Assembly (NCBI GenBank): GCA_017506865.1
Contig: JAFCMP010000223.1
Coordinates: forward strand, 1,302,001-1,366,000
Direction of reading: 5' to 3'
DNA: 64,000 nt
Source: Tribonema minus
Lineage: Eukaryota > Sar > Xanthophyceae > Tribonematales > Tribonemataceae
The notes beneath the pieces are model-generated. The model ran no database searches, was not told where the DNA came from, and was given only the letters and a program-made list of their open reading frames with translations. The translations under genes and the position numbers were made by a program. This document shows, piece by piece, positions 1 to 64,000 of this stretch. Within the stretch, counting starts at the first letter, position 1, and the number at the start of each line of letters is the position of its first letter.

Positions 1-2079
1 CTCGCAGCAGCTGCACTTGCTCTACGACGGCGTCACGAAGGAACAGGCAAGTGACAGTCTTGCTTGTGAGTGTGACAGTTACGCGTGTAACTGTAATCAT
101 GTAGTGTGTACAGTGCTCTTGTGACACGGTGCGGTGTACAAAGTGCAACGCCGCTGCCGCTCGCGCGCGCCATGCGCGCCAGTCACTGCGCCTCTCCGCA
201 CTGTCACTCTCTCACACAAACGACCACACGCTGCGCACGCATTGCTGCAGGTGGAACGGCTCCGCGTCCTCCAGCACATTGCGCGCAGCCACCTCAGGCG
301 CATGCGCGAGGCCGCTGCCGCCGCCGCAATCGCCGCCTGGTGGCGCCGCCGTGCGCGCCGCCTGCGCGCCGTGGCCGCGCTGCTGCGGCGCCGCGGCACC
401 GCCGCCGCGGTGCTGCTGGCGCCCGGCAGCAGCGCACAGGCCTGCGCCGCCATTGTGGAGCGCTGCCTCCGTGTGGTGCGGCCGAACGTGGCGGCACGCG
501 CCGCTGCTGCTGCTGCTGCTGCCGCCGTCGCGCCGCACCCGACCATTCGGCGCGTGCGCGCCGCTGCGTGCTGCGCGGTGGTGGGGTGGCCATGGCTGTG
601 GGGCGATGCCGTCACGGACGGCGTCATGGTGCTCAAGGGGAATGGGGGGGCAGGGGGAAAAGGGGGGGGCAAGAGAAGGGGGCTATATGGGGCACGGCGC
701 CTGGTGACATGCCGTATCAAGCCGAGAAGCGTCCGTATCTCTGCCGCCGTGATGCGCCGCAGCAGCGCGGGGGGCGCCGCGGCAGCAGCGATGATGCAGC
801 ACGCAGCTGCGCTGTGCATCTGCTGCTCAACGGCATGGACGAGCACTGACGCATGCGCCGCTGGCGCCGGCGGCAGCAGCGGTGCCGCTGACGCCGTCGG
901 CAGCAGCGGCGGCATCGGGCACACTGGCATTGGCGGCGGCGGCGGTGGCGACGCGGCGGGCGCGAGACGCAGTGGCGGCGGTGCTGGCGGCAGCAGCGCT
1001 GGCAGCAGCATAAGCAGCGCTGCAGGTTGTGAGAATGAGGCATGCGATGCGTACCTGCTGCTGGCACGCGTGCTGCAGCGCATGCGCGCAGTTGCGGCGG
1101 CGGCGGGGCGGCCCGCGCCGGTGGTGGCCCTCGAGCCGCACGCGCTGCGGCAGGCGGCGGCGGCATCGCTGCAGGTGATGATTCCACACCATATGGGCCC
1201 ATTGCGGCTCTGATGATGCTGCACGCGCATTCATGATTAGACGCTGCAAATGAGAGACAGAGAGTCAGGGCGCGTGGGTCAAGCGCTCCGAAGGCCCAAG
1301 TACGTGACGCATGCAAACTTCATCAATATTGCGCTTGTGACTCGCCGACGCCAGTGGCGCACGCCCCCTTCTCACCGCTTTGGCACAACGCAATGTTGCT
1401 ACTACCTGAGTTCTTGACCGACACCAACTGTATGCATGTATGCAAAGCAGGCAGCGTGGCGCGGCTGGGCGGTACGGCGGGATCTGCTGCCGGCGCTCGT
1501 CGGCTGCGCCGTCATCGCGCGCGCGGCGCGCTGCCTGCAGCGCTGGTGGCGCTGGCGCAGCGGCGTGTGGCGGCGCCTGCGCCTGTGCGCCCGCCTGCGC
1601 GTGTACGCTCTCGCGCTGCGCGGCAGCAGCGGCCCGTCCAGCTCTTGTGTGCTGGCTGGTGATGCGTGCCCTGTGCGGCAAGACCATGGAGCAGGCAGCT
1701 ACAGCGGCAGCGGTGGTGGCTGCGTGGCGATGCAGGACGGCAGCCATTCCAGCATCAGCGGCAGCAGCAGCAGTGCGCGCGGCGGCAGCGGCGCGCGCAG
1801 CTCGAGACTCGCCAGCGGCGGCAGTGCAGATGCCTGCACTTTGTTTCTGGACTTGGAGACGTACTTTGCTTGTGCAGCAGATGCGCCACCAGAGCCCGCG
1901 CAACATTCAGCCAGCGACGCCGGCGCAGCAGCGGCGGCGGCGGCGGCGGCGGCAGTGAACGCTGCATCGGACGACAGCACGGCGATGACCGCCCGCACTG
2001 CATGTCGCGCTTTTGACGTGCCGGCATGGGCCGTCGCGTTGGCCAATGGTGCTGCTGCTGAACGTAGCAGCAGCAGCAG

Positions 2080-2110
<31 letters not shown>

Positions 2111-4630
2111 GCTGCTCAGGCGGATGCAGACCTTCCCGTTGCGGCGCTGCTGACGTGGGGAGTGTCGCCGGCTGGCGGAAGTGCGGTAGTTGCCAGCGCG
2201 GCGGCGGCGGCAGCAGCGGCAGGAGCAGCGGCGGCAGCGGCGACAGCGGAGGCTGCAGCAGCGGCGGCAGCAGCGGCAGCATCAGCAGCTGCGGCGGCGG
2301 CAGCGGTTGAGTCGGCGGCCGCGGTGCTGGGCGTGAGGCTGGTGGCGCTGACGTTTGACACCGCCCGCATTGCGCGTCGCCGAGCGCTGCTGCTGTACAC
2401 GCGCACCTGGGACGCCGCGCAGCGCGGCACCATTGCGCTGCTGTCAGAGGGAATGGTGCGCGCCGCCTGCGACAGGCGCAGCGGCGGCGCCTGCAACAGC
2501 GGCAGCGCGCCCGTCTGCGCCATCCCTAGCCGTTGTTGCTCGGCGATTAGAGGCGCCATGGGTCAGCACATGCGCGGGAAAATGGAGGCGATGGCACAGG
2601 TGCTGGGGGTGCCAGCGCTGCCCGCTGCGCGCGCCGCGGCGCCGCCCGTGTGGTCGCGCGCGGGGGGCACAACCTCAACTTCAACTTCAACTTCACAGTC
2701 TCACACAACCCATACTCTGAGCGCTGATCAGAGCCTGCAGAGTGCGCTGACGGACAGCTTGCAGCGTCACTCGGGGGCAGCAGCGGATGCAGCGCATCAC
2801 CCACGCGGCAGCGGAAGGGGGGGCGGGGGAGGCGGCGGGGGGAAAGGCGAGCGGCGAGCACTGTGGCCGTCATCAGCGCCGTCGCGCGGGGGCGGGGGGC
2901 GGCGGCGGCAGAGGGGGGATGGGTGCGTGTTGCCGCCGGCGACGGCGCCGCCGCTGCTGCAGCGCTCGGGGCGCGAGGCGGAGAGGTGCGTGGTCCTTTT
3001 TCAACTTCAAGTGAGAGCGATGAAGGTCATGTGCGGTCACGTCAGATGTTTCGGCAACTCCCGTTTTTTGTGCTGTATCAGTCAGCTTACTTCACACCCT
3101 CTGGGGCTATGTAGCGGACAGCCACTTTGTCCACCGTTATGCTTTGTGCCCTCGAGTATTGAAAACAGACATGGCGTGCAGCGCGCACACTTGTTGAAGT
3201 TAATTTGCACACGTGTGCGTAACTTGATGTCAACGAGGTGCGCTGGTGACGCTTCAAATGCGCGTTGAACGCTGTCACCACATTGAAGCGTCACCTACCG
3301 GAAGTTGTGTGGGCACGCAGCGCTCTCTGTTGCGCGCAATGTCTGCGCGTGCTGATGAGCGATGGTGCGAGGTGAAGCACAGATGCTCGACAGCAGGTGC
3401 ACCTGCAGGGTCAATGGCTGCTTGACTGTTCGCGTCACTGGGCAGTTACATATGACCCCCAGGCGCGAAATGTGTCAACTGCATCAATCAGTCCATATGT
3501 ACTGTTACTAATGCGCTTTTGTACTGCTTCGCAGGTGTATCCAAACGCCGTTCCCCGAACGCGCGAGCACGTCGTCCGAGCAGCGCAGCACTGCGGCCTT
3601 CAGTCCCGTGCGATTGACAGATGCGGGCGTGCCAGAGGCGTGGATGGCAGCAGCAGCTGGTGCTGCAGCACCGCTCAGCACGCAGGTGAGCGTCATCACA
3701 ACTGGGTATGCAAATGTCATGAGTGTGTGCATACCCATCATCTCCATTGCTGACAGGGATCGAGCATGACATGCGCGCCCTCCCAAACTTCCGCGTTGCT
3801 CTGTTGTCAGCAATGCTGAAGCGGATCTGAAATTGCTGCCATGGTCAACTCCCAGCGCGTCTCATCGTGTGATGGCGATGTACAGTGACTGGCGCAGTGC
3901 CATAGCCCCCTCCCCCTAAGAACACCCCCGTTTACAGTACAGGGCCGTGTGAGTCTCTCTTCGGAGAAGGAATGTTGCATTGAGTGTACATCCCAAGAGA
4001 GGGTTTTTTGCGCCCCCATGAAAGCGAAATGAATAAAGTACAGGGCTGTTTTCAACTATAGCTTTGGGCAGCGTTGTTCAAGTTTCTTCACCTTCAAGTC
4101 TGTCCCTTGGGAGGCGTGCAGGCCCAGGACCATGCGCTTAATAGCAGCCCTCGGGCATGCGGAAAGCGCAACATCAACTTTGCCTTCTCCTGAAACAGAA
4201 GTGACACGATCACCCAAAAGTTCATTTTCCCCAAACGAGTCACCCGGCATGATGCCCTATCACTGCCGCGCCTGTGCGTGCCTCATGCGCAGGCGGCAGC
4301 GCCAGCGACGGTGGCAGCAGCGGCGCGCGTCCACGCCGCACGCGGCGCGGCGGCGCTGCGCCGCGCGGAGACCGCCGACGCCGCCGCGCGCCGCCGCAGC
4401 GCCGCGACCCTCGCCACCGCCCTCTCCAAGCTGTCCGACGAGCGGCGGCTGCAGGAGGGGGAGGCGGCGCGGGGGGGGCGCGCGGGGGCGGCGCGCGCGC
4501 AGGCGGCAGCGCTCCACGAGCAGCGCGCGGCGGCGGCGGCGGCGCGGGACGACGCGCGGCGGTTCGCGGCGGGGGCGGGGGGGGTGCTGCGGCGGGGGGG
4601 GGCGCGCGCGGCGAGCGCGCAGCGCGCGAG
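1..4630 (+). CDS. IQ-like / coiled-coil low-complexity protein (partial, 5' end outside window)
   Basis: Exons inferred by phase-compatible splicing: <1-46, 251-1174, 1451-2985, 3535-3685 and 4293-4630. The first intron uses a GC donor (CAG|GCAAGT). The joined frame reads through QQLHLLYDGVTKEQ into VERLRVLQHIARSHLRRM, a basic helical stretch. IQ-like Trp/Arg-rich segments follow (AAAIAAWWRRRARR near 320; AARCLQRWWRWRSG near 1530), then long Ala, Ser and Gly runs. The 4293-4630 exon is Ala/Arg/Glu-rich and looks like a coiled coil (LSKLSDERRLQEGEAARG). IQ segments usually bind calmodulin or myosin light chains, so a scaffold or cytoskeletal role is possible, but I do not recognise a family. 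The stretch 629-762 is G-rich and might be an unspliced intron, although the frame stays open. The last exon ends in phase 2 and continues downstream. Confidence 0.55.
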
Positions 4631-5965
4631 GTACGGATGTGACAGTACAGTCAGAGAACATGTCGTCTAGAAGTGATCGGCAAAGCGCGTTGAGACACCT
4701 TCACGGTGTTCGCAAGACACGTGTAGGCTCTGGTTGCAAGCTGGGCATCCACCATCTGGGCTTTTTCGCGCCTTCAGCGACAATTAATTAAAAGTACATT
4801 CAGAGGCGCACAGGGTGCGGGTGAGTGCGCTGATAGTGCTTGGCCTGATAGCTAAGGGTGGGGGTTACGTTGAGGGGTAGGGGTAGGGTCAGGGTTAAGG
4901 TCAATGAGCGCGCAGCATGCAAGAATGAGACAACTTGAACATTTGCAGCGCGTCTAGGTGCATCCTGCATGATAGAGTGGGGGTTACATCATCAGCAGCC
5001 GATGAAAAACGGGCATTTCTACAGCTGGCACTCTGTCCGCATCTGAGCGCAGCCTCCCTGTCTGCACCTGAGCGCTGTTGCCCTCGTCTCATTTGAGCAC
5101 TGCCACACACTGTCCACGTCTATTGTCACAGCCACCTGCAGCACCTGCAGATGAAGGTCAGCAAGAGCCAGACGACTCGTACGGAGTCGAGAGGCAGGGC
5201 ATATCAGGTGGGTCGGCTGGGCACTTTGCCGCTATTGTATTCACCATCGTGCTCAACAGCATGACACGTTGATGGCGAGACGTATCTTTCAAGCACCAGT
5301 CCTGAATTTGCTGCTCTGGACCAAGGCGAGGAGCCCTTGTGGTTTTACTTTTACTGGATAAATGGCCATGCTGATATGGTGCATGGCTGTGCCAGTGCAT
5401 GGTGATTGTGCGGGCGTTGCACTGTGAAAGGAATTGTCCAAGATTGACATGAGGTGCATGTTTTGCAGTTGAGCACAAGTTGCAGTAGCATACTTCAAGA
5501 AGTGGCACTTTCGATGCGCTTACGGATAGTAGCACAACGCCATTGCATTTGGACGATCACGGTCTCGGCTCACACTTGCCTACTGCTCCAGCTGTGTGTG
5601 TATGGCTCAGTGTGTCATGTTTGTTCAGTTACAACAGTTACACACATATACTCGCATCACGTACATCTTGGTTGTATGCTCCTTCTACTGCCATGCCCAC
5701 TGACACGCATGGCAATCAACCAGCTCCTTTTGAAGGGACACATTGCTTGCGCGATGCCAAACAAACTGTTTCAACTTCCCCCTTTTCTCTCCGGAAACTC
5801 TGCTACAGGCGCTGGTCGACGAGCAGCAACGACGCCAGCGCTGCGCACCAGGGCAGAGGCTGCTGCACTTGCGCACGCAAACGGTGCTGCCCGTTGCTGC
5901 ACCAGCTGCGGGAACAGAACTTCAACATGAAGTTTCAATGCTGAGCAGCGCGGGGCCTGCTTCCT
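4631..5965 (+). other. Unresolved 3' end of the preceding gene; two candidate exons
   Basis: Two stretches look like exons. About 5130-5207 follows a CAG and reads PADEGQQEPDDSYGVERQ before a GTGGGT donor. About 5809-5940 follows CTACAG; its three frames all stay open for 40-50 codons, so its frame is undecided. Neither joins the phase-2 end at 4630 without an additional exon. Between them (4790-5110) lie TTAGGG-like degenerate repeats (4851-4905) and nothing else recognisable. Confidence 0.3.
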
Positions 5966-7166
5966 GACCTGAGTAGCGTGCGCCTCCCGCACTACATGCT
6001 ATTGTGCGGCATTGCTGATATCTGCAGCAAGGCGGTTCTAGAGAGCACCAGCTGCACACTTGTAGCCAGATGGCGGCAGGATGTGCGAAGTGGCACGTTG
6101 TAGGTGCTGCCAGGAAGTGCTGGTGTGCTGCTTTGAATCAAGCTTATGATGGATCCTACATGTGGTCATGCATGTCTGTATACACGTATACATGCACACG
6201 TTTTTCATTCTCATGGTCCGCCTATACCGGAGTCTGCGCCATGCAACTTTTTTGCTCTCTGTTCGTAATTTAGAAGTGACACATGATGAGTCTGCGTGTC
6301 ACCCGCCGAAGCATGCGCACAAAAAACATTGCACGCAGCTGTAGCCACTTTCCTGCCTACGTGATCGCAGTGACGGTTGTAGAGAGATGAGGCCATGGCG
6401 CACCTTTTCAAAAGGAAAGGCGAACAGCAGTAATCCTGAGCAGCTTCACGTGTTTCACCATGCAAAAAGCTGCTAGTGCTTGTCCAGATGTCAATGTATG
6501 CATCCACTCTACAACCAAGTATATCGCCAGTGTCTTCCTGGGGGGCATGGCCTTGGCCATCGGTGTATGCAGGGATAAGTGCGGGCTTTCCATAGAAGCA
6601 GCGCCCTATATTGTCCGCGTCTGCACAAGTGCTGCCTCCACTATCGTACGCGGATCCCTTGCATATGCATCTTTTTGATTGAATGCAAGCATTTATGCTT
6701 CTGCCTGCGTGCTGGTATGTCCCAGCCATAATGCTCCAAAAGTGGGCTGTGCTCCAGGCTTGCAGTTCATTATAGCACCACGCGACGGTGCAATGCTTGA
6801 GCAGCAGCACGCAGAGCACCTTGCTCGTGCACGAGCAGGGAGAAGCAGCAGCAGCAACAGCACCTGGCACACCAGGTTTCAACGACAGGGGGGGGGGAGA
6901 GTCGCTCTTTTTTGAAGTTTTTTTCACTCGCAGCTAATCTTGGGGGTGCTAATCTTGCCGGATTTTTTTTTCATCAAAGCGACGAATTGTGCTGCTTCGC
7001 GATCAGGGGCAGCGGCGGTGTCATGCTCAAGGTACGTCGTGTTGGCGGCTAGGCCGCGCGGTCACGCATCAACTTTGGCAGGGGCGCAAGGCCGGCCTGA
7101 AATTTGTGTGCCCCCAGAAATCGAAGCATAGTGAAGGAGGCCTGGCAGGCAGGCGCGTGGCGAGCC
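5966..7166. other. Intergenic / 5' flank of NB-ARC-TPR gene
   Basis: No convincing gene seen. A 238-codon open frame on the minus strand (6927-6211) has Cys/Thr-rich, non-repetitive sequence, but lacks the G/C third-position bias of real exons here and resembles no family I know. The last 200 bases before the start at 7167 contain no clear TATA-like signal. Confidence 0.4.
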
Positions 7167-10100
7167 ATGGACTTCGAGGCGCGGGCGAGGAATCAAGGCA
7201 TCAAGGTCCTGCACCAGAAAGATGGCAAGAAGGAAAAGAAGCTGCTCAAGGTGGAGGCGAAGGGAGGCAAGGCTTCCCTGGTGCTGTACTCTCGCAACAT
7301 GTCGCTCGCAGGGCGCTCACGCAAAGCCATAGAGCTCACCGACATCCGCTCCGTGGCAAGAGTATCAGACTCCACCACCCCTCGCGCAGGACGGGGCCTC
7401 TCTCGCCTGGGTTCCGCTAGTTCAGCCACAAGCCTCATGGAGACAAGCTTCTACCTTCGCATTCACGTAAACGACCCAGGCCAGTCATTTGACATCGCCG
7501 CTTACACGGATGCGGAGACCGTGGACATCGAGAGGTGCCTCGTCAAGCTACTCGGCGGGCCGCCTGCGGAGGTCGCCGAGCCAGTTACCCCCCTCGAACA
7601 GGCCGATGCACCTTACATGGGGCGCTCCCCGCTCCAAGAAAAGGTATCTCCGGCCTCATATGCCAGCGCCAAGGCTGCCTTCATGGGCGATATGAGAGCG
7701 CGCAGCGTCATCCTTGGCAACAACGGCGGCGCGGAGGCAGATCAGGGAGCCTCGACACCAGAGAGGCGCGGCCTCGTTCGCAGCAACTCGATGGGGGGGC
7801 CACAGGGCCTCAGCGATGCAGTGCCAGAGCTGCCCGCCCACTATGTACAGCGCCCGGAGGAGCTCCAGGCGATCACCGACCTCATGACCAAAAGCAAGGA
7901 CGCACGCGACGCGGCGCCGCGGCGCCGCAGCGACGGCGGCGGCGGCGGCGGCGACACCCAGGGCTCCATGGCCTGCCTGCTGTCACCAACAGCGACAGGC
8001 AAGACGGTGCTCGCGGTGGCTGCGATGCACGACGACGCAGTGCGCACATCCTGCGACGACGCCGTCGTGTGGCTAGACGTCGGCCGCGGCGGCGCGCGCC
8101 GCCTCGCCTCCATCATAGAATCCGCCATGGGGCAGCTGTCGGATCTCGGAGGCGCCGCCGCCGGCCGCAGCGGCAGCGGCAGCGCCGCCAACGCGTTCGC
8201 GGGGCGCTTCGTCGACGTCGTGCAGGCGGCGGAGGCGCTGGCGGCGCTGACGCGCGCGCTGCTGGCGGCGCGCGCCGCCGCGCCGCGCCCAATCATCGTG
8301 CTCGACGACGTCTGGGAGCCGGACGTCGTGCAGGCGTTCGAGGAGGTGGGCCTGCGGCTGCTGGTGACGACGCGCAGCGACAGGGTCGCGCGCCGCGTCG
8401 GCCTCGCGCGCACGGTCACCGTCGGCGGCCTGGAGCCCGCGGCGGCGCGCGCGCTGCTGTGCCGCGCCGCGCGCACGCGCCGCCTGCCGCCCGACGCGCG
8501 CGGCATCCTGGCGGCGCTGGGCTCGCCGCCGCTCGCCGTCGCCGCCGCCGGCGCCGCGCTGCAGCACGCGCCGTCGTGGGACGGCTTCCTGTCCGGCAGC
8601 GGCGGCGGCGGCGGCGGCGCGCGGCGGCGCGGCGGCGCGGAGCCGGACCGCTCCGCGCGGTCGATAGCGACGTCCGGCTCGAGCTCCACGCTCATTGGCG
8701 GCGGCGCGTCGAGCTACTTTGAGGCGGGCGCCGCACAGCTCGCGGATGGCGCGGACGGGGAGAATGGCGGCGGCGGCGACGGCAGGGAGCGCGGCGGCGG
8801 CGGCGGCGGCGGCAAGGAGAGGTCCCGCAGGGACAGCGATGCGGCGACTGCCAAGGCCATTGCGGCAGGCACGGCGGCGGCGGCGGTGACGAACGGCAGC
8901 ACCGCTGGCACCGCGGCAGCAACGGCGGCGGCGACGCCGCAGCTGCTCGCCGCCACGGTGGAGCTGCGCGGCGCGCTCTTCCTGGCGATGAACGCGCTCC
9001 CCGCGGAGTTCCGCGAGATGTACGACATGATCGCGGCGCTGCCACCGGCGCTGCCGCTGACGGCGCACCTGCTGGCGGCGCTCTGGGAAGTGGAGGAGGG
9101 CACGGCGGCGCTGCTGGCGAGCAGCATGGAGTCGCTGAGCCTGCTGCAGCGGCGCGGCCCCGGGGTGTTTGCGCTCGGCTACGACCTGCACGCGGCGGTG
9201 GTGGCGGCGGCGGCGGACAACGCGGACGCGTCCGCGCGGCACCTGCTCGCGCTGAGCAATGCCATGACGTACCTCAGCGCGCTGGACACGCTGTGCCGCT
9301 ACGTCGCGCGCGGCGAAGGTGAGCGCGCGCTCACTATATAGTTGCGACCTCAACGGTATCTCTGATTGAAGTCCAACCACTGGTGCGTCTGTGCGCACGC
9401 ATCGTGGGTCGCAGCGTGCAATTGCAGATGCTCGTGGCATTCCCTGTGCACTGCTGCACCAGGCTCCATTGCAAGTGCCCGATTTGGGATTATGAAACAC
9501 TTTTGCAAGCCATCTTCAAAACGTTGCAGTTTGGCCACTTGCAAGCCAAAGCGCGGCGGCCGTTCAGCTGTACTCGAGGAGGAGGCACCGACACTGGCTG
9601 CCGTCGATCAAGTCAAGGCGCCGATGTGCCTGCAGGTTCATAGCAGCCCCCTGCAGCCACACGGCAGTGCATGCTTGCACATCAACACCACACACAACTC
9701 AGAATTCTCCGCTCTCCACTCCTCCCCCCTTCTCGCGATCATCGCAGTGCCGCTGCTGCTCGCGCTGTGGGGCGGCTTCGAGCCGCACGCCGCGTGCGGC
9801 TGCTACGTCTCGCACCTCGGCGCGCTGCGCGCGGAGGCGGACGCGCTCGCGTCGCGCGGCATCGGCCAGGCGCACATGGACGTCGCCATCGCCGCCAACC
9901 TCGTCTCCGAGTTTGCCGTCGCGGCGGGCTGCGCGTGCGCGCTCGAAGCGCTGCAGGGCGAGGTCAACGCGCTCGCGGACGCGCTCGGCGCCGACGAGGA
10001 AGATGGCGGCGCGCCGCTGCCGCCCGCCGGCGCGCGCGCGCTGCGGCGCCTGCGCTGCCGCCTCGGCGTCCTGTACTCGTACGCGGCGCGCCCGGACGAG

Positions 10101-13100
10101 GCGATACCGCAGCTGCGCGCGTGCCTGGACGGCGGCGGCGGCAGCAGTGCTCAGAACGGCGGCGGCGGCGGGGGGTACCGCGCGAGCGATACGGAGATGC
10201 TGTCGAGCAGCTGCGCGGCGGTGCTGGAGGAGCGGTCTTGCGAGAACCTGGGGAGGGCGCTGCTATACACGCGCGGCGCGGCGGCGGACGCGGAGGCGGA
10301 GGTGCGGAGCGTCACCGGCTGCTGCTGGTGGTGTGAACTTCATGTAGACGTGCTTCGCTCTTGTGCTAGAGTTGGCGTCCCGGTCTCTATGGGCAAGCCA
10401 ATGTCATCGGCTGCTGGTGGTGGTGGTGGTGTGAACTTCAAGTGTACGACACGCTTCGCTTTTTGCTAGAGTCGGCACGCAGGTCTTGTGATAGAAGCAG
10501 TAATCTAGTGTGTGTTGTAGCAAGTATTGCACCAAGTGGATTGGCGGGCTCTGGGGAGCTGCTTCTCGCTTCTGTCAACGATTGGTACACGTATTACTTC
10601 AACGTCACCGCAGGGTACAGAACCTCTGTGCAAACAACGTGATAGTTGCGCAGCTGCTGACCTGATGAAAAAGGAAGGTACAGCTCTCATGTACGGCTGG
10701 GGTCTATAATCAGACGTCCTTCTGTTACACCACCTCTGTGTCCTGACCGGTCAGACCCTCTTGCACGGAGACCTCGATTGTGCACGGGACACACAGCATC
10801 GATAAGCTTCATGGCATGGCTGCCATAAATGTTTATTACCATAACCCTAAATCTACTTCTAAGCAGCAACAGTGCCCAACTGCTTAGCTGCCGCAGCAGT
10901 GCTCAACTGTTGTCGCAAGCGCTCAAGCCATGCAGTCAGTGCGAACGCGCCCTGCGCCGGCATGACGCAGTCAAGCAACAGCCCGTCGGCCCGCTGCTCA
11001 ACGAGTACTCGCCTTGCGGCGGCGTTGGACTGCGCTCTTTTGAACTTCACAACTTCCTTCCCCTCACCACCATCATTCAGGAGCGCTGCAACAATACCAA
11101 CTCACTCTCGAGCGTCGCTCGCGACCCCCCTGCGCTCGCCCCCCGCAGGCGCTGTACGCGCGCGCGGCAGCGGCGCGCGCCTCCGACCCCCTCCTCGACG
11201 AGCCGCTCGCGGCGGCCATGGACGCGCGCGCGTGGCTCTCGCTCGCGGACCTCGTGCGCCGCGCCGGCTCGCACGAGCGCGCCACGGAGCTGTACAAGCG
11301 CGCGCAGGCGCTGCGCGAGCGCGCCCTGGGGCCCGCGCACCCCACCGTCGCGGCGTGCATGGAGGGGCAGGGGAAGGTGGCGCTGGCGCGCGGGAGGGGG
11401 GCGATGCCGGAGGCGGAGGCGAAGTTCGCGGCGGCACGCGCGCTGCGCGAGGCGTACTTTCTGGACGGGCACCCGTCCATCGCGGCCGCGCTGGAGCGCG
11501 AAGCCGGTCAGTTATTGAAGTAGCGCTTCAATAATGTACTTCAACTACTGATGCTCGGTGTTCTGTGTTGCTGGAGCGCGAAGCGGGTCAGTGCTTGAAG
11601 TAGCGATGCACTTCAACTGATGTACTTCAACTAGTCATGCTGGGTTTTGTGTGGTCTGGTGAGCGCTCTGTGTGCAGTGTGTCGCGGGGCGCGCTGCCTG
11701 TGCTGTCGCAGCGTTTGGGGCGGGCATTTCCTCAGTGAAGCACCAGTCGTGCGCTCTTCGCTGGTGCTGAGCTGCAGAAGAAGGTGCACGTGCACAGCTG
11801 CAGCAGCGCTGACTTAACTTGTCCTATATACCAATACAAACATGGGCAAGTAGTTCAGGCCGACCGTACGCTCACACAACCGCTCACACCACCGCCTCCT
11901 CCGCCGCGGCGCAGAGGTACGGTCCATGCTGGGCGATCTGGAGGGAGCGCGCGCACGCCTGCAGCGCTGCCTCGACATGCGCACGGCGGCGTTCGGCGAA
12001 ACCGACAGGACAGTCGGAGAGACGCTGCACATGCTCGCCGCGGTGCTGCTGCGGCAGCTCAGGGGGATGTCGACGACGGAGGGGGGGGGGAAGCCGCCAC
12101 TCAACGCGCGCACCCCCTCCATGGCGCTGGGAGCATCGCCCTTTGACCGGCTCGCGCCGCGCAGCGCCCCGTACACGCAGGTGCGCTGGTGTTGAAGTTT
12201 CTCTGCGTATGTTTGAAGTTCCTGGGTGCCTTGTCTGGATGTTTGGCATCCCTGCTGTGGCGCTTGGAGCGCCGCCCATTGACCGGCTCGCGCCGCGCAG
12301 CGCCCCCTACCATGTTGGTGCGCTGGTCTTGAAGTTCGCCGGGTGTCTTATTTGAGGTGTTTGTGGTGCCTGGTCGGAAGTTTTGGCATCCCCGCTGTGG
12401 CGCTTGGGGTGGCATGGCTCTCAGGCAACGCCCGCATGCATGTTCACGCACAACTCCGCAGGATCTCGCAACATCAGGCGGATGTGTATCTTCAAGTCTC
12501 AAGCATCGCTGTGCTGAGCACCTGACAATGACCTTGAAAGTTGAAGTGACGATGAGGAACTGAAGTTGCAGCAACCCTCCTCCCCCACCCCCAGTCGTCA
12601 ACGCCACAACAGCTGCGCGCCGCACACACGCATTCATCCTCGTTTATTCTCCGCCCTCAGGTACCGGAGGCAGCTCCGGTAATCCAGCAGGCGGAGGCAT
12701 TCCTCAGGCGCGCGCTGAGCATTCTGGAGGGGTTCAGCGGCGAGGGGGAGGGAACGATGACCGCAGAATCTGGTGACGTAGTGGCGATGCTCTACCGGCT
12801 GCTGCTGGAGACAGGACGTATCGATCAGGCGGAGCCGCTGGCGGAGCGCTGGGTGACGTGGCTGGAGGACCAGGGCCGGACAGAGGCGAGTCACTTCTTC
12901 ACATTTGAAGTTTTACTCACATGTGAAGTTCACTGTCTTGGCAATCAAGTGAATGTTGTGTGTTTTCTGTACCAAGGAGGGCCGGACAGAGGCGAGTCAT
13001 TACTTCACGGGCGAGGTTGCTACTTCACATGTGAGGTCCACTGTTTCTGTTTTCTCATGAGTGTGCATTTTGGATATTCTCACTGAGGGACAGAGGAAGA

Positions 13101-16100
13101 TCAGGGCCGGGCGAGTCACTACTTTACATGTGAAATTTCACTACTTCATGAAGTTTCCTTCTTCACATCATAAGTTAATTATTTCCATCATTAAATATAT
13201 TTCATGTTCTATACTGGGTGACAGCGGAGGACCACGGCCGCACAGAGGCGAGTCACTACTTCACACGTGAAGTGCACCGTTTCCGCCAATTCATGAGTGT
13301 ACCGTGTGTGTGCTTCGTACTGACTGAACAGAAGAGAACCACGGCAAAGGTGAGGTTCTTCGTTATTTTGTGGCATTACATCAAGAGCATGCGACCAGTG
13401 CGCATGGAACAGCGGGCGCAGCACGCATGGCCAACGCGGTCAAGTGCGGCGAAAATTTCTGGCTGGTGCGCGCCTAAACGCTGAGGTCCACACTGCCGCC
13501 AGGCCTACACTTCAAACGGGAATTCGAAGACCCAGGGAGTGCCCACCACCGACGTGTGACGTACGTACATACCTAGAGGAACTCTGCCGCAGAACAGTCT
13601 GGAGGCAGCACAGTTTCTGCGCCCAAGTCTGCTTCACCTTGTGGCGCTTGCTATCTGGGGCGGGGGGGGCTCACCGGCAGCAGCAGCTCCGGCCTGCGCG
13701 TCCTCCGCCTTGAAGTACAGGCGCCAGCAGTGGCAGCGGCACCAGCAGCGGAGGCGGGTGATCACCCCCCCCGCCCTTGCAAAGAGCAAGCGCCGCAAGG
13801 TTAAGCAGACTTAGGTGCAAACACTGCGCTGCCACTGAACTTTGTAGCAACGAGTTCGTGGCCACCGGCAGACTTGCGGGGGCAGACCTGCTGGCAGAGT
13901 GGCAGTTTTGCTCCGCAACAGCTTATGAGAGTGTACTGCGGGAGAATAAGCACACGCTGCTCATCGTATACACTTACAACTTCATAATGTTACATGTTTT
14001 CGTGAAGCAAGCAATCGTGTACAATCCCCCCCCCCCGCCCTTGCCCCCCCCTTACCTGCTCTGTCTGGCGAGCGCACGACAGCACCAGAGCCTTTGTCGT
14101 CGCAGGTCTGATAGGCATCTGAACCTACACACACCTTGGCAGTTGTGAACTGCTGTTTTTACAAGCTTCATCCTGCCCATGAGAATCGAGAGTGTCATCG
14201 CATGGCATGCAGACCATGCAGTCGCGGTCAGTTCACAAACAGAAGTGTATGCATGCATATATATGTATATTTATACATACACATACATGTTACATGAGGT
14301 CTCCAACGGCGCAGAGGTATGTAGCTGCTGTCCTGCAGCGAGAATGTCAACGCGTGGCATCCAGGCCATGCGGCCGTGGTCACTTCACACGCGGAAGTGC
14401 CGAACTGAACGGCAGAGTCGGCGAGGCTCGGTATTTTCACAAGGGCGACCCAAGCGCGACCACTGGTAGTATTGTGGACTTTTCCAAGCTCAGCACTTGT
14501 ATAATAAGTGAAACCCCGAAGTATTGTGGACTGAAACAGAAGAGTTGGGGATACGCGCATGTCCGTTATGTTGGGCTTTCGCTTACCATACAAGTTCTGA
14601 GCTTGAATAGTCCACAATACTTTCAGTAGTCGGGCTTTGGTCGCCCTAGTGAAAGAATCGGCCCTCGCACACTCTGTCGTCAAGTTGCTTGTGAAGTGAC
14701 CACGACTGCAAGGCCGGGATGCCATGCGTTGACATTCTCGGTGCAGGACAGCGGCTGCGTCTGCGCTGTTGGGGGCCTCATATGTAGTGTGTGTATATGT
14801 ATAAAGATGTTCTGATTCGCATCCATATATACACTACTTGGTATATCATTCAGCGCGCGCGTGGCAGCACCAAGACACCTCTTCGTTCAATGACGTTGTC
14901 ACATTCGCATGCAGGCTCCGGCCCGTGCGGGATAGCGACTTATGCGCGCCCCATTTCAGACCTCATGGGCACCTCAGTGCACACTTCTAAATGCATGCGC
15001 TCAGGCATAAATCCTCTCATGAATTATCATGTACTTGAAACTAATATACTTCCGAAGTATGTTTATATGTATTAGTCCAGAGGTGCTGACATTGCCCCAT
15101 CGGCATGCCATGTTTGGCCTTTTCAGGACAGCGACTATGCGCGCGCCGTTGGAGACCTCACAGGCACACCAACGCACACTCATAACTGGATGCGCTCAGA
15201 CACAAATTCTCTTTTGAAGAATTTCCTTATTATGCACATGCTTTGCAGGTACTGACATTGCCCCATCGACATAATGTGTCTGGCCCATGCAGGACAGCGA
15301 CTATGCGCGCGCCGTTGGCGACCTCATAGGCATACAGCGCGCGCTAGGGGGCCCGGGGCGCGACGTGGAATCGCGCATGTACGACTTGCTCGCTGCGGAG
15401 CGCGCGCTGTACGGCGACGAGTCACTTGAAGTTGCCGCGGACCAGGACGCGCTCGCCAAGGTCCTCATGGAGAAGATGATGCACTGCCAGGTGAGTCACT
15501 GAGTGAGTAAGTGAGTGACTTTGATTATAGTTGCCGTGGCCAGGCCGCGCTTGCCAAGGTCTCCATGGAGCAGTCAATGCGCTGCCAGGTGAGTCACTGA
15601 GTGAACAAGCGAGTGAGTGAGTGAGAGACTCTCATGTGCTGATAGTAATGAGTCACTTGAAGTCGCCCAGGACCAGAATATGCAGGTTAAGGTCTTCATG
15701 GAGAAGATGATGCACTGTTATGGGGGTGAGTGAGTCACTGAGTGAGCAGGTGATTGACTCTTGTGCGCTCTGATGGCAACGAGCCGCTGCTGGTCAATTT
15801 GTGCAAGGTGCGGTCAATCTATGTACAGTAGATTGCTGCTTTCAACAACACTCAACTTTTATTGAAGCGTGCAATACAATCATTGATGGATGTAGGCGGA
15901 GCCGCTGCTGGTCAAATGGCTCAAGACGCGGCGCGCCATGTGCGGAGCGCAGTCTCTGGAGGTTGCGCGCAGTCTCATCAATTCATTCATTTGTTCATTG
16001 TGTTCCAATGTGAACGCAGGTGAAGCCTCTGCTGGTCAAGTCGCTCAGACGCAGCGTGCCATGTGCGGCGCGCAGTCGCTCGAGCCACGCGCACTCTCAT

Positions 16101-18868
16101 CAACTCATTCATTCATTTGTTCGTTCACATTCATAACGCAGGCGGAGCCGCTGCTGGTCAAGTCGCTGAAGACACGCCCCGCCATGTGCGACGCACAGTC
16201 GCTCGAAGTTGCGCGCACGCTCAGTAGTTACTGATTCATCCACTCGTTCATTCATTCATTCATCGTGTTCAAATACGAATGCAGGCGGAGCCGCTGCTGG
16301 TCAAGTCGCTCAAGACACGCCGCGCCATGTGCGGCGCGCAGTCGCTCGAAGTCGCGCGCACGCTCAGCAAGCTCGGCGCGACGCTGCTCGCGCAGCACGC
16401 GTACAAGAAGGCGGAAGAAACGTTCCGCGAGGCCTTCAAGATCAACGCGGTGAAGCGCGGGTTCACTCACCCTGACACGGTGGCCAACATGCGCTCCATA
16501 GGGCTCGCGCTGTGCCGGCAGGTCAAGTACGAGGAGGCAGAGCCGTTCTACGAGAAGGTGGTCAAGGCGGACTACGCAGCGTACGGCACGGAGGAGTGCA
16601 CCGAGGTATGTATTTATGCATGTATGTATGTATGGGTCTGTTACCGCATGTATTGATGTATGGGTGAGGAGGCAGAGCCGTTCTATGAGATGGTGGTGAA
16701 GGCGGACTACGCGGCGTATGGCACAGAGGAGTGCACCGAGGTATGTATGTTTATATGGGTATGTGTCCATGTATGAGTGATGCATACCGTACATGCACGC
16801 TTGACTGGCGGAGGTGTTCTATGAGAAGGTGGTCAAGGCGGACTTACGCGGCATACGGCACGGAGGAGTGCACCGAGGTATGTATGTATGTATGCATGTA
16901 TGTATGGGTATGCGTCTATGTATGATGAAGCATACAGCGGCACGGAGGAGTGCACGGAAGTATGCAATGGTGATTGTGTTTGTGTATGGGGTGGTGCATA
17001 CTGGTGCGTGTGTCCCCTGACTGGTGTGGCGGTGCCAAGGCGGACTGGTGGCATACGGCACGGAGAAGTGCACCGAGGTATGTACTTCAAGTAAGTATGT
17101 ATTTGAAGTATGAATGCCGCCGCGCCATAAGCAATCGGCACCGCTTGTTTCTTCATCTTCCGGCCCTGTTTTCTCTCCTCTCCCCCTGGCCAACTGAACC
17201 TCGTTGCCGCCGCCGCCTGCCTACCTTTGGCATGCAGTCTTGCATTGCGACCAACTGCAAAAAAATGAACGTGACATCGCAGCTGTGCAGGCGAGAGCCC
17301 GCGCCTACATGTGCGGTAGCGCCTCACAGTCGCCGCCGCCGCACACCACCCTATCTCACACACACGTTGCACGTGATCTATGAGCTGAACGTGCCCGCAG
17401 TGCTGCGCTGTAGTATCGATAATCATCTTGGCTGTTTTCATTCCCTCAAGATTGAGGCATTGACAAGAGGCACATGCAATTGTTGTCTGCCGACCAGGTC
17501 ATCAACAAGCTCAGTATGCTTGCACTATAATAAGTTGGAGTACCAGTCATCCATCTCCACTCTTTGATGTCGTTGTGAACGAGGCATGAAAGTGAATGAC
17601 GCATCAAAACTGAAGGCGCTTGCAATCTTTGCCTGCTGATGCGCGCACCGCCGCCGTCGACAGGTGATCAACGAGCTGAACGTGCTCGCGGTGCTGCGCT
17701 ACGCGATGGGCCGCCTCGACGCCGCGGAGCCCATGCTGCGCAAGGTCCTGGAGCTGCGCGAGAAGGTCGTGGGGCCCAACCACCCCGACGTCGCGGACTC
17801 GCTCATCAACCTCGCAGCGCTGCTCAACTCCAAGAGCCGCTACAGCGACGCGCTGCCGCTGCTGGAGCGCGCCCTCGACGTGTGCCGCGCGGCCAATGGC
17901 ACGGAGCACCCGGACACGGTCGCGTGCCTGGACCGCATCGCCGAGACGCACCAGAAGATGTCGAACTTCGATCTTGCGGAGGTGGTGTACGCGGAGGCGC
18001 TGGAGATTAATGAGCGCATGCACGGCAAGGAGCACTACTCGGTCGCGGAGACGCTCAGCGACTTGGGCGAGCTGCTGCACAGGACGGGGCGGCTGCTGGA
18101 GGCGGAGGACGTGCACAAGCGCGCGCTCGCGATCCGCGAGACGCTCTTCGGGCCGCACCACGAGACGGTCAAGGAGTCGTGCCTGTGCCTGAGCCTGCTC
18201 ATGGGGAAGCTCGGGCGCACGCAGGAGGCCGAGTTCTATCAGGAGAAGGCATCGCAGGTGAGCGCTGCTTCCGTGTTGAGCGCTGCTGCTGCGGTGCTGG
18301 TTATTTTGAGTGCGCGCTTACGCGCCGGCTGCTGCGCAGGCGCATCGGAGCTCTCGGAAGCCTCAGCTTCACGAAACGCGTATTTTCACGAGGCTCTTTT
18401 AGGCTCCGTAAACACAAGCACGGGGGCATTGCGGCAGGGGTGGGTGGAGTTCGTGTTTGCTTGAGTGTGACCGTGGTGATTTGGGTGCACGTTGCAGGCC
18501 CAGAGCTAGCATGTACCGCTGCGGCAATGCTGGTGCTGCAGGGGCAGATGCAACTGCCTTTGCGTTACCATTCTCCCTCACTGATCATTCTGGCAATCCT
18601 GGTGATGCAGGCGCAACACCACACTGGCACAGGCATCCACCATTCTCTCTTCTCGTTGTCACTCTGGCAACCCCAACCCCACACTCTACCCCTGCCAAAT
18701 CAGGTGCGAGAGAAACTCGGCAACGGGGGGCGCGGTTTCGGCCGTGGCGGCGCCTCTGGCAGAGGCGGCGGCGGCCTTCAAGCAGCAGCAGGCGAGCGGC
18801 GGAAGCGCAAGGATCCTACGCAAGATGCCGTCAATCGCAGCGTGACGGCGCTTCCGACAGGGGAATGA
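7167..18868 (+). CDS. NB-ARC / TPR (kinesin-light-chain-like repeats) STAND ATPase
   Basis: Nine exons, all phase-compatible: 7167-9318, 9748-10301, 11149-11506, 11915-12180, 12661-12885, 15293-15490, 16285-16605, 17664-18257 and 18704-18868, giving about 1610 residues. Residues 10-110 resemble a PH fold (IELTDIRSVARV; ending SFDIAAYTDAETVDIERCL). The NB-ARC core follows: a degenerate P-loop SPTATGKT (Gly278-Lys279-Thr280, first Gly missing), kinase-2 LDDVW (379-383), RNBS-B LLVTTRSDR and a GLPL-like GSPPLA. A low-complexity linker leads to a winged-helix-like segment with ALGYDLHAAVV. From exon 3 on, TPRs of the kinesin-light-chain type recur (AEPMLRKVLELREKVVGPNH; ERALDVC; HKRALAIRETLFGPHH). 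STAND proteins of this kind act as ATP-gated sensors; NB-ARC-TPRs are proposed immune receptors in brown algae. The exon 5 donor appears to be GC (GAG|GCGAGT). The last exon is uncertain: an acceptor 7 nt further in (exon from 18711) gives a different tail ending MPSIAA at 18843. Confidence 0.85.
10311..10470 (+). repeat. Tandem duplication in intron 2 of NB-ARC-TPR gene
   Basis: Two copies of a block of roughly 100 bp begin GGCTGCTGGTGGTG, continue with GTGAACTTCA and CTTCGCT, and end in TGCTAGAGT. It lies just after the exon 2 donor at 10301. Confidence 0.7.
11490..11640 (+). repeat. Exon 3 donor duplication
   Basis: The exon end CTGGAGCGCGAAGCCG|GTCAGT at 11491-11512 recurs at about 11570-11592 with one base changed, followed in both by TTGAAGTAGCG and CTTCAACT. 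The first copy is in phase with exon 4. Confidence 0.8.
12110..12440 (+). repeat. Exon 4 donor array (3 copies)
   Basis: The last 60 bases of exon 4 (GACCGGCTCGCGCCGCGCAG) plus the first 70 of the intron are repeated from 12258. A third, truncated copy starts at 12398 (TGGCGCTTGGGGTGGCATGG). TTGAAGTT lies just inside the intron in the first two. Confidence 0.85.
12862..13354 (+). repeat. Exon 5 donor array (about 5 copies)
   Basis: The block GGCCGGACAGAG|GCGAGTCAC plus ACTTCACATGTGAAGT-like intron sequence occurs at about 12874, 12980, 13105 and 13233, with a remnant at 13332. The GC dinucleotide at the donor is kept in the first four copies. An AT-rich insert interrupts the third (13160-13205). 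Confidence 0.8.
14255..14815. repeat. Large imperfect inverted repeat (foldback) in intron 5
   Basis: The left arm (about 14255-14530) matches the reverse complement of the right arm (about 14575-14815) along nearly its whole length, by eye near 80%. Landmarks: GAGAATGTCAACGCGTGGCA at 14340 pairs with the complement of TGCCATGCGTTGACATTCTC at 14720; AGTATTGTGGAC at 14468 pairs with GTCCACAATACT at 14611. The right arm holds a degenerate copy of the exon 6 start (CAGGACAGCG), so the left arm holds it inverted. A shorter direct copy of part of the arm lies at about 14180-14245. Confidence 0.85.
14741..15330 (+). repeat. Exon 6 acceptor array (4 copies)
   Basis: Sequence like CAGGACAGCGACTATGCGCG followed by GTTGGNGACCTCAT appears at about 14745, 14920, 15125 and 15290. 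Identity to the functional copy (last) rises toward it. The third copy also keeps the CACTCATAAC...GCGCTCAG tail shared with the second. Confidence 0.85.
15430..15740 (+). repeat. Exon 6 donor array (3 copies)
   Basis: The end of exon 6 (GCCAAGGTCCTCATGGAG ... CACTGCCAG|GTGAGTCACTGAGTGA) is copied at about 15541-15620 and, more diverged, at 15660-15750. Each copy is followed by a run of GAGTGAGT-type repeats. Confidence 0.85.
15780..16310 (+). repeat. Exon 7 acceptor array (5 copies, about 123-bp period)
   Basis: GCGGAGCCGCTGCTGGTCAA starts copies at about 15780 (short), 15894, 16018, 16141 and 16285; the last is the functional exon. Copies two to five carry the next 75 bases, through GCCATGTGCGGCGCGCAGTC, then diverge or hit stops. 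Between copies lie CATTCATT-type repeats. Confidence 0.9.
16540..17095 (+). repeat. Exon 7 donor array (5 copies)
   Basis: GAGGAGTGCACCGAG|GTATGTAT ends the functional exon at 16605. Near copies end at about 16740, 16876 and 17077, plus a weaker one at about 16960. The upstream coding part (TTCTATGAGAAGGTGGT) accompanies the first three. Confidence 0.9.
17360..17700 (+). repeat. Exon 8 acceptor copies
   Basis: Two degenerate versions of the exon 8 start (GTGATCAACGAGCTGAACGT at 17664) lie at about 17372 and 17496. The first keeps GAGCTGAACGTG and GTGCTGCGCT. Confidence 0.7.
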
Positions 18869-20087
18869 GCGGGCGTGCATGTATGCTTGGAGAGGAAGGA
18901 TGGGGAGGGGGAAGGGGGTGTCAGTGCAGCAGCTGCACCTCTCTTGTGCGTTGGCGGGCTTGTACAACTGCGTGCGGAACGGTGTGCTGCGTCGCGGCAC
19001 CGCGAATGTGCTGTGCGGAGCCGCGAAGGGGGGCAGACATGGATGAGGGGGACGAGGGGGTATACTTAAGGGGGGCATTCTATCCGGCCATGTGAATTAA
19101 TTAAGGCGGCCGCGCCGCTGCCTCGATACATACGGCACTGCACCACACTGGTGACGGCGGCGACGTGGGCGTGGCGACGGTGGTGGCAACGGCAGCAGCG
19201 GCAGCCAAATGGCTGCGCGGCACGCAGGGGTGTGGCGAGCACTGCTGCGTTGTGTTTGTGCAACCCCACTGCTGCGTCTAGACCTGTCATCATCTACCGC
19301 GGTCGGTCCATCAGCAGTGCTCAGCTGCATTACCGGCGGCGGCAGCAGCAGCGCGCTGCGCAGCTGCTGCGGCGGCGGCGTTTTTGAAGAGAGGGAGCGG
19401 GGTGTGTGCAGGGGGGGGGGGGGGCGCGCGGGCTCTTTTTGGAGCCTCACAAAGTTCGCCGCGTCTGGGCCGTGTTCAACTGAATGGCATGTTCTTGGGC
19501 TTCTCAGCTCGCGCACCGGAACTCTGATAACAGTAAGTGAGATGGCGGGCTTCTGCCAAGCCAGTGGCGGATCCTAGATGTGTCGCAAAACCCAGCAAGT
19601 CTTTTTACATTCCATGATGGTGCACCAGTTTGCTGGCGTCAAGTCCTAGTTGGTCTGTGCTGTTGTTCCCTCGAGAGTATGTACACATGCTGCTTGCTGT
19701 GCGGTTGCAACAGTGCACTCTGTAGCTTGCTATTGCTACAACATCGAAGATTGGAGATGCATATGTATGGATTCAATAGCAACAGCTACAAAAGCCGAGA
19801 TTGCTCTTCGGCCATCACGGCAAGGCCAGCAAAGATGGCAGCATCAACGTTCAAATGCAGGTAGAGGAATAGTGCAACGAATGTAAGCTAAACTGCGTTG
19901 CATTGCATCTGTTTAATCCGTGTTTTACTGCAATACAGAGCACACGAGGATGAGGATGCTCTGGCTACATGCATGCCAAAGTTCATCTCGTTCAGCAGCT
20001 CTCTGGAATTGTCCCTGGCGCTGGGCATGGCGCAAAGCCTTCAATCAGCGGTGTGTGGGGCTCGTCGCGCACGTCTCAGCTCTCGAA
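18869..20087. other. Region downstream of NB-ARC-TPR gene; possible minus-strand terminal exon
   Basis: On the minus strand, a poly-C run (complement of 19411-19422) and CAG at about 19368 precede an open frame to a stop at 19097 (begins LRSALLLPPPVMQLSTADGP). This could be the last exon of a gene convergent with the NB-ARC-TPR gene, but two frames stay open and I recognise no domain. 19520-20087 shows nothing else. Confidence 0.3.
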
Positions 20088-21375
20088 GAACTTCTAGAGC
20101 ATGCAAATTCAAGTTGAACCAGTGTTCCTTTTTCCTTGTGTCAGCTCTATCTTTTTGCTGCCATCGCCCACAGCGCCACTGCCACCTGTCCCAGAAGTAC
20201 CGCTTGTACCATTAACGCCATCCTATCAGGGCCTTTTGGGAGCGGCGTGCGCACCGACGTCCCGAATGACACAGATCGCGTGTGTGGGACAATGTGCAAG
20301 CGTCTCACCAGTACCACTGCAGCGCGATGCTGTTTTTGAGTGGTCACGGTGACAGCAAGCAGTTCCTCATACACTGCTGTTAGGGGAGTGCGCTGCGGCC
20401 ACATACAGAAATAACCGGAGGAGGGCCACCACTGCCCGCATCAAGCATTCTTTGACGAGGCCAGGCGGCCCCTTGCTGAAGGCACACAGCAAGCTCGCAA
20501 CGCTTCAGGGCTCCGTCACGCTGCTGGCTCACAGCCACAGGGCCAGAAAGCCGCCAAGTGAACAGGACCTGAAGGACATCAAGGCTGCCGAGGCAAAGGT
20601 TGAGCAGGCAAAGGCAGACAGTGTCAGGGTGATCTGGAGCTGTGTCCATGCACCTGCGCTGGGGAAGTGTGCTGAAAGGCTCGTGGAACCCCCATGTCCA
20701 GCCTTCAAAGATCCCATCCCGTGAAAGTCTATGGTAATATACCGCCCACATGGGGGTTCCACGAGCTTTTCCGCACACTTCCCCAGCGCAGGTGCATGGA
20801 CACAGCTCCAGATCAGCCTGACACTGTCTGCCTTTGCCACCGCAACCTTTGCCTCGGCAGCCTTGATGTCTTGCAGGTCCTGTGCGCTTGGGGGCTCTCT
20901 GCCCCTGTGGCTGTGAGCCAGTGTGAGCGAGCCGTGCAGCGTTGCCAGCTGTTGCCGTGCCTGAAGCAAGGCCGCCTGGCCTCGTCAAAATACGCTTGAT
21001 TGCGGGCAGTGGTGGCCCTCCTGCGGTTATGTCTGTACGCGGCAGCTGCGCGATCTTCCAACAGCAGCGTACGCAGGAACTGCCTGCTGTCACCGTGACC
21101 ACTCAGAAACAGCATTGCGCTGTAATGATACTGGTGCGACGCTTGCACATTATCCCAAGCGATCTGTGCCATGTTGCGACGTCGGTGCGCACGCAGCTCC
21201 CAAAGCGGCGGCGGCTGGCGTTGACGGTGCAAGCGGTACTTCCGAGACCGGTTGCAGTGGCGCTGTGGGTAATGGCAGCAAAAGATAATAGAGCAAAAGT
21301 GCGCTGGTTGAGGCCCCAGACAACGATCATGGGGTGACAGGAATACCTGGTTCAACACCTTGATTTGAGGCACAG
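20088..21375. repeat. Palindromic element with 600-bp arms and decayed coding sequence
   Basis: Arms at about 20088-20698 and 20748-21375 are inverted copies around a 49-nt spacer. Each arm carries the same coding-like segment read toward the centre. The right arm (minus strand) reads AWDNVQASHQYHYSAMLFLS and then FDEARR, before shifting frame into LATLHGSLTLAHSHRGR and DIKAAEAKVAVAKADSVRL. The left arm has the same shift and an additional stop. I do not recognise the protein. It looks like a decayed repeat-family ORF rather than a functional gene. Confidence 0.8.
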
Positions 21376-22390
21376 AAGTAGGTACCTTTAATTATGAGTG
21401 CTGCTCATTCCGTACCAGGATCATATGATTGCCAAGTAGACAGCATTTGCCTTGGCACCGCATTTGTCCATGACTGCTGTGCCTGTTTGTAACATCGTAC
21501 CTTATCTCAGGCATGTCAACACACTGTGTGCGAACCAGTTGCCCGCAGCGAGCAGCAAGGCAGCAGAAACAGTGTGTTTTCAGTCTGCTCGAAACGGTGC
21601 TTTTCCTCTCAATTGCCCTGTGTGATGCCGCACCTCAGCTCTGCAGCATGAACTATGCACAGATAATAGCCCTGCGGGCTGGGGGAGAGTCCTAGGGACG
21701 CAAGCAGATAGAGTGCACTATGGTGCTACAAAAAGCGACAAGAGCATTGGGTTTGCTCACAAGCTGTGGAAATTTGATGTCAGGGTGGTTGTACTGCAAA
21801 CATGTTGGAAAGCTAGCCAATGGCATGCAGACAGGCACACCGTTGTCAATGCACAGCAGCAGCGGAAGCAGCCTGAGGGGGCACAGGAGGCGGCACATGT
21901 GACAATGTGTGCAATCAAAGAAGTAATTTCTTACAAATGCCCAAAAGCTGGTTGCAAAACAACACGGGAGCATAAACTTTTCTAAACTCTGCTTCAATGC
22001 ACACTGCAGATGTGTATGTTGGCAAGCATGGCTAAGCAGGAGTTCAGCACACAATGTAACATTGTATGTCATGGTCGTTGATACCACATCATGTAGCTTG
22101 AAGCGCATACACTGACCAGAGGAATGCACTTGCTCCATGCAGGTTTCATGGCAGTATTAAAAGTGTGCTATTACGTCCTGCTGTGCCAGCTTGGTCTGCG
22201 CCTCAGCTGCTCTCATACCACATGATGCTGTTGACACCAGTGCGTTGTTGGAATCACCTGGCCTGATGAAGAATGCATGACCATGGCACCTGCCTTCAAA
22301 GCAACTTTCAAATTGCCACGACGTTGGCAGTGGTATCCTTGTTACCCTTTGCGACATACTGGGAGGGTGGCACTCAGTGCTAGTTCAAGC
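21376..22390. other. No feature recognised
   Basis: Mixed-composition spacer without exon-like codon bias, repeats or splice structure that I can support. Confidence 0.5.
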
Positions 22391-22394
22391 AGAT

Positions 22395-22915
22395 CTGCAA
22401 GCCTCAGAGATGGACATGTCTTCGGGTGTAACCGGCCCAAGCCAGTCACCATTGCAAACAGTTGGCAAGGATCGGCCATGGCTGTTCAATGCTCACGAGT
22501 CGCCAAGTCCACCGATCGCAGCCTACTGCGTGCTCACTGCGTACATGACCCAGTGTGACAGCATGCACTGGCACTGCGCGTTACTTGCAGCTCTGCATCG
22601 CATGTTGCACATGTCTTCAGCTGCAGCCAATCCAAGCCAGTCGCCGTTGCGAAGAGTTGGCAAGTCCTATCCATAAATGCTCATTGCTGAAGGACTGCCA
22701 GGTCAATCGACCGAAGCCTGCTGCGTGCTCACCGCCCGGTCTGACAGCATGCAGCTCTGCAAGCCTCAAAGTTGTGATTGACTTATGGCTCCAGCTTCAG
22801 CCAGCCAGGCCGGCTTGCCGTTGCGAACAGTTGGCAAGCACCAGCTATGGACGTTCATTGCGCATGGGTCGCCAAGTCAACCACAATTTGCTGCATATCT
22901 GCATGTCACCTTAAT
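22395..22915 (+). repeat. Degenerate tandem repeat, three units of about 170-195 bp
   Basis: Units start near 22395, 22585 and 22745. Each contains an AAGCCAGTC / CAGCCAGGC segment leading to GTTGCGAA(C/G)AGTTGGCAAG (22448-22470, 22644-22666, 22815-22836), followed by a CGCCAAGTC block. No protein seen. Confidence 0.7.
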
Positions 22916-23941
22916 CACCAGTATAGTGCACGTCCTGCTGGTCAAGTAGCATCACCATGTTTTTGCCAGCCCAACTTCGCAACAGCCACTGAAACTGAAA
23001 CCCGAACCTTGCATTCACACCGTTACCGTTGCTTAAGACACGCTTGTCGATAAAGCCTGTTCCACAGCTGCACTGGGGCGTATGCTGCAGACACGCATGG
23101 TAAGGTGAGCCTAGTCATGCTCAGCAGGTGTCGAAATGGGACCACAAGCTACTAGTACCAGGTGCTGATTGCAGCTCCAGTGCGGCTGCTTCTCCCGCCA
23201 TCACCAGGGGTTCAATTCGCCGTCGTCAACACGCCAGCACTTGCTGCCCACGTGGCTCAGCACTGCTCACCGTGCAGCAAGGGCTGTTGCTGCACCTCAC
23301 TCTGCACCTGTTCTCGCGTGTGCTGCATTGGGGTGCCTCGCTCAGGCAGGCTCCACTGCCACCGTCCTCCGCGTCGGAGTCCGCGAGCTGTACCGCACCG
23401 GCTGCTTCATCTTCGTGTTGTGCGCGCCTAGTTTTTGAGCTAGCCTTACCACTTGCTTCTGTCTCATGACCATCTCGTCCGCCGCACGGTGCTTGCTTCT
23501 TCGAGGCAGCCAGCGTGATTCATGATCATGGATCGTGAAAGTCGGCGACTATCATCCGTTGCCCCTCGGAGCGGAGCGCATCACGCTGTTTGTTTGACCC
23601 TCGAGGTGTCTCGCCTGGCTGCTGCTTCGCTGGCCGTCTCCGCTTGTCTACGGGCTGTTGCGCCAGATCTGTCTGCGCTGCGTCTGGTTGCTTGGCTCAG
23701 TTTCTGCTGCTCTCGAAGCTGTCATGCGAGCCCGATTGGCTTCTCTGCACAACGACATTATGGCCACCGTGGCTCATCAACTTGCACTAGCGTCTCTGTT
23801 GCACCGCGGCTCCACCAGTCTTCACTATTCGCTTCCTCTCACGAACTCGCAGTTATAGCAGTTACGTGTATCGGCCCGACATTTCGAGTTTTCGGTGGAC
23901 AGACAAACTTTTTTATTCAATAAAAACTTATTTTGAGGCTT
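22916..23941 (+). other. Decayed coding-like stretch
   Basis: Fragments in shifting frames look protein-like, for example GSTATVLRVGVRELYRTG near 23350 and AVMRARLASLHNDIMATVAH near 23720, but stops and shifts separate them. No domain recognised. It ends in AT-rich sequence directly before the 1.07-kb repeat. Confidence 0.35.
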
Positions 23942-25018
23942 TGTACTTTTATTATATTCCACTCGTGGCTGTGGAAATGCCATGTTGTAGGTGTGTCGCC
24001 TTGTTCTCACTCTTGGATGTAGCATGCAAAGCTTGCACGCCACACCCCGCCCCCCACATCACCCCCAACAAAGCACCCGCAAGCGACTGTCCCCCACATA
24101 CTAGCAGGGATACCAAACAAAGCTACAAGACTCTCCACCCACAGACAGACCCGTCTTAGGGCCACCCAGCTCCACGCAGACTCCATCTCAAAGTTTTCAT
24201 GCAGGCCAAGGTCACCATAATGGGCCCTGAACTGGAGATTGTGGCTATCTACGTGAACCCCGATATCATAAAGATAAGCAGAGGGAGTCACTGGGCGCCA
24301 GGCGCTGACGCTAGAAAGAAAGGCTATATAACTAAGCAAAGCATCGCCTCCTTGATGAGCGGGACGGTGGTTCACCGGGCCTCCCATATCACCCCCAACA
24401 AAGCATCCGCAAGCGACTGTCCCCCATCCACTAGCAGGGATACCAAACAAAGCTGCAAGACTCTCCCCCCACAGACAGACCCTTCTAAGGGCCACCCAGC
24501 TCCACGCAGACTCCATCTCAAAGTTTTCATGCAGGCCAAGGTCACCATGATGGGCCCTGAACTGGAGATTGTGGCTATCTACGTGAACCCCGATATCATA
24601 GAGATAAGCAGAGGGAGTCACTGGGCGCCAGGCGCTGACGCTAGAGAGAAAGGCTATATAACTAAGTAAAGCATCGCCTCCTTGATGAGCGAGGTCACGG
24701 CTCACCGCAGGCTGCAAGCCTGACAAGATATTGCCATTTACCGCTGCGAGTAACTTGTGGTTGGTGCCGTGGTGTGCAGCCGACTCCGCTTGCTCTCCAA
24801 GCACGCCAAGCCGCTGCCTGTCCCTCCTCCGCACGCCAGCCAGGGCTTCCGAGACACCACCACACGTTTGAAGTTCTCTCGAACTTGAAGGGGCTACGCA
24901 CGCTGGCATCACCTGAGGGCCGCTGGTGCTAGCTCCTGCAAGCCCTGCAGCCCAGCCCACCCACCAAACCAGCCGCATTCGCTGCCACGCCTTTCGGCGT
25001 TAACGAGCTTGGGACGCT
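23942..25018 (-). repeat. 1.07-kb dispersed repeat, copy A, with a 323-codon minus-strand ORF
   Basis: Nearly identical to 43726-44797. Inside are two tandem 330-bp units (from about 24051 and 24381). A minus-strand frame is open from 24978 to 24007, encoding a repeated motif with HVDSHNLQFRAH and GDLGLHENFEMESAW in each unit. Several differences between units are synonymous on the minus strand (CTA/CTT and CGG/AGG in ALRRV; CTT/CTC in AYLYD and AFLSS), which supports that strand as coding. TGTACTT occurs at both outer ends. The family is unknown to me. Confidence 0.8.
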
Positions 25019-28000
25019 AGTGTACTTATCCCACTGCGAGACAGGTTGGCGATGAAACATACCTATTGCATGATCATTATACCTAACAGTATGGGATGTA
25101 CCATGCAACAAACAGAATGCAAAACAGGCTTCTGGTTCAGGAGTTATTGCGATTTTGGGTGTTTTGCACGATGTGCAAACGGAGACCTAGTGACTTCGTC
25201 CCTAGGAACTTGAAGCTGCTTGTTGAAGTTGGGGGCCTTGGCTTCAGCTTTTGGAGCGTCCAAGGAGCTGCGAGCCAGCAACGAATACGGTGACGATGTT
25301 CGTCCTAATCCGACAAGCAGATCATATTCCGTCACCATCAGCAGGAGCGCCGTTACCTCTGTATGTCTTCCTCTGAGCACAGAGTACCACGTGCAGTCCA
25401 GCATGCCGTTTTCCTATGTACGTGGAGTACTCCTTCGTCTACTCGAGCTCCTTCGTCTCATTTGGGCTGAAGATTGCACGCGCAGATACGCTCATCTGCT
25501 CCTGTTTGCACGCAGTGCTTGCAAACCGGCTTGCGCAGAAGGCAGCACCTCCCAAGCTGACTTTCGCTACAATTTCCCAGTACATAGAGGTACTGGTTGA
25601 GTCCATGCCGACGAGGCCTTCAATGCAGGCACACCAGGAACTGCGAGCAAGCTGTGCTGGAGCGCCTCTTGCTTAGCGCTATCGACAGCATCGACTACTG
25701 TACTCACCGCCTGCGGAAAGACTCTCGAGAGGCACCTCCTCTCCCCCGGCCAAGACATCAATGATTTCCGTGCTCGCTCATTTGATGACGCGACGCCCAA
25801 CGAGTTGCCCGCCACGCCACGTGCTGCGCTGCTACCCTCACTGCAGCATCGTCAGACGTAAGACGATGGTGATTGCCATATTATCGGCGTGGTCATAGAC
25901 TCAAGTAGTTCAAACACTACTTACGAACATGCGCACGCAAACTGTCATATGCGTACCGATGATATATCTGCAGTGCAAGGGCCGTTGCAGACGGTTTCAA
26001 ATCACCGATGTGCACATACATGCTCGTTCGCGTTCGCAATGCAATATGCACGCACCCAAGCAGCATTGTGTTGGCGATCTATGAATAGTTTTTTTCCCTG
26101 TGCACAAGAGGCGCTCGACGACGGCACCGCCGCCAGCTCGAGTTTTAAAAAGAGTTGAAAAATGTCTGCGAAAGGGCAGCGGTTGAAAATGTCAACAGAC
26201 GGGGTCATGGGGTCCTGGTGGACCTGCACCAGACTGCGCACGCAGTCCCAGCTAGCGCAATTTGTACTTTGGTCATGCAGGCAGGCATTCGCGCAGTGTA
26301 CAAGCGCAACTGCTTGATGGTGGTTATTGGAATCTCCCGCAACGCGCAGTTTCATATAGAGCTCATTTTTTAGCTCCCGCAAGAACAGCCGCAGAGCAGT
26401 TGTTTAGGTGATCACAACCCGCTGCACGAGTACGTGGGAAAGAGGTACAAGAGAGAGCTGCCTGGTATCAACGAGAGCACGCATTGACCGTCCCTCCTCG
26501 GCTTGCAGCCAGTTCTGGACCAAAAGGAAGTGTGGTGCGTGACCTCTGGCTGGCGGAGCCTACACACGAGGCAGATTGAGGCTTTATGCCCCCAGCGCCA
26601 GGGCCAAAATCAGAGAGCTGCTGAACGAGATGGGACTCAACGACCGAGGGCCACGTCGACCTGCAGACCAAGACTCGCCAAGCCGAGCTTCCAAGCGGGC
26701 CAAGCAGCCTCCAAGGTCCTCACAGAGGACCACAGGAGGCTGCAATCAAGTTCATCATCGAGACATCACGAAGACAGCTCACCCCTAGACCCTGGGTGCC
26801 CACATACTCGCTGCACAGGTCTCGAGGCGGTTGGTCACGCGAGTGGGTGTCAGGCAGCGTTTGGTTCTCCGGCGACGGTGGTTGCATTAATGCCGTCGAT
26901 TTAAGACGGCACTTGCAGCCACGGCCGATGTACCCTCGTCTGGCGAGCTGATGCTTCCCACCGGCCAATTTTAAGCCAGCGGCAGCGGGGGCGACGATGT
27001 CAGGTAGATGTCTACTCGTTGATAGGCATCTGCTTGGCGTTCTCGTCTACTTGTAAGCCTGTGCCGAGTCCCTGGGGATGGAATTGGGAACCAGGAATTG
27101 CGGCGAGCGCGGGCGGTGCTGGCTCTGCGTCACTCGCAACCGCACCTGCTTAGCGCGCGCGTCAGCACTGGTCCCTATGGCCTTCGTCGAGTCCATGCAT
27201 CTACTCAAGACCCAGACCCAAGACTTGGACCCAAGACTCAGACCCTTGTGCCAAGACCAGGGAGCCAACACCATCGCCGCTCAAGATCGACACCAAGGCC
27301 GTACCGCCTATGGCGGCGGGCACAAGGGGGGCTGGCTGCGCACAGCGCATTGTGCCCGCTTGCCCCCCCCCCTCCCTCCCCCTTTGCGGGCAGGCGCGCC
27401 GGCGCTTGGAGACTAACCCATGCAGTACGACGCGGCGGCGTTGCGCTGCGACTGCTTCTTGCTTTCCTCACGCAGGCATTGGTGACGAGCTGCGGGCGCG
27501 GTGCTGCTGCTGGTGCTGAGTCTGCCCCCTCTCGCGGCATACCCGGGAAACTGCCAAGGCGGCACCCGGGGACGCGGGTCTCTGCCGGGGGGGCAGGTCA
27601 GTTGATAGACTGCTACATAGCGCATGTTCAACTGCTGGAAGTACAACGTGTGCTCGCATCGGTGGTGTACACGTGCACTGCCTGCTTGTGATAGATGTAA
27701 AAGTTTGCTGGTCCTCATGCATGTATGAGAGTTCGACAAACTTCTGATTTGGCGTTCCCCCTGCCTCTGCCCCCTCCCCCCCTCCGCGCTCCGTATTGTC
27801 TTCCGCCGTGCTGCTTTCCTCTGCGTGCTGTGCCGAGGCCACCTACGCGTTGGAAGGCGCCTCGACGTCGACGCTATGCAGCCCTGTCTGTACGCTTCAT
27901 TGAAAATCCAACATTTACGTGCCACTTACGGGCACGCATCGATACCTATTTGGAGCTATCCGGGAGGTTACGCATGGATGCCTGATTTCAGTACCCCCAC

Positions 28001-29408
28001 GCGGTTAGATGTGCTGTGCGCGCACGCTAGTGGTCATTGCAGCAATTGGCAGCGCTCATTGAGGGTATCGGCAGCAATACTGCTGCGCCATAGATCTTGT
28101 TCTGTTGGACGCTAGGTCAAGGTTCTGACACCGCAATTGTGTGCTCACTGTAAATTCACGAACCTTTCCTCTGACAGTCAATTCTTGAGTTTTCCTTTTC
28201 GCCTGCTGCTGCTGCTGCTGTGTCGTGCTTGCTGTACTGCCTGCGCTGTGCGCATGCCTGCGTCGTTTCCATGCTTGCTCGTACGTGGTCATGATTGCTA
28301 TCATATGTATACTGCAAGCATCAAACACGTCATACTACACAACAGCTGCCCGAAACCAAAACGTTTGATGAGTAGTCTGGATGGAAGTGCTGCATGCATG
28401 CACAAACAGAGTCAACATGCGGCGGCAACACATCACAAACAGATATATACGTGAATTGTGTTCGTATTCCGGAGATTGCTCTTTGAGCCGCACGTGTGAC
28501 ACTGCTCAACTGACCACTCACACTGCAATGTGACTTCTCTGTGCATGCGCCGGAATTTTTGTGCCTCTGATGTTGTACTTGTTGGTCGGACAGGAGCGGG
28601 CACAGTTGCGTGATTCATGGACGTAGTAACGAGCGAGAGCCTGACTTGGCTCGCTGCCCCCCCCCCCCCCTCACCCCCCCTTCCCCTCTTCCCCACACAC
28701 CCAAACACACCCAAAATATTCTGCAGGCTCCATTGGCTGCAGTTGGCTTTGCTGCTGAACACAAAATCCCCCCAAACCCCTCAAATTCCCCGTTCCGCAT
28801 GTGCTGGGTGGCAGCGACATGGCTGAACCACACGTACCAAACATGCCAATTACACACTCTCCACATTTGCCTCTGCACGTTGCTGCTCCTCTGGCTTGGT
28901 CTCACATGTATGCAAAGGATCGGAGACACATCGTCATGATGAATTCCCTCCATATGCCCTCCGCTAATCCGCTCCTAGTCACGTCCCTGCTCCACAGTTC
29001 TCCTCGTCTCATTTTGTGGAATGCGCACGCAGCGCTTTTGTTCAGGACGAAGCACAGTCTGATGCGTGACATGTAATCATGGCACACACACAGGGCAGGC
29101 GCTGGAGAATCAGACGCTGCCCCCCCCCCCCCCCCCCCCCCCCCCTTGTGCCACTTGTGCTGAGCATTGCTGCTGCACTGCCGTCGTGTCAGTGCTCCGC
29201 CAACGCCTTCTCTGCACAGGCTCAAAAAGCTCTGCGCACGAGCGGCCGGTAGCCTGCCACAACCGCAAATGCAGCAGCGTCGCCTGGCACGGCAGAGCCT
29301 CTTCGTTGAGCTCCGCCTCCCCCCCCCCCCCTCCCTCCTTCCGTGCTGCCAAGGCATAACTGTTCTTTCATTGGTCAACACAGGCACATCGCTCGGCGGC
29401 AGCAGCGC
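25019..29408. other. Long region with no confident gene
   Basis: Short open stretches look like broken coding remnants: 25416-25676 (TLICSCLHAVLANRLAQKAA), followed in another frame by LLLSAIDSIDYCTHRLRKDS, and 26570-26788 (RAKIRELLNEMGLNDRGPRR, SAP-like and basic). Poly-C tracts at 27361, 27770, 28661 and 29120-29145 resemble intron 3' ends of a plus-strand gene, but I could not build one. The complement of 27842-27468 (begins ASAQHAEESSTAEDNTERGG) is another weak exon candidate. This may be a decayed mobile element next to copy A. Confidence 0.35.
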
Positions 29409-29941
29409 TCATGGCCGCGCGCTGCGGCGCACGCGCCGCGCGCTGCCGCTGCTGCCGCCGCCGCCGCCGCCGCTGCCGCCGCCGCCGCCGCTGGCAGCGC
29501 GCGTGCGTTTCGCAGGGACGTATGACGCTTCGCTGTCGGGGCTGCGCGATCGGCGGTTGGGCGGGTGAATGAGGTAGCGCGCCGCAACGGCGCGCGCGCG
29601 CGTGTGGCGGTGCTTGTCCTTGTCGTCGTGGAACTTCACTTTGACCTGAGGAGCGGCACGCATTTGGGGGGGGGGGGGGGGCGCGCAGCGGCTGCGAATG
29701 AGGGTAGGCATGATTGTATGCAGCATACATGCCCCGTGCTGCAGATCTCCATGAGTTACATGCGCACACATGCACTGTGTCAGAGTCACTTAGGGTCAAG
29801 ATGATGTGGGTTTGGGATAGGGGCATGGGTAGGATTGGGAGCGAAACGGTTGAAGGCGTGTCATTGACAATACTGACCGCTGACGTGCAGCCATGCCATG
29901 GAGAGCGACGAGCACCTAATGAGATGAGCATTCTGGGGTAC

Positions 29942-29986
<45 letters not shown>

Positions 29987-32900
29987 CACGACTGCATACG
30001 CAACGCAATCGTATGCTGATCGTTGTCGTCGTGGCAGAAAGCCTTGATATGCAGCGGCACCCCGAACTGTGCTGGCGCTGGACAGGATCGTATGCGGTGG
30101 CACTGTAAATTGCACAGTTGCAGTGCATTACATCGAAACAGGCGAGGGTCTCTGCAGCAATCTCTTCCGGCCAAGAGCACCATGAGTCTAAGTAGCAGAA
30201 TGTAAGAATTCCCACATGAGGCACATGATGGATGCTTGCAGGTGGGGTTCAAGTGCCTATGCCGCGTACATGATCTCACATCACAAGAATACACAATTAG
30301 ATGAAGACCTCCTATTGTAATCACGTGCACACCTGTGTGGCGTTAAAGTAGAGCAATCATGAGTAAACCCCAATGGCATTTTTTTCTACGTTCGTCCTTC
30401 AGGGAAAAATCGCATCGCGCAATGGCACCGGTGCCCCTGTGGGCAGGTTGACTTGCTGTGAGATGCTTTGGGCCAGACGACACTCTACTGCGTATGCCGC
30501 CTGATGTGAAGCGTGTGGGGATTCTCAGGTCTTGGTCAAAACTGCCATGAACTTCACACAAGAGGTGCACTGACGCGAAGTCCACGATACACATTATGAA
30601 CTGCTAGTGTGCTTGAAGTGTCATCTGAACTGCCGCAAACTATACACGAGGGTACGCTGACCTCATACCCCGCCACTTCTGCGTCCTCCATCGCTCTCCT
30701 GACATCGTAAATAGTCACAGTGTAGAAGCTTTCCCTGAGAGCATGGTTCAACCTTTCTGAGGAGTACACCATGGTACACTGATGCGTACACAAAGTTACA
30801 CTGAACTGTACACACGGGTACACTGACCTCATAGCCATCCGATCCCTCCGTGGCCTTCCTGACACTGTGAATTGTTGCCGAGTAGAAGCTGGTGGTACCG
30901 GGAAACACCGCCAGAACTTCGTCGCCTCTGGCAAGGCCCTTGAGAGTGTCCTCCAGTCGAATGACCTATCCGACGGTAGACGGTTACGTGACACACAAAC
31001 ATGCAATGAAACTTGGTTGAGAAACAAAACAAATCAGAAAGGACGTTCAGGATTAAGGATGGTGTTGCGCGGTACTGAATGGAGCCTTGATCCACTTCAC
31101 AAGCGACTGTTACCGGAGACAATACTTCAAGTTTGAGGAGCCTGTAAGAATTCCCAATGGCATGGCCTGGGCGGCGGCCTCACAGCGGAGGGTGTAGTGA
31201 TTCAGTACTTGAGCCTTGTAGTCACAATGCAATCAACACAAAATGTCCAACGTACGTGCTGCGCGGGTATACGATGAGCTGAGCACGCTGCAAAAGTGGG
31301 GCGTCACCCTCGCAGAGGCAGGCCGGGAACTGGCGCCATAACTGTGCCTTAGATGGTTGGTCACTTTTTTTACCATCAAAGATTATTGTAGAGTTCAAGT
31401 GCCCCTTTCGTGGTGGACTGTATGCTTGGAGTGGAGCAGATTCACCACATGCCCCACACACACGCCCTTCGCGCAGCATGTGATCATGTTGAGGTTTGCT
31501 CAATACATCCTGGTTGCCAGATACGGCCCAAGTACGCCACATTTGTGTGGCCAAATACGTTGTTGTGCAACCCTAGTGACTTATGTGCTGCGCGGGCGTG
31601 ATGATGATGCTGAGCACTATTGCGGTGCTGGGGCATCACTCTCGCAGGGTCAGCATGCAAACTGGCATCAGTTAATGCAGCAAAACTTCAACTTACATGC
31701 TGTGCGGGCGTAATGATAATGCTCAGCACTATTGCAAACTAGGGCGTCACCCTCGCGGGGTCAGCATGCAAACTGGCGTCAGGTACTGCAGTAAAACTTC
31801 AACTTACATGATGCGCGGGTGTGATGATGATGCTCATCTGCTCGTCCTCATCGATGCACTCGTACACGTCTGCCTCCTCGTAGTACTGTGCGAGAGGGGG
31901 GGGGAGCGGGAGCGTCACAACATGCTGTGTCAGCGTCACCACATGAAGTTCACACCTGCAATGCACACCTGGAGGTACCTCCAGGCGCTAGTTGACATGG
32001 GGCGTGCTTCGCGCAAATCGTCGTACCGTATTACTTGGCCAGGAAAGCGGGAGCGCCATGCAATCGCAAGCGTCACCTGAAGACCACACGTGCGAGTGCA
32101 CTTCTTGGGGGCGCTCTCCGGCAATGATGTACTTTTTATTAATTCTCGCTCAGGGCGCGAGAAAGCCCAGATGATGGTCTAACTTGATGCTGCTGTACGG
32201 ATTCTGCATGTCGTGTGACTTTTGAAAGTGTCTCAATGATGTACATCAATGCTCCTTCGTATGGAGGTCACATCAACGCACTGCTAGTTGCCTGTCGAAC
32301 GGCAGTGGGCACCCATGATGCTCGTACGAGCACTGTCACCTATTCAGTCATTTGTTCACGCACTGGAGAGAGCAAGTATCCTCGACACAGAGCGTCCCGG
32401 GTTATTTGAGCTTGACAGCCGACCTGATGGTCGATGTTGACATCGATGCGCTGGCGTCTCGACGCTCGCCCTGACTCCGCCTCTCATCCTGGTGTAGCCC
32501 TGACCTTGCCCCTGTTCAGTGAGTCGCATGATGAATTGATGACATCCACTGCTGCGGGCGTTTGAGCACTGCTGCGGGCGTTTGAGTACAGATTGTATCG
32601 GCTACATGCGCGCCAGCACCCAGATCTTGTCGGCGAGCACAGACTGTCCCCGCTGGCTGGCACTTACCTACATACCTATTGAAACCCCCAGATCTAGCCG
32701 TCGGGAACTGCACATCGTTCGTCATTGCCTACTTTGCCTACTTCGAAGTACATGTCTGCCTGATGCGCGCCACCACGCGAATCCCTTGCCGGCGAGCACT
32801 GCTGCCTTCTCGATGGCATGCCATAATGGGGTATACCTACATACCTGATGCATGTGTCAGCACCCAGCTGGTGAGCACTGCCACCTGCTGATTACTACTG

Positions 32901-34939
32901 CTGCTGATTACTGCCTACTACATGCTTGCTGAATGCGTGTACATGGACGCCTGCTGAACACGCGCCAGCACCCAAACGTCGTCGGCGAGCACTGCCACCT
33001 GCTGATGATTACCTACGTACCCGCTGAGTACGCGAATGATTGTTACCTAATGCCCGATGAATGTGCATACCTACATACCTGCTGAATACGCGCCAGCACC
33101 CAGATGTCGCCTGCGAGCACTGCCACATGCTGATTACTACCTACACACCCGCTGAATACGCATACATACCTGCTGAATGCGCGCCAGCACCCACATGTCG
33201 CCGGCGAGCACTGCCACCTGCTCGCCAGCGCGCACACGCGCGCGCCGCCCAGCGGGGGCGTAGGAGGGTGCATGCCACTGCCGAGCTGCCGCTAACAGTA
33301 CGGCAACAGCAGAATGACAAGGGCTAGCTGGGTCAGTGCTGAGCGTTGTTGCCACAGCGAGACGCTCATGAGGGTAGGTGTGTAGGAGGGCGCACGCCAC
33401 ATGCTGCGCTGCCGCTGGCGGTACGGCAACGGCAGGTAGCGAGGGCTTCGTCAGAGCTGAGCGTTGTTGCCACAGCGAGAGAAAACTGAGGGTAGGTATG
33501 TCAGTGCTGAGCACTGTGAGGAGTGTGATTGCAGCGCCGCCGCTGGAGGCACGGCGACGACGACAATGAGGGCTGGGTCAGCGGTGAGCGTTGTCACCAG
33601 ATCGATGGCAAAGTGATGCTGTGTAAGTGCTGAGCATTGGCATTTGTGTTGTGTGGTGCGGGTGGCACCTCGAAGCTGAGCGTTGTCACCGGCACAATGC
33701 CAGGAGCTAGGGCTAGGGTTGAGGTCAGGGTTAGGGTCAGGGCAATGGCGACGGCTCACGCCAGCGCTAAGCACTGATGTCAGCAACACGGCAACGGCTA
33801 ACACACACCAATGTGAAGCACTGCCGATAGCAATGGCACGGTCAGGGCCAGGTTCAGATTATGGTCGCAGCAATGGCACACCGAGGCTGCGTCAGTGCTG
33901 AGCGTTGCCACTGGTGCGACGGCTGATTTAAACATAGAATTGACGTTGAAATCAAAGTCAGGTTCAGCATTGCAGCAATCAACCAACGAGTTGTGTATGC
34001 GCTCAGTAAGGGCCGCCCCTGGGCGTGGGGAGACTGCAAATGTCAATGCTGGTACATGCCGCACCGGACCCCGCAGGCGTGGAATGGGTATTGCGCTTGC
34101 TGTGCACATCGCTGAATCGGTGATCAGTGCTCAGCACATAACAGGACGTCGGTGCGCAACCAGTGCGTACGAGCGGCCGCGCATATACTTATCACGGGGA
34201 GAGCGCCATTTGGGCATGCATCACCGTGTTCTTCAAAGTATGTGCATCTAAATGAGCGGTGTGGCAGGGCGTATATGTGTACACGCATGTGTATCGCAAT
34301 ACCATGTGATGTGAAGTATACGCTGACGGTACGTACAGCCCAGCCAGCCATATGCGTGATGTGCTGGCGACGAACGCAACTGGCCACCCCTTTGTGCTTT
34401 CGATGCGGCGCCACACACGCGGCGCCCGCAGTTGTCCTAACGCGCGACCGAGACTGCCTGCAATGGCCGTGCCAGCCTGCGTACGCGCTGCGTGGTACTC
34501 GGCGCTTGTGCGACTCGCATACTTGATATTCGGACTTGTGACTCGAAGCTGTAACTCATACATCAGACGCCTGGCCGTGGCCGCACTGTAATGAACGTAT
34601 ATTGATTCTTGCTTAGGTCGTGAAGAAGCCCAGATGGTACATGGAAAAAGCCCAGATGGTACCAGAATGTACATGTCTATGAAAACTCGAAAATGTCTCA
34701 ATGCGAACTGACAATCACTTCGGCACTGTACCTCTGTCCGCGCGCGCAGAGGAGCGCCCGGCGTCGTTGTCCCCTTGAGCGCTGTGCACTGTTGAGCGCT
34801 GCTGCTGCTGCTGCTGCCGCTGCCGCGCTGACGCCGGCGTGGCGCCCGGCTCGCCTGAGGCGGACGCTGGCTTGTCTGGAGTGCCGTAGCTGTTGGCGGA
34901 AGGCTGCGTGGCCTGTGGTCGCGGCAGCATGCACAGCAT
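29409..34939 (-). CDS. SGF29-type tandem Tudor protein (SAGA-associated factor 29-like)
   Basis: Minus-strand exons in order: 34903-34732 (or from an ATG at 34939), 33285-33170, 31885-31808, 30965-30828 and 29645-29409; all phases agree. The first exon is a Ser/Gln-rich linker. Tudor 1 is split over two exons: GEQVAVLAGDMWVLARIQQ, then YYEEADVYECIDEDEQ. Tudor 2 reads GDEVLAVFPGTTSFYSATI, then VKVKFHDDKDKH and AVAARYLIHPP, matching the SGF29 pattern VLALYP-TT-FY ... F-DD ... R-V-P. SGF29 reads H3K4me2/3 for the SAGA histone acetyltransferase complex in the nucleus. After the domain comes a basic, Gly/Ser-rich tail. The usual N-terminal coiled coil is not visible; instead a SAP30-type domain lies directly upstream on the same strand and may be part of this protein. 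The last acceptor is preceded by a poly-C run. Confidence 0.85.
29944..29986. repeat. (TG)n microsatellite
   Basis: About 20 uninterrupted TG units inside the last intron of the SGF29-type gene. Confidence 0.95.
30655..30965 (-). repeat. Tudor-2 exon donor duplication
   Basis: On the minus strand the exon end TSFYSATIHSVRKATEGSDG plus YE|GTCAGT is followed 70 nt later by a diverged copy reading ESFYTVTIYDVRRAMEDAEV and GYE|GTCAGC at about 30760-30660. Confidence 0.85.
31240..31885 (-). repeat. Tudor-1b exon donor array (4 copies)
   Basis: The minus-strand exon end GAGCATCATCATCACACCCG is followed by CGCATCAT|GTAAGTTGAAGTT at 31808. Copies end at about 31693, 31580 and 31250, each preceded by the complement of CGTCACCCTCGC / GTCAGCATGCAAACTGGC. 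Confidence 0.8.
32590..33285 (-). repeat. Tudor-1a exon donor array (about 6 copies)
   Basis: The functional exon ends VAVLAGDMWVLARIQQ|GTATGTATGCG at 33170. Further copies on the minus strand read HVAVLAGDIWVLARIQQ (about 33122-33072), VAVLADDVWVLARVQQ (about 33003-32953) and, more decayed, at about 32880, 32820 and 32660 (SVLADKIWVLARM then stop). Spacers contain GTAGGTAGTAATCAGCA-type sequence. Confidence 0.85.
33245..33600 (-). repeat. Tudor-1a exon acceptor array (about 3 copies)
   Basis: GCCGTACTGTTAGCGGCAG followed by CTCGGCAGTGGCATGCACCC marks the functional acceptor at 33285. Related blocks lie at about 33440-33385 and 33570-33515. The upstream tract CTGTGGCAACAACGCTCAGC repeats with them. 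Confidence 0.75.
33601..34731. other. Remainder of intron between linker and Tudor-1a exons
   Basis: Contains further GCTGAGCGTTG / CAGTGCTGAGC motifs and a TTAGGG-like patch (33711-33745). A long minus-strand open frame (35001-34192) runs through the linker exon into this intron and is not supported by codon bias beyond 34732. Confidence 0.5.
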
Positions 34940-34964
34940 TGCTCAGTGTTAGCGATGCTCAGCA

Positions 34965-36042
34965 TCATTCGACTTGCACGGCCTGCTGCAGCATATGGCA
35001 ATCAAGCTGTGGTGTTGCACATGGGGAGTAAGAACGAACGCCAGACGCGTTCGAAGAGTGATGTGCGTTATAGATGAGCACACGCCACTCCAATGATAGA
35101 GCGGCGAGGATCGTGTGTTGGTCCAGTGATACTTCTCGGCCAAGTGCAGGTACCTGTACTTGTAAGTCACCGAGGACCTGCTCGTTCTGCACGATATATG
35201 CCAGGCACAAATTTCTGGTCACTAGTATGTAGCTATCTTCACTTGATAGCGTAACTTCAACTTGACAGCACCCATCTATGGCTCTACGCATAGGAGGGTG
35301 CGACCGGAAATGCCAGCAGCATGTCATCGATTGCTGAAGCGTGGCAAGCAGTCACCATCATGCACGTGCTAGCGATTGCATCGCAGCCCGCACTCCACAG
35401 GTATGTAAGTACGCATTTGCCAACCATGCATTAGAAAGGCAGCCAGTTTTCGCTTTGCTTACGCATGTCATGTCAAGTGTGCACTAGAAAAGGACAGCTT
35501 TGCTTTAATTGTGCATTTTAAAACCGAAAGAGTGCAAGGCAAGACCGTAGACCCTATGCCATGGCAACCAATTGTGCTGATACTATTATATGGCACATGA
35601 AACATGGGCGATTTAGCACTCTCTGTGGTTGAAGTTGAAGTTGAAGATTGCGCACCTTGGCGTCAGCGGCCGCCTTCTTTGCAGTATCAGCTGCGGTCTT
35701 GTGTAGAAAGTGAAGGACGTTGTTCTCATCGACCTGTGCACCAGGCAGCGAGAAGCAGGCAGAGGTTTTTTCGATCAGGGGGCATTGCAACCAGAGGGTT
35801 GGGGTGGGGCCTGCAAAACTGGTGGATATCACGTGTTCCGCCAGGAATTGCAGTGCAGCAATTGAGGGAAGACAAGAGCACAACAGTTACATCAAAGCAT
35901 TGCTGTGGTGCATACACGCAGTCATGTTCCTTACCGGCAATTCCTCGAAGTGTTGAGCCACAGCCACTGCCAACTCCGTGCGCGTGCTGTCGTCTCGGAC
36001 TGGGATGTTGTAGGTATTGGCATAGTTCTCCAGCGTGCGCCT
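34965..36042 (-). CDS. SAP30-type Sin3-binding domain exons (own gene or N-terminus of the Tudor protein)
   Basis: Two solid minus-strand exons, 36042-35935 and 35733-35656, both phase 0, read RRTLENYANTYNIPVRDDST, RTELAVAVAQHFEELP and VDENNVLHFLHKTAADTAKK. Spacing of L-Y-N-I, E-L, V-HF and VDE-VL-F matches the SAP30 Sin3-binding region of histone deacetylase complexes. A candidate third exon (35153-34965, begins VPALGREVSLDQHTILAALS) follows a TACAG acceptor and ends in a stop, which would make this a separate gene. Alternatively exon 2 splices in phase directly to the linker exon at 34903, fusing it to the SGF29-type Tudor domains. An upstream exon at 36311-36213 starting at an ATG (MCVEGQTPLRPYQPLHRTER) is possible but weak. 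Confidence 0.7.
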
Positions 36043-36311
36043 CTGCAGCACAAATGACCGGTAGCAATCAACGTTTACGTGAAGTCACTGAAGTCTTTGA
36101 ATCTTACGACGGCCAAAGGCAGTAGCAATAGCTGCGCATCTCAAAAACGCAAATCCACCGAGTATCTCTCAAGTTGCGGCATGTTTGAAGCCAAGCCACC
36201 CGGAAAACTCACCTCTAGCTTACAAAAAACTATCGCCAGCGTGGGCATATAGCGCTCTGTCCGATGGAGGGGTTGATAAGGACGCAAGGGCGTCTGGCCT
36301 TCGACACACAT

Positions 36312-37423
36312 GATGTGTTTTCTCAGACGTCGGGAAGCACGAGAAGTTTCAAGTCCACCAGCTGATGATGATGCTTAGGTCGTAAATGGAGCGCTATAGC
36401 CGCCTTTCTTGCACCGCGACCGGCTCGCTGAGCGCTGGAAGGGTGGTCTTGTCAAGAGCGCCAAAATCAGTCGAAGATTGGGGCACTTCAAGTTCTACTT
36501 CACTCGAGACGCAATCTAACGCTGTGAGAGTAGCTGGCGTGGGTGGGCGTGGCGGGTGTTGCTGCTGAGCTTTGCATCGGCTGCAATCATCATGCGTCTC
36601 CTGCAGCGCTCTCTGTCCAGAGTTCAGCTGCAATGCAGCAGGCGGCAACAGCAGCCTCAGTACTCGAACGTGAGCAGCACCCCAGTGGCGCGCAGCACCA
36701 GGCATGCAGCTTCAAGCAGCCGGGCAGGCATCAACAGGTGATCATCTGCCTGCGCCACTGAGTTATTGAATTTGTTCTCAGTTTACCACACGCTGGGTTC
36801 GTGAATGCATTCACTACGTCAATCGTGCTTCTTGCTTCAACGAGCAGCCCGAAAAGCGCAGCCGAAAGCGCTGACATCCAAAACACAACCGTGCGGTCCT
36901 CCGCAAACGTCGCAGTAGTGTCTTTCTGTGATGTGGCTTGGTACACCCAATGACCATGTGCTGATGCCTCACAAAATGGAGCAGGAGTAGCGGCGCCAAG
37001 CAGACGAAGGATACGCAGACACCTTCTACACAGTTGCACCCCTACTTGACATCACAAGAAACCCAACACTGCATCGCCTATCAAGCATCTCAATCATCTA
37101 CAGCACGTGTATAGAGATGGTGTCACAATGGCACCACAACCTGCCGTAATGCGCTCACCACTCACAATCACACGACATGGAAATGATTTACTCGTATGCA
37201 GCACTTCAATCCAACACGCCTGTCGTCATTATATGTACTGACCATCCCAACACGCCGCCACCTTGCCACTGCAACTGCCCCGCCCACTCCCCCCCCCCAT
37301 CCCCCCGCCCCCCCAACCACACAGACACCACCCCCCACAATTCCCCCAGCGCGCCCCCCGACGGCGCTGCAGCACCACCAGCACCACCGCCCCCACAAAA
37401 CCCAACGACAGCGCCGCAGCAAC
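36312..37423. other. Spacer between divergently oriented genes
   Basis: Lies between the minus-strand SAP30-type exons and the plus-strand TMEM65 gene. Minus-strand open stretches at about 36580-36394 (TALDCVSSEVELEVPQSSTD) and 37039-36731 look somewhat protein-like and could be 5' exons of the SAP30-type gene, but I could not connect them. Confidence 0.4.
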
Positions 37424-40121
37424 CCCCCCCATTGATAACGCCGAGGTGCTACGGCGCGTCTCCCTCTACCTAGAAGAGGACGATGCGATAGCGCACACGC
37501 TGGCAAAGTGCCTCACGCCGGAGAGTGCGCGCGCGCTGAGCGCTGCCCTGGACAGTACAGAGTACACAGTTCACGAGCCGCGGGCGTTGGCGCTCAGGAG
37601 GGTGGCGCTGCGCAGCGGCGTGCCGTTCGTAGGTGAGCTTGTTGAGTTTGCAGTTGAAGTTGTATGCTGCTGCTGCCGATCGTGGGCGGGGCTTTGCTGT
37701 GGTGTGCCTTGCATACGCGGCGGTTCCAACTCACTGTGCGCGATCAGTGAGGGGTGGCGTGTGCGTTGGTGTTGAGGCAATGTCGCTATGTATGTGGTGA
37801 TGCCAATTGTTGGAGAGCGTTGATGTATCGCACGGCAAGCCATGCAGCGCCGTGCCGAGTGCACGTACGCACATGCGGTGTTGTGCACACATGTTGCTGT
37901 GGATGTTGCACTTGCTGCAATTCCGAGTTGGGGTATGTGCCAATCGCCACATCAAATCATTGCTGCTGGCATCATAGATGATCGCTGCTCAAAAGAGTTT
38001 TGGGGCACGATGCTTTGGTGCCGGTACTATGTGGCAGACTAGGGGACTCAAGCCGTATTCCAACTATCCCGTGCAGAGGCACACGCGTTGATGTTGTACT
38101 TCAAGTATGATATGTACAATGTCAAAAGCGACATGCCCACATGCCTGTTCACGGCTCACTGTTTCACACACGCACCATCAAATATCAGCAGTGCTTGGGT
38201 ACTTCTACTGCGCAAGCTGCTGCAATCAGCAGAGACTCCTTGTAGTGCCGTTATCCAACCTGGCCTCTTAAACCGGCGGAGAAGCTGGTGCACCAAACTT
38301 CAACAATGCGTCCATCTCACAGCACCGCGCGCCGCCGTACAACGCTTTAGCGACGCCAGCATCACACCGAGCGCAGCAGCAACATGGCACAAGCGGCGAC
38401 GTGCCACCACACTGCAAACTAACAAAATTGAACTCTCCCCAACCCCCCCTCCCCCCCCCCCCTCCTTCACCCCCAGCCTTTGGCATCATGGACAACGCCA
38501 TCATGATCATTGCGGGCGAATACATTGACCTTACCCTGGGGGTGACCCTGGGCATATCAACCATGGCAGCAGCAGCGCTAGGAAACCTGGTCTCGGATCT
38601 GGCGGGGGTGGGTCTGGGGGGTGTGGTGGAGGGATGGGCCGCTAAGATTGGGCTGCCGGACCCCGGTCTGAGCAGGTATGCATGAAAACTTCAAGTTGAA
38701 GTATACAGCCGAACGCGCTGTGGGCAAGTGTGTGCGATGATGCGTATGGGCATGATATGAAAACTTCAAGTTGAATTACGTAAATGCGCGCGCTGCGTGC
38801 AAATGTGTGCGAGGACGCATTATGGACAGTGCGGCGCGCGCGTTTGCGACGCGCTGCGGTGTAGAAGCTGCGGCGCGCCGTGAGCGGCGATGGGCATTAC
38901 TGAACGTACATTCATACCATGAGCGGAGGCGGTCACTGCAAGTCAGTGCTCGGTGCGCTGTGACTGATTGCGGCGGCGCGCCGTGAGCGACGAAGACCGT
39001 CATTGCGCATGTACATGCCCGATAGTTGATGAGCATCACTGCAAATCAGTGTAGCAGTTGGGTCGGGCGGGATTGCACTGCGCAACTCGCATAGCCTCAG
39101 GCACCTGGAGTCCTCATATACGCTGTGTGGTAGTAATGACCGCACTGCCCGGCACTTGCACCAATGTGCAATGACAACGGATCACCGCTGCAGTGCTGGC
39201 AATAAGCGGTGGTATTACCCCAGCCGTGCATGTCAACAGCAGTTTGCACTGCATGGAAGAGTTGAAGTAAGGGCAACCACGCTCAGCAACGGTGCCTGGT
39301 GCATGGTTTTGTGGCTGCCTTGTTGATTCGCCATGGAGGTGACGGAGCCAGTGCTCAGTGACTGCTGCAGCGCTCGTCGATGGCCGCCGCAGTATGTATG
39401 TATTGCATGCCAACATCGGAAACTACTGGCAGGGCAACTACGCTCAGCAACCATTTCTTAAGCATGGTGTGGTTTTGGTGGCTGCCACTTTTGGTTTGTC
39501 AATGCAGTGCGGAGTGGCTGCTGCCGCACTCATGTTAAAGCCTACGTGGGGGAGGGTCAACTGCAAGGCTGCTGCGGACCACTGACTCAGTGTCAAAGCA
39601 AGTCGAGTCTGAGGTCTGGGTCCTGAGCGTTGCGCACCGCTTTAAGGCGCAGCAAGGCTAGCCGCATGTCTACCCCATGTGTATCCCATGGCCTGCTGAA
39701 TAGCGGCCTGCTCCACTCAGGGTGACCGCAAACCTGACCCTACGCCGCAACACTGTACCTTCATACCTTAAATCCAAATCCACAATTTCAACCCTAATTG
39801 ACCATGGCGCATCTGACTGAGCATCATCGTATCGTGGCTGTCATGGCAGAGCTCAAATAGCCTGTGACTTCAACCCCAGCCCGCAACTTCAACCCTAATT
39901 GACCATGGCACATCTGACTGAGCATCATCGCATCGTGCTGTCATGGCAGGGCTCAGATGAATCTGCGCAGCGTGCGCACGGCAGGCCACATTGGCTGTGC
40001 CATTGGGGTCACAATCGGCTGCTTGCTGGGCATGTTCCCCCTGCTGCTGCTGCCGAGTCCCGAGGCCCTGGAGGAGGTGGGAAAAATTCTGGAAAACTTT
40101 TCTCATTCTTTCTTGAATTAG
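37424..40121 (+). CDS. TMEM65: TMEM65-like mitochondrial inner-membrane protein
   Basis: Exons: about 37424-37632 (5' limit uncertain), 38477-38675 and 39971-40121, joined in phase 1 and phase 2. The product runs VLRRVSLYLEEDDAIAHTL ... RRVALRSGVPFV, then FGIMDNAIMIIAGEYIDL, TLGVTLGISTMAAAALGNLV and SDLAGVGLGG, then GHIGCAIGVTIGCLLGMFPL. This is the signature of TMEM65 (VPF-FGFLDN-IMI-AG--ID-TLGV-LGIST), a three-helix inner-membrane protein linked in animals to mitochondrial sodium/calcium exchange. The N-terminus upstream of 37424 (transit peptide) is not resolved; Pro-rich sequence and poly-C runs precede it. Splicing inside CTGCGCAG at 39970 avoids a stop that the earlier CTCAG would create. 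A donor-like GAG|GTGGGA at about 40077 could add a further 3' exon. Confidence 0.88.
38671..38790 (+). repeat. Tandem duplication at TMEM65 exon 2 donor
   Basis: CATGAAAACTTCAAGTTGAA occurs at 38682 and again, as TATGAAAACTTCAAGTTGAA, at about 38756. Both are followed by a GCGC(T)GTG...GTGTGCGA(G/T)GA block. Confidence 0.8.
39790..39985 (+). repeat. Tandem duplication at TMEM65 exon 3 acceptor
   Basis: The block AACTTCAACCCTAATTGACC followed by ATGGC(A/G)CATCTGACTGAGCATCATCG and a CATGGCAG(A/G)GCTCA ending occurs twice (about 39785-39856 and 39889-39957). The second copy abuts exon 3. Confidence 0.85.
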
Positions 40122-41213
40122 AGCATCGTGACTGCATGCAAGGCTCACCGATGCCTCACAAAACGCATCACTCAAAGCGCTTTTGAGTATGGCATTGCGG
40201 ATTGCGAGGTTTGACATTACGCACAATGGCAGTGTGCACTGCTGCCAGATCCTGAGGCCCTGGAGGAGGTGGGGGCAGTTTTGAAGACCACTCTGCATAT
40301 CAATCTCTAAGCATTGTACAACGTGTGACTTATCCATCTCCAAAACCTATCCTCTCAACAGCTCTCATCTACTGCATATGCGATTGCATTGGCACAACGT
40401 GTGGGCTTCTTCTGCTTCGGCTAGTTTTGTTTGTGCTAGTTTTGTTTGTGCTTTCGTGTCTGCTAGTTCGCTTCACCTGGTGTGTTAGCCAGCGGTGTGC
40501 GTCGTGTCATGTTGTGAATGCGTGTGCCGTCACAGGTCATAGCTGCTGAGCTAGTATGTCTCGAGTTAGTTTGCTCTTGCAATCGCTGGCATGTTGCGAT
40601 AAGTCCCCTGCTTGCCTCTCTCGGAGTGCATGATGAACGTGCTTAACGATGTGCTGCATACATACTGATACCCCAGACAGCGCAGCCATGTAGCTACCCA
40701 GCATTGTTTGACTTCAAGTTGACTCACCTGCTGATGTGAAATGGTGTGTTAGTGTGCGCACATGAGCAGCTGCATGAGTGAGTGATTGAGTCAAGTGAGA
40801 TGAGCGGAAATGGCTTGATGCACACGAGAGCGCAGCTAGCTGGCGGCATCTCATGGCGCAAGACTGGCTTTGGTGTTACCGCTGCTACATGTCCCTATGT
40901 GTGTTCAACCACCTCCACTTTTGGCGTATGGCAATGTTACCTCAACATTGCGATAACTTCAAGTCATCACTCTACCTATTGCGTCAACTTCAATTTATTG
41001 CACCACTTTTGCGGCGCTGCAGCCGTGCGCTCCTGGTACTGTTGCTGTATGCTGCACTGCTGCTGCGTTGCTCTCAAAAATTCCCACCGCCCTTACAGGC
41101 GCACCACCGTGGCTGTCTCATGTGCTTCTTCGTAACTGCCACTTTGCTGTAGCTGCCACTTTATCGCAACTGCCGTATCAGCTGAGCGATGCTTGCGCTT
41201 GCTTGCTCAACAG
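40122..41213. other. Spacer or introns upstream of the GAF exons
   Basis: Contains a second copy (about 40243-40275) of the end of the TMEM65 coding exon (GAGGCCCTGGAGGAGGTGGG). Upstream exons of the GAF gene must lie here or further left, but none is evident. Confidence 0.4.
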
Positions 41214-43506
41214 AAAAAGCGCATCGAGAAGACGGTTGCGCTGGTGGACGTGGTCATGCACGAGGCAACAGACTTTCTAGAGTGAGTAACGATAAGACTG
41301 ACTAGAGTGAGCTTTTGCAATTCATGACCCAATTATCCTGGTTGTGCATGAATCTGAGTTGCCGTTTCATATTTGTGAAACTGGACAGGCAGCAAGCGCT
41401 TTGCGTGGCATCGCCCAGTAGATCCAGTGTTGCACGACGGAGCAGGCGCACTCCGTGTAGTGAGTACGTGGGTGGTAATTAGTTGAAATCGATTGACCCG
41501 TTGGTGTTGTAATGAAGTGCTGCTATGCTATCGGTGTGCTTCAACGCATATTGCAGGGCGCACTGATTCAATTGCTCTGGTATGGATTTCATGCAGTCCC
41601 TTGAGACCTCTCGTCCAAGTACACGAATGCGTGCCCATGGTTTGATGGACCCTGCCGACTCTGCCGGCTCTGTTTTGCCGTGCAGATTTGATGTTTGACG
41701 CCGTGAATTTCAAAAAAAGTTCATGACGTGGATCTGTGGTGCTGTTATGTCTCAATCCACTTGCCGCTGACGCGCCCTGCAACTGCAAAATGCCACCTTC
41801 ACGTGTGTGCAGCTGCAAAGGCTTGACGCTCTTGATGCTTAATTCTGACCCAAACGCTTGGGCCACCGTCTGACCTCGCCCTTCAACTTCAACAATGAAC
41901 CTCACGTGCGTGCAGCTGCAAAAGTGTGACACTGTTCATACCGTACCCTAGATCTGACCCTTGTCCCCACTGACTCGTGCCCCGCAACTTCAATACACCA
42001 ACTTCACTTGTGCAGCTGCGAGGGTGTGACGCTCTTCATAGCGGATCACGACCAGCAGAAGCTGTGGTCACAACTGCGCGGCTACGACTCTATCAGGGAT
42101 CTCACGCTGTCCTTCGATGAAGGCCCCGTGGGAAGAGTCGCCAGGGAGGGCAAGCCTCTAAACGTGAGTGCCACACAAAGATCAGTGCTGCAATTGGAGC
42201 ACGCTGCGCATTGTCCATGTGCACGACCCCTCAATGTGAGTGCCACGCACAGTGCAACGCTGCAGTTTGAGCACGCTGCCAACTGTTTATACTTCTAAAT
42301 ATGCACGTCATCTGTGATGATCAGCAGCCCTATATATATCACAGTTTCTGTCAGGGAAGGCAAGTTTCGCAATGTGAGTGAGCGCCGCCCACAGATGCGT
42401 GCTGCGGTACTGCGGGTAGGGAGCAGAGGGGGCCCCCGATGAAGCTGGCGCCCAATCACCATGCATGTCAGTGCTCAGCACAAACAGATTGCAGGGCAGC
42501 ATTGACCCCAACCCCAGTCCTGGTCCTCGTTGACCCTGATCGTTGGGGGGGGCGCTAATCTTCACATACATCCGCGCCCATATCACCAACAAGACTGGGC
42601 GCAGTGATGGCATACACGTCAGGGGATGATGGTTGTGAGCATGCTGACATCTGTCCGTGCGCACGTCATTGATGGCGTCTGTCCGTGCGTACGCCATTGA
42701 TGGCGATGATCGGCACAGGCTGACGGCCTTTGCATATTGCAACTCGCAACATCACATCATACTCTGCCTCCCTTCTTGGTGTTCTTCAAAATACTTCCAG
42801 CTTGGCATATGTGAGATTGTTATCCCTGGCGCACAGGGGCAGTTGGTTCACTGCCCCCGTGCCCTGCTTGTTCGATTGCTGCCCTTGCGTTCGCCGCCGC
42901 TGCCTGCTGCCTACAAATGCGGCTACCCAAGCCGCTGCTCTGTATGCGCTCCCTGGCCTCACGCTACAAGCATCCGCAACATCAAGTCCTTGAGAGCACA
43001 TGTTCTTCTGAAATACCTCCTTGTTGAAACACAATGAAGTCTCGCCATACATCCTCGTCACACGATGCTAACGCGTTGCTGGTGCCCCCCCCGTCCCCCT
43101 TCCTCATGCGTGCCCCCCCTCTCAGCTGCCCGCGGACGCCGCCACCAAGTCAGTGCTCTGCATGCCCGTGACGGACTCGCGCCACAAGGTGCGCGCCGTC
43201 GTGCAGGCCGTGGGCAAGCGCGGCGACAAAACGCCGCCGCCGAGCACTGCTGCAGACGATACTGATGTGTTGAGCGCTGCCTCCGCAGCGGCGTCGTTCA
43301 CGGCCGCGGACGAGGCCGCGCTCGCGGCGCTGTGCTCGCACATCAGCGCGGACTTGGAGGCGTTGGAGCGGACGGGGGCGGCGCAAGCGGACCTGAGGCA
43401 GACGCTGTCGCTGCTGCGCTCGCATGGGGATCTGTCCCCCCTGGATTTCCCCCCTGCGCGCCGGTCGTCCGTCAGGCCCGTGGCTCCCCCTCCCCCACCT
43501 GTATAG
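41214..43506 (+). CDS. GAF-domain protein, C-terminal part
   Basis: Exons: 41214-41281 (KKRIEKTVALVDVVMHEATD), 42016-42163 and 43126-43506, spliced in phase 2 and phase 0. The joined sequence DCEGVTLFIADHDQQKLWSQ ... GPVGRVAREGKPLN, then TKSVLCMPVTDSRHKVRAVV and FTAADEAALAALCSHISADL, follows the GAF fold of phosphodiesterase/cyclase type (TLFIVD-----LWS ... G-AG-VA--G--LN ... S-LC-PV-D). GAF domains bind cyclic nucleotides or other small ligands. About 20 residues normally found between PLN and the SVLCMPV strand (DAY-D-RF region) are missing; an additional exon may lie in 42164-43125 or the domain is shortened. The protein ends in a Pro-rich tail. The N-terminal part is not identified. Confidence 0.75.
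41795..42060 (+). repeat. GAF exon acceptor array (3 copies)
   Basis: GTGCAGCTGC(A/G)A..G.GTGACGCTCTTCAT-like blocks begin at about 41810, 41910 and 42011; the last is the functional acceptor. Each is preceded by CTTCAAC(A)...CTTCAC. Confidence 0.8.
42140..42395 (+). repeat. GAF exon donor array (3 copies)
   Basis: The exon end CCTCTAAAC|GTGAGTGCCACAC at 42155-42175 is repeated as CCCCTCAATGTGAGTGCCAC at 42228. A weaker version, AGGGAAGGCAAGTTTCGCAA then TGTGAGTG, is at 42353. AGTG(C)TGCA.TT(G)GAGCACGCTGC follows the first two. Confidence 0.85.
42890..42980 (+). repeat. Degenerate copy of the last GAF exon start
   Basis: CTGCCTACAAATGCGGCTAC and the following GCTGCTCTGTATGC..CTC.CGCTACAAG parallel the functional exon start at 43126 (CTGCCCGCGGACGCCGCCAC ... 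GTGCTCTGCATGC ... CGCCACAAG). Confidence 0.7.
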
Positions 43507-43529
43507 GGATCGTGCCCGTGGGCATTGAA

Positions 43530-43558
43530 GGGGGGGGGGGGGGGGGGGGGGGGGGGGG
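43530..43558. repeat. Poly-G run of 29
   Basis: Longest homopolymer seen in the window, 23 bp after the GAF gene stop codon. Confidence 0.95.
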
Positions 43559-43725
43559 TACGGTATGGTGCTGGTGCTAGTGGTTGTGGTCACGTAACGT
43601 GCAGCGACGGCGCATTCGTATGTGATTAGAGTGTAGGTATGTAAATAGCCCAGCGTGTGGTGTACATTACTTTGCATACTGGCTCAGGCTGGTGTGGGGT
43701 TCGTGTGCGATGTTTTGACTCCTGC

Positions 43726-44797
43726 TGTACTTTTATTATATTCCACTTGTGGCTGTGGAAATGCCATGTTGTAGGTGTGTCGCCTTGTTCTCACTCTTGG
43801 ATGTAGCATGCAAAGCTTGCACGCCACACCCCGCCCCCCACATCACCCCCAACAAAGCATCCGCAAGCGACTGTCCCCCACATACTAGCAGGGATACCAA
43901 ACAAAGCTACAAGACTCTCCCCCCACAGACAGACCCGTCTTAGGGCCACCCAGCTCCACGCAGACTCCATCTCAAAGTTTTCATGCAGGCCAAGGTCACC
44001 ATAATGGGCCCTGAACTGGAGATTGTGGCTATCTACGTGAACCCCGATATCATAAAGATAAGCAGAGGGAGTCACTGGGCGCCAGGCGCTGGCGCTAGAA
44101 AGAAAGGCTATATAACTAAGCAAAGCATCGCCTCCTTGATGAGCGGGACGGTGGTTCACCGGGCCTCCCATATCACCCCCAACAAAGCATCCGCAAGCGA
44201 CTGTCCCCCACACACTAGCAGGGATACCAAACAAAGCTGCAAGACTCTCCCCCCACAGACAGACCCTTCTAAGGGCCACCCAGCTCCACGCAGACTCCAT
44301 CTCAAAGTTTTCATGCAGGCCAAGGTCACCATGATGGGCCCTGAACTGGAGATTGTGGCTATCTACGTGAACCCCGATATCATAGAGATAAGTAGAGGGA
44401 GTCACTGGGCGCCAGGCGCTGACGCTAGAGAGAAAGGCTATATAACTAAGTAAAGCATCGCCTCCTTGATGAGCGAGGTCACGGCTCACCGCAGGCTGCA
44501 AGCCTGACAAGATATTGCCATTTACCGCTGCGAGTAACTTGTGGTTGGTGCCGTGGTGTGCAGCCGACTCCGCTTGCTCTCCAAGCACGCCAAGCCGCTG
44601 CCTGTCCCTCCTCCGCACGCCAGCCAGGGCTTCCGAGACACCACCACACGTTTGAAGTTCTCTCGAAGGGGCTACGCACGCTGGCATCACCTGAGGGCCG
44701 CTGGTGCTAGCTCCTGCAAGCCCTGCAGCCCAGCCCACCCACCAAACCAGCCGCATTCGCTGCCACGCCTTTCGGCGTTAACGAGCTTGGGACGCTT
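43726..44797 (-). repeat. 1.07-kb dispersed repeat, copy B, with a 321-codon minus-strand ORF
   Basis: Same element as 23942-25018, differing by a few substitutions and one 6-nt in-frame deletion (44668). The minus-strand frame 44756-43791 stays open. As in copy A, TGTACTT lies at the left edge (TGTACTTTTATTATATTCC) and right edge (GACGCT-TGTACTT). It lies between the GAF and desaturase genes. Confidence 0.85.
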
Positions 44798-45344
44798 GTA
44801 CTTGCATGCACCCAGAGAACTTAGGAAAGATCCGCACTACATAACCTGGCCTTGGCATGGCGACTGAACGACCATAAGGTGGCTTTGGGTTGTGAAAATG
44901 CACAGCATGGCGCCTGAACGACCAGAAGGTGGCTTTGGCTTGTGAAAATGCACCATGTCTGTGTGCGACATGGGAACACAGCCAACTCTCCACAGCAAAC
45001 ACAGTAAATTCTCATTTTGAATCTCTGCCAAGTTTAGTTGTCGGGGTTCGCAGAGATGTGATCGTTGACATTGGGCACACAATTCTGCACACGCATTGTG
45101 CCGCGCACTCTATCTAGTGTTTTGAGTTCGGTGACGAAAACATTGTGGGTCTCGTCTTGGGGATCCCCCAGATTCCTGAACCCTAGTAGCAGGGTTTGCC
45201 GCTCCGTGAAAGGTTCGGGGCGCTCACCAATGAGAGATCGCTGACGATGTGTTCGAAACATTGCAGGCGTACTGAAGGCGACGGAGCTTGCACACACGGG
45301 GATACGCGTTCACAACACTACCGGAGCACAACAGCGTTGGCAGC
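44798..45344. other. Upstream region of the desaturase gene
   Basis: Contains a tandem duplication of about 57 bp (CATGGCG(C/A)CTGAACGACCA(T/G)AAGGTGGCTT at 44856 and 44908, each followed by TGTGAAAATGCAC). A non-coding leader with a possible intron ending TTGCAG at 45265 may lie before the start codon. No TATA-like signal stood out. Confidence 0.5.
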
Positions 45345-48300
45345 ATGTGCGCATCGGACACGGCTGCCGCGGCAGCACCGCGAAAGGAGGTCTTGATCAT
45401 GAAGCAGCGGCACATGACTCTGAACCCAATCTCGCTGACAAGAGATACTGTGGCAGCATGTAGGCACCACTGGAGGGAGGGCACGTTCAACTGGCCCATG
45501 GGCATCTACATTACCCTGGTTCACGTGGCGGCCATCATCGGAGTCATGAACGTGCCCGCGGCGAGCTGGAAAACGCAGCTGCTGGCGTTCGCCTTGTGGC
45601 CAATATCGTGAGTCGAAACATGAAACTGATCATCATGTCGCGCGTGTAGTGGCCACGGTGCATGCTGCTGCACCAGCGGCGCTATGCATTCAGCTCGTGG
45701 CTGTGATATGTGAGTGCCCTGCAATTAGCTGTTGCACCAGAAGATGCGTTGAGCAAACCCCCACAGATGAGAGTCGAAGGCTGCTGTCATGCAACTCGTC
45801 GCTAGCACGGCTCATGGCTGCACAATATAAGCTATGTGTCGAACACCGACCAGCACTTCGTCAGGGAAGCGAATTTTGTAGAGCTCGTCGTCGCAAGAAG
45901 GCTACAACCCCCCCCCTTTGAGTTCTCTCACATCTATGTACTCATGAAGCCGAGGCACTGAGTGAGAGCAGTCCTCATGCAACAAATGCTCAATTGGAGC
46001 AGTGCAGATTTCCCATGCACACAGGCTTCATTGTTCCAAATTTGAATTTAAGTTTTACCTTTGCTGAAAATGCTGGCAGCACCGACCTTGAAGTCAAGCT
46101 AAGCAAGGGGGTTTACTGTCACAACTCTATTGGGCAACGAGCTGTTTATGCTACACACTCAAGTTTTGCTTCTTGCTTGCTGCTATATAGCTCATACAGT
46201 GGCGTGCTTTCTGAGTTGTTTTTGAAAAGATGTACCAGCTTCATAATTATGGTTCCATGCATGTGTTCATGCAAGGGCAATGCCATGGCTATGGATCCAC
46301 GCAGCGAGTCGTTGTTAGAACGTTGCGTTCAAATGCGTTGCAGTGAGTACCAATCTATGATACCCGCCAAACTCCTAGCTATTGCCAGGTGCGCTGAAGA
46401 ACTAGTGGCCTGCTGCAGAGGGGGGCGTGCAACAAGGACGGGAGGGGGGGTGGGGGGGGAAAAGGGGGTTAGCACGGCTTAACATGACCAAGGGGATGGG
46501 ATGTGTGTGTGTTGGGGGGGGGGGGGGGGGGGGCACCTGCCCTCGCCCCCCTCTGCAGTGAGCAAACATTGCACTCAAAAACACGTGCGTTGCCATTACC
46601 CCCCCACACGGCGGACTTCCAGCGTACAGCATACCTACCGCTCCACTTGCTTTCCGCATGCGCCTTGCGTGTGCACACGCCATCATGCCCAATGCGTCAC
46701 CCACACGAGTTTTTGCACTAAACGTACCTAGGCTTACCTAACACTAAGCGCCTCCACTGTCAAAGCGTATCCGTCCGGTAGTTGAGCCAAGTTCTACACG
46801 TGACGCTCCGCCGTGCGCCTATATCCATATTCATACCTACCCGTCATCCATCCATTGCACTCAGCATGCTCAGCATGCGCCTGTGTGCCCATACCAATGC
46901 CTACCCCTCTGTGTTTGTATGCCTCGCTGTAGCCTCGGCATCACGCGCAGTGCGCTCCGCCGGTACTCGTACGGTGCGCGCGCCTTGTATAAGCATGACG
47001 CGCCTTTATACCCATACCCCCCCCTCCCCCCCCCCCTTCGTGTGCGCCTCGCAGGGGCCTCGGCATCACCGGCGGCGTGCACCGCCTGTGGGCGCACCGT
47101 TCTTACGAGGCGCACTGGAGTGTGCGCGTCTTTCTCATGCTCATCAACTCGATCGCGAACCAGGGCTCCATCTACCACTGGTCGCGTGACCACCGCGTCC
47201 ACCACAAGCACTCGGAGACGGACGCCGACCCGCACAACGCGCAGCGCGGCTTCTTCTTTGCGCACATGGGCTGGCTGTACGTCAAGAAGCACCCGGAGGT
47301 GATCGCCGCGGGGCGCACGCTAGACTTCTCGGACCTGGAGCGCGACCCCGTCGTCATGTTTCAGGTATGTATGTATGGCTGCATTGTGTTTGTGCATAAA
47401 AAGCATGTATATACAGTACATTGGGATAGAACGCTGCTGTCCTGGTGCGGCGGGGCGCACACTCATGGTCATGTTTCAGATACGTAGGTATGGCTGCGTA
47501 CTGTGTGTGTAACGCATGTGTACAGTGAACAACACTGGGAGATGAGCGCTGCTGAGGCGGTGCTTGGTGGACCTCCCGGGCCTACCATGTATGCAATGTG
47601 CGGTGACATTATGCTGCAAGGTGTGCTTGTACCCCATTCATGCGGGTACCCCATTCATGCCGGCTGGGTAGGAATCCAGTGTCACATGCGTCAAGTGATT
47701 GTGTGTCATATGAGGATCCCACCCCGACTTTTCTTGGATGTGCATCAGTGTGCTCAAGGTGCTGAGTAACCGTTGTCTTCCTGCGCGTGTGTGATTACCG
47801 GTATGCTCAAAAGTCTTATGCTGTTGCTCAAACTGCCATGTTCCGCACCCACTGCAGCGTCACTTTCGGACTCGCCTGAAGTACAAACAGTGCCTCGTTC
47901 TGTGTGGCCCACGCTTTTTGACACCTTTCATGCCATCCACACAACCCCCTCTAACCCCCCTTACCCCCCCCCCCCCCCCTCCCTCTTGCAGGACCGCCTG
48001 GACCCCTGGTTCGCCCTCTTCATGTGCTTCTTCTTCCCCGGCCTCGTGGCCAAGTACGGCTGGGGCGAGAACTTCTGGGTGGGGTTCTGGGTCGCGGGCG
48101 CGCTGCGCTACTGCTGGGTCCTCCACTGCACGTGGTGCGTCAACTCGGCCGCGCACATGTTTGGCGACCACCCGTACGACAACTCGTGGCCCGCAGAAAA
48201 CCCCGTAGTGTCGATCCTAGCCGTCGGCGAGGGCTGGCACAACTGGCACCACAAGTACCCCTTCGACTACGCCGCGAGTGAGTTTGGCGTCGCGGCGCAG

Positions 48301-48492
48301 TTCAACCCCACCAAGCTCTTCATCGACGCGTGCGCGAACGTCGGCCTCGTCTCCAAGCGCAAGCGCGCGACGGGCGCGTGGGAGAAGCTCAAGGAGCGCC
48401 GGGACGAGGCCGAGGACGGTTCCGCGGACGGTTCCGCGGCGCCCGTGAAGCTGTCGCCCGCGGCCGCCGCCGTCGCCAAGAAGGCGGAATAA
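45345..48492 (+). CDS. Acyl-CoA delta-9 (stearoyl-type) desaturase
   Basis: Exons 45345-45607, 47055-47364 and 47992-48492 give 357 residues. Start chosen at the first in-frame ATG (MCASDTAAAAAPRKEVLIMK). All three di-iron histidine clusters are present: HRLWAH (97-102), HRVHH (134-138) and HNWHH (274-278), plus NSAAH (242-246), which supplies a further ligand in stearoyl-CoA desaturases. Hydrophobic segments around 45-85 and 195-240 fit the four-helix ER membrane topology. The enzyme introduces a cis double bond at C9 of saturated acyl-CoAs using cytochrome b5. No fused cytochrome b5 domain is present, unlike fungal Ole1; the C-terminus is a short charged, Ala-rich tail. Both acceptors are preceded by poly-C runs. 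Confidence 0.95.
45994..46482 (+). other. Open frame inside desaturase intron 1
   Basis: A 162-codon open frame lies wholly inside intron 1 (45608-47054). It has lower GC than real exons here, ends in G-rich repeats and matches nothing I know. Probably chance. Confidence 0.25.
47340..47530 (+). repeat. Desaturase exon 2 donor duplication
   Basis: GTCATGTTTCAG|GTATGTATGTATGGCTGC at the functional donor recurs as GTCATGTTTCAGATACGTAG and GTATGGCTGC at 47468-47498, both followed by GTGT-rich sequence and a GCATGT.TA.ACAGT block. Confidence 0.85.
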
Positions 48493-49880
48493 AGGGCGCG
48501 TGCGCACTGGTTGGACGATAGTGGTAGTGGTGGGTGATGGTGGTGTCCCGTGGCGTCGACGAACCAAGCTCCTGGCTCTGGGGTTGGGAGGGTCAACCCT
48601 GCGGGTAGGGTTAGGGTGTGGCGGTGGATCGGCGGTCGTCCTCTGCTTATAAGTATGAAGCTCTGTTTCTCATTTGCCGCGGTGCGTTGTGCTGTGCAAC
48701 ACAATCACCGCCGCAAATTCGCTGCGCGCGCCCCCCCCCCCTCCCGGCACCGGTGCCGCACCCCAGCTTAGCCCCCCTTGTAGCAGCGCGTAAACTAGCC
48801 CTGGGGTTTGGGCTCAGACACCCGCACTCAGTTGGAGAGTAGTTGGGAGGGGGGGGGGGGCAAGGGCGGGCGTGATTTGCGCGCCGCACCGTGTTATCTG
48901 TCCATACATACAAAAAAATGAGCTGCCGCCCTCTGTTCTTGGAGCGATGCGAGGACGACTGTAGCCTGCGGCGCTCGCAAATCGGTGGCAGCGCTCAAAC
49001 CATGCACTTGTCTGCAGCAGTGCTCAGAAGCTGCTGCTGCGGCGCTGAGAGGCAGCAGCGCTCAACGATGCCTGAGGCAGTGCTCAGCACTGTCTCTGCA
49101 GCGCTGGGGCGGAGGCAGCGTGCAATGCTATCGCACGTGCGCAATCCGTCCCCCCCCCCCCCCGCTGATCTGCTGCACGGTGGCACACTGGTACGGTCAG
49201 CGGGCATCGGATCAGATAGAACATAAGAGAGCAGCGGGCCCGTCACACTCGTGCTTTGCGTCAATGAAGCCAGTACATTGGCCTGCTTTGCAGCCCTGTC
49301 ATCGGGCCTTGGCGCCGCTTTCTTCTGTCTGTTCCCTTCATGATGCATTCGTTGATTTGCACATGCACATACCTACTGCACTGCGTGTTCGATGACTAGC
49401 ACGACCGCAAAATGACGCGCAGGCTCCATGTTGTGGCCAGTTTTACGAGTACGCTGCAGCACGACTATGTGTAGCAGCAGCACCTGTTGTGGGCACCATG
49501 TCGGCGAGCCAGCATGGGGGCGATGCTCAGCAATGGCGAGGATATGATCATGATATATCTATGATACTGCCCTGGGTGTCGTGTGACGGTAGCAACGCCA
49601 CACTTGTCAGATGCGGCAAGTGCACTACTTTTGGGAATTATTTGCTCTGGCACTACTTCATCTTCATACCATCCGCGCATCTGGTGGCCTTGAGTGTCGA
49701 CAAAGATCTTTCTGCATGGATGGTGTCGTCACTGTGGTGCCTGCAGGCGCATGCCTCGAGATGCTGACAGTTACATCTGTGTATACCCAAGGCTTTACAT
49801 ACACAAGCATCTATCTCGCTTATGGTAAGGCCCTCCGTGAGGGCGGCGGGTTTTTTTATGTTAAGTAGAAGCGTGAGTAT
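48493..49880. other. Downstream of desaturase; no gene recognised
   Basis: Includes a TTAGGG-like patch (48585-48620), poly-C and poly-G runs (48731, 48849, 49150) and a dense cluster of GCAGTGCTCAGCACTG / AGCGCTC motifs at 49010-49110. A small hairpin (GCCCTC-CGT-GAGGGC, 49832-49846) is followed by seven T residues. Confidence 0.5.
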
Positions 49881-51520
49881 ATTGGTGGTAGGCACTTGCG
49901 GCTAATCATCCCTTGTCACCTAGAGCTCTACGATCTTTTGATTCGTTTTCATGTAGAATTTTGGAAAAGTTTGAGTGACAGGCAAGAGAGAGGCGCAACA
50001 AACGCTTCTTCTAAAATGTATATACTTCAAAGTACGCACTTTCAGAATCACGCAGAATGACATGTGTGGATCACCTGTACTTGATGACCCTTGTCAGCCC
50101 ATCAGGGCATTAACTGTAACATCATACGCAAAGTCTCAAGGACGTTGCAGACGGCAGAGCCTCCAGCATTATCATTGTCTGAGGGTTCATTGATGTCACA
50201 ACTCGGAGCTAGTTCAGAACACAATGCTGAGCGCTGCCTGCTTGCAATGCGTGCCGCCCTCCAAAGCAGCGCAGCAGAAAAAGAGCATGAGAAAATGGGA
50301 AAAGGGGCCAGTGGTAAGCGACCACTACTCAATCACTGCATCGAGCGCATACATAGGCCATGGCAGCTACAGCTGCAAACGACGTGCGCACTAGCGCAGC
50401 ACACACCCCCCCACCAGCCGGCCGTGATTGCGCATCGATCACTGAACCTATCGCTACCGGCGGACTTCCTCTCACCCACGCCTGTGCTGCCAAAACAAAA
50501 AAAAAAAGCGCCCTCTCACGCACGCCGGGCTGCCCTAAAGAAGCGCCAGCCTTCGCACGCCCAGCTGCCTCCGCAGCCGCATGCGCAGCTCCTCGAGGCG
50601 CCCCGCGTGCGACAGCGCATAGTGGTTGAGGCATGCCTTCACGGCATCAGCGCTCAGCGCCTCGAGCTGCGCGACCGTGGTCCCGTGCGGCAGCTGAGAG
50701 GGGGCGTCGCCGCGCTGGTTGGGGACTGGCTGGAGCACCTCGTGAGGTTCCTCCCGGCGCTGGTTAGCGCGCTGGGCCTGCAGTATGGTCTCTTGCTGAT
50801 GCAGGCCAGCTAATCTGCTGTCGATGCCACCGAGCCGCGTGTTCACGCCGTCGAGTCGCGCGCCTACGCCGTCGAGCCGCGCGATCATGCCGTCGAATCG
50901 CGCTTCAACTTCAAGTTGAACTTGCGTCAGCTGCGCCTCCATGTTCGCCACCCGGGTGTCGAGACCTCTGAGCTGTGCACACATCGGCGCGAGCGCTTCG
51001 GCGAACGCTTCGGCGATTGCGCTGCGGAGGGTGGCCTCAGTAGTAACGCATGAAAGTACTACTGGTGCTGCCTGTGTAACATCCACAGTAGCCCTGCCAG
51101 CAACGGCCCCCGACTCAATGTTACTGGAGCCTGGAACTACTACTGGTGCTGCCTGTGTAACAAGCGCAGTAGCCCTGCCAGCAACGGCCTCCGAAGCGAT
51201 ACCACTCTTGCACAGGTCCTGTGTGTGCTTGGCCCTTTTGGCCGGTCTCGCCACGATTTGCTCTAAATCAACAGCTCCGTCATCGGTCGCCATATGCACA
51301 CCCGCAGCTCCGTCAAATGGTGGTGCGAACTGCATAGCGAGGGTGTGGCGCTGCGTCTGCCTTCCCAGCAGTACAGTACCTGTGAGGGCAGGGAGCAGCA
51401 GAAATCCAACATAGAAGTTTGACTCGTGGCCAATGACTGCAGCAGCGGCGACCACGGTTATTGGAAGGCACTTGCGGTTAACTAGAGCTCAACGATCCTT
51501 TGATTCGTTTTTCATAGTAG
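49881..51520. mobile_element. Possible element bounded by 60-75-nt direct repeats
   Basis: A direct repeat at 49881-49956 (AGGCACTTGCGGCTAA ... CTAGAGCTCTACGATC) recurs at 51459-51520 (AGGCACTTGCGGTTAA, CTAGAGCTCAACGATC, TTTGATTCGTTTT). Between them lies the minus-strand coiled-coil/SAP-like ORF, which starts just inside the right repeat. This suggests a 1.6-kb mobile or duplicated unit, but no transposase or integrase is visible. Confidence 0.4.
50535..51335 (-). CDS. Coiled-coil protein with C-terminal SAP-like motif
   Basis: Single-exon minus-strand frame of 266 residues from the ATG at 51335. Order: a basic, nuclear-localisation-like RPAKRAKH; two copies of AGRAT-VTQAAPVV; a helical AEAFAEALAPMCAQLRGLDT segment; a heptad array (RFDGMIARLDGVGARLDGVN and on); and a C-terminal VAQLEALSADAVKACLNHY ... 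GRLEELRMRLRRQLG that follows the SAP DNA-binding pattern (L--L----K--L--Y-L---G---EL--RL). Possibly a nuclear DNA-binding protein encoded by a repeat family. The ORF is followed by a T-run on its own strand (complement of 50488-50506). Function unknown. Confidence 0.5.
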   Translation of the reverse strand: MQFAPPFDGAAGVHMATDDGAVDLEQIVARPAKRAKHTQDLCKSGIASEAVAGRATALVTQAAPVVVPGSSNIESGAVAGRATVDVTQAAPVVLSCVTTEATLRSAIAEAFAEALAPMCAQLRGLDTRVANMEAQLTQVQLEVEARFDGMIARLDGVGARLDGVNTRLGGIDSRLAGLHQQETILQAQRANQRREEPHEVLQPVPNQRGDAPSQLPHGTTVAQLEALSADAVKACLNHYALSHAGRLEELRMRLRRQLGVRRLALL

Positions 51521-54500
51521 TACTAAAAAAACATTTCACGATGGTGGAGGGGGAGGCAATAGGCCTATCAGGCACCGATTCCGTCATTGGGGTGGCAATT
51601 TTGAAGTTGTGGGGTGGGGTTGCAACGGCCAACCTCGTACAGGACCGTTCCACCACAGCAGCAGCAGCAGCAGCAGCCAATATAGCACTATCTTATCACA
51701 AGCAACGCCGCCCAGTGCCAGCTATGATGCGCCATTCACGGCTTGTCGTGCCGAACGTGGTGTGTACAAAGATTGAGCTTATGTCAACGGTCTTCTACAC
51801 TACAATGAGAGGAGCAAATCAAGGTCGCTCTGGATTCACCACGATCCTCACACTGCAAGGAGTTCGCGTCCTGGGTGCTTGCATTATCATGCGGCTCCAG
51901 TAGTATGATTCGTGTCGGTGTCATTCTGCTATGGTGCTGTGCCTGCAAGCGCCTACGAACAGTGTTCTCAACGTCTGGCTCACGACTTTGGTAGGGTGGT
52001 TTCCTCGCCCATATTTTCACGGTCATTGCACTGGATGATCTCTTGTGTTGGTACTTTCTGTGATCATGAGTCGAATTGGTGCTTCCGTACATGTCGGCAA
52101 GGTCGTACTTTCAGTATTGCTGCGGGCATTGGTGCGAGTGGGTAATCAGCATTCAGCAGGTGTTGCACACATGAGCAGCCGGGTCAATTGTTTGCTGCAG
52201 CGACAGCGATATCCACACGGTGTAGGTTTCAACCAGGTCAATAGGTAGCACAGACTGCAACTGCCCTACCTGGGTAGAAACCTCGTAGACGCACACTGTT
52301 CAGAGCAGAACAGCCGCCAGTACCGACGGAAATCAAACACACAAGGTACATGTTCAGCAACACCTTGAAACTCACGTCGTTGATGAGGGACGCTGAGGCT
52401 TCTTGGGTTTGCGCTGGCGCTCTGCGAGGAAAGCCCAATTTGCGCCTTGGTGGGGTGTCCAACAATGATCTGCCGCACCGCCCTTCCCAACGCTCCCCCG
52501 GGGCTGAGTCCCCTTGCTAAGTGCTAAGTACGCACCGAAGTGAAGGACGGGACTCTAATTTATTCTGGCGTCATCCCACCCACCCGCCCCCCGAAGAAGA
52601 AGGGGGGGGGGGGGGGGAAGGGGATGAAGCCCCCCCTTATTGCCCCATTATTAGGTGCTTGCGCCCTCACAAGGGGAGTGCTGACGAAGTAAAGTGGTCG
52701 CGAACAATCACGCACTCGCTGCGCTGTAGAAAAGGCTTATTGCTGACCGTGCCACATCCTTTACACTCACTCGCACCAGTTGCGGACAGCGCGCTGGAGC
52801 CACACACGGCATACTTGACCACGCATGGAGGCGCTCTGTAGGCGGCAGCTCAGCCAATGACGGTCGCACATCTGAGCGCTGCTGCCTGTGCTGAGCACTG
52901 CTCACTGCTCTGGTGCTCAGCGCCGCCTTTGTTAAGCTGCCACGTGTGCGCGCTTGCAATGAGGGGCGACGCAGCACAGCCAAAGCACTGACTAGAGCGA
53001 TTCTCATGATGCAGCAGCCTGGGCACTCAACTGCCGCTGATCAGCTGCGCACTGCCACTGCTGTGTCGAGCGCTGTGGTGGACATTGCGCAGCGACAGCG
53101 GAGGAAGCCCTGTAATGTGATGTGATGTGACGTCACATTGCCGCAGGCAAGCAGACAACGGTTACATCTGCAGTAATGCTCAGGGCGGTGTGAGCGTCGC
53201 AATAGGTGCAAGCTGAGCAGCGCAGAGCGCCGCAACCACCTCGAACTGCCGTAAGCGTTGCAGTCCACCACAGTGAACGCCACCCTGGCGCATTCAGCGC
53301 TGCTGCGGGTGGCCGTAGCATGCCTCATCCCAGCGTGTTGGAGCACATCACTCATCAGCACCGCGCAGCACCACATCTACGTACCGCAGGGGTCTGGTGT
53401 CACTAGCAACGTCGCTCAACATAGACCACCAAAGCCCCGGAGCGCATGTGCAGCAGCTTCCGGGCGCAAGGTGTAATCGCTTTGGCGGCGGTGGCTGCAG
53501 TACGGCAGCGGTGAAATTGGCAGCGCGGCCGCACTCCAGAACTGCCGCCGCGCGGTCGCGCCGCCGCTGCTGCTGCCGCCGCACACGCTAGTGGTAGTCA
53601 CACACAAGCCCGTGCACACAGCCATCTGTCAAGTGATGAACTGCACTCTCACTATGGGATGCTGCAATCAAATACGCCTACTGTTGAGCACTGCTACTGC
53701 ATCCACGGCGTCGTTGTGTGACACGCGCATGGGCGCACACAGGCAAGGCAGGCATCTATGATAGATCAGTGGTGCGACAGCGACGTGCACGCGACGTGCG
53801 CGGTGTGTGGGCCACACATGCTGCTGAGCACAGCATAAGTGGTACGATATCTTCTGTGCGACAGGTTTGCAGCGAATGCTGAGACAGGTGCACTTCTCTG
53901 ATACCTCGACTGATCAAGCGGTTCTCGCAACAGTGTAGCGCTGCATGCTGCCGCTTGCTTTTCAATTACTGAGACCGTTAGTGAGAGCATCAGTATTCGT
54001 GTCGTTGAGTATTGATGTTTTGGGGCCTCGCCACGCGCTGGGGCTGAACTTCAGCCGCTGAAGGCCGTGACGCTCTCTATGCATTCCTCAGGCCAAACTT
54101 GATTGCCTGTGATGTTCACCAATCCTGAATGTCGACTTTGATTGCAAGTGCAGGTATGTCTGACCTTAAGATGATGCCCTGGAATGTAGCACACACCAAG
54201 CGTCAAGTGAAGATTTACAGGCTGTGATCCCTGAAATCTGTGTGCCAAGTTGTGCCGCATCATACCTCTGAAATGAATCTCTCATGGACTCGGTGGCTTG
54301 TTAGGGTGTGTCCTGGCACGTCTGTGTAGCACACATCATCCACAGAACCTCACGACGGCGGTCAGTCACCCTGCCGTCTTTGACATACGTGTGCGTATTC
54401 GCTCCTTCTGCTAGGCGCGCGCATACCTATGCCTGCTGCCGCACCGATTGCGAGGCAAATTGCGCGCACGCCCTGCAAGCGACTCCGCTGGCATCCGTGT

Positions 54501-54589
54501 GTGTGGAGCGGGTGACGGCATCACGGATCGCATAGAGACAAAGCTCAAGTTGCCTTTCCGGCACCGTTCTCCTGATAGGCACACAAAGG
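51521..54589. other. Region with no confident gene
   Basis: A plus-strand frame from an ATG at 51541 to 51903 (MVEGEAIGLSGTDSVIGVAI) and a minus-strand exon-like segment near 52420-52370, between TCGCAG and GTGAGT, are the best candidates; neither matches a family. Poly-G runs at 52602-52617 and GAGCACTGCTG-type motifs at 52875-52925 are notable. 53640-54580 shows nothing supported. Confidence 0.35.
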
Positions 54590-57500
54590 ATGGCGCACGA
54601 GGCAGGGGCTTCGCTGGGCTGGGGCTCCCTGGCAGTGGAGCTGCCTCTGCTCTTCAGCACGACCGCGGCATGGGAGCCATCCCAGCTTCAGCTGGCGGCT
54701 CTCTTGTCTCTATGCTGTCTGGTCGCGTTCTACAGCCTGAGGTATTATTCAGACGCGCAGGGCAAGCGGGTGGCAGCAGCGGGGCCAGAGGTCAGCAGCA
54801 GTGAGGTCAAGACGCCCTTTGCATCGCTGAGCGAGCGCACAGAGAGCTTCAAGGCGGCCTTCCAGAGCGCGCTGAATTACCCATGGGCGATGATCGAGAA
54901 TCCCGTGTCGTTTGCCTTTGTGGAGTCGGAGCAAAATCGCACGCTGGTGGAGGCAGTGAAGGCGTGCGGCGCATATGCTCCTACGCCATGGGTCGTCAGT
55001 AGCATCGGTGGTCACATTCAGGTCAGCAGAGTGTTGTGCCCGTGCAGGTCTAGTCTATGTGTGACGCGTCAACGACAGTTGGTCTTTTCTCTTTCCTTGC
55101 GCCTGGCGCCAGGGCATGCGGTGCAATCGTCCATGCTACTCAAAAACTGCTAGCTGCAGCGCTCAGTGCTGCTGGCAGCGGTGGCCAATGTGTTGCTGTC
55201 ATCGCTGCCTTGTTTTTGCCTGGCGGACTGAGTGGCCATCACGGCCGGTACAACGTGAGTTGGCGTGCACTGAGCTCGTCATCTTACGCTGATAATCGTC
55301 GACACATCAGTGGGCTCGGCGAGCTTGCTGTGCAAGGCACCGCAGGCGCTTTCGCTGTCGCAACGACTGCAGGTTTTCATCTTCTCGCCAAAAGGTCCTG
55401 CTTCACATCATGCTTTTTTTATCAGAGACATGAACGAGGTCGCTGTAATGACCCTCACTGAATATACACACTAGGCCGTCATCATGGCTGTGCTCCCATA
55501 TACGCAAAAACATGACTCAACACCGCTTTTCTCTTGTGACCCCATGTCATCAGCCCCTGGTTGATGATTCTCATACCAGCATGTATGTCTTGTCATCCGT
55601 TCGTGCCCTTGCTGCAGAGCGCCGTATTTGTGTCGCAAGCACGCCTGACGTCGTGCTGCTTCCTCACGTCCGTCTCATCGTCTGCAGCTCTTGTCCGACA
55701 TTTACTTGAAAGTGTTTCTACTACATGTCCAATTGTTTTGAACTCTGTTTGCTTGTTCTCAATTCTGCGTGTTGCAGAGCGCCATGTTTGCCATGTGGTG
55801 CCCGCCCAAGGTCTGGAGGCAGACGGGGAAGATGACGTGCAAGAAGGACCTTGTCAAGGTGCGCATGCATGTATGCCTGCAAGAAGGAGTATGTATGTAT
55901 GCCTGCAAGACCGACCTTGTCGAGGTGCGACACACATACATATGTTGTTCGCACGCATCACGAATCATGATGTGTGACAACTCACAACTATGGTCATATT
56001 TTTTGTGCATCTGCATGTGTGTGTGCGTGTGCCGTGGAGGTCCAGCCACATCACGTCGGCCGCGCAACGTCGTGCGCATCACCTACGTACTCAGAATGCA
56101 TGTCAGTCGTGCCCTACGTATGCAGTGCCGTGCAGCACCCTCTGTCGTATTGTTCCATGAACTGCCCCAAGCACAGCGGTATGCATCCTCAGAAATGGGC
56201 AGTACGACAGGTGAAGGCACTCGCCACGCCTGCCACGTTGCTGCTGCGCTGGCGCGTGTTGGAGCAGCATTGCCTTTTTCACTGTTCGGTAGTGCGGCGA
56301 GACACGACAGCAAGTTTAAGCTCGAGATTGTAAGCACTCGGACGATGTAGCTTGAGTCAGTGCTTAGCTTCACACGTTGAAGCCTATGGTCACTGTAGCA
56401 GGCGGTGACTCCCCTCTTATTTGCCGCAATTGGCCACTGCGCGCGCCGCCAGAGCTCGCGTTCACTTGGTAACTTCAACTGCGCGTGCGCCTCACAGGAG
56501 TAGCGCGACGGCGGCGCGTTTCGTGTGGTGCGGTGGGACGCGTGCGTGACATGACCACATCTGCCTATCATGTACTCTGCGTTTACGGCAGCGGGTGACG
56601 CACCCCTGCTGCCATTACCGCCTCTGCAGAGCTCTCGCGACGGCGGCGCGTGGTGCGGTGGACCGCAAGCACGGCAAGAACATATGTTGGGTTAGTTCGT
56701 GTATTGCATTCACAGCAGCAGCGACTCACCACACGCTAACTTCAACTGTGCACGCCCTCCCCCCTTCCCCAGCGCTCGCGCGACGGCGGCGCGTTTGGGG
56801 TGGTCTGGTGGGACGCGAGCGCGGCATGATCACACAAGGCCGATGTTTACTCTATATACACTTCAGCAGGTGACTCACCACACACACACACTTCAACTGT
56901 GAACGCGCCCCTGCAGAGCTCGCGCGACGGCGGCGCTTTCGGCGTGGTCTGGTGGGACGCAAGCGCAGCAGGCGCGCCGCTGCCGTCCACCGCGCCTGTC
57001 GTCATTATGCTGCCTGGCGTCGTGGGAAAGCCGGATAACATCTACCTCAAGCGCATGGCGCTGCACTTGGCGCACCGCTACGGGTGGCGCACGGTGGTGA
57101 AGGGGTGGCGGGGGCTGGGCACGGAGCTCACGACGCCGCGGCCGGAGACCTGGGATGACACCGCTCTGCAGGTGAGGTGACTGTTAGGGCTAGGATTAGG
57201 GTCAGGGTTAGATGGGATGACACGCTTCTGCAGGTTAAGACAACTGTGAGGGGGAGCTGGGGCGTAGGGCTAGGGTGAGGACTAAGGTCGCTTGTTCTGG
57301 CCGTGGCTGGAGACGTGGAATGACACCGCTCTGCAGGAGGTGACTGTGAGGGCTAGGGTCAGGGTTAGCGTTGGGACTAGGGACACTTGTTTAGGCAGTA
57401 GCTGGAGACGTGGGATGACTCGCCCTGTAGAGTAGATCAGATGCATACAGAATGTACACACATTTTGGCTGCTGAGGATTTCGCAGCCAAAGACGTCAGG

Positions 57501-60500
57501 CATTACCGGTTTACACCCCAGCGGCCTGCAGGTGTGTGGATTGCTGGTCAGGGTAGGGCCAGTATTAGGGCTACAACTACTCTCAAAAGGTGAGGGCTGG
57601 GTTTAGGGTCAGGGTTATTTTTCTCCAGATCCCACATGTGCAGGCTCAGTGTCGGTTGGTTATCTATCTACGCAGCTCTCCATGTAGGGCAGCATGTGTG
57701 AACATTACAATTGCTTGCCTTTTGATGTTAACGTTCAGTTTGCGGCGTTGGCCATAGCTCAACTTCAACCGTTATTCAACTCCTGTGCGCTCAGGACCTG
57801 CTGGATGCGATAGCGTACGTGCGCGGCACAATAGGCCCAGGCGGCCCCCGTGTTGGGCGTGGGGTTCATTCAGCTTTGGTGGAGCGCTGCTGGCAACCTC
57901 AACTTCATCTCATCAGAACTTGAAACAATCTATTACCTCGCTCCATGCGCTCTCAGGACTTACTGGATGCGATAGCGTACGTGTGCGGCACCGTAGGCCC
58001 TGGCGTTCCCATGTTTGGCATGGGCTGCATTTTTGGAGGAGCGCCGCTGACGACATCTAAACTTCAATAATCTACTTCACCTCCCGTGTGCACAGGACTT
58101 GCTGGATGTGATAGCGTACGTGCGCGGCACGATAGGCCCTGGCGTTCCCATGTTTGGCGTGGGCTTCAGCTTTGGGGGAGCGCTGCTGACAACGGCGGTG
58201 GGCACGGTGCCGCGCGCGGTGCACACGCTGTCCGCCGTAGTCAGCGTCAGCGGGTTGTTTGACTTTGGGTGAGTCGTGAGTCACAATTCTAGAGTCACAG
58301 ACACGGGTCACTAGGTATGTATATATCGGCCGTGGTCAGCGTCAGCGGGCTGTGTTCGACTTTGGGTGAGTGATGAGTTGAGAGCCACAATCAAGAATCG
58401 TACAGAACAGGGAGGCAGTTCGAGGTTTGCTTGGGCACAAATTTCTAAATATTCAAAGAAGCTTGGATGATCTACATCTAAAATCACAGGAAATAAACGT
58501 CCTGAACTTTGATTTGTTTTTCTGATTACATGAATATCAAATTTTCTAGCGTCAAGTCCTATTGTGGCATAGAATCCTGAACGTTGTAGATCTTTGAGAT
58601 GCACCTGTTGAGTGTGGTCTGTCGTGTTGGCCGTGCGCAGTCAGCGTCAGCAGGCTGTTTGACTTTGGGTGAGTCATGAGTTGTGCGTTGAGAGTCACAG
58701 TGACGAGTCATACGGCAGGGGGGCAGGCGGGGCGAACCTGTCATTTGAGACGCACACGTTGAGTGTGGTCTGGTGGTGGGGACATTGCTAGCTTGTGTGC
58801 TCGTTGAACCAGCAGAGAGTAATTTCTCATGTACTAAGTTGAAGTACCGGCTTCCGTGGTGGCTGGTCAGGTGACCAGCGGAGAGTCACTTCTCATGTAC
58901 GAGTTGAAGTACCAGCTTTCATGGTGGCGCGTTGATGCCCATGGCTTAGGGCCATAGGCCCCTTGGGTGCAAGCCAGCAGTTTTGCGGCCATGGTCCTTT
59001 GCTGAATAGCATTGCGTGTGCATGTACTGTAGGTAGGTTGATGCACAAATGGACCTTAAGCCACAGCGGTGCCGCCGCGGTGCGCGTGCATGCACAGACA
59101 TGCTCGGTGACAGGCGCTGTAAACGCGTCGCGTTGACCAATTATGACGATCGCAATTTTGTCAACAGTGAATACTCTATGTAGTGTGACCCAAACCCCAA
59201 CTAAGTAGGGCACACGCAAGACACCTCCTGTGCCAATAGCCGTGCGAGCAATACTCCCCCCCTGACCCATCAAGCCCAACAACACCACGGACAGTCAGGC
59301 AGACCCCCTGCCTGTGATTTGTCATCGATCAACCTAGCCTCCCTCACATCACACTTTGTCCCCCCCGCCGTCGCTGCGCCCCCCCCCCCCCCCCCCTTCC
59401 CGCTGCCCGCAGGTCCATGCTCAAGCACGTGGAGACGCAGTGGGGCTGGCTGTACGACGCCATGAACGCCAAGGTCACCGTCGCCAACTACAAGCGCTTC
59501 AAAGTCCTGGACGTCGTGTGCACACCCGCGCGCTCTGCCGACACCGCCGCCACCAGCGCTGCGCACGCTGCTGCCACTGAGGGTTTCAGCGTCGACGCCG
59601 CCGCCGCCGTCGCGCTGCCGGAAGAGCAGCGGCGGCGGCAGCAGCAGCAGCAGCGCGCGGATGCCGCCGCTGCCGCCGCCAACACCGTCGCCGCCGCCGC
59701 CGATGACACGTCGCACACGGTGCTGGCGAGCGGCACCGTGACACCTGCCGGCGGTGACGTGGGGAGCAATGCTGCTACTGCTGCGGGGGAGCAGGATGCT
59801 GCGGCCGCGGTGGCGGCGGCAGTCGCGGCGGCGGCGGCGCCGGCTGCGAAGCTGCAGTCGGACGGCAGCAGCGACGACGACGCCGCTTCCGAAGTGGAAG
59901 AGGTGGTGACGATCAGCTCCCTCGGAGACATCGGCGGCAACGGCAGCGCTGCCTACAGCAGCAGCAGCAGCCGCAGCGCTGGCCCCACTGTCACGGTGAT
60001 CGGCGATGGCGGCAGTGGCGGCGGCGCTGCGGTCGCCGTCAAGACGATACCGGCGCTGGAGGAGAGCGAGCTGGCGGCCATCAAGGGGCACCGCGACTTC
60101 CACAGCATCTTCACGGTGCCGTTCTCGGGCGACGCGTCCGTGGACGACTACATTGTGCGCGTGGAGCGCATGCACGCGATTGGGCGCGCGCGCGTCAACG
60201 TGCCCGTCCTCGCGCTGCTCGCCGAGGTGAGGGTTAGAGTTAGGATTAGCGTTAGGGTTGGGGTTAGGGTTGCGCGCGCGCGCGTCAACGTGCCCGTCCT
60301 CGCGCTGCTCGCCGAGGTGAGGGTTAGGGTTAGGATTTGCGTTAGCGTTAGGGTTAGGGTGGGGCGCACGCGCGTCAACGTGCCCGTCCTCGCGCTGCTC
60401 GCCGAGGTGAGCGCGCGCGCAGCCCTAACCCTAACCGCCGTAACTGCTGTAACTGTCGCCGTCGGGCGCGCGCGCGTCAACGTGCCCGTCCTCGCGCTGC

Positions 60501-61196
60501 TCGCCGAGGTGAGCGCGCAGCCTCAACCCGAACCGCCGTAACTGCCGCTCCGCGCCTGCGGCGTCGCCGGGCAAGCTGCAGCACTGTACGAGGGTGCTTT
60601 CGATTCTGTTTGCTGAAGCTAGCGAGGGGCCACTACGCTGTAACTGCCGTAACAGCCGCATGCATGTCGCCGAGTCGCAGTATTGCAGACGAAGACTCTG
60701 AGCCCTAACGCTGACTGCCCCCGCCCCCCTCCCCCCCCCCTGCGTGGCAGGATGATCCCCTGTGCCCCCCGCGAGCTGGGTCGACTCGCTCAAATCTGCG
60801 GCGACCAACGAGAACATCATCGTCGCGCAGACGCGCAGCGGCGGCCACTGCGGCTGGTTCACGGGCATGGCCGGCGATTCCTGGCTGGATGAGGCCGCGT
60901 CGCGCTTCCTTGCAGCAGCACTCAGCGCCGAGACCGCTAACAAGCAGGCCGGCGGCGGCGCGCGGCGCAGCAGGGCCGGCAGCAGTGGGAGCGAGCGCGC
61001 GGCGCGCAGCGTCAGCGGCGGCGGCAGCAGCAGCGGCGGAAGCAGCGGCGGCGGCAGCGGCGGCGCGGGTGGCGACGCCCGCGGCAGGGACGCGAGCAGC
61101 AGCAGCGCTGGCAGCGACAGCACGGCGGTCAGCAGCAGCAGCGGCGGCGGCAGCGGCGGCGGCAGCGCGGCGGGCGCGGAGCTGCGCACGGCGTGA
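54590..61196 (+). CDS. Alpha/beta hydrolase, ABHD1/3 - EMB8 (YheT-like) family
   Basis: Exons: 54590-55021, 55778-55858, 56917-57171, 58096-58268, 59413-60226 and 60751-61196; phases agree up to exon 6. An N-terminal membrane anchor is likely (LQLAALLSLCCLVAFYSL). Family landmarks follow: SSRDGGAFGVVWWD, VVIMLPGVVGKPDNIYLKRM, GWRTVVKGWRGLGTELTTPR, and the nucleophile elbow GFSFG (Ser281). After a 190-residue Ala/Ser-rich insertion (about 59520-60060), exon 6 supplies the putative catalytic Asp in DDPLCP and His in GGHCGW, then a Ser/Gly-rich tail. Relatives hydrolyse esters or phospholipids. Exon 6 is broken: DDPLCPP and the ASWVDSLKSAATNENIIVAQ segment are in different frames, one base apart, across the C6 run at 60765-60770. 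One missing C, a sequencing error or a real mutation, would explain it. Confidence 0.85.
55610..55935 (+). repeat. Copies of the exon 2 boundaries of the hydrolase gene
   Basis: An acceptor-like copy (TGCAGAGCGCCGTATTTGTG, 55615) precedes the functional TGCAGAGCGCCATGTTTGCC (55774). After the donor (GACCTTGTCAAG|GTGCG, 55858) the block recurs as GACCTTGTCGAG|GTGCG at 55913. Confidence 0.7.
56490..56980 (+). repeat. Exon 3 acceptor array of the hydrolase gene (4 copies)
   Basis: GCTCGCGCGACGGCGGCGC-type exon starts follow an acceptor-like AG at about 56495, 56630, 56771 and 56917 (functional). GTGGTCTGGTGGGACGC is kept in the last two, and TTCAACTGTG(A/C)ACGC precedes them. Confidence 0.85.
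57145..57430 (+). repeat. Exon 3 donor array with TTAGGG-like spacers (4 copies)
   Basis: The exon end ACCTGGGATGACACCGCTCT then GCAG|GTGAGGTGACTGT recurs at about 57215, 57318 and 57407, each time with intervening GGGCTAGGGTCAGGGTTAG-type sequence. Confidence 0.85.
57785..58200 (+). repeat. Exon 4 acceptor array (3 copies, about 150-bp period)
   Basis: CAGGACCTGCTGGATGCGAT at 57792 and CAGGACTTACTGGATGCGAT at 57955 precede the functional CAGGACTTGCTGGATGTGAT at 58093. The copies extend over 110 bases, through the nucleophile-elbow codons, then end in frame-shifted sequence. Confidence 0.9.
58225..58690 (+). repeat. Exon 4 donor array (3 copies)
   Basis: GTCAGCGTCAGCGGGTTGTT then TGACTTTGG|GTGAGTCGTGAG ends exon 4 at 58268. 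Copies lie at about 58334-58376 and 58638-58679. The second copy is interrupted by an acsF fragment. Confidence 0.9.
58419..58592 (-). pseudogene. acsF: Plastid acsF fragment (nuclear insert of plastid DNA)
   Basis: A sharply AT-rich 174-bp segment reads on the minus strand without stops as 58 residues: DLQRSGFYATIGLDARKFDI, HVIRKTNQSSGRLFPVILDV, DHPSFFEYLEICAQANLE. This matches the C-terminal region of the magnesium-protoporphyrin IX monomethyl ester oxidative cyclase (AcsF/CHL27; D-QRS-FY--IGLDAR-FD--VI--TN---GR-FPV-LDV). Codon use is A/T-ending, unlike nuclear exons here, so it is best read as plastid-derived DNA inserted antisense in an intron. It is a fragment and non-functional. Confidence 0.85.
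58691..59412 (+). other. Rest of hydrolase intron 4
   Basis: Contains a tandem duplication (ACTTCTCATGTAC(T)(A)AGTTGAAGTACC at about 58824 and 58887, each with GGT..CCAGC(A)GAGAGT before it) and a poly-C tract (59380-59398) before the acceptor. A minus-strand frame at 59288-58893 is not supported as coding. Confidence 0.6.
60175..60540 (+). repeat. Exon 5 donor array with TTAGGG-like spacers (4 copies), open in frame
   Basis: CGCGTCAACGTGCCCGTCCT then CGCGCTGCTCGCCGAG|GTGAG occurs four times (about 60190, 60281, 60370 and 60473), separated by GGGTTAGGGTTAG-type sequence in the first two intervals and CCCTAACCCTAACCG in the third. The exon frame stays open through all copies to a stop at 60539-60541. 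Confidence 0.95.
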
Positions 61197-63424
61197 CGGG
61201 CACCGGCTGCGGCAGGCTGTTGACGCAGTGTGCGGGCGCGCTTGCATGGCGTTTCTGCACCAACACCAGCCACAAATGGTGACATATTGATGCGGCAGCG
61301 GAGCGAAGGGGGCAGTCTGGAGCCGCTGTGGCAGCGGCAGTGCCTGCAGCACTGCCGCATATGTGTCGGCAGCGGAAGGAGCACAGCGGCGGTGTCACTG
61401 GCGGCAGCAGCAGCGGCGGCAGCAGCGGCGGTGCTACCGGCATCGCGGCGATGGCGGCAGCGGCAGTGGCGGCAGCGCCAGAGCTTGACGCGTCAGATGT
61501 GCATCAGCAGAGCTGCGCACAGAGATGTTGCACGCGCCTGGCTCACATCACGACGACAGTCAGCTGATTTCCATGTACATAAGGCATCCCGCCCCAATGA
61601 TACTGGGCGTTTGCTGTTCGCAAGGGGGGGGGAGGGCAAGCAGGGGGTACAACTTGCAGTGGGGATTGCATGCTTCTACTGCCGGTTTTTTGTTTATGTG
61701 GGTGGCTGTCGTGTTGTGGTAGAGTTCCGCTCCGGACGGGGGGGCAGGGGGGGTTGGGGGGGGGGGGGGGGGGCTGCTGTGCCTCGGCGAAAGTTGACTA
61801 GCACGACAGGGACAGAGAAGAGGGACACGGGGTATGCAGTCACAGGCATGCATTTGCCGTGCCGTTCCATGTTCCATCACACGCACGTTTTCTGGAGTGC
61901 TGTTAGAGCATCAGCGCTCAACCAGCAGCAGCGACGATGCAGCAGTCACAAGCGGTGGCTCAGATGTTGAGCGTAGCCATTGTCCCCTCCCCCCCCACCC
62001 CCCCCACCCCTTCCGTGACAGCCTGGGCTTGTTGCTGAGCGCACCTGCATTTCTATTCTTTCCACTCCTATCCACACGTGCTTGGAGTATGGTAATGGGT
62101 GTTTTGACGTTGCGCCACGGGGACGGCTGAGTGGAGGGTGGTGTGCAGCTGTCAGAGGCGCCTGCCCCTGTGTTCTTCAAGTTGAGGTTTGCGTAGAGAG
62201 TCAGAGAGTGTGAAACAGACAGCATTGGCTCAGAGGGCGGTGCGGGAACGCGCACACACATGTGCCGCCTGTCGGACTGGCGGCGCGGTGCGTTTGGGCC
62301 GGCGCTGTGCCACTGACATTCATACAAGTGACACGCAACAATGCACGAGCAGACATCACTTCTTGCACCGAACGCCTCATGTTCTGTAACATTTTGTCGT
62401 CGTTTGGATGTTTGTTGCATGCGGGTCATGTAGGCGGCGCACTTTTCGCGGTGTGTGTGATCATGATGCCCAGCGAGCAGCACCATGCTTCTAAGGTATG
62501 ACATGCTTTTAAAAAACACAGATCTGCGCAAATAGGAGTAAAAAAGCATCAGCACAAGCTAGGGTTAGTGTTAGCGTCCTCGTGTATTGTAGCAAGCACT
62601 GATGTAGCAAGTACTTTACACGCATTCCGGGTGTCTGCCTGCTTCAGGTAGGACATGCGTTTGGAAGATCGGAGCATGTGGTCAGCACAAGTTAGGGTTA
62701 GAGTTAGCGTCCTCGTGTTATTGTGGCAAGCATCTGGTACATGACATGCATTCCAGGGTGTCTACCTGAGCAATACATGACGTCGCGTGTGCAACAGACA
62801 TAGGGGGCCTCTGTAACTTTCAAAAAAGCCAAAATGCGAGCGCAGTGGCAATGCAGTAAAATCATCGCGCATGCGTTCTCAAGTGCATGACATTGCCTTG
62901 TCTTGCTCATTCTTGCAGGTAGCAGTAAACATGCGCAGTTGGCGAAAAGTCTATTATATATTGTTCGGCGGCGCACGGTCGTGCTGACACTGCACCAGAT
63001 ATAAACGCGCACTATTTACAGCCATGCAGAGCTTGTGTGCGATCTCTAACGGAGGCGATTCAACATGGAAGTCAATGCGCAACATCCGCCATATCTACAT
63101 GCTTTCCGGCCACCTTGCTCCAGCCCTTGCGATCACATTTCGCAGGGCACATTCTGGCACACACTCACACACCTCGCGATCTAGCACCAGCGACTCGCCC
63201 TGTGTATCGAACATCGCGCCCTGGACTGCTGTGCCACGATACCTTCTCTCTGCAGCTCTGGAAAGAAGCTACACGCACGCGACAGCGCTCAAACACCACC
63301 ACGCGCCCCTCAGCAGCAGCGCTCAGCGCCGACAGATCTGGCTGATGTCGCGCACAATGTGGTCTCCGAAAAGAAAATACCCACACGACAGCGCTCAACA
63401 CCAAGCGTCCCTCAGCAGCAGTGC
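61197..63424. other. Downstream of the hydrolase gene; no confident gene
   Basis: 61197-61500 is a GGC/GCA-repeat 3' flank. 61750-61773 holds a long poly-G run. Two tandem blocks of about 150 bp at about 62490-62780 share TCAGCACAAG(C/T)TAGGGTTAG, AGTTAGCGTCCTCGTGT and GACATGC(A/G). 62790-63240 shows nothing. Confidence 0.5.
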
Positions 63425-63460
63425 TCAGCGTCTGCAGATCTGGCTGATGTCGCGCACAAT
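63295..63460 (-). repeat. Terminal-exon end duplication, stop codon included
   Basis: On the minus strand CATTGTGCGCGACATCAGCC and AGATCTG plus an R-R-stop ending occur at about 63461-63425 and again at about 63361-63325. The last four residues ICRR and the stop are kept although the codons differ (TGC AGA CGC against TGT CGG CGC). Confidence 0.85.
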
Positions 63461-63557
63461 GTGGTCGCCGCCGGCGTTGGTGTGCCCGCTGAAGCCGCGC
63501 GGGCCGCAGTTGACCGTGTCGTCGTTGATGCGGCCGCCGGCGGCGCCGCCCTTGAAC
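63425..63557 (-). CDS. Terminal exon of an unidentified gene
   Basis: After an acceptor (ACGCAG at 63563-63558), a 43-codon minus-strand exon reads FKGGAAGGRINDDTVNCGPR then GFSGHTNAGGDHIVRDISQ and ICRR before a stop. Third positions are almost all C or G, as in real exons of this genome. Entry is in phase 2. I do not recognise the family. Upstream exons should lie at higher coordinates or beyond the window; 63930-63724 on the minus strand is open but unconvincing. Confidence 0.5.
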
Positions 63558-63563
63558 CTGCGT

Positions 63564-64000
63564 CACCAACAAGTGTTGAAGTTTATGTTTACGTTTGAAG
63601 GTGAGGTACCGTCGTGTTTTAAAGGGCGCGCGCAACACAGCGCCATGCGTCAGTGCTGGGGGGAAGCGTGGTGATGTGTGTGCGCGTGCTTGGGGAGGGG
63701 AGCGTCACTGCCAGCGTTCATATTTACACATGAAGTGTGAGGCTCTGGCGTTTACTGCGTACGTGCAGAGGGCGCTTTGCGAAGCGGTTGCAGTTGACGC
63801 TGCAAGTTTCTCTTTTACCCCAGTTACGCTCGCTGCGCTGACCGAACACGCTGATCAACCACAAGATGACCAGACAGTGAGCATCAGCAGCATTGCGGCA
63901 AGCGCACACTTGCTCACCACCTACCTCCAACAGTGCTCAGCAAACACTTGCTCAGCGGCGTACCCATCTGCTGTCGTTTCAGACATCAAGCCCGCCAGAC
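63564..64000. other. Right edge, no exon supported
   Basis: Probably intron of the minus-strand gene ending at 63425. AGTGCTCAGCAAACACTTGC near 63932 resembles the dispersed GCTCAGC motif. Confidence 0.4.

Follow-up and report, generated by a model that had tools for sequence, protein, structure and literature searches.

Several genes in a 64,000-nt stretch of the Tribonema minus genome (GCA_017506865.1, contig JAFCMP010000223.1, positions 1,302,001-1,366,000, forward strand; hereafter the window) raise the question of whether DNA straddling a splice junction is preferentially copied into the adjacent intron. Exon edges were predicted with self-trained HMM gene models and open reading frames, and copies were identified by self-BLAST. 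Confident predicted edges numbered 51 in the window and 243 outside it (123 donors, 120 acceptors). Five of 30 LHC loci were dropped as redundant, and two of the 25 used still overlap by 375 bp. A genome search for the RuBisCO small subunit returned no match, which hints at a red-lineage plastid. Excluded before counting were loci L001, L002 and L052-L054, exons shorter than 80 bp or with a low coding score, low-complexity pairs, masked pairs and pairs beyond the offset limits. These limits were 40-300 bp for window clusters and one-directional rates; the cluster list also omits spacers of 150 bp or more.

Self-BLAST of the window bore out the core observation of an earlier sequence-only reading. 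The exon end plus GT, or AG plus the exon start, is locally duplicated at the sites it had claimed, and 14 of the 51 edges have a nearby intronic copy. Chance was ruled out as the origin of the arrays, as order-2 shuffles (254 kb) yielded 0 duplicate pairs versus 183 observed. The richest locus was the NB-ARC/TPR gene (7167..18866, + strand), with copies at 7 of 16 confident exon edges. This label, like those of TMEM65, desaturase, hydrolase, SGF29 and GAF, is a presumed identity recognised from the translation rather than by family search. Hand-read NB-ARC/TPR exons seeded the gene finder, so this model does not count as independent evidence, and two probable decoys (16142-16210 and 16672-16740) appear in it as exons.

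Donor-side copies in the NB-ARC/TPR gene, all on the + strand, included duplications at 11490..11665 (edge 11506/GTCAGT, offset 80, 80% identical) and 12122..12407 (edge 12180/GTGCGC, offset 136, 80% identical). Arrays were present at 12849..13273 (edge near 12889, copies decayed), 15419..15759 (edge 15490/GTGAGT, three copies, 84% and 76% identical) and 16531..17102 (edge 16605/GTATGT, about five copies plus a GTAT microsatellite). A possible donor-side duplication at 10311..10476 (+, offset 92, 79% identical) was counted as intronic, its edge being uncertain (HMM donor at 10301, about 10320 suggested by reading). Acceptor-side arrays lay at 14891..15335 (+, edge CAG/15293, about 15292; offset about 196) and 15890..16370 (+, edge GCAG/16285, about 16284; about four copies). 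The second of these breaks the regular decay away from the functional copy that had been described: within 15894-16370, identity to the working copy is 86% for the most distant copy and 77-78% for stretches with nearer copies. That functional copies are outermost is true by definition only, since the exon-contiguous copy is the one called functional. The pair 17370-17409 and 17661-17700 (+, 88% identical, offset 291) was not counted as spanning, as only about 3 bp of its second copy lie ahead of the acceptor edge at 17663.

Two further genes on the + strand carried junction copies. The desaturase donor-side copy (47353..47554, edge 47364) contains 12 bp of exon, and its decoy has lost the GT. 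The hydrolase gene has acceptor-side arrays at 56503..56970 (edge 56916) and 57742..58193 (edge 58095), donor-side copies at 58231..58378 (edge 58268; additional copy 58629-58726) and a donor-side array of GGTTAG-type repeats at 60180..60545 (edge 60226/GTGAGG). Other duplications were counter-examples. One in a TMEM65 intron (38682..38828, +) begins 7 bp past the predicted donor and is non-spanning; copies in this gene sit next to junctions, with an 8-bp overlap in one case (42155-42279). Another of like kind is intergenic (51048..51194, no strand assigned; offset 81, 89% identical). Altogether, a confident edge falls inside 12 of the 29 window clusters; the rest comprise 11 intronic, 4 intergenic and 2 miscellaneous clusters. 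The count of 12 is conservative because at least 4 of the 11 intronic clusters (10311, 38682, 39767 and 42155) have one end no more than about 12 bp from a predicted edge. Nonetheless, 17 of 29 clusters lack a clear span of a confident edge, contrary to the assertion that the unit always spans the splice site.

Across 40 edge clusters, offsets were 60-240 bp, and copies were adjacent or spacer-separated. The nearest aligned unit held only part of the exon in all 40 (12-120 bp, from exons of 118-814 bp). Whole-exon tandem duplication was rejected, as no unit among the 40 contained a complete exon, in a count that covers exons of 80 bp or more. Units tended to hold a low exon fraction (KS test, p=1e-4 including the window and 1e-5 excluding it). 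Spacers occurred in edge, intronic and intergenic cluster classes and were mostly unlike either flank; z reached 3 or more in 3 of 20 edge clusters, 1 of 13 intronic, none of 9 intergenic and none of 6 others. Moreover, 15 of 48 spacers matched other sequence within their own locus. A simple tandem unit therefore does not fit all cases.

Exon-like sequence within introns, and one spacer consisting of a dispersed SINE-like element flanked by 91-bp direct repeats, could indicate intron gain, the introns having originated as tandem duplicates of exonic AGGT segments or as mobile introners. We consider this highly improbable. The donor-to-acceptor homology it requires was present in 2 of the 241 introns outside the window and in none of the 61 inside it, and both positive introns are doubtful (one lies in a satellite-like array, the other probably involves a decoy called as an exon). 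Two other spacers searched genome-wide matched only themselves. Cross-locus BLAST (60-600 bp matches, LHC-LHC pairs excluded) gave few pairs and one family common to 7 sources, and an Rfam search of four sources found no match.

Known systems offer partial parallels. In the Rogers/Hellsten AGGT model, as presented in the available text of PMC4974935, local duplication within a gene also adds GT/AG sites and leaves the protein unchanged. However, its source is exonic and its donor maps onto its acceptor, unlike the T. minus copies, which run donor to donor and acceptor to acceptor. A case in the same text likewise involves a tandem duplication over an intron-exon border that copies real splice signals. 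That copy gave a single gene an additional spliced intron and exon, whereas the T. minus copies are probably unused, lie inside existing introns and occur in many genes. Introners (PMC9860276) resemble our arrays in that introns of algae and other protists change rapidly, but they are dispersed copies of one element, whereas each T. minus copy comes from its own junction.

Outside the window, 31 of 243 edges were copied (15 of 123 donors, 16 of 120 acceptors), and control rates were 0.028 in deep intron and 0.0145 in intergenic DNA. The one-directional copy rate at junctions was 4.6x that of deep intron (CI 2.1-10.5) and 8.8x that of intergenic DNA (CI 4.4-21; both by locus bootstrap), in a test devised after the circular-shift results were known. 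The lower limit for junction over deep intron exceeded 1 in all 5 overlapping identity cuts, and in these junctions also exceeded intergenic DNA. The source profile peaks at the junction (about 0.13 from -10 to +30, 0.029 at -60 and 0.041 at +80). The gene finder does err, sometimes calling decoys as exons and missing a helicase exon. A gene-model artefact was nevertheless rejected as the whole cause, as 9 of 73 edges were copied among LHC exons overlapping Pfam matches. Their profile peaks at the edge too, although it drops less steeply into the intron (0.12 at the edge vs 0.06 at +60 to +120). Copies had been claimed for every well-resolved multi-exon gene, a generality at odds with the 212 of 243 edges and 49 of 55 introns (non-window, confident flanks on both sides) that have none. 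Most introns in this sample thus lack such copies, which had been named as grounds for treating the anchoring as chance or local. As most junctions lack copies while junction rates are raised, any real anchoring is a statistical tendency rather than an absolute rule.

Such an excess might arise with no anchoring in origin, if duplication were uniform, exon-internal copies were purged, and the junction signal reflected the conserved copy and reader attention. We view this as a real but unlikely alternative. Intergenic and deep intronic DNA carry duplications too, and the conserved half does slow decay (in aligned copies the exon part is 91.3% identical and the intron part 87.6%). Yet the visible-lifetime bias simulated from slower exon-half decay was 1.35x, or 1.44x under harsher assumptions, against the observed 4.6x and 8.8x. 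Set at 2x, this bias leaves a deep-intron ratio of about 2.3 with a lower limit near 1. Uniform origin also predicts an intronic plateau, whereas the source rate drops from 0.13 to about 0.02-0.04 beyond +80. The excess persists among pairs of at least 85% identity (8 of 243 edges; 3.7x deep intron, CI 1.2-25.6).

Other tests were more favorable to uniform origin. Circular-shift nulls gave an overall excess of about 1.0-2.4x depending on the filter, some not significant; this null counts any array copy and was for that reason judged lenient and unsuitable. By this approach, pairs of at least 88% identity span 1 of 128 edges versus 4.4 expected, and pairs of 80-88% identity span 9 versus 2.9 expected. 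A same-intron test with both flanks confident gave an odds ratio of 2.5 outside the window (p=0.012; 15 edge vs 14 internal clusters), or p=0.11 with a lifetime bias of 2. The odds were 4.1 in random loci (p=0.0025) and 4.4 in the window (p=0.002); in LHC loci there was no excess (ratio 1.0; 3 edge vs 7 internal clusters). Ordinary minisatellite or tandem-repeat noise should fall independently of gene structure; the rate and profile tests show a dependence, and the evidence from the circular-shift and same-intron tests is weaker and in part null. That copies are equally frequent away from splice sites, which would have made the anchoring chance or local, is false in the test we consider most apt, the earlier ones being weaker or null. 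Our best reading is pervasive local duplication plus an as yet unexplained excess at junctions, uncertain in size.

Among 73 predicted genes (window included), 22 have at least one junction copy, and copies cluster by gene outside the window (p=0.003). Homology-supported arrays were found in LHC, helicase, two kinesin and AP-1 gamma genes, the last having one extra piece absent from its solved homologue. At three junctions the LHC loci on C1 carry arrays; at their C79 counterparts neither inspection by eye nor the cluster list shows any. The spread over 22 genes, the clustering and this paralogue difference support the recurrent process that had been suggested, be it slippage, repair at R-loops or nicks, or template switching.

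Once formed, the decoys look neutral in their sequence. Differences between copies were concentrated at third codon positions (0.143, against 0.058 and 0.062 at first and second; 2.4x), an excess compatible with neutral decoys but not proof of them. The same excess, and one kinesin decoy that still encodes nearly the same peptide, would be expected if selection retained copies as useful decoy splice sites or alternative exons. We find such selection quite improbable, as 17 of 18 indels in the exon part of decoys shift the frame. These indels, scored on predicted models, also led us to reject decoys as conserved coding exons, and they leave the proposed exon gain from decoys unsupported. Splice dinucleotides were retained in 15 of 22 (GT) and 14 of 18 (AG) copies, by our own arithmetic a retention no higher than expected from 9-12% divergence alone.

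Local sequence offers another possible driver. Microsatellites, or the 7-mer TTGAAGT/ACTTCAA near intron starts, may destabilise the DNA, with the splice site incidental. This account overlaps our best reading, and we hold it to be rather unlikely. A microsatellite of at least 12 bp lay within 80 bp of 8 of 45 edges with a copy and 9 of 247 without one, counting the window (OR 5.7, p=0.001). The 7-mer lay within 80 bp of 8 of 23 copied and 12 of 123 uncopied donors (OR 4.9, p=0.004), a link also seen at non-window donors (5 of 15 vs 8 of 107, p=0.01). Its density is 2.3 per kb in the first 50 bp of introns versus 0.6-1.2 deeper. However, the microsatellite is absent at 37 of 45 copied edges and the 7-mer at 15 of 23 copied donors. 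At control points the 7-mer accompanies lower copy rates, and at acceptors it shows no clear link (p=0.06 and 0.29). Several features were tried, the p values are uncorrected, and the motif was first noticed in the arrays. C-runs, G4-like motifs, GC and GC step failed to explain the junction excess.

On balance, we favor, with some confidence, local direct duplication genome-wide in the sample, a junction-centered excess in a subset of genes, and neutral decay. A direct-duplication process would be active throughout the sampled genome. When a junction-straddling segment is copied into the intron, the outer splice site would stay usable and the copy be tolerated, to decay as a neutral decoy, its splice sites presumably unused. 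Exon-internal copies appear to be purged unless in frame; in each of the 5 exon-internal clusters found, the unit length is a multiple of 3. In the gene subset, junction-centered segments seem to be copied roughly 2-6x more than deep intron or intergenic DNA. The excess therefore probably arises by mutation linked to the exon-intron transition, template switching near junctions during replication or break repair being the likeliest route. Tandem duplications from break repair have reportedly been seen in rice patch-repair work. Direct repeats flanking filler DNA are mentioned for end joining (PMC3296678). Break-repair products resemble our arrays in being direct duplications of short segments, some with a spacer and some without, but differ in that no junction preference is known to be described for them. 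In the portions of the literature retrieved by our search, we recognised no description of junction-anchored copies. More speculatively, and with a chance we would put well below even, a process tied to transcription or splicing may mark about 110 bp around the splice site and copy this segment into the adjacent intron, gene by gene. Candidate triggers would be an R-loop edge, a stalled spliceosome or a pre-mRNA-templated copy.

How introns lengthen and where spare splice sites originate are long-standing questions, mostly argued from a few single-gene cases. With roughly 1 in 8 confident predicted edges copied, the process could be watched and counted in T. minus. Gene annotation suffers meanwhile, as some copies pass as exons in the gene finder. 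If junctions are truly favored, mutation here would depend on gene structure, a dependence absent from standard models. If the junction-directed process holds, introns would grow from their own borders, gaining spare splice sites as they do.

The sequence-only reading of positions 10301–60520 was split into three claims, concerning the existence of copied border blocks, their anchoring at splice sites, and their mechanism. The first held: self-BLAST of the window returned numerous local direct repeats, and the copies are real. A 254-kb sample, made up of the window plus 19 stretches of 10 kb at arbitrary positions, contained 183 local pairs versus none in order-2 shuffles. At a 30-bit threshold, 246 pairs were detected in 335 kb, with none in shuffles of 254 kb. 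The assertion that copies occur in every well-resolved multi-exon gene and always cross the splice site failed, as only 12 of 29 window clusters spanned a confident exon–intron edge. The others were intronic (11, at least four of them within ~12 bp of a predicted edge), intergenic (4), or of other kinds (2). Among edges outside the window, 31 of 243 were copied (donors, 15 of 123; acceptors, 16 of 120), and 6 of the 55 introns there with two confident flanks had at least one copied edge.

Edges were taken from a small, self-trained hidden Markov gene finder, seeded with hand-read window exons and iterated on ~352 kb. Unless stated otherwise, a predicted exon had to reach 80 bp and a coding score of 20 for its edges to be counted. 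Six of 10 chosen predicted proteins or parts from random stretches matched Pfam models (sulfite reductase, C2, FAD oxidoreductase, Myb, GST, and DUF4209), while four had no match; AP-1 gamma adaptin was identified in addition to these 10. Known faults of the gene finder include some decoys called as exons and a missed helicase exon with copies. In its model of the training loci, ~10% of predicted donors carried GC instead of GT. The assembly (158 Mb, 554 contigs) contains 92 profile matches to the light-harvesting (LHC) domain, and the single LHC stretch tried matched LHC chains in the PDB. An assembly search for the RuBisCO small-subunit family found no match. The source is probably a photosynthetic alga, perhaps one whose plastid is of the red lineage. 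Two pairs of sampled loci, L007/L008 (contigs C296/C490) and L020/L021 (C70/C489), were identical or 99.9% identical across contigs, which are perhaps haplotigs.

Anchoring was examined by three successive tests, the last designed after the others. Under a circular-shift null, 17 of 128 edges were spanned versus 14.8 expected. Pairs of at least 88% identity spanned one edge (4.4 expected), and those of 80–88% identity spanned nine (2.9 expected). Other filters gave 1.0- to 2.4-fold excesses, significant in many settings but not all. We consider these nulls lenient, because any array copy counts, whereas the working splice site lies in the outermost copy only. The same-intron test compared edge-touching and internal clusters within introns having confident exons on both flanks. 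Non-window loci yielded 15 edge and 14 internal clusters, against an expected edge share of 0.30 (odds ratio 2.5, p=0.012; p=0.11 with lifetime bias fixed at 2). Random loci alone gave 12 versus 7 (odds 4.1, p=0.0025), LHC loci alone gave 3 versus 7 with no excess (odds 1.0), and the window, as discovery set, gave 10 versus 8 (odds 4.4, p=0.002). The one-directional test looked for a partner on the intron side of each point, using a locus bootstrap. We consider it the most apt of the three, though it was devised last. The junction rate was 4.6 times that of deep intron (CI 2.1–10.5) and 8.8 times that of intergenic DNA (CI 4.4–21), an excess kept in five overlapping identity cuts. If genuine, anchoring is an enrichment, not the absolute rule first proposed.

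Slower decay offers an alternative explanation, as junction pairs should stay visible longer because the working copy is conserved in its exon half. The simulated bias was 1.35-fold, rising to 1.44-fold when indels were numerous and the exon part was frozen. Assuming a full two-fold bias still leaves ~2.3 relative to deep intron (lower limit near 1) and 4.4 relative to intergenic DNA. The source profile ran at 0.13–0.14 between -10 and +30, compared with 0.029 at -60, 0.041 at +80, and ~0.02 at +150 to +260. This shape counts against slower decay, since a uniform process would be flat within the intron. Of the 73 edges belonging to exons that overlap Pfam LHC matches, 9 were copied; the profile for this set peaked at 0.12 at the edge and fell less steeply into the intron (0.06 at +60 to +120).

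Homology-supported genes illustrate the arrangement. In a Helicase_C-matching gene, the exon whose end we take to be motif VI is followed by ~4 decaying copies. One kinesin exon, which ends in the P-loop motif, has two donor-side decoys (88–90% identity) and a weak acceptor-side match (73%) in the same intron; a second kinesin exon has a single donor-side copy (86%). These cases were kept out of all counts because they were picked after repeated profile hits. One extra segment predicted in AP-1 gamma corresponds to a gap in the solved homologue.

In all 40 edge clusters, those of the window among them, the copy was on the intron side, as the edge definition nearly requires. The exon part of the unit measured 12–120 bp (median near 52). 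Its indels in decoys were frame-shifting in 17 of 18 cases, and difference rates at codon positions 1, 2, and 3 were 0.058, 0.062, and 0.143. Splice dinucleotides were retained in 15 of 22 (GT) and 14 of 18 (AG) decoys. We read the decoys as neutral leftovers. All five exon-internal clusters had units divisible by three, as expected if selection removed other lengths. In one LHC locus pair, arrays occupied three junctions in contig C1 and none of the corresponding junctions in C79, with one donor slightly displaced; either gain in C1 or loss in C79 would account for this equally well. Aligned parts of LHC locus pairs were ~90% identical.

Neither GC content or a GC step nor C-runs or G4-like motifs explain the junction excess. 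Over all sampled loci, CCCCCCC reached 5037 per Mb in predicted introns and 299 per Mb in intergenic DNA, a ~17-fold difference in density. Two correlates emerged from several features tried, uncorrected: microsatellites near the edge (8 of 45 copied versus 9 of 247 uncopied, p=0.001), and TTGAAGT/ACTTCAA close to donors (p=0.004, and p=0.01 for loci beyond the window), which had no such effect at control points. Both were absent from most copied edges. TTGAAGT and its complement are ~11-fold over-represented in introns relative to an order-1 model, densest within the first 50 bp, and frequent in intergenic DNA too; they were seen in all sampled loci (e.g. introns of L053, L054, and window 11513–11600). 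Copies were clustered by gene (p=0.003). Outside the window, copies were more frequent at introns above 800 bp (11 of 38) and below 150 bp (10 of 44, where the "intron" possibly stops at a decoy taken for an exon) than in the 300–500 bp range (1 of 61).

Many pairs of the edge, intronic, and intergenic classes had a spacer between copies. Most spacers were unlike either flank, and 15 of 48 matched other sequence within the same locus. Such a pattern is compatible with template switching or filler-bearing break repair, and also with slippage followed by later rearrangement. At L050:9712–9860, the spacer between two 91-bp acceptor-edge copies is a dispersed element (~140 bp, at least 40 copies) abutted almost exactly by the direct repeats; by eye it has what we take to be a tRNA-like box, and is presumably SINE-like. 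Other repeats include a 39-nt predicted exon recurring five times every 420–460 bp at L040:7814–9588 and twice on the opposite strand at L040:4890–5461, probably a satellite-like array. A 330-bp tandem repeat occurs at window 23943–24691 and 43727–44475, both stretches matching L044:2313–2841 over 529 bp (98–99% identity).

By donor/acceptor alignment of introns, the copies do not resemble intron gain by tandem duplication of exonic AGGT segments. The nearest published case found is a single potato gene (PMC4974935). We think that the junction excess is genuine but uncertain in size, about two- to six-fold. All 25 of the 10-kb pieces tested contained at least one pair, so local duplication is commonplace throughout this genome.
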